Source of the DNA: Ischnura elegans
Lineage: Eukaryota > Arthropoda > Insecta > Odonata > Coenagrionidae
Length of the DNA stretch: 64,000 bases
Direction of reading: 5' to 3'
Assembly (NCBI RefSeq): GCF_921293095.1
Contig: NC_060258.1
Span: 8,694,607-8,758,606 of the forward strand
In this document: in pieces, positions 1-64,000 of the stretch
How the letters are laid out: each line of letters starts with the position of its first letter
Numbering within the stretch: position 1 is the stretch's first letter
Program-made: the position numbers and the translations under genes
The notes under the pieces: generated by a model
Told to the model about the DNA's origin: nothing
Seen by the model: only the letters and a program-made list of their open reading frames with translations
The model's database searches: none

Positions 1-249
1 TAAACCAAAGGAATTACACCTCAATAGGCACATATTTCCAATCTCGACACCTCCACACAGAATCGGCGTTCCTAGGAATTTAAATACCCCGGTACGCAAC
101 ATGTTAACGTCCTGAATCATAGTCCAATTGTAATATTTCCCTGCCCCATCTCACTTGATCCAGTTCATTTGCTGTGTTTAAGAGACTTTTGGCTCTTGAG
201 AGACAGTTAAAATTTTGCGGAGAATGAAAACTTGTAGTTACCTCATTAA

Positions 250-521
250 CGCATTATGTGCGGGCCCGATTTTCATGCTCGTCGTCAGAATCGGCTGATA
301 AAATGAGAAAGAAATATAGGGAGAGGTTTTTGCGCCATAACTTCCGTTCAAATGCTGCTATTTACAAACAGAGCGCACCGGTCAAAAGAGGGAAACTTGC
401 TAAAGGCCATGCACACGATCGGAAGACTAGGAAATGGATATTAGTCACATACGAAGGTGGAGAAAGGCCCGACCGTCTGTCCAGCAAAACACGTCAATTG
501 ACGTGCTCCGCACTGAATGCA
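250..521. mobile_element. TTAA-flanked MITE, copy 1
   Basis: Flanked by TTAA at 246-249 and 522-525. The imperfect terminal inverted repeats read inward as CGCATTATGTGCGGG and TGCATTCAGTGCGGAG. A second copy lies at 20095-20506. The 91-aa frame inside it (258-533) is not treated as a gene. The TTAA duplication points to piggyBac- or Kolobok-type mobilisation. Confidence 0.6.
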
Positions 522-704
522 TTAATCCATTAGTTTCAGCTCATGAGTTCAACAAAACGTTATTCTGAACTACTTGGATACTTACTGTAACTTACTAACA
601 TTCTCCAGCATACGTTTTGGCTGTACCATGCTAGGATTTAATGTTAACCAGACATGAAGCCGTTCCCAAAAATTATGTTGATGTTACTTTATAGGTACAA
701 GAAC

Positions 705-863
705 GACATTCATCTACGTCTACATAATACCCCGCAATCCATCAAAAGGCATGTGGCGGGGTTGTTAGGATACCAGCCGTTTACAGTTAAAAAAAATTAA
801 GTGCTCTAACGAAGTTGGGACTAGCGTTTATTAAAGTCCTTTATGCTTCGGGGAAAAATCAGG
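705..863 (-). mobile_element. LINE 3'-end fragment (same family as 17515-18490)
   Basis: On the minus strand it matches the 3' tail of the LINE fragments at 18335-18490 and 23920-24078 (CATAAAGGACTTTAATAAACG and onwards). It abuts the AATAGGG MITE at 864 at the same position within the LINE as the insertion at 17670. Confidence 0.55.
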
Positions 864-1532
864 AATAGGGTAGTTTACTTCATCAAAGAAAACGAAAGGA
901 ATTGATTTCGATTCATTACCCACCATTAGAGTATTCATAATATACAAATTATTTGGTTTTAGAAATACCAGTTTAGACGAATGGCAATGGTCAATTTTAT
1001 CCTCATTTGAAAACGGCCAGATTGGTGCCCATGCAATGCCACTCCACGTGACGTCACAGGGACCTAGTTTCTATACGAGAAGATAGGAGTTATACATCAT
1101 CTGAGATTACCAATGCATTGCATGAGGCACAGAGCTCAGGAAAACATGTCTTAATAATCACCTATTAAAACTGGCTAAGGTCGGAAAGTTTTCTTCGTTT
1201 GATAAGGCATTAATAATTCTTATTTGAGCCAAGTGCTACCAGCTAGCAGGGTACTCTACTACCTTCTAGCATCCTGCATGATATCTGCGCTCAAAGCCTC
1301 TCCCCAAGATCACCTCACTTGCGGCAGCAGGAACCAGAACGACGCCACAGTTTTTTCCCAGCATTCATACTTATCCGGCGCGTTTTTTCATGTGATTGAA
1401 AATTTTTACTTTTCATTTAATCGCGAAAAATAGATGTCGTCATTTAAAAAATCTAAAAGCGTGAAATACGTACTCCAAGAGTAATAATCTTTCCATTTAG
1501 GCAATAAAAAAGTAATGGGAAACCAACCTATT
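864..1532 (-). mobile_element. AATAGGG MITE (M1), full copy
   Basis: Ends AATAGGGTAGTTT and AACCAACCTATT are inverted repeats. The body matches the other M1 copies, with shared blocks such as ATGAAAAGTG and the GTGACGTCACAGGGACCTAG segment. About 660 bp. No transposase frame, so non-autonomous. The open frames at 1224-1433 and 45370-45558 are the same M1 segment and not genes. Confidence 0.8.
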
Positions 1533-1942
1533 ACAATGTTTTACTATATAACTAAAATAGCAACTATAGACCCCTCTGTACATAGTCTCATCAGGAAAAC
1601 AATAGTCAAATATGGATCAAATAATAGCCTTGGAAATATCTAAAAACAATGTGATCACCCAATGCTTCTTAACATTGGGTGAACTACCACAAGAAGGCAT
1701 TGGATCACCACATGAATATACTTAAAAGACAGTTGATTCGGATGATGTAAGCGCACCACATACTTTCACATCCCACATATATAGCATTTTAGCTTATGTC
1801 AAGCTTGATTTTGCCTTGTCATGTCAAGGTTGAAATGGTTTCCAGTCAGAAAACTGTCTGGTCAGAATATGAATCTTTCAGCAGTAATAAGGATCCCAAA
1901 CATACAATCAACATAGAAGTACACAGAATGTTATGTCATGTT

Positions 1943-2191
1943 CAGGGATCCCGCTTACAAAAAATATTGGGGGCCTCCAACCGGGGATCTTGCCCCAGGG
2001 AAATTTAATAAGTAATGAGTGTTAACTTTTATAAGCATTTTAGAAGAGTCATACGATCAACATTAGAACCCTGATAACTCGAATCTCGGTATCTGGACAC
2101 TCCAGGGGAAAATCAACAAGCCCAACACATTTTTTCCTCACACCCTTAACGAATTTTTGCCCCCTCAAGCCCAATGGAGTCGGCGCCACTG
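1943..2191. mobile_element. hAT-like MITE with 8-bp target duplication
   Basis: GTCATGTT is duplicated perfectly at 1935-1942 and 2192-2199. Ends CAGGGATCCCGC and GGCGCCACTG are weakly inverted. A related copy lies at 24267-24526. Non-autonomous. Confidence 0.75.
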
Positions 2192-2199
2192 GTCATGTT

Positions 2200-2820
2200 A
2201 GCGGTTATGAAATGGTGTTGACCGTTGAACGAATGAATAAATAAATGGAATTTAGTCAAAGTGCCATATAACTCCTTCACCTCCTCTTCCATTAATGCCT
2301 ATTTATGACTACCATCCCGATCGTCTCACAGATGACCTATCTGACCGTCTCGCTCTTAAATTCCCTGTAATTAAACTCGCAGCCACTCAAATCCTCCACT
2401 CTGTGATACACTGCATTGGAAAAATAATCTGACAGCATACGTTTATTTTGAAAAATATGTAGGTACTAGTTTTACATCTATGGACGATGAAATCTTTTCA
2501 TAATGCATGCGCGAGATCGTGCTTGAACCTTAAAAAAATAATAAACAAGCCGTAGAATAAGGCATAAATATTGTAATACCGTACAATAATATAAACGGTG
2601 TGGTATAAGGATTGAGCCTTCGATTTCTCTCATCAATCTTCCCGGGTCCGTCGGCAAGGGAGTCGTTTTTTCTAGACAAATGAAAGGCGAATTGCCGCGA
2701 GTCGACATGCGGATTGTAAATATTGGCGGTCTCTGTCGACTAATTGGTTTTATCTTCGAGTCCTGAACAGCAACTGTGTTTAAGTTTTTGTGTCGACGAT
2801 TGATAAACCATTAAATCAGT
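2200..2820. other. Upstream region of gene 1, no gene seen
   Basis: Unique-looking AT-rich sequence before the ATG at 2821. A promoter and 5' UTR must lie here or further left. I see no clear TATA/initiator pair and no coding frame worth keeping. Confidence 0.4.
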
Positions 2821-2891
2821 ATGACACGTAAAGGAAATCGCCTGAAGTGCGCAGTATGGGGCTGCAACGATAAGACGGAACGCATTCAGAG
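2821..2891 (+). CDS. Gene 1 exon 1: THAP domain N-terminus
   Basis: The ATG at 2821 opens a 23-codon exon ending in phase 2 at a GTGATG donor. It encodes the first zinc pair of a C2CH THAP finger, C10-x4-C15 (CAVWGC). The split codon joins exon 2 to give R-F-P-H-P, a typical THAP segment with the conserved proline. The 5' UTR and promoter were not resolved. No in-frame upstream ATG was seen in the immediate leader, which is AT-rich. Confidence 0.8.
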
Positions 2892-5800
2892 GTGATGTGA
2901 ATTCTTAGTTTATATTGACCTCACCCATTTAGATCGGTACGATGCCAAGGACCTTTGGAGGTCCATTACTTAAAATTGGAAGGTTTTTACTTCCATATGT
3001 GCGGATGATGCTTTAAAATGCATCAATGCCTTGCATTAAAACTTACTATCAAGCTCTGCTCACTTTCACGGCGCTTTGTATTTTATGTTCGTTTTTATTT
3101 GCTTGAAAATCCTTAAAGCTTAATAAATTTGTGTCAACAGCGTCTCGTGTGTAAATGTTTAATCTCGCTGATCTCTCAATAAATAAATGAATGTATGGCA
3201 ATGTCAGTGTCTCATTCATTCATGGATTTTTATTGTTAATGCTCTTATAGGTTTCCTCATCCGAGATCGGATGGGTACAAACGCTTTTGGTCGTGGCTCG
3301 CCCTCTGTGGTAACGAAAATCTCCTCTCACAACATCCCCTGGACATCTACGATAGAAGAAGATTGTGCACAAACCACTTTGCAGACAGTGACTACGCCGT
3401 GTGCAGCAACCGGAGGAAATTGAAGAAGAACGCCATGCCTTCTATAAATTTGCCTCGTAAGTTTCCTAGTGCCTGTAATCTGTTTATTAATTATCGTTTT
3501 AGCTAGACTCTGTGCATTTTATCTTTTGCGTGTGAGCTGGTGTGGCTAAAGCAAGTGGGGGTGAGGAGAGGGAAAGTTTCTCATCACGTGACTTTCCATT
3601 AAGCCCATTTTTTGCAGAGTTCGTCCAACTTTAACTATGTTTATGCTGTGGATGCTATTCACATAAAGGCAACAGACGAATTGAAGGACCTGGAATATTT
3701 GGGGCAACGTGGTAAAAGTTACATCAGGTGTTCCACAAGGAAGCGTAATCAGCCCCCTTTTGTTCATAATTTACATTATTGACCTCTGCTCCTGAATTAG
3801 CAGTAAAATATGTTTATTTGCTGACGACGCAGTCATCTATCTAAATGGCCATTTCCCGGTGGTCGACAGTCACGTTTTTAGCAAAGTTAACAAAATCGTT
3901 ACTTTTCATCGCAGAAACACGGCTCAAAGACGGACTTGATTGCTTGATTGGCAGGAGTGCGATGCAAACAATCATTTTTTGACAATCAGATTGATTGATT
4001 TTCAAATTGCAGTCAAAGTGTCCTTTTTGGGAGGGAGGGCCCCTGCTTGGAAGGTCGAACAGAGGGGTCAGCGAGGGTGAACTCGTCGTGGAAAGGGTCC
4101 AGGATTAGCGACCCTTGGGAGGTCGTACCACGCCCATCCTGGAAGTACCTGATCCATTGCCTCATGAAATGCATATTTTAACCTTTTCGCTACATGTGAG
4201 GAGATGGTTTTTGGAGATTGCTGATAGGGGAGGGGTAGGAGAGAGAGAGAGGATGAGCTAACCTAACGTTGCCAAATCAGGGTTTGCAGTCTAACTAAAT
4301 TATAAAATTCACGCTTTTTTCCAGGTTTTTGATGGTCTAAATTGCATCAAATTCATGGTCTGTAGGTAAGCCATTTTAGGAAGAAATATAGATCACATCA
4401 CATAACAATCACTGGCCGCACGTTAACTAAAAATATAGCAAATGCGATGAACGCCGGGAATACCAGGGTTCCCACTCAACCGTGAAAACCTTAAAACCGT
4501 GGATAAGCCGTGAATTTCGTCAACCGTAAAATAACCTGGAAAAAGCCGTGAATTTCGTCATAAAACTTTTAAAAAAATCTCTCAAACTTTATTGTAGAAC
4601 TACGATAGACAGATTGAAAGAAAAAATCCATGCTTCGATCATCTTACAAGGCAGAGTCATGTGCAGATACGGTCCACGCATTTTTCTGCACACGTGTATT
4701 CGAAAGTGCAACTATTAATTGGTCCGTGTGTGCCATGATAGCACATTGAGCTTAAGCCTGCCATTGGAAGACGTTAACCTTGGCAGAAAATCAGGCGCTA
4801 CTTCTTCACTTCCCTGCTCTCTCAACTTTCCCACTCACACACTTTCAGCCGGACGAGAATTTTGCTAACGATAGGTGATGTCATAAGAAATAGCACTGTC
4901 ATTGCTGAGTTTGCATTCAAGGCATCTAATGTATTTGTTACATTTTAAGTTAACGCATGGCCGATGATAGTTACGTGATCAATATTTCTGCTTAATATAC
5001 CTTATCTACAAACTGTGAATCTGATGACATTCATACTGTGAAAACCTGGAAAAAACCGTGAATTTTATAATGTAGGTAGAGTGGGAACCCTGGAATACAA
5101 ACGCAGCAATGAAAGTGCTCATGTGACCAGAGATGGGCAATATCATGACATGACATGACGCCTTTTTGTAACTGTGTTAGTAGTTATGTTCTTGATGTTC
5201 AGAAATTGCTGGTAATCAGTCTTCGATTCTTTTTGTATATGGCGGTTATGTTTTTACTTGGATATTATGTTATTGCGGAGGTTGGGTGAGTGCCTTTCTC
5301 GGTATGTGATGTTTAAAGTGGGGGTTTTCTTCATATGTCCAGATTGGTGTGATGAGCGTGTTAAGATGGGCAATATCGAAAATACTTGTATTTGAAATAC
5401 GTATTTTCGATACTTTTGTAGTTTTTAATTTGTATCGGAAATACATTTTCTGAGAGTATTTTGTAACGAAAATACATCTAAAGAGTAGTTTGTATTTTTA
5501 AAATACATTCAAAATCTAAATACATGTAATGTTTTTGTGCATAATTAGAAAGAGCGTGCGACGAGATGGCAGGGATCCCGAATGAGTCGGTATTACTATG
5601 CCATCTATGGGACAATAAATTGCCCCTTAATTTTCTTCTGTAACACACGTAGGCGCTTGCAAAACGGAGTCGCGTGTGGAGTAGTTTGCGAAACGGAGTT
5701 GTGCATTGAGTTATTTGTGGAGGGGACTTGTAGAATCTGATGCTGTTCCCAAAGGTGCAGGGGGCATTTTTCTTCATTTTATTTAAGACATTTTGCCATG

Positions 5801-8800
5801 GATAATTGCCAGTTTCCTATAAATACGTTGTAAGAATGTTTTAGCCTCTTATTCTAAAAATAGTTCATATTTGAATTGATTTTAATTTTTTATTAGCTAA
5901 GAACTTCGGTGAAGGCTTGTATTTTGTATTTTAATAGAGTATTTTGAAATTAAATTTGTATTTAGTATCGAAAATACAATTTTTAGAAGTAATTTGTATT
6001 TTGTATTTCAAACACAGATTTTAATAGTAATTTGTGTTTTGTATCTAAAATACATTTGACATGTATTTTGCCCATCTCTGCTTGTGACGTTGCCTATCGT
6101 TGGGAAAATTCAGGGCCGGCTCAAAGTTGCGAGTTGGAAAATGGAGGGTGGGAGGGTAATTAAGAGGTGTCTGATTTCTCGCCAGGGTCAATGATCACTT
6201 TGTTTACAGGTCTTCCAATCACAGCCTTAGATCCCTTGCACGCACACCGATTTCGAACGACCGGCAAAATATCGGCCGTCCACATTCCAATAGTCAGAGA
6301 TGGGCAAAATAAATGTCAAATGTATTTTAGATACAAAATGCAAATTACTGTTAAAATCTGTATTTCAAATACAAATTACAGTGCAACCTCAATATAACGA
6401 CACCCCACGGTGCACCAATAAACACTCGCTATAGCGAATTGTCGCTTTACCGGAGGTGGTGCAAATAATAGCCAATATACCTCATATTACTCCTTTATTT
6501 TTATTTTCTCGCTTGGACGTGTTTGGTGTTTTTTTGGCCACGGTGTGTTCCATCAAATGCTTTCTATTCATGCATCTCACGGACGTGCGGGTATGCTGCC
6601 GACTGCTTTCTGCCGCCCGAGGAACAAAAGAAGATCAAGCATTCGCAAATGCTAATGCCACAATATTTTCACCAAAATTAACTACTTATTTATCGAACGA
6701 CAGTTTACCACATAAATTTGAGACTGAGCACTGTATTAACTTCATTTCTAACAGATCGCTAGCAATTACAGAGATTAAGGAGTCTTGGTGTAAGTTTTTC
6801 CGGCGGTGAAACCCTCGCTATGGTTAGAGCCAACACCAAAAGGGCCTCGTAAAAACGAAATTTTTAACATGCTTATAATAGGATCAATTGACGGTGCATC
6901 GGCTATCTCTCGTAATAGCGGGGGTCTCGCTATAGCCCGTACTCGCTTTAACGAGGTTCCACTGTACTTCTAAAAATTGTATTTTTGATACTAAATACAA
7001 ATGTAATTTCAAAATACTCAATTAAAATACGAAATACATGCCTTCACCGAAGTTCTTACCTAATAAAAAATTAAAATAAAGTCAAATATGAACTATTTTT
7101 AGAATGAGAGGCTCAAACATTCTTGCAACGTAATTATAGGAAACTGGCAATTTGACCATTATCCATGGCGAAATGTCTTAAATAAAATGGAGAAAAATTT
7201 CTCCTGCACCTTTGGGAACAGCGTCAGATTCTACAAGTCCCCTCCACAAATTACTCAATGCACAACTTTGTTTCGCAAAATACTCCACACGCGACTACGT
7301 TTTGCAAGTATACAAGGGCCTGCGGGTGTTACAGAAGTAAATTAAGGGGCAATTTATTGTCCCATAGATGGCAGAGTAATACCGAACCATTCGGGATCCC
7401 TGTCATCTCGTCGCACGCTCTTTCTAATTATGCACAAAAACATTACATGTATTTTGATTTTGAATGTATTTTAAAAATACAAACTACTATTTAGATGTAT
7501 TTTCGTTACAAAATACTCTCAGAAAATGTATTTCCGATACAAATTACAAACTACAAAAGTATCGAAAATACGTATTTCAAATACAAGTATTTTCGATACT
7601 GCCCATCTCTGCCAATAGTGAACAATAGGGTGGTTTCCTATTATTTTTTTATCGCCTAAATCGAAAGATTGTTACTCCTGGAGTATGTATTTCACGCTTT
7701 TAGATTTTTAAATGACGATAACTATTTTTCGCGATGAAATGAAAAGCGAAAATTTTCAAGCGCACGAAAACGCAACGGGTAAGTATGAATGCTGGGAAAA
7801 ACTCCGCGTGATGTCTTTCTGCTTCCCGCTGCCGCGAGTGAGAATAACCAATAACACAAGTGAGAATCGTATAGAAACTAGGCCCCTGTGACGTCAGGTG
7901 GAGTGGCACCGCATGGGCGCCAGCCTGGCCTTTTTCAAATGCGGTTAAAAATGGCCATTAATATTCATCTAAACCGGTATTTCTCAAACATCAATGCCTT
8001 TCGTTTACTTTGATGAAGGAAACTGCCCTATTGATCAAAAAAAATTTTGTTCGGAATATCTTACTCTGTAACATCCATGGTTGTGTTTCAGTGAATTTCT
8101 GACCAGCTTGTATAAATGTTTTGCAAACATAGGCTTATTATTTAGTTTTTGTTTTCCTTGCGTTGCAGCTCCCTTGCTAACGCCTCATCCACAGCAGGGG
8201 GAGTTTTGTGCTCCATCAATGGCAACGGCCATCAAAGTCGAAGGTGAGTACCCTGCGTGCAGCATGTGATAAAGCAAGATCGTCATGTGGAAACCATGAG
8301 GTCATGAGGACATTTTATTTTTTATAAATAATTCCTTTGAAGCTACTCCCATTATGGTAATAAATAAGACGAGTATCCCTCCTAAAAATGCCAAGAATGC
8401 ACTATACAGGGTGTCCCATTTATCTTGACCACCCGAAATAACTTTTTGTCCAGATGCAAATTCAAAAATGTGTCAAACAAATTTTCATTAGCCATCAGGG
8501 GGACATTAATCAGCATGATTGCCTTCCTAGTAGCTTTGTTATTTACAAGGATATGAACATCGGTATGTCTTTTTTAAAGGGAACCCTCTATTTTTTATTC
8601 GGCAATTCATTTCCTCTCCTAAAGACTTATTCAAAAATGTAGAACAGTGAACCATTAACATAAACACAGTGTTATGAAAAATGACTCACTCTCTAGCGCT
8701 TAGTGCAGGTACGCGGGTATTGGAACTACTCTACTTTGCTGACGTTGACGGTGAACAAATGAAAACATACAGTGGAACCTCGTTAAAGTGAGTACTGGCT

Positions 8801-11800
8801 ATAGCAACACCCCCGCTATAACGAGAGATAGCCAATGCACCGTCAATTGACCCTATAAAAGGCGTGTTAAAAAATTCGTTTTTACGAGACCCTTTCGGTG
8901 TTGGCTCTCGCCATAGCGAGGGTTTCACCGCCGGAAGACTTTCATCAAGACTCCTTAACCTCTGTAATTGCTAGCGATCTGTTAGAAATGAAGTTATGGT
9001 AATAACAACAACAGGCACATAGATTAAATCTTCCCCACGAAATGAAACTACCATTGGAAGAAGCTCTAAGCCGTGGGATAGTAACATAAGCGCATTTCCC
9101 AAGATCCGCTATCCCCCTCCATTCAGCACTCGCCCCCCTCTCTGACGCTTTCCTCTTCTCCAAAATCAAACAAAAGGTCCCAGTTCGCGCAGAAATCGTA
9201 TTACGAAGACCTTAGCTTCGAAAAAAATATCGAGTTACACGAGAACAAAAGAAAAGCGTTTCGCGCCCCCCCCTTTTCTCACCCACTGACCTTTTTCTGC
9301 ACACCTGCTTCAAAGTTCCCTGTTTCTGGAGCTCAACCGCTGCATGAATCACCTATTAGCTCAAAAGGTGTCAAACAATGAATTTCGGCAATTGGTATTA
9401 TACTTTTATTAGATTGAAATATTTGCAATGCGCACGTAATTCAAAAAAGAACTAGACCAAACACGACGTATTTCTAACGTTAGAATGGCTATTTAGCACA
9501 AAAATTTTCATGGCGCAGTCATATGGTCGTGCTTCACCCTCTGCAGTATGCTCTGCGTACGCCGAATGCGATATCATCAGTTCCGAACTTCACCTTGTAC
9601 GAGTGGTTCCCTACTTTCCAGGGTGGCTTGACATCAAACCACCGAGAGTTTTCCGTGTGGGTTTGATAAAGTCAGGTTTTATTTTCACTAGTTTAGGACC
9701 ATAGCCCCTCCGAAGAAACTATTAGTCGAATCAACAATAAAACCTAAGTGTCTGTATAAAGTACCACTATTTCTTTCATTACGCGCTAAAATCTAATCAT
9801 AATTACGCGCAAAAAAGACTGCGTTTCCTGGGACATAGGCAACCTAGCCAAACTTTCCCGCATTGATCGTTTTCCCCTTGAAAACATTTTTCCCCCAAGT
9901 GGGGTTCCAAAAAAGGGGAGGTCGTCTTAGAATCGTGTTCGTCTTAGATTCGTGCAAATACGGTATTATCTACTTTACTTAGACTGGAATCCAAAAAACT
10001 CTTTCATCAAAGAAAACGAAAGGCATTGATTGCGATTCGTTACCCACCATTAGTGTATTCATAATGTACAACTAATTTTTTGGTTAGTGGATAAGAGTTT
10101 TACATGGTCTGAGATTACCAATGCATGCATGAGGCACAGAGCTCAGGAAAACATCTCTTAATAATCACCTATTAAAATTTATGGTCGGAAAGTTTCCTTT
10201 GTTTGATAGGGTATTAATAATCCTTATTTAAGCCAAGCGCTACCTGCTAGCATGGTAATCTGCTACATGCCAGCATCCTGCGTCGTATCAGCCCTCAGAG
10301 CCTCGCCCCAAGGTCACCTCACTTGCGGCAGTGGGAACCAGAACGATGTCACACATAGTTTTCCCAGCATTCATACTTAGCCGTTGTGTTTTCGCACTCT
10401 TGAAAATTTTCACTTTTCATTTAATCGCGAAAAATAGATATTGTCATTCGAAAATCTAACAGTGTGAAATACGTACTCCAGGTGTAATAATCTTTCGATT
10501 TAGGCAATAAAAAAATAAGAGGAAACCACCCTGTTCAAATTTTGCCTTGCTGTGAAAGGTTTGCAATCATTAAAAACGAACTTTACATGTATATCTTGTG
10601 GAAATGAATCACGGCCTCATGGGCCCTGAAGAAGAATGAAAAATAGTTTACAACATATCCTCGGTCTTACTGAACATACACACCGAATTTCAAAGGAAAC
10701 GGTCCAGCCATTTCGGAGGAGTTTGGAAACAAAAAAGCATGACACGAGAAGTTTATATGTTAGATAATTTTATAACTGGGCACTTCCATGAAAAACTCAA
10801 CTTTTTCTCTCAAATTAAAAATGTTAGCTGGAAATATTTAATCTTGATAAGTTAGCAGTGAAATGATTGAATTTTATGAAATCAGTATTTGAATCACTAT
10901 GCAGAGCCTTATTGAAAGTTTTCAAATTGTACTTAGATTAACAGTTTTGAAGATGCTTGATATTATTACGCTTAGGAGGTTGACCTGGCAGTAATTCTGT
11001 CGAGTCTTAATTTTGGGCATGTTTGGAAGTTATTTAGATGATTAACTTTTTTCTGTACATGAACATCACCTTCAAGAATGTTTTTGATCATGCACAGGTA
11101 GAAGTTTTGCAATTTTTTTGTATTTTACAATTCTATCAAAATATCCTAGATTGCATTGTTTTCTCTAAAGGTACAGTAATACCTCTATGTAGTGAACCTC
11201 TTTACATAATAAACCTCCATACTTCATTCCACCCCTACGGTCCCGTCAGATTTACATGTAAATTTATAGGAAAACCTCTATGCAGTGAACCTCTTTATCC
11301 CATAAAACCACTACTTATCATACCAAGGAGACAACCATGGCCAAAACCATGACCTCCGCAAGTCGTACCTTGACAACTAGATACCATTAATGCAGACGTG
11401 ATTACGTACATGGAATGAAATTTCTGCGATAAATGTTTCACACTTATTTTTGTTTTCTTATAAACCTTTGAGATGCTGTAATTTTCACATTAACCATTAG
11501 TTATGACCATTTTGTTCCATATGAGAGCATACCTAACAGTAAATAAGAAAAACGGTATCCAGCTATCCTAATAATTTTGAGTGTCTGTTGCATTAAGGAG
11601 CTCACGTTGTTTTCTCTCGAATCATGGTAAAAATCACGTGATAGTGCTCTCTTTCTGTTATTATTAAATAATAAATATATGTTCACTTATGAATGCATGT
11701 TTATTTAAACACATAAATGTAATGGTTTAAAAATACAGAAGTACCTTTTATTTACGAAGGATATGAAAAAATGGTGCCTATCACCAGTGGCACAGCTAGT

Positions 11801-14800
11801 GGGGGTTTTGGGGGATAAAATTCCCCCTCACCTCATAGAAGTTTTTAAATTCTGGCGTAGGTTTCCGCGGCGTTGCTCATGGTCAGTGCTGATTTTTGGG
11901 TTCCTCAGCCGCGTTGGTTGTTTTTTCGTCAGCTTCGATGTGGTATCGCTCTTCACCAACGTGCCCATTGCAGATTCCGTGGACATAGTGAAGAAGCTGA
12001 CCAGCTCTGGCATCCCGAAGGACTTCCCCAAGCTTGTGGAGCATTGCCTGAAAAACACCTGCTTTCTGTGGAATGGCAGTTTCTATGAGTAAACAGACGG
12101 AGCAGCGATGGGATCGCCCCTGTCCCCTGTGATGGCCAACCTCTTCATGGAGGACTTTGAGGCGAAAGCTATCGAGACATATCAGAAGAAACCCAAGTTG
12201 TGGCTGCGGTATGTAGATGACACATTCGTCGTATGGCCACATGGTGCAGAAGAGCTTGACAAATTCCTTTGTCATCTCAATTAGCAACACCCAAGAATCC
12301 AGTTTACCATGGAGAAGGAAGGTGAAAAGGGCGCACTCACGACCATCCGAGCAACGCCAGGAGGAGGAATTGACCAAGCCCAACGCACGACTGACTATCC
12401 CTTACATTGCGGGAGTATCGGAAAGAATTTCAAGGATCCTGAGAAAACACAACGTGGTCACAAGGTACAATTGCGTGACCAAGATCCACAACCTAGTACC
12501 TGGACTGAAAGACAACATTCCACAAGACTTATGTGAAGGTGTCTACAAAGTGCTTACATAGGAGAGGCATGCCGAGGAATGGCGACCAGGATAAAAGAAC
12601 ATGCAAGAGCCACAAAACAGAAGCAGCTCCACCTGTCGGCCATTGCAGAACACGCGCAGAGTGAGGCAGGTCACAGTATAGACTTCGAAGGAACGAAGAT
12701 GGTGGCCAAGGAGAATCGCTACTATCCAAGGCTGATCAGGGAAGCGTTGGAAATACACAAAAACAATAATTTCAACCGAGACCAAGGCTATCCAATCAGC
12801 AATGTTTGGAAGAGGGTATTGACCAAACAGCGTCCGGCAGGCAGCGGGACCGAGCCATATAAGGCGGCCAAAAACGAGAACTTCTCACCTTCGACCTGAA
12901 GACGGGAGCAGGATGGCTCCCGAAACTGTTGTCATCCGAAAACAACCAACGAGGCCGAGGAACCGAAAATCAGCACTGATCAGAAATTTTTAAGTTTAAT
13001 CCATTTTATTTAAATGGGTTGATATTGCTAATACAATGGTGTAAGGATGAATAAAATATTCCTCAGAAAGCCGTAACACTCACTGTTTTAAACCATTTGT
13101 CTTTAAAATTTCACAATTTATTAATCTCGTACCTATCGCTTATCCTGGTGGGTATACTATATCCCCATACACTCCGGTATTAGTTGCACCTAATCCCCCC
13201 CCCCAGCCTTAATTCCTAGCTACGCCCCTGCCTATCACTAAAACCTTCCTATAGTGGACCTTCATGCATCAAATTGCCCAAATTTTGGTCCCCTCCATTA
13301 CGATGTAAAGAGGTTTTGCTGTACAGGCGGTCCTCGACTTTCGTACAATTCGCACTTTCGTACGTTCAAAGTTGACACCTTTTACTCGACTTTCGTACGC
13401 TAAATTTGGACTTTCAGACGTTGGTCTGTAATTTTCTTAAAATTCCCGCTATGTTTATTGCGCATCCCAACATTCAATTGTTTCAAATTGCAGTATCGGC
13501 AGTATATGCGAACAATACGAACGTATTTAATGAAGAGAATTGTTGGTAATTGACTCTGATCTAGGTGATTTATTTGGGAGAGAGACTGCCTGCTATAGGC
13601 TCCTTTATCAAGAGAAGAAGAAAGCCTTCATTGAAGATATTTTTCAAAAGAAGTTGACTAGACATCATCGAATAGCTTTCAATAAAACTAGTAAGACCTT
13701 CTTTCTAATTGTGTTTTTTTCGTTTGAGTGCTGTTTAATCATGTAAACCTTCAGCAACGATATTGCACAAAATATCACCTGAATTCCGTTTGTCTTTTTT
13801 GAATAACATGCGGAATATACGCGATCACGAATGTCACCTGCCAAATATCGAATTTTGGTGTAAAAATTAAAAGGTATCCAGAGTGTGGGTTCAACGAATA
13901 CATTTTGTTATGCTACTTGATATGTCCTTTTATTTATAGTGGACGTAATAAGTGGAATGTCAACTTAAACGCCAAGAGGAAGTTTCACTCGATAGCCAAC
14001 GGAGTTCTTGTTTTTTAAACTTTTATTTGCATTTTCTGGGTATTTTCGAAATAAATTAGATGATTTGAGGAGTTTTATTAACATATTATTAAAATTAAGT
14101 CAATTGAAATGAATTCCGTGAAAAAAAAGGTTTTAGTACGTAAATTCCGCTCTTTTGGAACGTAACCCCTAATTAGTACGGAAGTCAATGGTTCGACTTT
14201 CGTACATTCGACTTTCGTACAAGTTTTCGGGAACGCATTGTGTACGAAAGTCGGGGACCGCCTGTAATTCCGTCACAAGTGGAATTGCCCAACTATATTG
14301 CAGATAAGAATTGGCTTACGCTCGTATTTAACTCTTCCTTTGCTTCTTTTTAGGTGGTGGTAATCCTGTGGTTGACATACCAGAGCCGAGTTCGGGTGTC
14401 CATTTGATGGAGAATCAGACTAGTGTAACTACGGGACAATTACTTGGCTTGGGGGACAACGTGATTGCCGAATCATCGACGACCTCAGCCCAGCTGTATG
14501 CATCACTTTTTGGCAGCATCCCCAAGGTCTTTCCCAACAATGAATCCGCAACGTCCACGCTCGGCATGGAACCAGTTCTTGTTGCCCCTGTGTGCGAAAT
14601 GAGTGGGCCGCAACAGTCTCTGACTGAACCCATGGCCATCGACATTGTTGTGCCTGCCCCTGCGAAGAATGTTGTCCCAGAAATTCCTCCAAATGTGTCT
14701 TCATCTGCCTCTGTTTCACCCGCCCAGCGTGGTCGTAATGTTCCAGGTAGTGAAACCAGTGGTTCTACTACCACTGTCTCAACCTGTGCTTCGGACAGTG

Positions 14801-17800
14801 CTGTGATCCATGACAGTGGTGTGAAGTGTCTTGATGAAATCAACCGAGGTACCGTGGTGCGTCCTTGTGGAACCCCAGCTGAGAAAACTGTTGAAAGTTC
14901 CAGCTTGGCAAAGTGGAGGGAGGATATTCGTGATGCTGTCGCTAATTCGGCTGACGATCACCATTTGTTTTCAATACCAGGCAGCGATTTTGCCCACGAT
15001 GCTCAGGTTGAAGGTGTGGAAAATGTGGTGGACCGGGACAGTACCCCTGATGAACACGTGGGCATTACAGAGCCCGATGCTGGCGACGATGATTCGAGCC
15101 GGGACTCTATATTCAGCCATTACATAGCGGGGGCTTCTCCGCCGCCTGAGAAAACAAGGACAATCGATGGGGTAGCCGTGGAACTGCTGGCCAAGACATT
15201 GTTGGCAGGGTACGCAGATGTTTCGGTTGTGCCAGTCTCGGATCCATACTACCGGTATAAATTGTGCCGGCTGTGCTTCAGAGCTGGAAAGGAGATGACG
15301 ATGATATTTGGAGGTGTGTTCACGGACTACAGCCTCAAGGATGCCATAGAAGACATGATCCGATTCCAGGTGAGGTGTCTTCTGTATACATTCGAGTATA
15401 TTTGGGTTTTATCTCCTTAAAAATGCGTTTAGAAATACAACAGACTCTCGATTATCCGGCTCCAGGTTATCCGGTTTTCAGATTATCCGTGCATGATTTT
15501 CAATCTCGCTCAATTTTTCCAGCGATCTTTATGGAAAAATAAAATTGTACACAAAATTATCGAAATTATTGCGTTAACGCTAGAATACAACCCACCTATC
15601 ATTTCTGTCATAATTCCCTACGTAAAACAGAAGCGATCGTGTGCTACCTGCATTCGCGGGAACACCGTGTTAGTGTTTACCAAGCCTCGCAGTGCACAAC
15701 CCCGCTCCGTGGTCACGGATACAAGTCCCGCAGCAGTTGCAACCCGGGCAACTTGTGCGAGACGCGACAATGTGGCTTGGTGCCTGAAAATCTTGTTTCC
15801 GACGTCGGACAGTGGTTATGAAACATTCATGCAAACCTAATTTCTGTATCTGTGATCACAAAGCCACGGATGTGTGGTTTTCGAAATGCTTACAAGGAGC
15901 ATTAATAATACGAGTACAAGCATGTTATCCCCGCTAAAAAGATAGCGAACTAGCAAAGAAAGTTCTCAATGAGTACGGGAAGCACTCGGAAATAGCAGAA
16001 TAACGTCAAAAATAATAATATCTTGTGTAATATTTCTAACCCTGCCGTGTGAACAGCTGTGAAATATACAAGAATTGCCATGAGAAAAAATTCCCCTGGA
16101 CCGGGAATCGAACCACGGACCTTTGGCTTTCCGGGCTACTGCGCAGACCACTACGCTATCCAGGTTATTTAATTCCTATGGCAGTTATAACGATTATGGC
16201 TCATGGCACTAGATGTTAGGCCCTCGCGGTCCATCAAGGATAGCAATAAGAGGAAGAAAGGACTTCCAAGAAGCCACAACCGGTTGAGAGCCTCTAACCT
16301 GCGCTAAAGCTGCGCATAGCGGAATATGTAATATGTATTTCTAACCCTGCCGCGTGACCGGCGTTTAAATATACAAGAATTGCCATGAGAAAAAATTTCT
16401 ACATCAAGTGCCATGAGCCTCGGTATAATCGCCATGGAAAGAACCGGGATAGCGTAGTGGTCTGCTCAGTGGCCCGGCTAGCCAAAGGTCCGTGGTTCGA
16501 TTCCCAGTTGAAGGGAATTTTTTCTAGTGGCAATTCTTGTATCGTTAGCCCGGATAATTGGGAGTTTACTGTAATGAATATTTTGACTGGAAGATGGTTG
16601 ATTCGGATCTCCGGCCACACTTCTTCGGTGCACTGTTTTATTAAAAAAATTCTTTATCTCCTGTTTGTGCATTTTTTCCTTTGGAAATTTTCCACTATTA
16701 ACGAAAGAGTGTGAGGATTAATGATGGTGGCGCAATACCTAAATATTTTGATCCATAAAAAATTCTTAAAGTTTGAATTGGAAACATTTTTCGGTCAAAA
16801 AAATTGTTAAATATGAATCCCAAAATCACTGAAAGGTTATGCACCATTTGTGATATATTTTTTTGTCATTATTATCTTAAAGGTATATACTTCAGTCGTC
16901 TGGAGTTAAAATAATGACTTTTTCCTCCTTTCTGTAAATATTTTGGGAGTTCAATAACTAATTAACGTTAGATAACGTTGATGGACCGCGAGGGCCTAAC
17001 ACCTAGTACCATGAGCCTCGGTATAATTGCCATGAGAATTTAAGAACCTGGATAGCGTAGTGGTCTGCGCAGTGGCCCGGAAAGCCAAAGGTCCGTGGTT
17101 CGATTCCCGGTCCAGGGGAATTTTTTCTCATGGCAATTCTTGTATATTTCACCGCCGTTCACGCGGCAGGTTTAGAAATATTTCACATACCGCTTTGCGC
17201 GGCTTTAGCGCAGGTTTGAGGCTCTCAACCGGTTGTGGCTTCTTGGAAGTCCTTTCTCCCTCGCGTTGCCATCCTTGATGGACCGCGAGGGCCTAACACC
17301 TAGTACCATGAGCCTCGGTATAATTGCCATGAGAATTTAAGAACCTGGATAGCGTAGTGGTCTGCGCAGTGGCCCGGAAAGCCAAAGGTCCGTGGTTCGA
17401 TTCCCGGTCCAGGGGAATTTTTTCTCATGGCAATTCTTGTATACTAATACAGCAGTTTTTTTTTCTAAAACAGGGCTTGTTTTGAACATAACTCAAATAC
17501 ACCATGTTAATCCCAGATTTTGCTCGCCAGGCTTAGATTGCTTGAACAATTGAGAATGGATATCTTGAAGAGCAAAACGGAGAACATAATATTAGAGCCA
17601 CACTATATTTCCAGGTCCGATAGAAGCGATAAATTAAGAGAGATGTATTGCCGAACGGATAGATATGGGAATAGGGTGGTTTCCTATTATTTTTTATTGT
17701 CTAAATCGAAAGAATATTACTCCTGGAGTACGTATTTCATGCTTTAAGATTTTTAAATGACAATATCTATTTTTTGCGATTAAATGAAAAGTGAAAAATT

Positions 17801-20800
17801 TCAAGCGCGCAAAAACATGACAGCTAAGTAGGAATGATGGGAAAAGTCCGTGTGACTTATTTCTGGTTTCCGCTGCCGTAGGTGAGGTGATCTTGGGGCG
17901 AGACTTTGAGCGCTATACGACGCAGGATGCTAGCAGGTAGTAGAGTACCCTGCTAGCAGGTAGCACTTGGCTTAAATAAGGATTATTTGTACCTTACCAA
18001 ACGAAGAAAACTTTCCGACCTTAGCCAGTTTTAATAGGTGACTATTAAGAGATGTTTCCCTGAGCTCTGTGCCTCATGCATGCATTGGTAATCTCAAACG
18101 ATGTAAAACTCCTATCTACTCGTATAGAAACTAGATCCCTGTGATATCACGTGGAGTGGAATCGCATGGGCGCCAATCTGGCCTTTTTCAAATGAGGATA
18201 AAATTGACCATTGCCATTCGTCTGAACTAGGATTTCTAAAACCAAATAATTTGTCTATTATGAATACACTAATGGTGGGTAACGAATCGCAGTCAATGCC
18301 TTTCGTTTTCTTTGATGAAGGAAACTACCCTATTCGTTTTTACCCCAAACCATAAAGGACTTTAGTAAATGCTGGTCGTAATTTCCTTTCCGTAAACAAC
18401 TGATGTTCTAACACCCCCTGCCACATGCCTTTTAGGCGGCTTGGGATGTATTATGGAGATATAGAATATTTTAGCTACAAAACTCTATTTCTCAATGTAA
18501 TCTTCAGGGTCATGTAGGATGTAATTGTGTACCATGGATCATGCAGTTTTTTAAATTAAAACTCCCTCTGCTCGATTAGTTCAGATAGCACGAAATTAGC
18601 AGTACGTTGGGGAGTACATTCACGTGATTGCTCATGTGTTTCCTACTCTAAGAGCTAGTGGCATACCCTTTAGTGAGATAATGCATGCTCCAATATTGTT
18701 TAATCATGAGTATAAGCTTATATTTCCCCTAAATTGTGCAATATCTATGTTCCTTGAAAAAGAGCCATTTTTTTCCTGTGACCATGAATGAGTATTTTTT
18801 TTACTGAAAGGAACGTCGGACTCACGATTTTTTTTCATCAGGATCTTTGCTCATACATTAATGCTTACTTTAAACTGAACCATGAGTCTGTATTCGCATG
18901 GCCTTTCCCCGTGGATGCTGGCAATGAAAAATGGTTTAAGCAAGATTTTTTCCAAACTTTATTTTGTTGCAGCTGAAGTACTTCATGCAGTGAATTTTTA
19001 ATGATAATTGTGGAATCATTATGGACCACTTTTCCTTAGAAAAAAAAATCATGCCTTTTCATCTGACAGGAATGGAGTAATGGATGAAAATAAAAATCAC
19101 AATGTGTTGCACGTTGCGGCAATTTAGGGGTCACGCCCAAATTTCAATTGTTCATATTTCATTAACAATCAAAAGTTGGAGGCTAAAATTGTACACAATT
19201 TCTAACTTTACCAGAATGTATGACCATGGCAAGTTTCATGATAATCCGAGTGGGTGGGTGTCATCATCATCATGAGTCAACAATCCTAAGATTGCTTAGA
19301 CGCAACTCTCCGTTTCTCTCTCCTATCCGCTAATCTCTTCATAGCTACACATTTATTCTCTTTTACATCCTTTATAACCTGTCCTATAAAACTCATTCGG
19401 GGCCGTCCCTTGCCCTTTTTCCCTTCCACTTGTCCTTCAACGATTGTCTTCATCAGACCATCGTGCCTCAAAATGTGGCCAACTAAGTTGTCCCTTCTTC
19501 TGCTTAATGTTTTTAGGAGGCTTCTCTTTTCTCCCACTCTCCTTAGCACTTCCTGGTTACTCACACGGTCAATCCATTTTATCTTCATCATTCTAATGCA
19601 TAGCACCACATTTCGAATGCTTCCACTCTTGACTTCTCTGCTGCTGTCAACGTCCAAGGCTCGCTTCCATAGGGAAACATACTCCATATGTAGCATCTGA
19701 TGAATTGTTTCCTTACTTCTATGCTGGTATTTGTGGTGTGTTATTTGCTCAAAATATTGGTTGGTCATCTGGTGGGTGTCATTTGCTCAAAATATTGGTT
19801 GATTGGACATGGAATAACCCGTAAACATTTTATAAGAATTAAGGAATTTTCATGAAAAATCCACTTAACCCATTATAACCCAATGTTGCTTCTAAGCAAC
19901 ATCAAGAATATATAATTTATCAGCTCTCTTTAGGAAATATCTAAGCTACATATTATATTGTGTGGTAAAGTTAGATGACAAAATATTTACCTGCCACGAT
20001 AATTGTGATTGAGTGATAAATTTTCAAGTTTTCATAATGAGAAATCTTGAAATTTTATTGCTTCCAGAAGCAGCTCAGGTTCATAGACCGTTAACACATT
20101 CAATGCTGCTTGGTTTTCCAAAATTTGTCGAAATCGGCCGATAAAGTTAGAAAGAAAAATAGAGCAGATGATGAAACACGCGTTGACCAACGACCGCAAA
20201 GCCGCCGTGCAAAGTGGTATGCGTAATATTTCTCCCTTGCGTTGCCATCCTTGATGGACCGCAAGGGCCAAACACCCAGTATCATGAGCCTCGGTATAAT
20301 AAGATGATAGGAAGGTTTTCGCACAGTAACTTCCGTTCAAATACTTCTTTTTAAAAACGGCGCACACTGGTCGAAAGAGGGAAGCTTGCTGAAGGCCATT
20401 TACACGATCGGAAGGCTCGGAAGTGGATATTAGTTACATACAGGTGAAAGGCTGACCGAGTCCGACCGGCAGTGAACGTCAATTGACGTGCTCCGCACTG
20501 AATGTTTTAAGGAAATTATGACACCAATTTATTAGTTTTTATTATTATTTGCTTGAAAAAATAATGATTTTTTTTAGTTCCATGTCTTTTTCTAATATGA
20601 AAAGGAAAATTTGTTCATAGCTTTTGTTCTGAACTAAATTTACTTTTGATTCTAGGGGGGAGCAGTTGGGTAAGCCCACCTCGTCATGAGTCGGCAGTCC
20701 TAAGATTGATTTGACACAGCTTTGCAATCAACTCTCTTATTTGCATTTTAGTAGCCCCCTCATGTATATATGAATTACATCTCTTTTGAATTCTAAATTA

Positions 20801-23800
20801 CCTGTTCCATGCAACTCATTTGAATAAATATTAAACCCTTCCACTTGGATTAATTTTCCCAATATCGTACTCCTGTTCTCCATTTGTTTTTTCTTTGGTT
20901 CTTTTTCAAATGGTAGGTAGCATAATCTTCTGGGTTCTAGCCATCACCCTTTGAGAATTTTTCGTCTCCAGAAACGTGCTCTGAGAATAATAGGGTGGTT
21001 TCCTATTATTTTTTTATTGCCTTAATCGAAAGATTATTACTCCTGAAGTACGTATTTCACGCTTTTAGATTTTTAAATGACGATATCTATTTTTCGCGAT
21101 GAAATGCAAAGTGAAAATTTTCAAGCGCGCGATCGGATTTAAAAAAATGAGAATATGCTGGATCATGCATTGCTGTATTGCCCAGTTCAACAGTTGCCAT
21201 ACTGTTGACTCGAATCGATACTCGCGAGTAGTTTCCAACTAGACTCGAGGTCAAAAAGTACCACTTGCACATCCCTAATCCATAGTAAAGGATTTTTCCC
21301 TATGCATCACTGGCTATTATTCCACAAATCATCTTTACTTAATCCTTTCGAGACGGCGGAGTTTTCGTGTTAGCATGACTGCTGTACTGAGCCCCAAGTG
21401 ACTCTTCTTTCTCGTGTTACGGAGCATTTTTGGAGGGAATTCGTTAAGATGGGTCTCGATGAACCTTTTTCGACCCCTCCACGCAGGGACTTTGCATTAT
21501 CTCGAACTCCGAGAGTAGTTGTGCTCCCTCCTTTCCGGGTTTACGACCATACCTGCGGCATTGGTTCGCGGTCAACTTATGTATTGCTTATATGTATTTA
21601 ACAAATCGATAATTGTTGCTTGCACGTAAAATACAGACTTTGAATTGAATTCCTCATTTTTTCCTGAGCATTGTCAAATTTTAAACGAAGTTCTAAGGTC
21701 AATATCGACGCACTTAATGCAGCAACAATTTCCATGTTGATGTTAATACATAACTCGAATATAAGTTAATATTTAATGTAGAATTTCATTTAAAAATTTT
21801 AAACGCAGCTCAAAAAGACAAATAATTCAATTCTTAGTTTATTTTTTATGAGAAGTTAACTAATATTTATTTTGAAAACTGACTGGATAAACAATTGTAT
21901 GACCGCTGTCCCTTACCGCTAAGAGGGGTAATAAAAGGCGAGGGGTCAGGGTACCTGCTCCCGGATTTCGAGGGTAAAGCCCAAACCCCGCAGTATTATT
22001 GGGTCCCGAAACAAAGACGATGTAAACCCACGACCGCCCTAAAAGGGGGAGAGCTAGAAAACAAATATTAACGGCTTTCGATCTCCTGGCCAGGAAAATC
22101 TCACACGTAAATATACGCCCGTCGTCTCCTGGGTCAGGAAACGTCCACACGTATATATACGTGTATAGTAGGGAAAAGGTTAAAGCAACAAGTCCGTAAA
22201 AATTTACCATTGTCCCTTCCTTTTCATCGAATGGCTGTTGTGGGAAGGATTTTAGCCAATGTTGCCATGATTACATAATTTAATTTAATTGATCTTCTTT
22301 CTCTGTGTGTTTCAGGTCTCAGCCTCCGATGACTACCCCCAGGGAGTCTGCGAGCATTGCCTCTCGAAACTGACAAAATTCAAGCGCTTCAAAGAGCAAT
22401 TCCGGGAGGCCAAAGAGTTTTTTGATCAGGAACTCAGGAGAAATAACAAAACAGTCGATGAAGGTGGTGGTTTAACATCAAATAAGGTGAGTTTCGTACA
22501 GGGTGGGGCAACATTACTTCCTTTTTTTTAAACTTAATAAAACGCATCGTATGAATCAGAAAATTTTTATTTGGTTTTTAAAATGTAGGTGCATATCTTA
22601 AGTTTTTTTTAATAGTCTTGAAAATCAAATCATGTAGGTGACGTCCTCCATTCTTGATACTTTGAGTGTACCAATTTCTGGTGTTTGTCATGACCTTTTC
22701 AAGCATAGCAGGCATTATGTTGGCAATTTCTTCCTGGATGTTGTTCTTTAAATGTTGTAGGGTCATTGGATGGTTCACATAAACATGGGATTTCAGAAAA
22801 CCCCATGGAAAAAATCACAAGGGGAGAAATTGGGAGATCAGTCTGGCCACTGGGAATTGCCCGTGATTGGGATGAGGTGTTGTGGGAACTGTTCCCTCAA
22901 AGCAGCCATCGATGCTCTTGCAGTGTGTGCTGTTGCACCGTCTTGTTGGAACCAAATGTCCCCCAAGTCCAGCCCATTTAGCCGTGGGGGAAAGAATTCC
23001 TGTAACATTCCTGCTTGGTTGCAATCACAGACCATCGGCTCAAAAAGTAGTCCTCAATCTCAAACACACGCTACTCACTATTCCAACACATCTTGATGAC
23101 TGAACTGTGCCTCGATAAAACTTTATAGCACTGCCTGTCGAAGAAGACCACAAGTGCTGTGCTACGACACCAAACGACGGAATGCCGTGCATTACAAAAA
23201 AGGAAGTTATGCTGCCCCGCACTCAATTAGTGTAATTGATTCGTGCAGTTATTCAAGAATCTAATATCTAATGGGGGATGTGTCAGGTTTACATATGAGG
23301 CATATCTTTTCTTAGAGGAAACATTTATTTACATGCATAGTTAATTTATTTTCACCCTCTTTAAAACAATATCCTGCACATCTTTTATCCATGTTTAATA
23401 CAAAATTAGCCTCTTGCTTCTAGAACCAAGGGCAGTGGGTTCAGGAGGTGTTTGGGCAATTATCAGAGGCTGATTCATAAACAAATTTCATTCATTCATT
23501 CCTTTTCCATCATCATCATCACTGGTCAACAATCCTAGGATTGGTTTGACGCAGCTCTCCACTCTATTCCCCTATCAGCTAATCTTTTCACACCTACGTA
23601 TTTCTTCTCTTTCACATCTCTCTTCACTTGTTCCATATATTTTGCTCGAGGTCTTCCTTTTCCATTCTTGCCTTCCACTTGTCCCTCGACGATTGTCTCC
23701 ATCAGGCCGTCATGTCTCAAGCTGTGGCCCATAAGGTTGTTCCGTCTTCTTGTTAAGGTTTTCATGAGGCTTCTCTTCTCTCGTACTCTTAGATTTTTCG

Positions 23801-26800
23801 AACAATTGAGAATGGATATCTTTAAGAGCAACGCAGAGAACATAATATTAGAGCCACACTATATTTCCTGGCCCGATAGAAGCGATAAATTAAGAGAGAT
23901 ATTTTGCCAAACGGATAGATATGGGAATTCGTTTTTCCCCCAAACCATAAAGGATTTTAATAAACGCTAGTCCCAACCTTGTTAGATCACTTCATTTTTT
24001 TTTAGCTGCCAACAGCTGGTGTCCTAACACCCCCTGCTACACGCCTTTTAGGCGGTTTGCGGGATATTATATAGACATGTACTCTTCTTAGGACTTTCTC
24101 GTTACTAACTCGGTCAATCCATTTGATTTTCATCATTCTTCTGTAGCACCACATTTCAAAGGCCTCTATCCTTGGTTTCTCCGCTGCGGTCATTGTCCAT
24201 GCCTCACTTCCTAATAGGAGCATACTCCAAATGTAGGTTCTTATAAATTGTTTATATACTTCCATGCATGGGTGCCGACTTACAAAAAATATTGGGGGGC
24301 CCAAACAGAGTATCTTGCACCGTGAAATTTTATAACTAATGAGTTTTAAGTTTTTTAAACATTTTAGAAGATTCATACAATCAACATTAGAACCGTGATA
24401 TCTCAAATCTCGATATCTGCACACTCCGGGGAAAATCGACAAGCCTGACACAATTCCTCATCACACCCATAAGGAATTATTGAGGGGGATCGGGCCCCCT
24501 CAGGCCCCATGGAGTTGGTGCCTCTGCTTCCATATTTAAGTTTCCAGCTGTAGACAGGTCTCTCTTTTGGTGGAATGCTCTCTTCACTTGGGCTATTCTC
24601 CTGATAATTTCTTTCTTGCTTCTCCCGTCACTAGTTATCTTGCTTCCCAAATAACAGAATTCATTCACCCCTATCAGCTTTTGCTTCCCTATTTTAATAT
24701 CAGTCTTGACTTCTTCTCTTCTGCTGCATACTAATATCTTGGTTTTCTTCGTGCTTGTTTTCAGTTGATATTTACCCTTTACCCCACCCATATTACCGTA
24801 TAAGCGTGTGTAAGAGGTGCACAAGTGTAAGACACGCACCCCTATTTTGAGCATCGAAGCTATAAAGAAAAAAAATTTTGCTGCATTTTTTTATACAATC
24901 GTGCAGTGCTGCAGACGTATGCCTGGAATTTCGACAGTTATCGGAATTTCCTCTTTCAATGCTGCGAACCGCAGGTTTAGACACCAATATAATTTTCAGT
25001 TGCAAAAATCCTCATTTTAGCTCTGAAGATGATTTTTGAAAAATCAGGTCCTCAGCGTAATGGAAATTGCTCGGCAAGACAGATGTTGACTATTAACTAG
25101 AGATGTGCGAATAGTATCCGCGAATACTCGAATACCTCGAATACTAGGAAGTATTCGATATTCGAGGTTTCGAATAGTTATGCGAAAAGTACCGCCTCGA
25201 ATACCTAGAATACTTTGAATTTCGCGTCATACACTGTCGCACACACGTCGTTGGTAGTTGACTCGGAAAAATGTAGAGAACTGTAGTCATTTAGTGCTCG
25301 CAGCGCCGTGATACTCACGTTGTCGAATTACATCAAATTGGTGGATTTTAGCGGTGAAAAGAGTTCGTCGAGGGGAACCGAAAATGGTCGGGTGAAAAAA
25401 TCCGAAAATCCCCGATTCCCCCCACCAGGAGAACCTCCGTGCCGTGGGATAGCAACCTTAGGGCATTTCCCACGATCCGCTATCCCCCTCCATTCAGCAC
25501 TCGCCTCACCCACTCTGACGCTTTCCTCTTCTCCGAAATCAAACAAAAGGTCCCAGCTCGCGCAGGGATCGCATTACGAAGACCCTCGCTTCGAAACAAA
25601 TATCGAGTTACGAGAACAATAAAAACGTGTTTCACGCCCTCCCCCCTTTTCTCACCCACTGACCTTTTTCTGGCTACCTGCTTCGAAGTTCCCCATTTCT
25701 GGAGGTCAACTGCTGCGTGAGTACCGTGGGATACTTACATTAGCGCATTTCCCAAGATCCGGTATCCCCCTCCATTCAGCATTAGCCCCCCCTCTGAGGC
25801 TTTCCTCTTCTTCGAAATAAAAAAAAGGTAACAGCTCGCGCAGGGATCATATTACGAAGACCTTAGCTTCGAAAAAATACCAAGTTACACGAGAACAATA
25901 GAAACGTGTTTCGGGCCCTCCCTTTTCTCCCCCACTGACCTTTTTTTTCCTACCAGCTTCGAAGTTCCCCATTTCTGTGGAGGTCAACCGCTGCATGAGT
26001 CATCTATTAGCACAAAAGGTGTCTAAGAATGACTTTCGTCAATTGATGTCACACCTTTATTGAATTGAAATATTAATAACGTGCGCGTAATTTCAAAAAG
26101 AATAAGACCAAACACGACATATTTCTGAGTTTATTTAAGCATTTTACGCAAAGAAATAAATGTCAAAATACAACGGAGACTTAGCATTCTGGCGAAACTC
26201 GATATGAGCACAGAGCTTCTCGGAAGTTGATGCGGTATTTTTTTCCGAAAACGTATATCAAGTTTCAATTTATGAATGGTGCTATAAATCTTTATTGATA
26301 CAGTCCCAGACAAAGGGATATTTTCTCAGAATATTTGGTTTCTCCCTGATAGCAATTCCAATTCATCTTCTTATCTCGTGAGAATTCCCAAAGATGGACT
26401 GAAAATAATTGAAGAAAATCCGGTGGAAAAGAGCTTGTATTTTGCAAAATGCCTCAGATTGTCAGCTAGCACTTGGCAGCAGGAGTGGGGGTAAAGCGAT
26501 GTTAGTTGAATTAATTATATGCCAAATTGTTTCCATAAAATTAAAATATTCATTAATCAGCTAAATTCCTGTTCGAATCATTTAAAGGAAATCAAAATTA
26601 CTCCCCAAAATCTTGTGTTACCTGCTGCATAGGCAACCGAGTCAAACATTACAGCATTCATCATTTATTATTCGAGGTATTCGAGATTCGAGGTATTCGA
26701 ATATTCGAGCAATGATTTAATATTCGAATTCGAGAAATCTGCTATTCGACCCATCTCTACTATTAACCATGCATGTCCTTCAAAACTATGAGTTTCTCTA

Positions 26801-29800
26801 CGTTTGTAAGCGATTACTGTATGCAGTATAAATGCCGCGGGATGCCCACTTGTGGCAGTAAATTTCGCGTGCCCTCCCTTAGCGAAAAAACTGTTGAAAT
26901 TTCAACAGTTAATTGGAACCATTGTTGCATCCAACAGTAACTGTTGAATTCAACAGTAAATTGGGACCACTGTTAAAACTAACTGTAACTGTTAAAACTA
27001 ACCATAACTGTAAACTCTGACTGTAACTAATAAATCCAAAAATTATTGATGAATTCAGATGTTACCGTTGGATTTTAACAGTTATATTTGGATCCAACAG
27101 TTGTCCCAATTAACTGTTGAAATTTCAACAGTTTTTTCGCTAAGGGTCTGGAGCAAAAAACCCCTCGCGATCTTTTCCATGTTCACCTCTGGGGTACCGA
27201 CGAGACTGCGTTTACAAGAAAAGCAAACAGGAGAATTTTAAAAATACGTCACTGAGGGAGAAACTCCCCTGCCTGCCGCTTGTTTTTGACTTAGGGTTTC
27301 AGATGACTGACTAACGCTGAAAACCAAGGCCACTCAGTTCCCCTTGGACTTGCGACTGGTAAAGGGGAGGGGGGAAGATAAGAAGTTTGTGTAAGAGGCG
27401 CACCCCCATTTTCGGCGGCAAATTCTGGAAAAAAAAGGTGCGCCTCTTACACGCGCTTGTACGGTAACCAGAAGATTCCTTTTCCATCATAATGTTGAAA
27501 TTGAAGCATTATTTTACAAAATTCACGAAACAATCTGTGACTCTTATCAACGTGTTGATTCCCTTCCTCTCTTTATAGGTGGTGATGGGGCAACCAGTGG
27601 TGACCTCTGCTGATGGGGAGGCAGGGGTGCTTTCGGATCGCGAGCATTCTGTGCAAGTTGATGTTCCGACTACGTCAAGAAAAGATGAACATCAGTGGCA
27701 AGTCAACGCTGAAGGGGAACAGCCGGACCATGATATGTCTGCACACGAAGATTTTAACGATGATGTGAGTTTACGAAATTCCCTCAGAAGTCATAAAGTC
27801 ACCCTTCACGAGTTATTCACAATAGCAATGACAGAATATTATTACTTGTCTGGAAATATGTACAGTAAAACTTTGATTTTACGCAGTTGGAGGGACCGAA
27901 ATATGGGCACTGTGTAAATTCAAAGTCTGTAAAATCAAGGGTTTGTGTTGAGGAGGAGTATATTTTTCAGGATAACACTTGCTCCTTATTTTTAGAAGGC
28001 TTAGTTATACACTTTTGTATAGTTCTGATTTAAGCCAGATCAGGAACCAGAAAAAGTCTCATATCTGAGGTTTTATGGTAAAAGAGCATGAAATCCTCTT
28101 CACTCGCCTCAGATATATGTTTCCTGGATTCAATTACTCAAAAAAATGAAGCCTAATAATCTTAATTACTCACAAGCAACTCCATTGATGACGTGTTACC
28201 TAAAAAGAAACAACGTTGCATTCCTGAACAATGTTTCCAATGGTTGAACAATATGGTTGAATTGCTAGCACTAACATTACTTCTGTTTCCCAGGAGAAAT
28301 GTCGGAATGGTGATACTAAATGCTCGCAGAGAAGCTAATTTTCAAAAATATTCTCATTAAAAGCAGTTTTCAGGAAATCCGTTTAATCACCTGCAGACAA
28401 ACAAAGATTGGAGATCGAAGAAATGAGGTATATGAGGATAGTCATCCAAATTAACCCCATTAACAGGGAGCAAAATTTTGCTAATACATCAGAAAGGCTT
28501 TACACCAATGTAGGCCTGGGTTCAAGTCCCGGCAGTAGCAGAAACTTATCAGAGATGGTCCTATCCCTACTTGAGTGCAATGTGGAGGGCACTTCCAGTG
28601 CACCACTCTGTCCAGCAGATGGGACGTTAAGTCCTGGTCCCTTTGGAGCCTCTCATTACAACCTGGCTAATGCCAACATAGGCCCTTACTTCATGGCGCT
28701 TATGACCTCAGCTGTCGGTTACCTCCTTCCAAATAGCATACCATAATGCGGAGCATACAGGACCCGGGATATTCGGAAATTTAGATTTTTCCTGTGTTTA
28801 GATCACTTTATTTAAGTGATCTACAGTAGAACCTCGGTTATACGACCCTCAGTTATACGATGACCTCACTTATACGCCGATTTTTTTTGGTCCGGTGAAT
28901 AACCCCTTATGAAACCATGTATTTCCAATCCCAGTTATGAAACTTTTCACCTATATGACGACCTCGGTTACGAAACGCATTTTTCCAGTCCAATGAGATA
29001 AAATACCTCACTTATACGACTTTTCCGAGGAACTGCTCTACGAGAAGATTGCGGTACGCGATTTTAGTCACAGAAGCGGGGGTAGTATAGATATGTCAAT
29101 GAAGAATAACAAGTTTTATACGGTGCAACCTCGATATAACGACACCCCACGGTACACTAATAAACACTCGCTATAGCGAATTGTCGCTTTACCGGAGGTG
29201 GAGTAAATAATAGCCAATATACCTGTTGCGAACAGATATACAGGAACAGGAGTGGTGCAGCGACAGATAAACATCTATGCGATAAACGTAAGCATAAATC
29301 CTGGCAAAAGGCGATTTTTTTTTCTCAGAAGTTCCCGCAGATTTGAATGGACAAAACCACCCGAACAAAGCTCCTTATAACTCTTCTTCGTCTGCATTCC
29401 TTGGGCACTTTTGTTTTTTTTTTAATTTTGCAGAGCGAATAGGAAGATAAATTAATTTCGACACACTCATATTACTCCTTTATTTTTATTTTCTCGCTTA
29501 GAAGTGTTTGGTGTTTTTTTGGGCATGGCGACTGCCATCAAATGCTTTCTATTCACGCAACTCAAGGACATACGGGTATGCTGACGACTGCTTTTTGCCG
29601 CCCGAGGAACAAAAGAAGATGAAATAAATTAAAAGTGTGGGGGCCTCACCATTACATATTACTCCATTACATAAAAATACTACTCCACTAAATTTCTATT
29701 ACATTTTACATCTAGAACACACCTGATGACACCATATGGTGCGGCTCCCACGCTTTTATTTTTAGTGAACACATTATAGATTACCCACGTTCTTTGAATT

Positions 29801-32800
29801 ATCATTTCAAAAATTTATCAGTGAAAATATTACGGATTACCCAGGTTCTTTGAACTATTCATGTAAAAATTTATTTTTTACTTTTTAGTCCATTTTTTGA
29901 AATATTTTTTTATTACTTGTTCCAAGCGAAATAAAAGCGTGTTTTTTTTTTAAGTTTTTATTAAAGAATTATTTTTTTAACCCGCTTGATGAATTCAAGC
30001 GCCCATCGACTCGTAGTTATCGTAGTTTGTATCAGTCTATCTCACCCTTGAGAAGTGTGAACATTGTGCAGAGTGATCTGTGATGCGTGACCCAAGGCTC
30101 TTCCTCTCTTCCAGACTGACCTGAGCAGCGAAGAGGATTTCGGGAAGACTGAGGGTGAGGATTTCCCAGTGCACGAAGAGATGGAGAGACCACAGGTTAA
30201 GCCGCCGAGAAGGATGCCTTCGGATGAGGACAAGTTTGCGTGCAGGACGTGTGGGGCAGAGTTTATGTACAAGAACCACTGGAAGGATCACGTGAGGGAG
30301 CACGAGAAGGGATATCCTTTCCCATGCACTTACTGCGACAGAAGGTGAGGTACAAGTGGCGTTCATCCCTCAAAACCAAAATCCCAATGCTAATAGGGTG
30401 GTTTCCTATTATTATTAGTACTGCCAGTGAATTATGGAACGCGCCCTGGGTTTCACCGCGTGGATGATCTTTGCAATGACAGTTTCTCCAGTATTTCAAC
30501 CATTTGATATTGTCGATGACCTGAAGACCCCGGTTGGGATACCGGAGAAACTGTCGTCGCAAAGAAAATCCACGCGGTGAAACCCAGAAACATGGAGACC
30601 ACAAAACTTGGGTCTCTTTGTGATTACCGTATTTATCTGAATGCAGTTCCACATTCCATGCATTCCCCATTTCTTTATTTAAAAAAAATGCCCATGGAAA
30701 ATGTAAGGGATGAGACTATAGTCTGCATGAAGTTTCCTTTGCATTTTTTTATATTTTTTCCCAAAGCTAAAGCCTCAAAATTATGGAGGGGATTGTATTC
30801 GAAGGGCGACTATATTCAGAGAAATACCAGTTATCTCCATCCCATTGTACATGATCTTAGGTAATGTTTTTCCTATCTATTCAGTGAGTCCTCGTTCTAC
30901 GTCACCCCGTTTAACGTCATTTCACGAATACGTCACGAAAATTTTGAGACCGTCATTCGTTCATCGCACCTTCGCTTTGCGATAACGTCAAGGCTTTTCG
31001 CGCGAGAAAAAACACAATGCGGCGGGCATCGCAGGTTGTTCGTTTTGTGGGCCGTAATATAGTCAGTCTAAAACAAGTGTAAAACGGTGTGTTTATTGTT
31101 AATTACGATTACGTTTTTAGCTAATTTTTCTACAAAATGAATTCTCAGGTAGGTGCGCAAGGTTTTACTTGACATAATGGTTTTCAGGATCCTAAAAAGT
31201 GATTTCAAGGAATTTTTCCGTGTATAACTCGGAGTTTTTTGTCGTCACTTTTTTCGCCATGTTCACAATAATTTTGGTTCCTGTAGCTGCGACGATGTTT
31301 CAGCGATGATGATGCCCAGGTGATGTTCGCCCGGGCGACCATCATAGCGAAGCTGAAAAGCAAATGCTGGAAGATACAAAAATGGAGATAGATTTACGTC
31401 ATTGCTGCCATTTTCTTCGATGAAGACAGGAACTCGTATTAATGCCATAGTTCGGCATTCCCATCGTAAAAAAATGCCCCAGATAGGATACGGTAAAATT
31501 TTTTCGCATAGGAATTGTGAGGTCAAGGAGCCGATATTCACTTTTTACATTGTTTCCTATGGGATATTATGTTTCGATTAACGTCATTTCGTTTATCGTC
31601 ACATTTTTCAGGAACTGTAAGTGACGTTAAACGAGGACTCACTGTAGTGTATCGGCCATATTCGCTTATTTCACTTGGGCTCAGCATGCCCCGAAACGCA
31701 TGTTCCTGTCTCTTTCCTGCTATCGTGTGAGTGTGTATCTTTCCTTTCATCCTTGTGTCCTCGTCCATTCTTTCTGTGGGCGAGTGATGAGCTGCCCCAG
31801 TGCCATCTATTGGTTACTCTTGTGGGCCAAAGCAAAGGGAGTTTCCTGTGTATAAACCCCCCCTGAAATCATGGTAAATCTAAGCGTCCCGGTAGCTCAA
31901 CTGGTAGAGCACCTGGCCGGCAACCAGGAGGTTCTGGGTTCGAGTCCCAGTCAGGCTGCATTTTTACCCTCTGATTTCTGGCTTTTTCCATCTACCACAG
32001 CACCGTTGTCCTCGTCCTTTTTCTATTACATGTTCCCAGTAAGTACAGTGCGGTAATAATAACTCAAGTGATTATGGAGGCTTCCGCGGTTAGTTGATTG
32101 GTGATGGTTTTCCGGGTTTACGGCGGTGTAAACCCGGAAAACCATCACCAATAACTCAAGTGTTTTGTATATGAGTTTTTTATCCTGTTTCAAATAAAAA
32201 CTTTCACTGAAAAAATTTGTTTCTTATTGGAAATGCACAATATTAAATATAAGTTTTATAACAGTTTTCGTCACTTTTTTCCCCCTTGTTCACAATAATT
32301 TTGGTTCCTGTAACTGCGTTCGGGTTCTGGGTTCGAGTCCCAGTCAGGCTGCATTTTTACCCTATTATTGTTTCCTATGGGATATTATGTTTCGATTAAC
32401 GTCATTTCGTTTATCGTCACATTTTTCAGGAACGGTAAGTGACGTCAAACGAGGACCCACCGTACATGATGGTACGCATTGTCTTTTCCGCAGGTACAAG
32501 GACCTGCAGACGTTGAACTCGCACATAATCACGCATTCGGACTACAAGCCGTACGAGTGTGAGCTGTGCTCCAAGCGCTTCCGTCGTCCCCAAGATCTTC
32601 TGTTTCACAAGAACAACCACATCGGCTTGCGGCAGCACCTGTGCGCAGACTGTGGCAAGGCCTTCGCGGGCCTAGCGGGCTTGCGTCGCCACGAGAGAAT
32701 GCACAGGAAGAAGCGTCACTTCATCTGCAATGTGTGCCACAGAGAGTTTTCTACGGTAATTATTTGTTTAATTGTTGTCTCAGTTATAATATTGGTGATA

Positions 32801-35800
32801 GAGAACTTATTGTCATTAAACTTTAACCTTTTCCCTACTGTACACGTATATACAGTGCAACCTCGATATAACGACACCCCACGGTGCGCTAATAAACACT
32901 CGCTATAGCGAATTGTCGCTTTACCGGAGGTGGAGCAAATAATAGCCAATATACCTGTTGCTAACAGATATACAGGAACAGGAGTGGTGCGGCGACAGAT
33001 AAACATCTATCCGATAAACGTAAGCATAAATCCAGACGAAAGGCGATGTTTTTTTGCATCACTAAATTTCCTTACTCAAATAACGACTAACTATTCAAAC
33101 AATTTATAAGCGCCGCACTGAATTAAAATCATGCAAAGCATTGTTTCGTCAATCATTATATTTATCGAACGACAATTTACCACATAAATTTGAGACTGAG
33201 CACTCCATTAACTTCATTTCCAACAGATCGCTAGCAATTACAGAGGTTAAGGAGTCTTGATGAAAGTCTTCCGGCGGTGAAACCCTCGCTATGGCGAGAG
33301 CCAACACCGAAAGGGTCTCGTAAAAACGAATTTTTTAACACGCTTATTATAGGGTCAATTGACGGTGCATCGGCTATCTCTCGTAATAGTGGGGGTGTCG
33401 CTATAGCCCGTACTCGCTTTAACGAGGTTCCACTGTATACGTGTGGACGTTTCCTGACCCGGGAGACGACGGCTGTATATTTACGTGTGAGATTTTCCTG
33501 GCCAGGAGAACGAAAGCCGTATATATTAGTTTTGTAGCTCTCCCCCTTTTGGGACGGTCGTGGGTTTACGACGTCTTTGTCTCGGGACCCAATGCTTCGG
33601 TGTTTAGGATTAACCCTCCGAATCCGGGAGCTGGTACCCGGACCCTTTGCCTTTTATAACCCCTCTCAGCGGTAAGGGACAGCGGTCATTCAATTGTTTA
33701 TACAGTCAATTTTCTAAATAAATATTCGTTCATTTCTCAAGAAAAATAAACTAAGAATTGAATTATTTGTCTTTTGAGCAGCGTTTACGATTTTTAAACG
33801 AAATTCTACGATAAATATTAACTTATATCTCGAGTTGTGTATAAAATTCAACATGGAAATCGTTGCTGCATTAAGTGCGTTAATTAATGCGTCTTAGAAC
33901 TTCGTTTAAAGTTTGACAACGGTAGAAAAAAAATGAGGAATTCACTTCAAAGTCTGCAATTTATATGCAAGCAACAATTATCCATTTGCTAAATACATAT
34001 AAGCAATACATAAGTTGACCACGAACCAATGCCGCAGGTATGGTCGTAAACCGGAAAGGAGGGAGCACAACTACTCTCGGAGTCCGAGATAGTTATAATA
34101 TTGGTGATAGAGAACTTATTGTCATTAAACCTTAACCTTTTCCCTATTGTACACGTATATATACGTGTGAACGTTTCCTGACCTGGGAGACGACAGGCGT
34201 ATATATACGTTTTCTAGCTCTTCCCCCTTATAGGACAGTCATGGGTTTACGACGTCTATGTCTCGGGACCCAATGCTTCGGTGTTTAGGATTAACCCTCC
34301 GAATAGATAATAAAGTTCGAGATAGTAAGTCCCTGCGTGGAGGGGTCGAAAAAGGTTCATGCAAGACCCTTCTTAACGAATGCCCTCCAAAACTGCTCCG
34401 TACCACGAGAAAGAAGAGTCTCTTGGGGCGAAGTGAAGCAGTCATGCTAAGACGAAAACTCCGCCATCTCGAAAGGGTTCAAAGCAATAGGGTGGTCTCC
34501 TACTATTTTTTTATTGCCTATATCGAAAGATTATAAACTCCTGGGGTATGCATTTCACGCTTTTGGATTTTTAACCATTTGGTGCACGCGCCTGCGAGTA
34601 TAGCGCCAGTGCACTCTTGCAACTTTTTTGCCGCACTGTTACATTTTTGATTTTCCCAAAGTTGAGGGTGTTTTAACGTTTTTGGGTAATTTCTAATAAA
34701 TAAAAGCACTTTAAATATTTTTCCCATTCATTTATAATCAAAATTATCGCATAATCATGTGCAAATTTCTTGATCAATAAATACATTGAATAATTTTTCT
34801 AAAGCAGGGGTTCCCAAACTTTTTTGTACCACGCCCCCCCCCCTACACATATCAGCTTTCCATTTTGCAATACCTTATTTCCACGGAGCCGTACATACCA
34901 ACTCCTACCTGCACAAGTACTTGTACTCGTACTGCTTGATACAGTGAGTAGGTAGATTTTTTTGTTCACTGTTTAATGTGGGAAACGCAGAATGGAAAGA
35001 TTACAATAGGGTGGTTTCCTATTATTTTTTTATTGCCTATATCAGAAGATTATTACTCCTGGAGAACGTATTTCACGCTTTTAGATTTTTAAATGACGAT
35101 ATCTATTTTTCGTGATTAAATGAAAAGTGAAAATTTTAAAGCGCACAAAAACGCGACGGGTAAGGAAATCTCTCCGTGCTACGCATTTCTGGTTCTCCCT
35201 CCCGCCTTGTGAGGTGACCTTGATCAAGGTTCTGAGCGCTGATAGGACACAGGATACTAGAGGGTAGCTGAGTACCTTGCTGTCTGGTAGCGCTTGGCTT
35301 AAAAAAGGTTTATTAATACCTTATCAAACGAGGAAAACTTTCCGACCTTAGCCAGTTTTAATAGGTGATTATTAAGACATGTTTCCCTGAGCTCTGCGCC
35401 TCATGCATGCATTGGTAACATCAGACGATGTAAAACTCCTATCCTCTCGTGTAGAAACTAGGTCCCTGTGACCTCTTGCGGAGTGGCATCGCATGGGCGC
35501 CAATCTGGCCCTTTTCAAATGAGGATAAAATTGACCATTGCCATTTGTCTAACCCGGTATTTCTAAAACCAAATAATTTGAATATTATGAATACACTAAT
35601 GATGGGTAACGAATCGCAATCAATGCCTTTCGTTTTCTTTGATGAAGGAAAATACCCTGTTCACCGCTGTCTAATAAATAGTGCCCCTTCTTATGTTTAA
35701 ACATTTTGTTTTCTGTTAGTTTTTATTTGTTTGTGCTATTGTTTGTTATCTTTTAGACATTATTGATTTAGGAACAGCTAATTTAGAGACCTTTGTGCCG

Positions 35801-38800
35801 TTTTTGGTGATGAAATAAATAAACAAGTGAATGCTTCCCAGAAATACATCTCGCATCTCGTTTGACGCAGATTCTCGGAATGAAGAAGAACAGTTCAGAT
35901 ATGGTCCTTACTCTGTGGCTCAACTTTTCGTAAAGTTGTGGGCATAAAAAACACATAAAAAGCTGACCGAAGACAGCCTGATCACAAGACGTAAGACGAT
36001 ATAGTGGCAAGCCACAATTCCAGTCCTTATGAATGAAAACTTAGAAAGAATTTATTTCAAAGATACGAGGAAATTATTTTTGTAATTGTTTTATTTATTT
36101 CATTTGGGTGTCACGCCCCCCCTGGACTTTCTCCACGCCCCCCAGTTTGGGAATCCCTGTTCTAAAGGAATTGCAGACGATAATCTGGACACTTATAAAG
36201 TCATAAAAAAAACACATACAAAAAAGGAAATGGATATGCCAAATTGTTAATGCAATCATTAAAATTTGAAAAATAACAACCTACAGTGGAACTTGGTTAT
36301 AACGTCATCAAAGGGACCAGAAGATTTTTAACGTTATATCCGAGTGACGTGATAAAAAAGCAGCCTTAAAATCAGAGTGAAAGGACAAAGTAAAAATGCA
36401 AATGTTCTGCTATATACAACACTGTTTGTTGAAATCTACTCGTACGTTGGAATATGTAAAATAAAAAAACGTTAATAAAAAAATGATATTCACAATTAAA
36501 TATATTATAGCCTAATAAAAATCTTACTTTACTGTCGAAAAAAATCTGTGATCTTCTTTTGAACGGTCCTTTTGTAGGGGTGGGAAGGGATAAGACCAAG
36601 GTATGCTGGACAGCCTCTGCTCCCTCCAGACACCAATTAAACAAAATAGTTGCATCCCGTCACCAGCTCAACGTCCAGCTTGTGACCTGTGTTAGCTTTT
36701 GATGTTTCTACACATGGTTTCTATGAACTTTGGGACATAATACAATCACACAACCACTTTTGCAACCTAAGAATCGCAAAATTTTTGACGCTATAACCGA
36801 GCGTCGCAATATTTGTTGACGACATAAACGGGTTTTCGTACAACATAAAATGTTCAATTTTGGCTCGTCTGTATAAAATGAGACGTTAAACCCAAGTTGA
36901 CGATACAGCCGATGCCGTTACAACCAAGTTCCACTGTATACCAGCAAAATTAATTTTTCATTTTTTTCATCCTTATTGGCCATCACTGCCTCTGAAATGA
37001 CATCTGTGACATTTTTTGACGCAGGTGGAATGATTATTGCATTTAAAATAGAAAAAATTCGTACATTTGCCGTCTTATAATTTTAATATTTTCCCCATGC
37101 AAAACTATGACTCACCCTACATTGAGGCTCATGGGCAGAAGCAGATAATTCAGGAATTTTCCCAAGTCTCATCGCTAGAAAAGCCTATGTGTCTGCTGGA
37201 AGATTACCTTTTTTCACCCTTGCCTTGAGATGTTCATCTACAAGGCAAAACGCGAGAGCTTCCATGAACTCCATTCTTGGTCTTCGATGGATTTTTTTCA
37301 ATATTCTTAGCTACAAAAATCTATGATCTACCAGATCAGAAAATTTTAGCTCAATCTGCCACCCGAAGGTCGTATAGTCTTGGTAGTCACACCATTCACA
37401 GTAAAACCTCTATGTTGTGAACCTCTTTACATCGTAAACCTCCATACTTCATACCACCCCTATTGTCCCATCAGATTTACATGTCAATTTAAAGGCAAAC
37501 CTCTTTGTAGTGAACCTCTTTATCTCGTAAAACCTCCACATACCAAGGAGACACCCCCGAGACGGCCTATCTACCTCCATAAATTGTACCGAGACAACAA
37601 AAGACCTTTCATGCAGGCACGATTACGTAAATGGAATGACATTTTCAGCAATAAATTTTTCACTTTTTTTTCTTATATACCTTATTATGCTGTAATTTTC
37701 ATGTTAATCATTAGTTATGGCCATTTTGTTCCATATGAGAGCATACATAACAGTAAATAAGAAAAAAGGTATATGTACTTAATTATCCTAATCATTTTAA
37801 GTGACTGTTGAATTAAGAGAGATCACATCGTTTTCTCTCGAGTCATTGTAAAAATCATGCGATAGCGCTCGCTTTCTGTAATTGTTAAATAATAAATATA
37901 TGTTCACTGATGCATGCATGTTTGTTTAAACACATAAATGTAATGGTTTAAAAGACTGTAGTGCCTTTCATTTCCAAAGGATATTGTTGGGTATTCCCCC
38001 CCCCCCTCCTTCGGCGAGTGTCGTCGCCCTCTGACCTTTCCAAGGCCCGGCCAAGTCCCTTTCGGCTCCTTTCTCATGATCTCCGCCAAAGGGACTCGAC
38101 TCTCGCCCTTTTGAAGTGAGGGAGTGCCGTTACTCGAGGGTCAGTAACCCTTATACCCTAGCATCCATGCCTATGCCGACTGCGTGGGTGTTTGTCAGTG
38201 TTCAACCAAAGCCGGGAGCGTGTGGACGCGGAGTTTCGGCGTGTGCTTCTCCGCAAGTTGCGTGCGAAATAAACTGAATTCGATTGAAGGTGTCCTTGCC
38301 TTTCATTTCATCATAACCCGGGGTACACGTCCCCGCGCGCACTTCTCCTGAGCCACCTTCGGGCCGGATTGCACGAACAGATATGAAAAAATGGTGCCTA
38401 TCACTGAAACCTCTCTATATTTTGGTCCCCTCCATTACGATGTAAAGAGGTTTTACGGTATCACTACGAGAACAACGGGAACCAGTGGTTCCCCAACCAG
38501 TATATTTTCAACGTCCTTGAATACACCCGCCTTTACTATTCTAAGATGGTCTTCTGACTTCCTCTCCGCCTTCTCTTCCTCCACAGAACCACGGTTTGAA
38601 GTCTCACATGGAGGTGCATCAGAAGGACGAGATGTTCACATGCCAGCTTTGCAGCAAACAGTACGCTTCGCGCAGGAAATTGGTCAAGCACCTCAACTAC
38701 ATGCACGGACCGAAGAGAGAATTCCCGTGCGACGTCTGCAACAAAGTGTTTGCGTGCAAGGAAAACCTATCGCACCACAGGAGGCGACACTTTGGCCTGC

Positions 38801-38838
38801 CGCCTCGCATTCGCAAACCTCGTGTCCCTGTCAAATAA
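2821..38838 (+). CDS. Gene 1: THAP-ZAD-C2H2 zinc-finger protein (9 exons, complete)
   Basis: Exons: 2821-2891, 3251-3456, 8169-8243, 14354-15369, 22316-22486, 27579-27764, 30115-30344, 32494-32755 and 38587-38838. All borders are GT/AG and all phases agree. The sum is 2469 nt, giving 822 aa ending in TAA. Domain order: THAP (C10-x4-C15, FPHP 25-28, C63-x2-H66, AMPSINLP 85-92); acidic Ser/Thr/Pro-rich linker; ZAD (C422, C425, C468, C471); second linker; seven C2H2 fingers, from C618/C621/H634/H638 to about residue 808. THAP and C2H2 modules bind DNA and ZADs usually dimerise, so a nuclear, sequence-specific regulator is inferred. Its targets cannot be read here. Exon 3 holds an in-frame ATG (8219) that could start a THAP-less isoform. 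Alternative: separate THAP and ZAD-C2H2 genes. The compatible phases across exons 2, 3 and 4 argue against this but do not prove one transcript. Confidence 0.82.
3251..3456 (+). CDS. Gene 1 exon 2: THAP domain C-terminal part
   Basis: Acceptor CTTATAG, donor CTC|GTAAG; enters in phase 2 and exits in phase 1. The frame is open over 206 nt. It carries FPHP, W37/W39, then C63-x2-H66 followed by F (LCTNHF), and ends with AMPSINLP, equivalent to the AVPTIF box of THAP domains. Together with exon 1 it holds all the zinc ligands, C2CH. A longer overlapping frame from 3187 is a shadow in the wrong frame. Confidence 0.82.
3457..4463. other. Intron 2 of gene 1, left part
   Basis: No gene recognised. 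4318-4460 resembles 63690-63870, an unnamed older repeat whose copy at the right edge lacks the insertion at 4464 and so supplies the empty site. Confidence 0.45.
4464..5088. mobile_element. hAT-like element, CAGGGTTCCCACT ends
   Basis: Terminal inverted repeats CAGGGTTCCCACTC and GAGTGGGAACCCTG, flanked by GGAATAC on both sides. The related sequence near 63825 shows the uninterrupted site. Repeated internal motif CCGTGAATTT. No coding capacity. Confidence 0.7.
5131..6080. mobile_element. hAT-like element, CAGAGATGGGCAA ends, copy 1
   Basis: Starts CAGAGATGGGCAAT, ends GCCCATCTCTG; flanks CATGTGAC and CTTGTGAC match in 7 of 8 positions. Rich in AAATAC/GTATTT subterminal repeats. The part from 5364 is an inverted relative of 6295-7611. 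The stretch 5145-5363 is not shared with copy 2. Frames inside (for example 5478-5777 minus) are repeat sequence. Confidence 0.7.
6295..7611. mobile_element. hAT-like element copy 2, with pogo-like insertion
   Basis: Perfect 8-bp target duplication CCAATAGT at 6287-6294 and 7612-7619. Ends CAGAGATGGGCAAA and GCCCATCTCTG. Interrupted at 6379-6964. Opposite orientation to copy 1. Confidence 0.85.
6379..6964. mobile_element. Tigger/pogo-like element P2, full copy
   Basis: CAGTGCAACCTC at one end and GAGGTTCCACTG at the other, flanked by TA. About 585 bp, no transposase. Subterminal motifs CGCTATAGCGA recur at both ends. Nested in the hAT copy at 6295. Confidence 0.8.
7624..8032 (+). mobile_element. 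M1 MITE, internally deleted copy
   Basis: AATAGGGTGGTTTCC start and GGAAACTGCCCTATT end are intact, but the middle third is missing, giving 409 bp against about 665 bp in full copies. Confidence 0.8.
8169..8243 (+). CDS. Gene 1 exon 3: 75-nt symmetric linker exon with internal ATG
   Basis: A pyrimidine-rich acceptor (CCTTGCGTTGCAG) and a strong GAAG|GTGAGT donor bound an exon of exactly 25 codons, phase 1 on both sides. It can therefore be included or skipped without a frame change. It encodes a Pro/Gln-rich piece followed by MATAIKVE. The ATG at 8219 has a purine at -3 and G at +4, so it could be an alternative start giving a protein without THAP. Which use dominates cannot be told from sequence. 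Confidence 0.7.
8404..8660 (+). repeat. Repeat-like fragment starting ACAGGGTGTCCC
   Basis: The opening (ACAGGGTGTCCCATTTATC) resembles a motif common at ends of arthropod dispersed repeats. No second copy is seen in the window, so the limits are uncertain. Confidence 0.3.
8770..8998. mobile_element. P2 element, truncated
   Basis: Begins CAGTGGAACCTCG after TA and matches the P2 copies at 6379, 32853 and 62983 for about 230 bp. It then passes into a repeat shared with 25430-25995. Confidence 0.7.
9065..9480. repeat. Dispersed copy of the 25.4-26.0 kb repeat
   Basis: Shares long blocks (GATCCGCTATCCCCCTCC, GACGCTTTCCTCTTCTCC) with two tandem units inside the hAT-like element at 25098-26759, so it is probably a truncated relative of that element. 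Confidence 0.6.
9481..9994. other. Intron 3 of gene 1, no gene seen
   Basis: Nothing coding recognised. The end (TTCGTGCAAATACGGTAT) resembles the edge at 62965-62980, hinting at an undefined element. Confidence 0.3.
9995..10535 (-). mobile_element. M1 MITE, left end truncated
   Basis: The GGAAACCACCCTGTT right end is present. The left end starts inside the TTTCATCAAAGAAAACG block without AATAGGG. A segment near 10085-10100 is deleted. Confidence 0.75.
10536..11171. other. Intron 3 of gene 1, unassigned AT-rich sequence
   Basis: No coding frame, no repeat partner in the window. Confidence 0.3.
11862..12985 (+). pseudogene. Penelope-like retroelement, broken RT and endonuclease
   Basis: The first frame reads SFDVVSLFTNVPI (RT motif A region), is stopped by TAA at 12090, then reads MGSPLSPVMANLFME and YVDD (12210-12221, catalytic motif C). 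A frameshift follows near 12285. A later frame, 12579-12899, reads RIKEHARATK and onwards, like the C-terminal part of a Penelope GIY-YIG endonuclease. Codon use and GC are unlike the surroundings. At least two disabling lesions, so not functional. A hammerhead-like string follows at 12896-12933. Confidence 0.82.
12896..12933 (+). ncRNA. Hammerhead-ribozyme-like core at Penelope 3' end
   Basis: CTGAAGA (CUGANGA), then a hairpin GGGAGC/GCTCCC, then GAAAC, four bases, GTC. This is the order of the conserved core of a hammerhead with a very short stem III, as reported for Penelope-like elements. The bases flanking the core pair weakly (TTCG with CGAA), and stem II has one unpaired base, so activity is doubtful. 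Confidence 0.4.
13324..14264. mobile_element. Tigger-like element P3, full copy
   Basis: CAGGCGGTCCTCGACTTTCG at one end, GAAAGTCGGGGACCGCCTG at the other, long inverted repeats with repeated ACTTTCGTAC. 941 bp, matching 59112-60042. A 68-aa frame inside (13540-13746) is shared by both copies but matches no transposase I know. It starts where P4 ends, so the two share the boundary. Confidence 0.85.
14354..15369 (+). CDS. Gene 1 exon 4: acidic linker plus first half of ZAD
   Basis: Acceptor TTCTTTTTAG, donor TTCCAG|GTGAGG. Enters with two bases completing a phase-1 codon and exits in phase 0; 338 full codons. Residues 118-410 are a low-complexity Ser/Thr/Pro and Asp/Glu-rich linker, probably disordered. 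The last 37 residues start the ZAD with C422-x2-C425 (KLCRLCF) and a segment ending RFQ. The closely similar exon at 52009-53009 confirms the borders. The reading frame extends past the donor only to 15420, in intron. Confidence 0.9.
16095..16164 (-). repeat. tRNA-derived SINE head
   Basis: On the minus strand the core begins CCTGGATAGCGTAGTGG and ends GGTTCGATTCCCGGTCCAGG, with A- and B-box-like segments and closing acceptor pairing. The anticodon arm is imperfect (loop CCGGAAA), and four related copies cluster here, so it is a SINE and not a tRNA gene. Confidence 0.7.
16380..16545 (+). repeat. tRNA-derived SINE unit, diverged
   Basis: Same family as 16978-17143: ATGAGCCTCGGTATAAT, then the tRNA-like core, then GGGAATTTTTTCT and GGCAATTCTTGTAT. 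B box altered (GATTCCCAGTTGAAGGG). Confidence 0.65.
16978..17143 (+). repeat. tRNA-derived SINE unit 1 of tandem pair
   Basis: Begins TTGATGGACCGCGAGGGCC, tRNA-like core 17047-17116, ends CTCATGGCAATTCTTGTAT. Nearly identical to the unit at 17277, about 297 bp downstream. Confidence 0.8.
17277..17443 (+). repeat. tRNA-derived SINE unit 2 of tandem pair
   Basis: Near-exact repeat of 16978-17143, core 17344-17413. The spacer (17144-17276) ends in CTCGCGTTGCCATCC, the same SINE-associated sequence seen at 16230-16260 and 20222-20250. Confidence 0.8.
17515..18490 (+). pseudogene. LINE 3' end (RT tail), split by M1 MITE
   Basis: The reading EQLRMDILKSK and DRYGN, resuming after the insertion with a sequence matching FFPQTIKDF at 23935, is the C-terminal tail typical of non-LTR retrotransposon RTs. 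The MITE at 17670-18334 interrupts it. Comparison with 23791-24078 gives the empty site. Confidence 0.6.
17670..18334 (+). mobile_element. M1 MITE, full copy with known empty site
   Basis: AATAGGGTGGTTTCC to GGAAACTACCCTATT, 665 bp. The uninterrupted LINE reads GGGAATTCG. The filled site reads GGGAAT...ATTCG, so at most two bases (AT) are duplicated. Confidence 0.88.
18491..19266. other. Intron 4 of gene 1, unassigned
   Basis: No gene recognised, AT-rich. The short frames at 18788 and 19084 have no family resemblance. Confidence 0.3.
19267..19768 (-). pseudogene. RTE-type LINE, C-terminal fragment
   Basis: The minus-strand frame contains RMMKIKWIDRVSN, VLRRVGEKRSLL and VGHILRHDGL, the C-terminal signature of widespread RTE-like reverse transcriptases. 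The 3' end is a short ATGATG tail at 19267-19275. 5' truncated. Confidence 0.75.
20095..20506. mobile_element. TTAA-flanked MITE, copy 2, with SINE fragment inside
   Basis: TTAA at 20091-20094 and 20507-20510; matches 250-521. A piece of the local SINE (CCATCCTTGATGGACCGC and onwards, about 20222-20302) splits it. Confidence 0.6.
20685..20960 (-). pseudogene. Degraded RTE LINE 3' end
   Basis: CATGAGTCGGCAGTCCTAAGA and the following bases resemble the 3' ends at 19270 and 23512, but the coding part is eroded. Confidence 0.4.
20989..21130 (+). mobile_element. M1 MITE, left-end fragment
   Basis: AATAGGGTGGTTTCC start, matching M1 to TCAAGCGCGCGA, then lost. Confidence 0.75.
21343..22179. mobile_element. 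TTAA-flanked element with CCTTT ends, complete copy
   Basis: TTAA at 21339-21342 and 22180-22183. Ends TCCTTTCGAGACGG and, reading inward from the right, ACCTTTTCCCTAC. Related copies at 32827-34089, 34132-34483 and 44494-45065. Repeated palindromic ACGTATATATACGT. No transposase. Confidence 0.75.
22316..22486 (+). CDS. Gene 1 exon 5: second half of ZAD
   Basis: Acceptor GTGTTTCAG, donor AATAAG|GTGAGT; phase 0 at both ends, 57 codons. It supplies the second zinc pair, C468-x2-C471 (GVCEHCL), followed by a basic/acidic helix (residues about 475-500) typical of the ZAD dimerisation helix. The exon has a near-identical partner at 57361-57531. The ZAD intron splits the two CxxC pairs. Confidence 0.9.
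22560..23230 (-). pseudogene. Tc1/mariner-superfamily transposase remnant
   Basis: Minus-strand frames give WFQQDGATAHTARASM, LREQFP and, in another frame, TLQHLKNNIQEEIANIMP and NGGRHL. These are the catalytic and C-terminal segments of a common mariner-superfamily transposase. Several frameshifts; lies in intron 5 directly after exon 5. Confidence 0.82.
23791..24078 (+). mobile_element. 5'-truncated LINE with 8-bp target duplication
   Basis: Duplication GTACTCTT at 23783-23790 and 24079-24086. Encodes EQLRMDIF, DRYGNSFFPQTIKDF. This copy lacks the MITE found in its relative at 17515-18490. Confidence 0.7.
24267..24526. mobile_element. hAT-like MITE, second copy
   Basis: Flanks CTTCCATG (24259-24266) and CTTCCATA (24527-24534), 7 of 8 identical. 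Relative of 1943-2191. Confidence 0.72.
25098..26759. mobile_element. hAT-like element, TAGAGATGTGCGAATA ends
   Basis: Perfect 8-bp duplication CTATTAAC (25090-25097, 26760-26767). Subterminal arrays of ATTCGA repeats at both ends. The interior has two tandem units of about 290 bp (25437-25720, 25727-25995). No transposase frame. Confidence 0.85.
26877..27146. mobile_element. Foldback MITE with CAACAGTT repeats
   Basis: Both ends read CCCTTAGCGAAAAAACTGTT inward and continue as inverted repeats for about 40 bp. The interior is packed with ACTGTT / AACAGT motifs. 270 bp, non-coding. Confidence 0.75.
27579..27764 (+). CDS. Gene 1 exon 6: acidic linker between ZAD and fingers
   Basis: Acceptor CTCTTTATAG, donor GATGAT|GTGAGT; phase 0-0, 62 codons. 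The product is a charged, Asp/Glu-rich linker without recognised domain. Linkers of this sort between ZAD and fingers are usual for ZAD proteins. Assignment rests on splice signals, open frame and phase; there is no paralogous exon in the window to confirm it. Confidence 0.75.
27861..27955. mobile_element. Tigger-like end, CAGTAAAACTTTGATTTTACG
   Basis: Shows a CAG start and a short inverted relation with AAAATCAAGGGTTT. Related to the stretch ending ATCGAGATTTTACAG at 56526-56545. Fragmentary. Confidence 0.4.
27956..28480. other. Intron 6 of gene 1, unassigned
   Basis: AT-rich, no coding frame, no repeat partner seen. Confidence 0.3.
28490..28745 (+). repeat. tRNA-derived SINE fragment with conserved-looking body
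   Basis: GGGTTCAAGTCCCGGCAGTAG is a B-box-like T-arm, followed by a body with GGGACGTTAAGTCCTGGTCC, a motif I know from SINE central domains shared widely among invertebrates. The A-box half is degraded. The 112-aa frame over it is not a gene. Confidence 0.5.
28824..29090. mobile_element. Tigger-like element P7, left part
   Basis: CAGTAGAACCTCGGTTATACG start with repeated TTATACGAC units. Right end not found before the P2 fragment at 29119. Confidence 0.55.
29119..29625. mobile_element. P2 element, truncated and diverged
   Basis: TACGGTGCAACCTCGATATAA start; shares CGCTATAGCGAATTGTCGC and the TGTTTGGTGTTTTTTTGG block with 6379-6800. Right end missing. Confidence 0.65.
29626..30114. other. 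Intron 6 of gene 1, right part
   Basis: Very AT-rich with poly-T runs, then the pyrimidine tract and acceptor of exon 7. Nothing else seen. Confidence 0.35.
30115..30344 (+). CDS. Gene 1 exon 7: C2H2 finger 1 and start of finger 2
   Basis: Acceptor CTCTCTTCCAG, donor AGAAG|GTGAGG. Enters in phase 0, exits in phase 2. After an acidic stretch it encodes finger 1 (C618-x2-C621-x12-H634-x3-H638) and the Cys pair of finger 2 (C646, C649). The intron falls just after C649-D-R, so finger 2 is completed by exon 8. Confidence 0.88.
30392..30416 (+). mobile_element. M1 MITE terminus, 25 bp
   Basis: Only the AATAGGGTGGTTTCCTATTA end survives, 48 bp after exon 7. Confidence 0.6.
30448..30585. repeat. 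Long palindrome, Penelope-type terminal remnant
   Basis: Arms GGGTTTCACCGCGTGGAT and ATCCACGCGGTGAAACCC, with further pairing CAGTTTCTCC / GGAGAAACTG. Between them CTGAAGA (30521-30527), hairpin CCGGT/ACCGG, GAAAC (30547-30551), GTC (30556-30558), the same order as at 12896. Confidence 0.55.
30882..31644. mobile_element. Tigger-like element P1, full copy
   Basis: CAGTGAGTCCTCGTTCTACG and TTAAACGAGGACTCACTG inverted ends. About 760 bp, matching 46322, 50451, 56548 and 60141 copies. Non-autonomous; short frames inside recur in all copies and are not genes. Confidence 0.85.
31886..31960 (+). repeat. tRNA-Ala(GGC)-like SINE head or tRNA pseudogene
   Basis: D arm GCTC...GAGC, anticodon stem CCTGG/CCAGG with GGC at 31919-31921, T arm CTGGG-TTCGAGT-CCCAG. 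The acceptor stem pairs poorly (GTCCCGG against TCAGGCT), and its T-arm plus tail is duplicated at 32322-32362, which favours SINE or pseudogene. Confidence 0.5.
32071..32149. repeat. Hairpin insertion with 13-bp direct repeats
   Basis: AATAACTCAAGTG occurs at 32058-32070 and 32150-32162. The insert holds a near-perfect palindrome (GGTGATGGTTTTCCGGGTTTA and its complement) with an 8-base loop. Resembles Penelope-type terminal palindromes. Confidence 0.5.
32262..32465. mobile_element. P1 element, right part, with SINE fragment
   Basis: Matches P1 internal and right-end sequence to GTCAAACGAGGACCCACCG. The SINE T-arm fragment 32322-32362 lies inside. Ends 28 bp before exon 8. Confidence 0.65.
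32494..32755 (+). CDS. Gene 1 exon 8: C2H2 fingers 2-5
   Basis: Acceptor TTTTCCGCAG, donor TCTACG|GTAATT. It finishes finger 2 (H662, H666), encodes complete fingers 3 and 4, and the Cys half of finger 5 (C730, C733). GC content is clearly higher than in the flanks. An 84-bp fragment of a CAGTGAGTCC element ends 28 bp upstream of the exon, and a duplicated repeat block starts 27 bp downstream. Confidence 0.92.
32827..34089. mobile_element. TTAA-type CCTTT element, reverse copy with P2 inside
   Basis: Starts AACCTTTTCCCTACTG and matches the complement of 21343-22179, apart from the P2 insertion. Stops at 34089 without its CCTTTCGAGA end, where a duplication of its own left flank begins. Confidence 0.7.
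32853..33435. mobile_element. P2 element, full copy, nested
   Basis: CAGTGCAACCTCG to GAGGTTCCACTG, 583 bp. The related sequence at 34150-34165 lacks it (ACGTATATATACGTG), showing a TA duplication. Confidence 0.85.
34132..34483. mobile_element. TTAA-type CCTTT element, internally deleted
   Basis: AACCTTTTCCCTATTG start, CATCTCGAAAGGGTT end. The middle (from AACCCTCCGAA onwards) is deleted. Left flank identical to that of the copy at 32827. Confidence 0.7.
34487..34576 (+). mobile_element. M1 MITE, left-end fragment
   Basis: AATAGGGTGGTCTCC and about 90 bp of M1. Confidence 0.7.
34805..36159. mobile_element. hAT-like element, CAGGGGTTCCCAAAC ends
   Basis: Perfect 8-bp duplication TTCTAAAG (34797-34804, 36160-36167). 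Ends CAGGGGTTCCCAAACT and AGTTTGGGAATCCCTG. An M1 MITE sits inside. Confidence 0.85.
35005..35661 (+). mobile_element. M1 MITE, full copy
   Basis: AATAGGGTGGTTTCC to GGAAAATACCCTGTT, nested in the hAT-like element 34805-36159. Confidence 0.82.
36284..36937. mobile_element. Tigger-like element P6
   Basis: CAGTGGAACTTGGTTATAACG and GTTACAACCAAGTTCCACTG, flanked by TA. 654 bp, single copy in the window. Confidence 0.75.
36938..37398. other. Intron 8 of gene 1, unassigned
   Basis: No coding sequence or repeat partner recognised. Confidence 0.3.
37399..38458. mobile_element. P4 element with solo LTR inside
   Basis: CAGTAAAACCTCTATG and GTAAAGAGGTTTTACGG; relative of 11172-13324. Split by the LTR at 37985-38379. 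Confidence 0.78.
37985..38379. mobile_element. Solo LTR with 5-bp target duplication
   Basis: TGTTGGG...GAACA with GATAT duplicated at 37980-37984 and 38380-38384. The P4 copy at 11757 gives the empty site (GGATATGAAAAAATGG). GC-rich; contains AATAAA near 38268. No internal retrotransposon genes. Superfamily undetermined. Confidence 0.8.
38587..38838 (+). CDS. Gene 1 exon 9: C2H2 fingers 5-7 and stop codon
   Basis: Acceptor CCTCCACAG. It completes finger 5 (H746, H750), encodes fingers 6 and 7, then a basic tail (PPRIRKPRVPVK) and TAA at 38836-38838. The frame open from 38391 is upstream and in another frame. The AATAAA overlapping the stop could serve as polyadenylation signal. Confidence 0.92.
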   Translation, partial: NHGLKSHMEVHQKDEMFTCQLCSKQYASRRKLVKHLNYMHGPKREFPCDVCNKVFACKENLSHHRRRHFGLPPRIRKPRVPVK

Positions 38839-38839
38839 A
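38834..38839 (+). promoter_or_regulatory. AATAAA overlapping the gene 1 stop codon
   Basis: AATAAA lies across the TAA stop of gene 1. If used, the 3' UTR would be only a few tens of bases. Further A/T-rich sites follow from about 38940, so a longer UTR is possible. Confidence 0.4.
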
Positions 38840-41462
38840 AGAATCATGAAAACAATTTTTTGTGAAGGAATTCATTATCCATCTAGTATAGAATAGAATG
38901 TCTCTATTTGCCGAGCGATCTAGTATATGAAGCATGAACAAAATATAATAATAATAATAGTAATTTATTTTCTCCTACATTTTATTTTCACATCTGAATA
39001 CAAAAATAACAAAGAGGACGATATTCAGGTGGTCTCCAAGGTCATGGGACCAGAATTGAGCCACCATCAAATAATAAAATGCATGCCAATAAAAAATAAT
39101 AATAATAGTGCAGTAAATGATACAGGAGTGTTTTAAATAAATAATTTCAAAATAAATTTTCTATTAATTCTTTTGAGGAAAGCCAGTATGTAGCAAGTCT
39201 TAACATGACATTTGATGAAATCACTTTGGCCCCATGTTAAGCAAACAGTGTTTATATAATGTTAACTTAGGTCTGTTTGCTAATAGAAATGACTCACTTC
39301 CTAACCTTTTCCCTAAGGAGGGCATGTTTTCACGGCTTGAATTTTCCGATGCTGAAGGACGAAGGCCGTGTTTTCACGGTTTTGCAGTCAAACATGCCAA
39401 GTGGGTCCCAAGCACCATTTGGGTCCCTAGGCGCGAGAGGTGCGACCCTTTCCTATTGTCAGTGTGGGGATTATCTTGGCCCATTCCAGCTCTTAGTGTC
39501 CCACTCGACGAAGGTGCTCATGGTCACTTCTTCGTTTATAAGTTAGAATAACTAAAAACGTACATGTTGCATTTATTGAAAATCAATGCCAAGAATTACA
39601 TTCTGGATGTTCTGCTGATCGGTTCAAAATTTAAAACGGAACTCTAGCGTTCATTTTAACGGAGTTAATCATCATCTAGAACAAATTTTGGAGATGCTAA
39701 GGTTAGATGTTTAATTTTTATTTTTTAAATTTACTAGCAAATTTATAGGAGCTATATTTAAATGGTTTACATCTAAAGATTTACGTTACTCTGTTAGCCA
39801 CATTCTAAGTGTACATTTGCGGTGAAATTCAATAAAATATCTGATTTAACTCCTACGAAAAAAAAGCCCTTGTAATGTAATAAAATATGATTCTGTCAGG
39901 TCTTTGTTGTGAGCCAAAATTACAGTTACTATCTTTAATAACCCTTTAACAACCTTTGAATACAAACGTACTATAAAAGAATTTCCATGTGAATATTCCC
40001 ATTTAGGCATAGATCGGTCTGAGTAGGAGTAATCAATCAACATGAAAGAATCTTGACTGTGTTGGAAACCCTTCAGAAGCTTTAATCCAGGAAGGATGGA
40101 AATTGTAAAAAGCTCCAACAGCCATGACATATTCTGCTTGTCCGTTTTACATCGACACGGGTATTCCTTTATTGGTATGTTTGTGGAGACTGTGGCAGTG
40201 GATGGGGTAGCCAGGAATTTCGTTTGGGGATCCAAAACCAGGGTGGAACAATTTTGAAAAACAGGGTACCGAGTATATGAGGGTTTCATACTAATTTTAA
40301 CGTGCAAAACGGGGGACCTCTACGACCTCATAGATGTAGCAAAGGGAAAAATTCACAGGGCCGTATAAAAATCTCCCAAAGCTCGTCCTCATTGCAAGAA
40401 AACTTTTTGCTGTGCAGGTGTGGCCAAATTCACTCACACAAGCAATTAATTAACACAAAATCCTTTGTAAGGGCTGTAGGGACCTCAACAGAGGGCATCC
40501 GTAGTAGGCCTTTGCCTGTGAAGATTCCCGGTTTTGTGGAGCAAGAAGCCTTAACCAAACCATGTCTTTAACATAAAACCATACGCTCCGAACAAATCAA
40601 CAAAGCATATTAGTAAATTTGGTTTGTGGTCAACTAAAGCAGTTTCAAATCCTTAATTTATCTAATAATTTCCATTGAGCACAAATTTTTTACGCTTCAT
40701 GTTCAATCACAATTTGAAACAGCTTTGAAATTTATATAACGCGGCATGATACTGCAGCTTAAGAAATTTTGGCGCCCACCGCTCATTTAAATGGGTTTCA
40801 ACAGTCGCCACTGGCGTCGCTGACGAGCATATTGATCCGAGAATCACTGGGAAATTAGGTCTAATTAGAGCTAATGACCGAAATTAAATTCATAATGATG
40901 TTCTTAATCTAATTAGTAACTTTTCAATGTGATTCCTTGCAATTAAAAACATAATTATTTTTTTTATACATGTCCTGCAAATATTGGAAAAAAGTGGATC
41001 GCATTGCACTCATTACCACGCTGCGGACAATTTAGAAAGCTAATCAAAAGGCTACCTAAGTGGCAACAGATTGCAGCCATTAATATTATGTCTCCTGTAT
41101 ATAGTCACCTTGCATGCATTGTTGATAAACATTCTCGCTTTTCGATACTCAAATGTTACGATATCTTTTCCCGCAAACCAAATGTGACGATTATTGCAAA
41201 GAGAATTAATATCATTGCTTAGGGTTTTCGCAGGCATAAGCACAAAACATTCATCAGCCCCATGCATCTATATCATACATACATAAATATTGAAATTTAG
41301 GCTTCAATAACCCGTGTAAGGTGCTGGTAGGATCGTTTATTTTAATAACAAGGTGATCGTGTGCGAGGTAAGTCTAAGGTAATCTTTGAAGATTATCTTT
41401 TCACCAGAAAAATATAAATATCACAATGTCTAAAATACAGTTCATTTCAACCGAAAGGTGAA
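38840..41462. other. Region between gene 1 and gene 2
   Basis: AT-rich. 39298-39555 begins CTAACCTTTTCCCTAAGG and may be a distant relative of the CCTTT element. Frames at 39846 (minus) and 40302 lack recognisable domains. The gene 2 promoter should lie near the right end. Confidence 0.4.
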
Positions 41463-41521
41463 ATGGGTTGGCCACGCTGCTGTGTTCCTGGCTGTGGAGA
41501 GAACAAGAAACTTCGTTTTCG
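41463..41521 (+). CDS. Gene 2 THAP-A exon 1
   Basis: ATG at 41463 (AAATGG context), 19 codons plus two bases, donor TTTCG|GTAAGA. It encodes MGWPRCCVPGC, with the C-x4-C zinc pair (C6 or C7, then C11). The intron splits an Arg codon directly before FPHP, exactly as in gene 1, so the two modules are homologous at gene-structure level. Confidence 0.82.
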
Positions 41522-44500
41522 GTAAGAACTTCTAATTTTTTTCAGTAGGTGATGGAATATCCTAAGTTTCAGTGCTAGAGGTTAAGTGAGGTTGTTGTAT
41601 GAGTCGTTATCTAGTAGCGTATCCTGGATGCCTTTATGGCTTGAATTATATGCGCAGTAAGTGTGAAATCTTTACTTTTGAGTATCGGCTGTGAGCCATC
41701 GACCATGTGATCACTAATTTATTTTTCTCCGTGTCATGTTATCTAAACCATAACTTGTTATTATCTTCGAGGCATAGTTAAATACTCTATTGCAATGCGG
41801 TTTGTCATTTGTGCTATGATATTCAGTATCGGTTGAATACATTGTCAGAGTATTCCAACTCTGCAATTTTTTTAATGCGTTGTGTGTTTAATTTTATGGT
41901 TTAAAAGCGTTTTGGGTTATTGCTTGATTGTGCCGACCTTGTACATAATGTTAGGAATCAAGGGAAATAAGGTCAATGGTGTGAAATAGTTTAGTAAATG
42001 GCTTTCGTTCCTTTAAATATCTGCTGTTTATCATGCATTCCTTGTCGTTAATAGGTTTCCACATCCCTATTCAGACAGACACAAGAGGTTTGCGGAATGG
42101 CTTAAAAGGATTGGAGATGAGAAGTTGAATAAAATGGACCCCAAGAAAGTATATGAAAATAAAAGAATATGCTATCGCCATTTCTTCTTGACAGATTATG
42201 AGGAGGGTACCCACATATTGAAAAGGGACGCTATTCCTTCCAGATTTCCAGTGATTCCCAGGAATACCCTGAAATCTTGCGATTCCAATAACTTGGCACC
42301 TGGGGAAGCAGGAGCTTCCTCATCACCAGGTAATTTTCTCATTTACGCGTCGTAATCTATTTTTTGCAGGCTTTTTCATAACTTGCTTGCTCTGTTTCAT
42401 CGATGGAATCGTGTAATATAGGGCGGATCCAGGATAATTTTTGTTTAAAAGTCGAGCTTTCAACTTCGATTGTACAATGGTTTATTCAAACGTTCGTTTC
42501 ACATTTAAGATAAAAAACGACCTGCAGCTATTACTGCGCAAAATATACTTTCTATTTTAATATAAAAGTTATTTACATGAAAATATTTATAAGTTCCATA
42601 CATAATAATGACATTTTCTGATATGTTACCTTTAGATAGCTAAAATTATTTTTAATGTTATCCGAACCGATCAATAACGTATTAATCGGTGCGGATTATT
42701 TTCATCTTTGTACGGCATTCTCTCTGTCGCCAAGATTTTCTTTCTTTCGCGTCATACCAACTGAGTTTACTATTTTTTTATTTTATTAGGGACCACGTCG
42801 CTGACAATTTTGGCGGCACGCTTTTGAGGCTGCGGAACTCTAACGAACTACGAGCGCCACTTGTAGTCAACCCGTTCTTTGTTTTTGGTGCGGTTTGTTT
42901 ACGTGTGTATACGCGAGTTATTGACTCTTGAAAAACTATTTAATGTTGTTCTTCAGTGTTTTTGTTTAATTTATTAACGCTAAGGTAATTCACGGTGTGG
43001 ATTTTACGGTTGAGGCAGGAGCTCGTTCGCTTAATTTTCGGCGATATTTGAAATGCCACGAAGCTGTGTCGCACCAGGGTGTACTGAGGGGTATGGCTCT
43101 AAAAAGTCAACCTTCTCATTTTTCTCTGCCCCCAAAGATCCTGTTAAGAGGCGTAAATGGCAAGCTGCGATACCGAGGGTAAACTTTGAGTTGAAGGCAG
43201 GGCAGAGACTGTGTGAAAGGCATTTCATGCCCCACGACATCGTCAGGAAAAAGCTGTTGAAAGATCGCGACGGTAATGTCGTCCAGGAGGTAAGCAAAGG
43301 CTCGGCTCAAGTAAAATAATTTCATAAGCATCAAGGAATGCAATTAATGCGTTATTTCGCTGTTTCCTTTTAGGTGAAATTTGGAATTCCTAAATTGACT
43401 GATGACGCTATTCCTGTGCTCTATCCGGGTTTTCCGGCTTGCCTAAGTAAGCCAAAAGCGAAGTGGGACAAAAACCCCTCGGAAGTACTACTTATTATTT
43501 TTAGTACAATTCTCTTCTTTTCCATTGCCTAACCTGAGAAATTTGTTTCATGTATATATCGTGACAAATATTTACTTATGTTACGCGATGAAATGTGGTA
43601 CTACCTAGGTGACAGGTGGAATGGTTACTTCAAATTATTGTGGGTTTAGGGATGGAATGAAGCAAGCAATACAGCATTAGGGTGGCACGCACTTTGCTCG
43701 TACCCACAAGGGAATTACGGTTATTTAATAAAAGGGCCATTACATCTCAAATCGGGCAGATAGCGCAAAATCATGTCCACTATCAATCATGGGAGCATCT
43801 TCAAGTTTAATTTTCCTGAAAAAGGGAGGATAGTGCAAATGAAAAAAAACTCAGTGCCGCATTTGGTGACCCTATTTGTAATGAGAAGTTGAAAAAGTGG
43901 CATTTTGCAGGGAAAAACATTGTTGGAATGATCATTTTTATTAGATTTATCAAAAAAATTTCAAATTGCCACTTGTTTCAATTTACTTTGAAGTTTGTGG
44001 TCTTCACAATGTTTACAGAGATTGCTATGTATGGCTTTCATGCTAAAATAATTAGTGATTTTTACAAGTGATTGAAACTGTAGTTTATTTGTGGAAATTA
44101 TTAAAAGTACAAGGTAGTTACCTATTAATTTTTTATTGTCTAAATCGAAAGATTATTGCTCCTGAAGTACATATTTCATGCTTTTAGATTTTTAAATGAC
44201 AATATCTATTTTTCACGATTAAATGAAGAGTGAAAATTTTCAAGCACGTGTAAACACGACAGCTAAGTATGAATGCTGGGAAAAGCCCGTTTGATGTCTG
44301 GCTGCTGCTGTATGAGCCCACCTGGGTGCGAGGCTATGAATGCCGCTACGATGAAGGCTACTTGCTGCCGAGCATGGCAGTAGTGTAGAGTACCCTGCTA
44401 GCAGGTAGCGCTTGGCTTAAATAAGGACTATCAATACCCTATCAAATGAAGGAAACTTTCCGACCATAGCCAATTTTAATAGATGGCTATTAACCCTTTC

Positions 44501-47500
44501 GAGACGGCGGAGTTTTCGTGTTAGCATGACTGCTGTATTGAGCCCCTAGAGACTCTTCTTTCTCGTGGTACGGAGCATTTTTGGAGGACATTCGTTGAGA
44601 AGGGTCTCGCAGAACCTTTTTCGACCCCTCTCCACTGGGACTCCACATTATCTCGGGCTCCGAGAGTAGTTGTGCTCCTTCCTTTCTGGGTTTACGACCA
44701 TACCTGCAGCATTGATTTGCGGTCAACTTATGTGTTGCCTATATGTATTTATCAAATGGATAATTGTTGCTTGCACGTAAATTGCAGACTTTGAATTGAA
44801 TTCCTCATTTTTTTCTGAGAATTGTCAAATTTTAAACGAAGTTCCAAGGCCAATATTAATGCATTTAATGCAGCAACAATTTCCATGTTGATGTTTATAC
44901 ATAACTCGAGATATAAGTAAATATTTATCGTACAATTTCATTTACAAATTGTAAACGCTGCTCAAAAGACAAATGATTCAATTCTTAGTTTATATTTCTT
45001 GAGAAATGAACAAATATTTATTTCGAAACCTGACTGAATAAACAATTGTAAGACTGCTGTCCCTTAGTGTATTCATAATATACAAATTATTTGATTTTCG
45101 AAATCCCAGTTTAGATGAATGGCAAAGGTCAATTTTAATCTCATTTAAAAAAGGCCACATTTGCGCCCATGCGATGCCACTCCACGTGACGTCACAGGGG
45201 TGCAGATATTATACAACTATTCAGGAGTTTTACCTCATTCGATGTTACCAATACATGCATGAGGCACACAGCTGAGGGAAACATCTCATAATAATCACCT
45301 ATTTAAACTGCCCAAGGTCGGAAAGTTTCCTTCGTTTGAGAGGGTATTAATAATCCGTACTTAAGCCATGTGCTTCATGCTAGCGGGGTACTCTGCTACC
45401 TGCTAGCATCCTGCGACGTATCAGCGCTCAAAGCCTCGCCCCAAGGTCACCTCAATTGCGGCAGCGGGAACCAGAACGACGTCACACAGGAGTTTTCCCA
45501 GCATTCTTACTTGGCCGTTGCATTTTCAGGTACTTTAAAATCCTCACTTATCATTTGATTCCGAAATATAGATATAGTATTTCGATTTAGGTTTTAAAGT
45601 AGAAATAGGAAACCACCCTATTTCTTTAAATTGAAATTGAAAACACTATTGCTGACCAAAATGTTGTATTCTGTTGATGAATACCTCAATGGTGCATTTT
45701 TATCCCTTGTACCTTAAATGTGTGCTTAAGTGAATATCCTATTTGCTATTTTGGTTTAAACTCATAGGCCGTTTTCCAATTCGCAATTATTCACCCTCCG
45801 TGCACTTTTCGATCGTCAACTTACGGATGTGACGACAGCAAGGGTGGATCCAATCGGCGAGGGCGCAAGGGAACGAAGGGTAAAGTGAACAAGGGAACGT
45901 GGATGCTCCCTCGCTCCCTTCCCCTCGTAGGAAGTGGACGTCAAAATGGCGGCAATGGAAAACTCAGAAATCTTGAATTGGAGTTTTAAGCAATTTTGTG
46001 TTTATTATGTGAGCTCTTCTACGTTATATTATATCGGCATTGTGAATTCTTGCTCTTCGCATGCAAAAAATATAAGTATAAAGGTGAAATTGATTCTTAA
46101 ATCAACCACCAGATATTCTAACACCACCCCGTGCGTCACATTTCGTTATTGCCAATAGTTCGCATTATTTCCGTTCACACTTTATGGCGCCAACAGAGCA
46201 TTAGTAAGGGCGCAGGGTGCAAGGGAGAAAGGGATCAAGGGAATGAGTGCATACTACGTGGATTGGAAAACGGCCATAGTATTGACATTGCTAAAATCTT
46301 GCTGATTATTGATTTATTATACAGTGAGTCCTCGTTTAACGTCACTTACCGTTCCTGAAAAATGTGACGATGAACGAAATGACGTTAATCGAAGCACAAT
46401 ATCCAATACGAAACAATGTAAACAAGTGAATATCGGCTCCTAGACCTCACAATTCCTACGCGAAAAAATTTTAGCGTATCATATTTGGGCCATTTCTTAC
46501 GATGGGAATGCCAAACTATGGCATAAACACGAGTCCCTGTCTTCATTGACGGCCATACCAGCAGTGACGTACATCCTTCTCCATTTTTGTATCTTCCCGC
46601 GTTTGTTTTTTCGGCTTCGCTATGGTGGTCACCTGGGCATCATCGCCTGGGCATCTTCATCGCTGAAACATCGTCGCAGTTATAGGAACCAAGATTATTG
46701 AGAACACGGCGAAAAAGTGACGACAAATACTCCGAGTTCTACCCGGAAAAATTCCTAGAAATCACTTTTCAGGTTCCAGAAAACCATTATGTCAAGTAAA
46801 ATTTGCTAAAACTTTACTTGACATTTACACACTTAACATTTGCGCACCTACCTAAGAATTCATTTCGCAGAAAAAACGTAATTTAAACGTAAATGAAAAT
46901 TTGCTATAAACGTAATCGAAATTGACAATAAACACACCGTTTTACACTTCGTTTAGACTCACTGTCTTATCGCCCACAAAACGAACAACCTGCAACTCCC
47001 ACCGCTTCGCGTTTTTTCTCGTGCGAAATTTAAAAGACCTGACGTTATCGCGAAGCAAAGGTGTGATAAACGAATGGCAGTCTCAAAATTTTCGTGACGT
47101 TATCTCGAAATGACGTTAAACGGGGTGACGTAGAACGAGGACTCACTGTATATCGTTGAGCAAAAAACGATACTTTAATTATTATGTTGCTGATGCATTG
47201 AAAATTCTTTGGAATAAAATAAAACTCTTAAATACTGCTGTAGGTTCTTGGAGATGTTAGTACTGGCACGGGCACATACCAGATCCCCAAATAAGTTAAT
47301 TAATTTCTTAATAACCGAAACCACAGTGCATTTTCTGTACACTCATACACTCATTTTTTTTACCACACATTTAGGGGCAATCGTGAGGATGCTCTTCTCA
47401 GGGGCGTAGCTAGGAATTAGGGCAAGGGGGAGTTTTTAAGGGGGTTTTAAGGCTAGAGGGGTTTGGAGAGAATAGAATATCCCGGTGGCGTAACTAGAAA

Positions 47501-50500
47501 TATACTTTGGGGGAGGGGATGAGGGGGGTTAGTGGGTGCTACCCCCCAGGAAACGGGGATTTCAGGAAAAGTTTTGAAAAATAACATGCCTTTTATGTCA
47601 TATTGGCAGTTAAAATTTAACTTTTAGCAGATGCAGTTATTATATTTGAGTGGAATTATATATTTGGTTGGAAGCCAAGGGACACAATAGTTTAGTTTCC
47701 TTCATCAAAGAAAACGAAAGGCATTGATTGCGATTCGTTACCCACCATTAGTGTATTCATTATATACAAATTATTTGGTTCTAGAAATACCGGTTTAGAC
47801 GAATGGCAATGGTCAATTTTTATCCTCATTTGAAAAGGACCAGATTGGCACCCATGCGATGCCACTCCACGTGACGTCAAAGGGACCTACTTTCTATACG
47901 AGTAGATAGGAGTTATACATCGTCTGAGATTACCAATGCATACATGAGGCACAGAGCTCGGGGAAAGATCTCTAAATAATCACCTATAAAAACTGCATAT
48001 GGTCGGAAAGTTTTCTTCGTTTGATAAGGTATTGATAATCCTTATTTCAGCCATGCGCTACCAGCTAGCAGGGTACTCAGCTACTCCCTAGCAGCCTGCG
48101 TCGTATCAGCACTCAAGCCTCCCTCAAGGTCACCTCACAGGGCGGCAGCGGGAACGAGAAATACGTCATACAGAGAGATTTCCCGGCATTCATACTTACG
48201 CGTAGCGTTTTCGCGCTCATGAAATTTTTCACTTTTCATTTAATCGCGAAAAATAGATGTTGTCATTTAAAAATCTAAGTGCCTGAAATACATACTCCAG
48301 GAGTAATAATCTTTCGATTTAGCCAATAAAAAAATAATAGGAAACCACCCTATTGATTTCTCCTTTCTGTACAGAGTTACGTACAGAAATTAGGTGTTTT
48401 AGAAAACAAATGAGATCAATTAGGCACTTAGTATAGTGCATTTGATTCCCCACTCGATGTCAGCACAGAACAGACACTCAATCGTTTCCCTTGGCAACCA
48501 GGTTTTTGTGTATTTATTATAACAATTAACTTTACCCAACTGTGTTCAGAAAAAAAAATCACTTACACCCCCTTTGCTTCCAAAACACTCATATCAAATC
48601 CGTACAAGATTTTCATATAATTTTTTGATTTATCAGAGGTTTATTTAATTTTGTGTGTACGTTGGTCAAACAGGCCGCAAATTTAAAATCTTGTTGATTA
48701 ACACAAAAGAAGTGCTCATTTGAAAGACTCCATTTCCCATTTTTCTAAACACCTGTCCGAATCCGGCCACAACAGTGATTTTAATATTAAAAATTTTACA
48801 TGTACAGGAGGAAAGTGTAAAACTGGATATTTTAGAAATCACCAAATGCACCCTTGCACGTAACACCAAAATTTTACATGATGTGACTGTATTCAAATGT
48901 TCTAATTTTTTATCTACTGTTTTAAAATCTGATTTCTTCCTTGACAATCCTCCTCCTCCCCTTCCCGTTTACCTCGTTACCATCTAACCTTCTACCTGCC
49001 TTCCCCCACCCCCCCTCCCCCAGCTTTTATACTTCGTGTTTTGACCCTCCAATACAACCAACAATGCCCAACCCCCCTCCTCCTCATTTAGTTACCCCCC
49101 CTCCTTCCTTCACTCTGTTGTTGGGTTACATAAGGCTGGACGTTGTACACTATTGCTCTGTTAGTCTTGATAATGACGGTATAAACATCTAAACTAGTTG
49201 ACAGTTTAAATAAAAGTTTGTGGAATAGTACTGTGTTTTGTTTCACCATGAACACTGATATTTTGTCGAAACCACCATGAATTTTTGAAATTTTAAATTG
49301 TTTTCAGTAGTTGTAGAATATTAGATTTTGATATCACCATGTTCTCTGTATGAATGAAATGTATTCTCATTATATTTTACTTTATTCATATTTTTAGAAC
49401 ACGCAAAATCATATTTAATTTTCTCTTCGTTCAGGCACTGCTAACTCATAATTCAATTATTATTATAAAGTGCAAAATAAAGTTAAATACACCAATTTAC
49501 TTCACAATGGTAGTTACTTCAATGCATAAAGAAACGAAGTATCTATAAAGGACGTTTTGCGCGGTACACGGAATTGCGCAATCTGACGTGCTTGCAAAGG
49601 CACAATCAAAATAGAATAGTTTCCTTCATCAAAGAAACCGAAAGGTATTGACTTCGATTTGTTACCCACAATTTCTGTATTCATAATATATAAATAATTT
49701 CGTTTTAGAAATACCGGTTTAGACGAATGGCAAGGGTCAAATTTTATCCTCATTTGAAAAAGGCCAGATTGGCGCCCATGCGATTCCACTCCACGTGACG
49801 TCACAGGGACCTAGTTTCTATAGGAGAAGATAGGAGTTATACATCGTCTGAGGTTACCAATGCATGCATGAGGCACAGAGCTCAGGGAAACATGTCTTAA
49901 TAATCACCTATTAAAACTGGCTAAGGTCGGAAAGTTTTCTTCGTTTGATAAGGTATTAATAAACCTTTTTTAAGCCAAGCGCTACCAGACAGCAAGGTAC
50001 TCAGCTACCCTCTAGCATCCTGCGTCCTATCAGCGCTCAGAGCCTCGATCAAGGTCACCTCACAAGGCGGGAGGGGGAACCAGAAATACGTCACACGGAG
50101 AGATTTCCTTACCCGTCGCGTTTTCGGGCGCTTGAAAATTTTCACTTTTCATTTAATCGCGAAAAATAGATATCGTCATTTAAAAATCTAAAAGCGTGAA
50201 ATACGTTCTCCAGGAGTAATAATCTTCCGATATAGGCAATAAAAAAATAATAGGAAACCACCCTATTGCGTCGTGTAAAAGCGGTGAATTGCCAGAACAC
50301 ATGCGTGGATGCAAGACAGCAAAGTAGCCCCTGTTCTAATTTCGTTCATGCATTTGCGTAATTCCGCGCCATTTTAGAAATTAGTGCGGCTGTGACCTGC
50401 GCAATTACGATGCCTCTTGCTGCGAAAACCTACGTTCAAAAATAAGAATACAGTGAGTCCTCGTCCTACGTCACCCTGTTTAACGTCATGAAAATTTTGA

Positions 50501-53500
50501 GACCGTCATTCGTTTATCGCACCTTCGCTTCGCGATAACGTCTAGGCTTTTAAATTTCGCGCGAGAAAAAAACGCGAAGCGGCGGGCGTTGCAGGTTGTT
50601 CGTTTTGTGGGCGGTAGTACAGTCAGTCTAACCAAAGTGTAAAACGGCATGTTTATTGTTAATTGCGATTACGGATTAAGCAAATTTTCTGCTAAATTAA
50701 TTCTTAGGTTGGTGCGAAAGGTTTTACTTGACATAATGGTTTTCAGGAACCTAAAAAGTGATTTCAAGGCATTTTTCCTTGTAGAACTTGTGTGAGTTTT
50801 TGTCGTCACTTTTTTCGCCTTGTTCACAATAATTTTGGTTCCTGTAACTGCGACGAAGTTTCAGCAATGATGATGCCCAGGTGACGCTCGCCTGGGCGAC
50901 CACCATAGCGAAGCCGAAAAGCAAATGCGGAAAGATACATAAATGGAGAAGGATTTACGTCACTGCTGCTATTGTCGTCGATGAAGATAGGAACTCGTAT
51001 TTATGCCATAGTTTGGCATTCCCATCGTAAAAAATGCTCCAGATATGATACGTTTGGGGCCATTCTTCCTCATCTAAAGAGTTATTCATTTTACAGAAAA
51101 GAGCCATTAGGATTATTACCAATTCTAACGTAAGGGAACACTGCAAACCACTATTCAGGCAGCAAGGGATTATGACATTGTACGGTCTATATATATTTAA
51201 ATGTTTAATAAATGTAAAAGTGAATATTGACAGCCATAAAACTGGTGCTGATGTCCACCATTACAACACAAGGCTCAAACATAATCTGTTACAGCCCCAC
51301 TGTAGGCTGTCAACTACAAAAAATTCTTTTGACCATGTTAAACTTTGCATGTTCAACCACTTACCTCAAGAGGCAAGAAATTGAACTTTAAGAAAGTTTA
51401 AAGGTGTTCTTCACTCGTGGATAGTGACTCAAGCTTTTTATTCACTCAATGAATTTCTGGAGAGCAATACTCTAAATTGTATATTCTAGATTTAGTTTTT
51501 CTTTGACGAAGACTATTACATTGTTTTATGTTTAATGTTGAATAAATTATGATTATGATTATAAAATTTTTTCGCATAGGAATTGTGAGGTATAGGAGCC
51601 GATATTCACTTTTTTACATTGTTACTTGTGGGATATATTATTATATTGTGCTTCGATTAACGTCATTTCTGATCTTAGGTTTTCCCGGCGTATCAGTTGC
51701 AGAAAAGTTTCTTGGGTTTTCCACCGGTCAGTGTCGTCCATGTCTCCCGACGTTTCGATCCCCGACTTGCAGTTCATCCTCAGATTCGGAAGATCCGCAA
51801 GTTGCGGATCGAAACGTCAGGAGACATGGACGACATCGACCGGTGGAAAACCCGAGTAACTTTTCTGTAACGTCATATCGTTTATCGTCACATTTTTCAG
51901 GAACGGTAAGTGACGTTAAACGAGGACTCATTGTAAGGTATTTTGAGTAAAAAAGTTTTTTATTGTTGGCCTGTGTTATCCCTCACTAATTTTTTTGACT
52001 CATCTTAGAGGGAAGCACTGCCCTTAGCAGCAAACCGGAGCCGGTCACGGGTGTGAATGGGAAGCAGGTTCCTGCAAACACCAAGACTGAAGAACTGATT
52101 AGTTTGGGAGACGACCAGACTCCCGAGTCTTCGTCCATTAGCACCGTTGAGATCAACACCTCACTCTTTGGACGCATATCTCAAGACTTGGCCCTTCATC
52201 GAAACATCAACCCCATTCTCTTACCCCCTGATGATGAAAGCGGCGCAACTGCATCCCCGACTGAGCCCCTCGTCATCGACATTGTCGTCCCCGGAACCCT
52301 GGACTTAACAGTCCAGGAACTTTCTACAAGTTTGCCTCCAAATCCTTCCGTTTCACCCGCCTGGCACGATCGTAATGTGCCAGGTAGTGAAACAGGTTGT
52401 TCCGCCCTCGTTCCTGTCTCTACATGTGCTTCGGACAGTGCTGTGATCTGTGATAGTGGTGTGAAGTGTCCCGATGAAATTAACCAAGGTACTGTGGTGC
52501 TTCCTTGTGGAACCCCAGCTGAGAAAACTGTTGAAAGTTCGAGCTTGGAAAGGTGGAAGGCCGATATTCGTGATGGAGTTGATAATTCAGCTGACGATTG
52601 CCATCTGTTTTCTATACCGGGTAGCGATTTTGCCCACGATGCTCAGCTTGAAGGGGGGGAAAATGTGGTGGAGGAGGTTAGTACCCTTGATGAACATGTG
52701 GGCATTACAGAGCCCGATGCTGATGATGGTGATTCAAGTCGGGACTCTATATTCAGCCATTACATAGCGAGGGCTTCTCCGCCGCCAGAGAAAACAAGAA
52801 CAATCGATGGGATAGCCGTGGAACAGCTGGCCAAGACATTGTTGGCAGGGTATGCAGATGTTTCGGTTGTTCCAGTCTCGGATCCATACTACCGGTTTAA
52901 ATTGTGCCGGCTGTGCTTCAGAGCTGGGAAGAGGGTGACGATGATATATGGAGGCGCGTTCACGGACTACAATCTCAAGGATGCCATAGAAGACATGATG
53001 CGATTCCAGGTGAGTTGTCTTCTTTCTACGTTCGAGTAACTTTGGATTTTATCTCTTCTAATATTTGGTAAGAATTCATGAATACAGTAGATTCCGTTCA
53101 ATGGGTCCGCCGGTTACTTGGGGCAACCACTTAATTGGGGCAGATCTTGAAGAACAGAACCCAATAGAGGAATATCCCAGAGTATTCTCCGCTTAATTGG
53201 GACAGCATATGCCGCTTTATTGGGCCATGAGTCGGCGACATAGACTCTATACTCGCGAGGAAATTAAATTTTTTTGTTTTCAGAATACCATTTTCATATT
53301 TTCCTTCTTTGATTTACTCTTTTTTTCACATCTTTTCCTATCCTATTCCTATTCTTGCCCCATTCTGAAAGTTCTTGTTGTTATACTATCCGCAAGAGGA
53401 TAGTACTTTTCTTTAATAGGACTTAGTATAAGACATTCATTCAGCGCCGCCCAAGGCTGTGAAAAATATTTTTAACTAAATTGTTATAATTCTTAAAAAT

Positions 53501-56500
53501 TATAATAAGTTAACTAAACTCGCTGATTTATTAATCAAATTAATAGTTTAATGAACTTATGTTGCATTATAAACATTCTTTAGTCTTCTTTCTATCATTT
53601 CAACATTTGTTTATGCCCATATACAGATATTTCAATTGTGGCAAGTAAATTCAAACAAGTCTTTGTACAACATGTGAGCATATCCATGCCTAATATCAAA
53701 CTTTTGCATTTTACACATGTTAAACTAGCCAAATAGGTTTCATTCCTTTCATTTTCCTTCATCAAATAAAACGAAAGGCGTTGATTGTGATCCCTTACCC
53801 ACCTTTGGTGTATTCATAATACACAAAATTATTTGATTTTTAGAAATCCCTGTTCTGACGAATGTTAATGGCCAATTTCAACCTCATTTGAAAAAGGATA
53901 GATTGGCGACGATGCGATGCCACTCCACATAACGTCACAGGGACCTAGATGCTATACAAGTAGATTGGAGTTTTACATCATCTGAGATTACCAATGTATA
54001 CATGAGGCACAGAGCTCCGGGAAACATCCCTTAACAATCCCCTCTTAAAATTGCATTTGGTCAGAGAGTTTTCTTTGTTTGATAGGGTACTAGTAATCCT
54101 TATTTAAACCAAGCACTACCTACTAGCAAGGAACTCTATGCTACCGCCATGTTCGACAGCAAGCAGCCAGAGGTCACACAGGCTTTTCGCAGCATTCATA
54201 CTTAGCCATCGCGCTTTCGTACGCTTGAAAATTTTCACTTTTCATTGAATCACAAAAAACTGATATGTATCATCATTTAAAAATCTAAAAGCGAGATATA
54301 TGTACTCCAGGAGTAATAATCTTTCGATTTAGGCAATGAACAATAATAGGAAACCACCCTATGTAGACAAAAAAATGATTGGGTGAAAGGTGCACCTGTA
54401 CATGGCATCAACAGTTTCATGTCTTGGTAGTTGACAGACATGGGACAACTAAAGCTCGCTCTGTAATCCACACAATCAAACAGGCTGTGACACTAACAAA
54501 TTCAGATATAATGACATACAGTACTCAAAATCTCACCATGAATGACTTCATTGTGTGTTTCCGAAAAACCTGGTCAATTTCAAAAATCACTGCAGTGTCT
54601 TTACAAGAGAATGACATTAGTGTCTCATTTATGCATCCACACGATCCATCGAAATGTTCCACATGGCCCAAAGTAGAAGAAAGACTTATGTGAAGTGCCA
54701 TTGAAAAATACTCTGTGCAAATTGCAACTCATTCACCGTTTCCAGGCAGTAGCAGTGGGTGTTTGCACACATTGGATGCTATGGAATTAAACAAGATTGA
54801 ACTTGCTTTCAGTCAATAGATGTAACCAATCATTCAGATATGAACTTTTCACTGTTATTAATGCTAAGTAGAATGAAACGGCATTTTTTTCCCCTTGAAG
54901 GTATGCAATCTTGGTGTACAAGAGTCGAAAACAACTTTGACATGCCTTAAAACAAAAAGTATAAAAATACTACCTTTTTTATTTTTTAATTGAAAGCAGA
55001 ACATTTTAACTACCCGCTGATAATTTTTTTTAAGAAAATAAAAGGTGGCCTTTTTTAGTAATAAATTGTTAAATAATGACTAATTTTTATTGTTTAAACA
55101 AGTCCTATTTGTTTATTCTTGCTTCAAATGACTTGAAAGTTATGCCATAATGTGCGTAAATGAATTTTCTTTCAAATAAAACAATAACCACTGCTTTACG
55201 GGCCGTGGTTCCTTAGTAATCAACATTTATGTGATTTTTCATTTTTTACTCTGAGGCCTGACACTGCAATGTTCAAGGGGCGGTAACTTTATGACGGTTC
55301 AGTTCTGAGCAGAGATAAAGTCATCGTTATTCATCATAAGGATACTGCTTTCACATGTACAAATTTCAGAGAAATCGGTGATGGTCACCTGACATGATTT
55401 TGCACTATCTGCCTGATTTGAGATGAAATGGCCCAATAATTGTGGAGCAGATATGAGCATTGACGTTGGAACTTACGTTGCATCATCAAGGTTCGTTATT
55501 CGCTTTCACCTACCGTAGTTAAGTTTATTATGTGGTAAATAGTGGCATAAAAAATGTTTTCTATGGTTAACTTAAACGAAGTATTGGTTTCCCTAAAGTA
55601 TACGAAGTGCCAAACGTGAAAAATATTATATATTCGTAGAAACATTGTCCATGTATACCACTATATTGTTCTTGTTAGTTCAATCATTTTTATAACTTAT
55701 TTAACTTGGTGGCTATAATGTGGTAGTGTCGGAGTGACTCGCGGAACTTCGGTTTCGCGGAAAAGGGTATCACCATTATCGCGAGCCAGCTATTTTCCTC
55801 CCCCTGTGACGAGGCCGACTAGTCACTCACTCAACCCCTCCCCCACCCTGGGCAATGACCTTCCTATCAATCCGAGCGGTACCTGCAACCTTTGCTCCTC
55901 AGGATTGACTTATATTGAGGCGCCGTCCTCCGGCCAGAACCTTGTTCCTTCCTTCCCTTACTCGGTCGCGGGTCGTCATCCGACCTCCTCCGAGCATCCT
56001 CCCTTACTCGGTCGCGGGTCGCTATACCGACCTCCTCCGGGCATCCTCCCTTACTCGGTCGCGGGTCGCTATACCGACCTCCTCCGGACTTCCTTCCTGC
56101 CTTCCCAGCCTCGCCAGGAGCCGTCGTACCGTCCGCACCCGAGTCGCCGTCCGTCACAGGTCTTGTCTGCCGCTGAATTCATGTGAGTCCTCATTTCCCC
56201 CTTATCCGCTGTGCCTGATCGTCCAGTGTATCTGACTATTAAAAACCCATGAATTAATCCACTGTCTAGTTATTGAGAATACGCTCCCCACCAATAATGT
56301 TGCGACCGCCAACCACGCGACAGTAGTACTATAACCTTTTTCGCTGTGTTACTGTGCATTTTAAAATGGTTTTTGTGAGCCGTCTCGAAAGGGCTAAATA
56401 AGGCCACTAAAGACAAAAGAGGGCGGAGGAAACAATAGCGAGCATTTATTCGTGACTTATGAAAAAGGTTTGAAATTACATGACTCGATTTTACGAAGTG

Positions 56501-57531
56501 CCAATTTTCCGGTCCAAATGACTTCGTGTAATCGAGATTTTACAGTACAGTGAGTCCTCGTTCTACGACACCCCGTTTAACGTCAGTTCGCGATAACGTC
56601 ACGAAAATTTTGAGACCGTCATTCGTTTATCGCACCTTCGCTTCGCGATAACGTCAAGGCTTTTAAATTTCGCGCGAGAAAAAAACGTGAAGCGGCAGGC
56701 GTTGCAGGTTGTTCGTTTTGTGGGCGGTAATACAGTCAGTCTAAACGAAGTGTAAAACGGTGTGTTTATTGTTAATTGCGATTATGGTTTTAGCAAATTT
56801 TCTGCAAAATGAATTCTTACGTAGGTGCGCAATGTTTTACTTGACATAATTGTTTTCTGGAACCTAAAGAGTGATTTCAAGGAATTTTTCCGTGCAGAAC
56901 TCAGAGTTTTTGTCGTCACTTTTTTCGCCGTGTTCACAATAATTTTGGTTCCCTTAACTGCGACGATGTTTCAGCGATGATGATGCCCAGGCGACGCTCG
57001 CCCGGGCGACCACCATAGCGAAGCCGAAAAGCAAATGCGGGAAGATACAAAAATGGAGAAGGATTTACGTCAGTGCTGCTATTGTCGTCGATGAAGACAG
57101 GAACTCGTATTTATGCCGTAGTTTGGCATTCCCATCGTAAAAAATGCTCCAGATATGATATGCTAAAATTTTTTCGCGTAGGAATTGTGAGGTCTAGGAG
57201 CCGATATTCACTTTTTACATTGTTTCTTATGGGATATTATGTTTCGATTAACGTCATTTGGTTTATCGTCACATTTTTCAGGAACGGTAAGTGACGTTAA
57301 ACGAGGACTCACTGTATTCATTAATCTCAACCAATGTGATGTTCTAAATCTGTCTTTCAGGTCTCCACCTCCGATGACTACCCCCAGGTGATCTGTGACC
57401 ATTGTCTCTTGAAACTAACAAAATTCAAGCGCTTCAAAGAGCAATTCCGGGAGGCCAAAGAGTTTTTTGATGAGGAACTCAGGAGAAATAACAAAACAGT
57501 CGATGAAGGTGGCGGTTTATCGTCAAATAAG
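41463..57531 (+). CDS. Gene 2: second THAP-ZAD gene, 3' part beyond window
   Basis: Recognised exons: THAP-A 41463-41521 and 42055-42329; THAP-B 43053-43289 and 43374-43446; linker plus ZAD 52009-53009; ZAD second half 57361-57531. Both THAP modules end at a phase-1 donor, which fits the two-base entry of 52009. The simplest model is two alternative first modules feeding one ZAD-C2H2 body; THAP-A or THAP-B as a separate gene is also possible. No counterpart of the 75-nt exon 3 of gene 1 was found. No finger exons occur up to 64000, so the gene must continue to the right or be truncated. ZAD cysteines are intact, no stop interrupts the exons, and similarity to gene 1 shows tandem duplication. 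Confidence 0.65.
42055..42329 (+). CDS. Gene 2 THAP-A exon 2
   Basis: Acceptor GTTAATAG, donor TCACCAG|GTAATT; phase 2 in, phase 1 out. It encodes FPHP, a central W (EWLKRIG), C-x2-H followed by F (ICYRHFF), and DAIPSRFPVIP, matching the THAP AVPTIF box. A short Gly/Ser-rich linker follows. Intact and without stop. The destination exon is not certain; 52009 has the right phase. Confidence 0.8.
42330..43052. other. Spacer between the two THAP modules
   Basis: No exon seen. Because THAP-B begins with its own ATG and has upstream in-frame stops, this spacer should contain a second promoter if THAP-B is expressed. Confidence 0.4.
43053..43289 (+). CDS. Gene 2 THAP-B exon 1
   Basis: ATG at 43053, 79 codons, donor CAGGAG|GTAAGC in phase 0. 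It encodes MPRSCVAPGC (C-x4-C), a central KRRKWQ with the conserved Trp, and LCERHF (C-x2-H, F). The exon layout differs from THAP-A: there is no intron after the first Cys pair. A stop lies upstream in frame, so this is a genuine 5' exon and not an internal one. Confidence 0.85.
43374..43446 (+). CDS. Gene 2 THAP-B exon 2
   Basis: Acceptor TTTCCTTTTAG. It completes the THAP fold with LTDDAIPVLYPGFPAC, the AVPTIF-like box. A GTAAGC donor at 43447 ends it in phase 1. The frame would otherwise run to a stop near 43530, which would give a free-standing THAP protein of about 130 aa if the donor is not used. Confidence 0.72.
43447..44110. other. Start of the long gene 2 intron
   Basis: 43735-43820 (GGGCCATTACATCTCAAATC and on) is inversely similar to about 55360-55440, so an older dispersed repeat is present. 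No exon recognised. Confidence 0.4.
44111..44489 (+). mobile_element. M1 MITE, 5' part
   Basis: Matches M1 from AGGTAGTTACCTATTA to GGCTATTA, where a TTAA-type element begins. Confidence 0.72.
44494..45065. mobile_element. TTAA-type CCTTT element, 3'-truncated
   Basis: TTAA at 44490-44493, start CCCTTTCGAGACGGCGG. Matches 21343-21910, then stops at CTGTCCCTTA and abuts a reversed M1 copy. Confidence 0.72.
45066..45622 (-). mobile_element. M1 MITE, reverse copy, left end missing
   Basis: From GTGTATTCATAATATAC to GGAAACCACCCTATT. Confidence 0.75.
45767..46277. mobile_element. MITE with GGCCGTTTTCCAAT ends
   Basis: GGCCGTTTTCCAATTCGC at the left, GATTGGAAAACGGCC at the right. About 510 bp; the family is not assigned. 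The frame at 45934 is not supported as a gene. Confidence 0.55.
46322..47149. mobile_element. P1 element, full copy, TA flanks
   Basis: CAGTGAGTCCTCGTTTAACG to GAACGAGGACTCACTG; includes a short local duplication near 46800 (ACTTGACATT). Confidence 0.82.
47399..47560. mobile_element. hAT-like MITE fragments, CAGGGGCGTAGCTAGG
   Basis: Left end CAGGGGCGTAGCTAGGAATT as at the termini of 11785-13230 and 58542-58848, plus a second end-like string GGTGGCGTAACTAG at 47484. No full copy. Confidence 0.5.
47686..48354 (-). mobile_element. M1 MITE, full copy
   Basis: AATAGTTTAGTTTCC to GGAAACCACCCTATT, 669 bp. Confidence 0.82.
48640..49250 (+). pseudogene. Probable Penelope-like GIY-YIG domain remnant and 3' tail
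   Basis: Reads V-G-Q-T-G-R-K-F-K, then with a frameshift ILHVQEESVKLDILEITK, a layout seen in GIY-YIG ends of Penelope-like elements. Proline/cytosine-rich trailer and AATAAA-like tail follow. Disrupted by a TGA. Confidence 0.5.
49615..50267 (-). mobile_element. M1 MITE, full copy
   Basis: AATAGTTTCCTTCATC to GGAAACCACCCTATT, 653 bp. Confidence 0.82.
51049..51567 (+). pseudogene. Jockey/CR1-type LINE, 5'-truncated 3' end
   Basis: The frame reads WGHSS, ELFILQKRAIRIITNS, HCKPLFRQQGI, then HHYNTRLKHNL and FNHLPQEARN, the C-terminal region of jockey/CR1-like reverse transcriptases. It ends with an ATTATG tandem tail directly at the target. Only the last third of the RT remains. Confidence 0.8.
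51671..51868. repeat. Palindromic Penelope-type terminal repeat
   Basis: Arms CGGTGGAAAACCCGAGTAAC / CTTGGGTTTTCCACCG and GTCTCCCGACGTTTCGAT / ATCGAAACGTCAGGAGAC. AACGTCAT flanks both sides (51659-51666, 51869-51876). The minus strand has CTGAGGA then GAAACGTC, hammerhead-like but with no loop for stem III. Confidence 0.55.
52009..53009 (+). CDS. Gene 2 linker plus first half of ZAD
   Basis: Acceptor CATCTTAG, donor TTCCAG|GTGAGT; two bases complete a phase-1 codon, then 333 codons. Paralogue of 14354-15369: the Ser/Thr/Pro and acidic linker, a conserved block before the ZAD, and KLCRLCF with the first ZAD Cys pair. The N-terminal third has diverged more than the rest. The first ATG-like codon in frame is really GTG (52053), so translation must start in an upstream exon, which supports the THAP connection. 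Confidence 0.9.
53085..53660. mobile_element. Tigger-like element P5, left part
   Basis: CAGTAGATTCCGTTCAATGGG start, repeated TTAATTGGGGCA units; matches 57545-57960. Right end not found. Confidence 0.65.
53731..54362 (-). mobile_element. M1 MITE, diverged copy
   Basis: TTCCTTCATCAAATAAAACG to GGAAACCACCCTAT. Left terminus eroded. Confidence 0.75.
54379..54693 (+). pseudogene. Unrecognised coding-like fragment
   Basis: A 104-codon frame ending in TGA with balanced composition (DFIVCFRKTWSISKI, VSFMHPH). It resembles, by eye only, C-terminal ends of orphan proteins repeated in insect genomes. No start context or splice signals; could be a retrocopy or chance. Confidence 0.25.
54700..55722. 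other. Gene 2 ZAD intron, unassigned
   Basis: AT-rich with an older repeat at about 55360-55440 that is inversely similar to 43735-43820. No exon. Confidence 0.35.
55727..56322. mobile_element. Probable solo LTR, CG-rich, with internal tandem repeat
   Basis: TGTCGGAGTG...CGCGACA flanked by GTAG (55723-55726, 56323-56326). 596 bp, far richer in C and CpG than the flanks. Three units of 46-47 bp begin TTACTCGGTCGCGGGTC at 55958, 56004 and 56051. The 150-aa frame over it is not a gene. Confidence 0.65.
56548..57314. mobile_element. P1 element, full uninterrupted copy
   Basis: CAGTGAGTCCTCGTTCTACG to TTAAACGAGGACTCACTG; used as empty-site reference for the copy at 50451. Ends 46 bp before the ZAD exon at 57361. 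Confidence 0.85.
57361..57531 (+). CDS. Gene 2 second half of ZAD
   Basis: Acceptor GTCTTTCAG, donor AATAAG|GTAAGT; 57 codons, phase 0-0, same length as 22316-22486. It carries ICDHC (C-x2-C) and the charged helix. The acceptor lies about 46 bp after a CAGTGAGTCC pogo-like element ends, and a P5-family element begins within 14 bp of the donor, so the exon is hemmed in by transposons. Confidence 0.9.
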
Positions 57532-57544
57532 GTAAGTTATTTAC

Positions 57545-58347
57545 AGCAGATTCCGTTTAATGGGTTTACTGGTTACTTGGGGCATAGACTCTATACTCGC
57601 GACGAAATTAATTTTTTTTTTTTTGTTTTCGGAGTACCATTTTTTTATATCTTCCTCCTTTGATTTACTCTTCTTTTTCAAAAATGTTCCAATTCTTGCC
57701 CTATTTTGAAAGCTCTTGTTGTTATACTATCCGCAAGAGGATAAGACTTTTCTTTAAAAGGATTTAGTAAAAGACATTCATTCAGCGTTGCCCGTGGCTG
57801 TGAAAAATATTTTTAACTAAATTATAATTCTTAAAAGTAATAATAAATTAACTAAACTCACTGATTTATTAATCAAATTAATAGTTCAATAAACTTATGT
57901 TGCATTATAAACATTCTTTTGTCTTCTCTCTACAGCTTCAAAGTTTTTTATGCCCATATACAAGAGAGTTCTGAAAGTATACCGGGACTAGCCACGGTAA
58001 TAACTTTTTACGGAGTCACCTGCAATGCACAAATAGTGCGAAAAATCCACAGAGGAAAAATCATTCGCCTTGACCGGGATTCGAACTCGGATCCCTCGAT
58101 TTCTGGCCGAGTGCTTTAGCCAGTTAAGCTACCGAGGCGTCATTCTCCCCTGTGGAAATTTGGGACTATACCGGACAAGGTGGTATGGACTCGGAAATCG
58201 AGGGATCCGGGTTCGAATCCCGGTCAAGGCGAATGATTTTTCCTCTGTGGATTTTTCGCACAAGAGAGTTCGCCTAATTGGGGCAGCCGCTTAATTGGGG
58301 CAAAGTGCACAAGTCCCGATATGTCCAAATTAACCGGAATCTACTGT
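57545..58347. mobile_element. P5 element with SINE dimer inside
   Basis: CAGCAGATTCCGTTTAATGG start, ATTAACCGGAATCTACTG end. The insertion at 57971-58259 has 11-bp direct repeats. Confidence 0.75.
57971..58259. repeat. Inverted dimeric tRNA-derived SINE
   Basis: ACAAGAGAGTT at 57960-57970 and 58260-58270. Arms 58037-58112 and 58189-58260 are inverted copies carrying a tRNA-like T arm (GGGTTCGAATCCCGGTC). The left arm has a fuller tRNA-like cloverleaf on the minus strand (58066-58139, loop CCAGAAA). Confidence 0.7.
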
Positions 58348-58541
58348 ATTATTAAGTGTAATGGGGAATTCCACTGAAAATGGATGATTATGTGATAAAA
58401 TATTATCCTTAATTCTAAAAATTACGGTGAAAGGAGTTCATCTCTAACCTGCGTATTATTCGTAAATTCCAATTTGAAAATTGTATTGTTATCTTGCGCT
58501 CCAAACGACCCATCGCCATGTTGGCTGAGCGTGATGTCAGA

Positions 58542-58848
58542 CAGTGGTGCTGCGAGGAGGGGGTTTTGGGGAAGAAACCCCCCCCCCCCCTAGAGCTCAT
58601 AGAAATGCCTAAGTTTAATCCATTGTACTTAATTGGATTGATATTACTAATAGAATAGTGTGTAAGGATTAATAAAATTTCCCTCACAAAGCCATAAAAC
58701 TCACCATTTTGAACCATTTATCTTAAAATTCCGCAAGTTATTAATCTCACACCGAAGGCTTATCCTGGTGGGTATACCATACTCCCACACACCCTGGTAT
58801 TAGTTGCACCTAAACCCCCTCCAGCCTTAATTCCTAGCTGCGCCCCTG
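58542..58848. mobile_element. hAT-like MITE, uninterrupted relative of 11785-13230
   Basis: Flanks ATGTCAGA and ACGTCAGA (7 of 8). Ends CAGTGGTGCTGCGAGG and CCTAGCTGCGCCCCTG. 307 bp. Confidence 0.75.
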
Positions 58849-59111
58849 ACGTCAGAGTCCAGTGAACAAAACGTTTACGTGATGCCAGTAGACTATTTGT
58901 CCCAGTTTTAAAAAAAACCTATGTATCTCTCAGTACAATTTTTTTTTTCATAGCATTATATTTTCATTTCGTCTTCACTCATGAAATATTTATCCTTAAT
59001 AATTGACAGGTTTAAAAAATGTATGCATACTGGAAGATGCAGCACAGTCTCGACAAATAGCACTTATTACTTTTTCATCCTCCTCATCTACGGCGATTTC
59101 CACAGTATGTA

Positions 59112-60042
59112 CAGGCGGTCCTCGACTTTCGTACAATTCGCACTTTCGTACGTTCAAAATTGACACCTTTTACTTGACTTTCGTGCGCTAAATTCGGACT
59201 TTCGGACGTTGGTTATTTTTTTTAAATTCCTGCGATGTTTATTGCACATCCCAACATTCAGTTGTTTCAAATGGCAGTACATGTGAACAATATGAACGTA
59301 TATAATGAAGGGAATTGTTGGTAGTTGACTCTAATCTAGGTGATTTATTTGGGAGAGGGACTGCCTGCTATAGGCTCCTTCATCAAGAGAAGAAGAAAGC
59401 CTTCATTGGAGATATTTTTCAAAAGAAGTTGACTAGACATCATCAAATAGCTTTCAATAAAACTAGTAAGATCTTCTTTCTAATTGTGTTTTTTCGTTTG
59501 AGTGCTGATTAATTCATGTACACCTTCAGCAATGATATTGCACGAAATATCACACGAATTCCGTTTGTCTTTTTTTTAATAACATGCGAAATATACACGT
59601 TCACGAATGTCACCTGCCAAAATGTCGAATTTTGGTGTAAAAATTAAAAGGTATCCAAAGTGCGGGTTCAACAATTACATTTTGTTTTGCTTCTTGATGT
59701 GTCTTTTTATTTATAGTGGACGTAATAAGTGGAATGTCAACTTAAAATGCCAAGAGGAAGTTTCACTCGATAGCCAACGGAGATCTTGTTTTTTAAACTT
59801 TTATTTGCATTTTCTGCGTATTTTCAAAAGAAATTAGATGATTTGAGGAGTTTTATTAACGTATTATTAAAATTAAGTCAATTGAAATGAATTCCGTGGA
59901 AAAAAAGGTTTTAGTACGTATATTCCGCTATTTTGGAACGTAACCCCTAATTAGTATGGAAGTCAATGGTTCGACTTTCGTACATTCGACTTTCGTACAA
60001 GTTTTCGGGAACGCATTGTGTACGAAAGTCGGGGACCGCCTG
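59112..60042. mobile_element. P3 element, full copy
   Basis: CAGGCGGTCCTCGACTTTCG to GAAAGTCGGGGACCGCCTG, 931 bp, TA flanks. Near relative of 13324-14264. Confidence 0.85.
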
Positions 60043-60140
60043 TATTAGATTATATTTCTCACTTTATGTTATATAGCCCCAACGGTGCTAACGCTCAAAT
60101 TTATTAATAATTGAACCTATCCCATTGCTGAATCACCGTA

Positions 60141-61003
60141 CAGTGAGTCCTCGTTTAACGTCACTTACCGTTCCTGAAAAATGTGACAATAAACGAAAAG
60201 ACATTAATCAAAGCATAATATCTCATAAGAAACAATGTAAAAAGTGAATATCGGCTCCTAGACCTCACAATTCCTACGTGAAAAAAATATTAGCGTATCA
60301 TATCTGGGGCATTTTTCACGATGGGAATGCCTAACTATGGCATAAATACGAGTTCCTGTCTTCATCGACGGCAATAGCAGCAGTGACATAAATCCTTCTC
60401 CTTTTTTGTATCTTCCCGCATTTGCTTTTCGGCTTTGGAGTGCGGTCCAATGAATGCTACTTCCGCTGCCAGACGCTACAGATGGTGATCCGGAGCACCA
60501 GTCCATAGGCCCTACGTTCGCTACGAGAATTTCTTTTCGAACTGGTCAGGAGCGAAATTAAAATGGCGGAAATGAACGAGGGCGGGCAAACTGGGATTAT
60601 GAAATCGAAGAGATGGTTTTAATTGCGAATTGAGGCGGGCGGGCGTCGCATGGGCATCATCATCGCTGAAACATCGTCGCAGTGACAGGAACCAAAATTA
60701 TTGTGAACATTGTTCTCTTGGAAATTTTCGTGGAAATGTCTCTGATGCTAAAATTTGCCAAAACCGTAATCGCAATTAACAATATACACACCGTTATACA
60801 CTTTGAATAGACTGACCGTATTACCGCCCACGAAACAAACAACCTGTAACGCCTGCCACTTCGCCTTTTTTTCTCGCACGAAATTTAAAAGACGTGACGT
60901 TATTGCGAAGCGAGGGGGGGATAAATGAATGACGATCTCAAAATTTTCGTGACGTTATTGCGAAATGACGTTAAACGGGGTGACGTAGAACGAGGACTCA
61001 CCG
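60141..61003. mobile_element. P1 element, diverged, with insertion
   Basis: CAGTGAGTCCTCGTTTAACG to GAACGAGGACTCACCG. About 60437-60640 is foreign sequence relative to other P1 copies. Confidence 0.75.
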
Positions 61004-61658
61004 TAAGTCTCTCTTCCAGACCTTAGGAATTCTTATTGTAAGTTAATCGGCGTCATTCATGTTCCGTTGTATTTCTCCTAAACGTTAACTTCACATATTT
61101 CAATATTGCACCTAGGACACATTAAAAGTAATTAGTAAATGACAGTAGTTAAATGAGATGAAAACCAAGTTTTGGATTGCTAGCGGACAAGGTTGTTGAT
61201 TTAATTTATGCTACATTTCAATTTCGTGGCTACTTAACTCCACGGCGAGAAATCTTCATTACTGGAGAAGAAACAAGTGACCATGAATTAATCTACCTTC
61301 AGAATGTTCCCAGAGTGCGTCTTTATGAAGTCGTAGTTAGCCATATGTGCACGGGAAAAACTTTTTAACTATTCACAACTGTTTTTGACACACCCTTCAA
61401 GATATGAATCAGTATCGTCGTAGATGTTTGTTATCGTCATTACTGTTATGTTATTGCCATGGGGCGAATCTGCTTACTCGCATTCTGACTTCACAGAGCG
61501 TTCTTGCAGCACGAAAGAATTCAGTAATTTTCACGAACTTTGAAGCTCTGTGGCATTAAGAATATTGAGAATTGTGTAGTCATATTTTGCATACGTCAAA
61601 AACTTACTTATCTAGATGTGTAAAAAATTTACCTTTTTTAATTCTATGAGAGCACCCC
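61004..61658. other. Right-hand intron or intergenic sequence, unassigned
   Basis: No coding exon, no repeat partner in the window. Confidence 0.3.
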
Positions 61659-61677
61659 ATTGTAATGGACACAGTGT

Positions 61678-61987
61678 GAACGAAACCCTTAGGGCGGGCT
61701 CGTGGGTTACACTCCTGGGGCAGGGTCTATAAGCACGATCTTTTTACCTCTGCACCCAGAAGGGGGCGGACAGGAAGGAAAAGGGAAGGAGGCGTCGTCG
61801 CGATGGGAGCCCAACAACGCCTCCTGGGAGGGGATAGGGAAGGAAGGGAAGGAACGAGGAATCCCGCACCGTCACAGAGGCGGGCGGGTCCTACCAACAG
61901 CGAAACCAAGCTTACGCAATTAATATGCTACCAATCCTAGTAGATTTTCCTATGAGGAAGAAAAATCTATCGATGAAATCGGTAGAT
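61678..61987. repeat. GC-rich insertion with 19-bp direct repeats
   Basis: ATTGTAATGGACACAGTGT is found at 61659-61677 and 61988-62006. The 310-bp insert is purine-rich and GC-rich, unlike its flanks. Origin not recognised. Confidence 0.6.
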
Positions 61988-62006
61988 ATTGTAATGGACA
62001 CAGTGT

Positions 62007-62982
62007 AGCTTTCCAGTTGCTTTGAATGAATTAATTCCCCTCAAATTTTAATTGTTTTGATGATTTAAAAAAAACATTCAGAGATAACCGTTGAGTACCA
62101 ATGGCACATAATGCCATAAATTTTCTCCATCATTTTCAAACAACAGCAGAGTCCCGATTATCCGGCTGTGGTTTAAGAGTGTTGCGGCTTGTCCCTGCAT
62201 GAGCTTTGCACTTTTTCGATGTTTTCAGCGATCTTTAACACTGTGAGTGCCGGCTGCTAAATTGAAAGCCCTACTGAAAAATCCAGCCATTTTTTACTAT
62301 ATTCGTACATTTTTTAAAACATTAGCATCAAAAGTATATTTATATCGATGTGCATTTCAATAAAAATGGACTTTGCTCTATTTTTATGAATGAGTTGAAT
62401 AACTTTTATTGCTAATTTTAAAATATGTAATTTACAAATGAAAAACTACTGTTTTTGAAAAATAAAAAAGTTGTAACATATGATGTAACGCCATAACATG
62501 CATAATAATTTTTTTAATACGCTCAATTTGAACTATTTAAAGCATGGAAATCATAAAAAAGCATTGTTCCGAGCAAAGTATTGTAAATCCTAGATGACAA
62601 AAAGGGTCAATGCACCCTCAACGAACGGTCCATTGGCCCAAAGAATTTTCACACTAAGTGGCCTAAGATGAGGATGCCGGTAGCTACAGAGGACTTTTCG
62701 TCCTCAAGACATAAAGTGAACTCTTTTTCCATCGAGCAGTTGATTTTTGAAAAAACAGAACCCCTAAGCAGTAAACTGGAAAAGTACCACGGGCGAAATA
62801 TTACGGCTTCATGCGTACAAAGTCAATTAAATGGAAAGACGTAATATTACGTCCATGGCACGCAAAGTGTTAAAAAAAAAAAAATTAACAAAATGGGTTT
62901 GAGTGTAGTCCCCCCCTTAACTTTTATCATGGGCGTTTTTGGAAAAATAAAGGGGGAACTATATTCGGACAAATACGGTATA
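62007..62982. other. AT-rich stretch with P8 fragment
   Basis: 62149-62240 resembles the left end of P8 (CAGAGTCCCGATTATCCGG). The rest shows no gene. Confidence 0.35.
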
Positions 62983-63565
62983 CAGTGGAACCTCGTTAAA
63001 GCGAGTACGGGCTATAGCGACACCCCCGCTATTACGAGAGATAGCCGATGCACCGTCAATGGACCCTATACTAAGCGTGTTAAAAAATTTGTTTTTACGA
63101 GACCCTTTCGGTGTTGGCTCTCGCCATAGCGAGGGTTTCACCGCCGGAAAAACTTACATCAAGACTTCTTAACCTCTGTAATTGCTAGCGATCTGTTAGA
63201 AATGAAGTTAATGGAGTGCTCAGTCTCAAATTTATGTGGTAAACTGTCGTTCGATAAATATGATGATTGACGAAACAATGCTTTGCATGATTTTTATTCA
63301 GTGCGGTGCTTATAAATTGTTTGAATAGTTAGTCGTAATTCGAGTAAGGAAATTTAGTGATGCAAAAAAACATCGCCTTTCGTCTGGATTTATGCTTACG
63401 TTTATCGGATAGATGTTTATCTGTCGCCGCACCACTCCTGTTCATGTATATCTGTTCGCAACAGGTATATTGGCATTATTTGCTCCACCTCCGGTAAAGC
63501 GACAATTCGCTATAGCGAGTGTTTATTAGTGCACCGTAGGGTGTCGTTATATCGAGGTTTCACTG
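62983..63565. mobile_element. P2 element, full copy, reverse
   Basis: CAGTGGAACCTCGTTAAAGCG to TATCGAGGTTTCACTG, 583 bp, TA flanks. Confidence 0.85.
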
Positions 63566-63577
63566 TATATCGCTCTT

Positions 63578-63675
63578 TTGGAACGTTTACCCCTGATTAG
63601 TACGGAACTCAAGGGTTCGACCTTTGTGCATATTTTCCGGAACGCATAGTGTGGGGAAGTCTGGGACCGCCTGTA
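63578..63675. mobile_element. P3 element, right-end fragment
   Basis: CTTTTGGAACG to GTCTGGGACCGCCTG, decayed. Confidence 0.6.
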
Positions 63676-63689
63676 ATTCCCATGTTTTT

Positions 63690-63870
63690 TTTTTTCACGG
63701 TCTACATGTCGTCAAATTCACGGTCTGTAGATGAGGTATTTTAGATAAAAATATTGATCACGTAACAATCATTGGCCACACGTTAGCGAAAAATTTAACA
63801 AACGCGATAGACACCGTGAATGTAAACAAAGCAGCAATGGAAGTGCTATCTCTCCTGACGTTACATATCG
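63690..63870. repeat. Unnamed repeat, empty-site relative of 4318-5120
   Basis: Shares AACAATCATTGGCCACACGTTAG and following bases with 4400-4460, then continues where the hAT-like insertion at 4464 interrupts the other copy. Confidence 0.55.
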
Positions 63871-64000
63871 TTTGCAAAATTCAGCTCCAGCTAAAGGTAG
63901 TGAGAGGGGAAATAGAGGGACCAGGGTGCCAGGGAAGAGAAGGAGTGTCCGAATTTTTGCAATTGTTAATGAACACTTTGGTTACTAGTCTTCCGGCTTT

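Follow-up and report, generated by a model that had tools for sequence, protein, structure and literature searches.

Sister THAP-ZAD-C2H2 genes in the damselfly Ischnura elegans, with THAP heads that seem to group with different P-element-like transposon families

The locus described here raises the question of whether a THAP domain, a ZAD and an array of seven C2H2 zinc fingers are parts of one protein and, if they are, where the THAP head came from. The window, by which we mean the whole analysed stretch of 64,000 nucleotides, lies on chromosome 13 of Ischnura elegans (C13, 21,320,372 bases), and the genome searched comprised 1,722,721,009 bases in 110 contigs. Positions are those of the window unless a contig is named.

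Two sister genes of one plan and their inverted copy

An earlier note, made from the letters of the window, had proposed a single gene model at 2821..38838 (gene 1) with nine GT/AG exons, matching phases, 2469 nt and one stop. The model was reproduced exactly and confirmed to the base, with an 822-aa product, a single terminal stop, GT/AG borders at 8/8 introns and compatible exon phases:

2821..2891, + strand: exon 1, start codon and first Cys pair of the THAP (C10, C15), phase-2 donor; no change in the copy described below
3251..3456, + strand: exon 2, remaining THAP (C63, H66), phase-1 donor
8169..8243, + strand: exon 3, linker of about 25 codons from the THAP to exon 4
14354..15369, + strand: exon 4, linker and first half of the ZAD (15262-15369)
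22316..22486, + strand: exon 5, second half of the ZAD (22316-22429)
27579..27764, + strand: exon 6, linker
30115..30344, + strand: exon 7, linker, C2H2 finger 1 and start of finger 2
32494..32755, + strand: exon 8, remainder of finger 2, fingers 3-4 and start of finger 5
38587..38838, + strand: exon 9, remainder of finger 5, fingers 6-7 and stop

The ZAD and fingers 2 and 5 are interrupted by introns and are rejoined exactly on splicing in the model. Four donors of exon 5 keep the frame open; among them, the donor at 22486 has the best sequence and brings the total to 2469 nt. Nine open candidate exons of 45-300 nt that fit the phases and exceed the limits set for splice scores lie between exons 2 and 4. 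Exon 3 came first among them under matrices trained on the remaining junctions of this gene and its sister.

The first 94 amino acids of gene 1, scanned alone, cover the whole of the Pfam THAP model PF05485 (1-87/87) at 42 bits, where the cut-off is 23.9 (E 1.6e-10), with the C2CH ligands C10-x4-C15...C63-x2-H66. In the 822-aa model PF07776 (zf-AD) reaches 49.5 bits against a cut-off of 28 (profile 1-74/75), the ZAD having two C-x2-C pairs, C422-x2-C425 and C468-x2-C471; zf-C2H2 passes as well, and gene 1 has seven fingers in its C-terminal array, as does gene 2 (below). The Pfam check that the earlier note had suggested for the assembled protein therefore came out as anticipated for zf-AD and zf-C2H2, but at E<=0.01 the THAP was missing from the listing for the whole 822-aa protein and passes on the first 94 amino acids alone. 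By sequence, the THAP has a weak match to solved THAP structures (best E 0.025), and the closest solved chain to the ZAD is that of the Grauzone ZAD, 1pzw (E 0.0018). Given these ligands, profile matches and fingers, gene 1 is predicted to be a member of the THAP domain proteins and also of the ZAD-ZNF family.

Downstream lies a tandem sister, gene 2, which starts at 41463, encodes a predicted 825 amino acids and has the plan, order and phases of gene 1 without a separate exon 3:

41463..41521, + strand: exon 1, start and first Cys pair of the THAP
42055..42329, + strand: exon 2, remaining THAP, phase-1 donor
52009..53009, + strand: exon 3 (homologous to exon 4 of gene 1), linker and first half of the ZAD
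57361..57531, + strand: exon 4, second half of the ZAD
past the window, to C13:8776747: four further exons (linker, C2H2)

The THAP of gene 2 matches the Pfam model with 47.1 bits (profile 1-87/87), and a counterpart of gene 1 exon 3 was not found in gene 2 (best E 0.021, on the minus strand). The dS between the two genes runs from 0.13 in the last exon up to saturation in the THAP and the first fingers. The sisters thus appear to be an old pair homogenised in patches, and the pattern suggests that the ZAD and last-finger exons, though not the THAP, underwent gene conversion between the tandem genes.

The locus with both sister genes is also present as an inverted, collinear duplicate at about C13:9.32-9.40 Mb, 0.6-0.7 Mb away. 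The copy of gene 1 (C13:9365268-9400987) has 9/9 exons free of gaps, every GT/AG kept and all 822 codons open, and differs at 63/2469 coding bases. A haplotype duplication was considered and set aside as a matter of judgement, given the distance, the inverted orientation and a number of coding differences higher than expected for alleles. The last three exons of gene 2 show no difference from their copy, which suggests recent homogenisation between the inverted arms. Since a diverged copy preserves all nine exons and a tandem paralogue repeats the architecture, the gene 1 model goes beyond chance; the single gene of the earlier note appears well supported by this conservation, and 2821-38838 very probably represents one protein-coding gene of THAP-ZAD-C2H2 architecture, with full-length splicing as predicted. 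The tandem sister, the inverted copy and the transposon affinity of the THAP exons (below) go beyond what the earlier note had proposed.

The introns hold repeats of their own. Between exons 2 and 3 of gene 1, 5364-6080 and 6295-7608 form a long inverted-repeat structure, probably a foldback or MITE-like element, and the second intron of gene 2 contains a THAP repeat piece:

5364-5659 and 7313-7608: inverted-repeat arms, 96%
5656-5811 and 7153-7308: inverted-repeat arms, 92%
5804-5991 and 6965-7152: inverted-repeat arms, 94%
5995-6080 and 6295-6380: inverted-repeat arms, 92%
43053..43316, + strand: THAP repeat piece, unrelated and outside the gene model

The last of these was tried and rejected as an exon of gene 2, being a repeat with at least 144 genome matches (144 of 150 scored candidates, E<=1e-5), 48 of the 144 rows having at least 80% identity by a hand count in which some rows are partial and two are the locus and its copy. 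ZAD matches also number at least 146 genome-wide (146 of 150 scored candidates; 900 in a first look). Among the ZAD matches listed, most lie on chromosome 13 and contigs C14-C17, and several are divergent pairs about 1.6 kb apart:

C14:8738653(-) and C14:8740251(+)
C14:8905652(-) and C14:8907270(+)
C14:11571751(-) and C14:11573369(+)

The ZAD matches on C13-C17 could reflect either an extensive expansion of the ZAD or a repeat that carries one. A search of the plasmid collection gave 0 matches.

Origin of the THAP heads

In the genome searches with the THAP exons, 17 of 74 scored places matched the gene 1 query and 16 of 53 the gene 2 query, and the matches other than the genes and their copies make up three groups, or families:

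Family A: C10:39.3, C1:159.2 and C3:4.9 Mb
Family B: C2:116.0 and C13:20.7 Mb
Family C: C13:18.9, C7:34.5, C4:123.3 and C6:120.4 Mb

At the one locus scanned in each family, Pfam transposase domains lie downstream of the THAP. Families A (at C10) and B (at C13:20.7) have the N part of the P-element RNase H and the GTP-binding insertion, B also having the C part of the RNase H, and family C (at C13:18.9) has the N and C parts of the P-element transposase RNase H; the P-element HTH model falls slightly below its cut-off in A and B. By eye, similar transposase frames were seen at the C2, C7 and C1 loci and none was recognised at the C3 locus, the C4 and C6 loci having been read over 300-400 bases only.

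Over exon 2, the gene 2 THAP is 73-74% identical to the two family C rows compared, and the gene 1 THAP is 48-53% identical to family A, 45-51% to B, 41-42% to C and 44% to gene 2. Over exon 1, 19 of 20 amino acids are identical between gene 2 and the C13:18.9 element; at the remaining residue the element has lost a Cys ligand. In the ML tree of the THAPs, built from 12 rows and 82 columns of one genome with four rows lacking exon 1, gene 2 groups with family C (99/99) and gene 1 with family A (92/94, under the star threshold). The THAPs of the two sisters thus do not seem to be each other's closest relatives, each grouping instead with a different family of P-element-like transposons, and we consider it probable that the heads stem from two lineages.

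Gene 1 and gene 2 are best read as host-transposase fusion genes whose heads record at least two acquisitions or replacements, so that the head would have been gained independently in each sister or swapped in one of them, and we infer that the THAP passed from transposon to host. One domain would then come from a transposase and the remainder from the host, as the definition of a fusion gene has it. Between gene 2 and family C the synonymous sites are saturated and dN is 0.18-0.20 over 66 codons, which argues that the head is not a recent insertion; in a sister pair that is old and patchily homogenised, either two captures or one capture and one replacement could have occurred. The locus itself would not be classed as a P element, given that no transposase RNase H domains were found beside the THAP exons. 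In tblastn searches, three transposase pieces (from families B and C, none from A) had no match in the copy and, in the extended window, just two at chance level (E 0.34 and 0.45).

It could instead be argued that the THAP was gained a single time before the tandem duplication, the transposons having taken theirs from host genes or the short sequences misleading the tree. The small size of the alignment, only 82 columns, would favour such a history, as would the age and patchy homogenisation of the pair and the identity of only 48-53% between gene 1 and its nearest family. However, an AU test rejected a common clade of both genes' THAPs (delta lnL 26.0, p-AU 1.1e-5, the clade having been named after the identity table was known), and the elements share the THAP, the phases at the exon boundaries and the transposase, which makes transfer from element to gene the simpler course. 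We therefore regard a single gain as doubtful, and retain the reading of two fusion genes with heads acquired or replaced at least twice.

Constraint on the joined exons

Another possibility is that two adjacent genes were misjoined, namely a short gene of exons 1-2 with the THAP, followed by a ZAD-C2H2 gene beginning at the ATG at 8219 or in exon 4. In gene 1 an ATG at 8219 and another at codon 18 of exon 4 could indeed serve as starts, repeat-holding introns of 4.7 and 6.1 kb part the THAP from the remainder, and the full-length transcript of gene 1 is predicted rather than observed. However, exon 3 differs between gene 1 and its copy by 6 synonymous and 0 replacing changes (P 5e-4 to 1e-3), so that the changes ahead of the ATG at 8219, 5 of the 6, are all synonymous in the THAP frame, for which the chance would be 0.001-0.005 if this part were untranslated. 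In gene 2, the first in-frame ATG of the linker/ZAD exon is codon 311, within the ZAD itself, and since none precedes the ZAD, an intact ZAD with an ATG start requires an upstream coding exon. A genome search with linker and ZAD (E<=1e-5) gave matches for 9 of 105 scored candidates, made up of two exons at each of four loci and one weak match; 4/4 of these loci have THAP exons upstream, all with intact frames, Cys/His ligands and splice sites, and the order and phases are shared by two old paralogues and by both copies. The synonymous changes in exon 3, the position of the ATG in gene 2 and the THAP exons upstream at four loci thus make two separate genes improbable, and one joined gene is the reading we keep, although isoforms of gene 1 that lack the THAP and start from either of the two ATGs are possible.

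The other parts of gene 1 differ from the copy to unequal degrees. Amino acids 1-117 show seven synonymous changes and one replacing, the ZAD 3 and 0, and the C2H2 part seven and two; the linker of exon 4, with 10 synonymous and 16 replacing changes (P 0.17-0.26), appears nearly unconstrained, and exons 1-2 are uninformative with just 2 changes (1 synonymous, 1 replacing). Gene 2 has an open frame in both copies, with 12 synonymous and 9 replacing changes over the whole gene. Exons 1-2 account for 5 and 4 of these, the replacing ones at amino acids 92, 99, 104 and 111; the Pfam THAP match (amino acids 6-84) has 3 synonymous and 0 replacing changes, so that all four replacements fall beyond the THAP.

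A reading of the THAP exons as transposon remnants in decay, upstream of the ZAD genes by position alone, is more improbable still: although THAP matches are abundant (at least 150, from 150 of 150 scored candidates over the E 0.001 threshold; 2278 in a first look) and a THAP repeat piece sits in an intron of gene 2, the frames, ligands and splice sites of the THAP exons are intact at 4/4 loci, the amino acid identity of the gene 2 THAP to two family C rows (73-74%) at saturated synonymous sites argues for long constraint, and three transposase pieces from families B and C found no match above chance nearby.

Proposed role and comparison with known systems

In proteins of these families the ZAD serves for dimerisation, the C2H2 fingers recognise a specific site and the THAP makes contact at another. 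The 822-aa product of gene 1 would act on transcription or chromatin as a C2H2 factor of seven fingers, its THAP at the N-terminus and its ZAD in the centre; in it the ZAD would join two molecules, presumably by dimerisation, and the C2H2 array would recognise one DNA site, its presumed target. The THAP would bind a second site, perhaps one resembling those of the parental transposase, and this contact could tether the factor to dispersed elements or bridge two sites. By analogy with the families, the most likely role would be control of chromatin or transcription with two DNA-contacting modules per subunit, and the THAP may be directed at P-element-derived sequences. We lean slightly towards viewing the sister ZAD-ZNF pair as a site of repeated uptake or swap of P-element THAPs, whose heads may steer ZAD-dimer regulators to or against the source transposons. 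On this view two adjacent genes that share much of the body and differ in the head would amount to a natural experiment on the function of the head, and the gene 2 intron that already holds a THAP repeat is where a next swap could take place.

Odonata are an insect order very distant from Drosophila. The earlier note had not recognised the union of THAP, ZAD and C2H2 as an existing architecture, a novelty ruled out by D. melanogaster CG6689 and CG10431, which the available text of PMC9810180 gives as ZAD-ZNF proteins that also carry a THAP; in CG6689 it lies at the N-terminus, encoded by the first two exons. According to the same text, its authors see these THAP domains as having evolved de novo inside the ZAD-ZNF family. 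Apart from that paper, no relevant report of THAP with ZAD was seen by title in the literature searched; the term THAP is absent from PMC7655104, and ZAD is unmentioned in the available parts of the surveys PMC10027918 and PMC12062965. As far as the available description of the two fly proteins goes, gene 1 is like them in carrying THAP, ZAD and C2H2 in one protein and like CG6689 in its N-terminal THAP from two first exons, and the damselfly case differs in that two adjacent sister genes both bear a THAP, apparently from two P-element lineages.

Host-transposase fusion genes of tetrapods were reportedly treated by Cosby et al. in 2021. In the available part of PMC8616336, DNA-binding domains of transposases are fused to host regulators in tetrapods, with P element and Kolobok among the sources. 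The present genes resemble such fusions, as there described, in that a transposase DNA-binding domain is predicted to be spliced onto a host regulator, and differ in that the host is an insect ZAD-ZNF gene and two sources seem to occur within one tandem pair. If this family took up transposase THAP exons repeatedly, in flies and, as a separate event, in damselflies, this would be an insect counterpart of the capture of transposases in tetrapods. With P-element-like transposases the genes share a THAP spread over two exons, phase 2 and then phase 1 (in the copies readable for both), whereas transposase domains were not detected in the fusion genes. The kind of gene is therefore known; what is new, within the literature searched, is its odonate member, the constraint upon it and the presence of heads of apparently different origin on sister genes.
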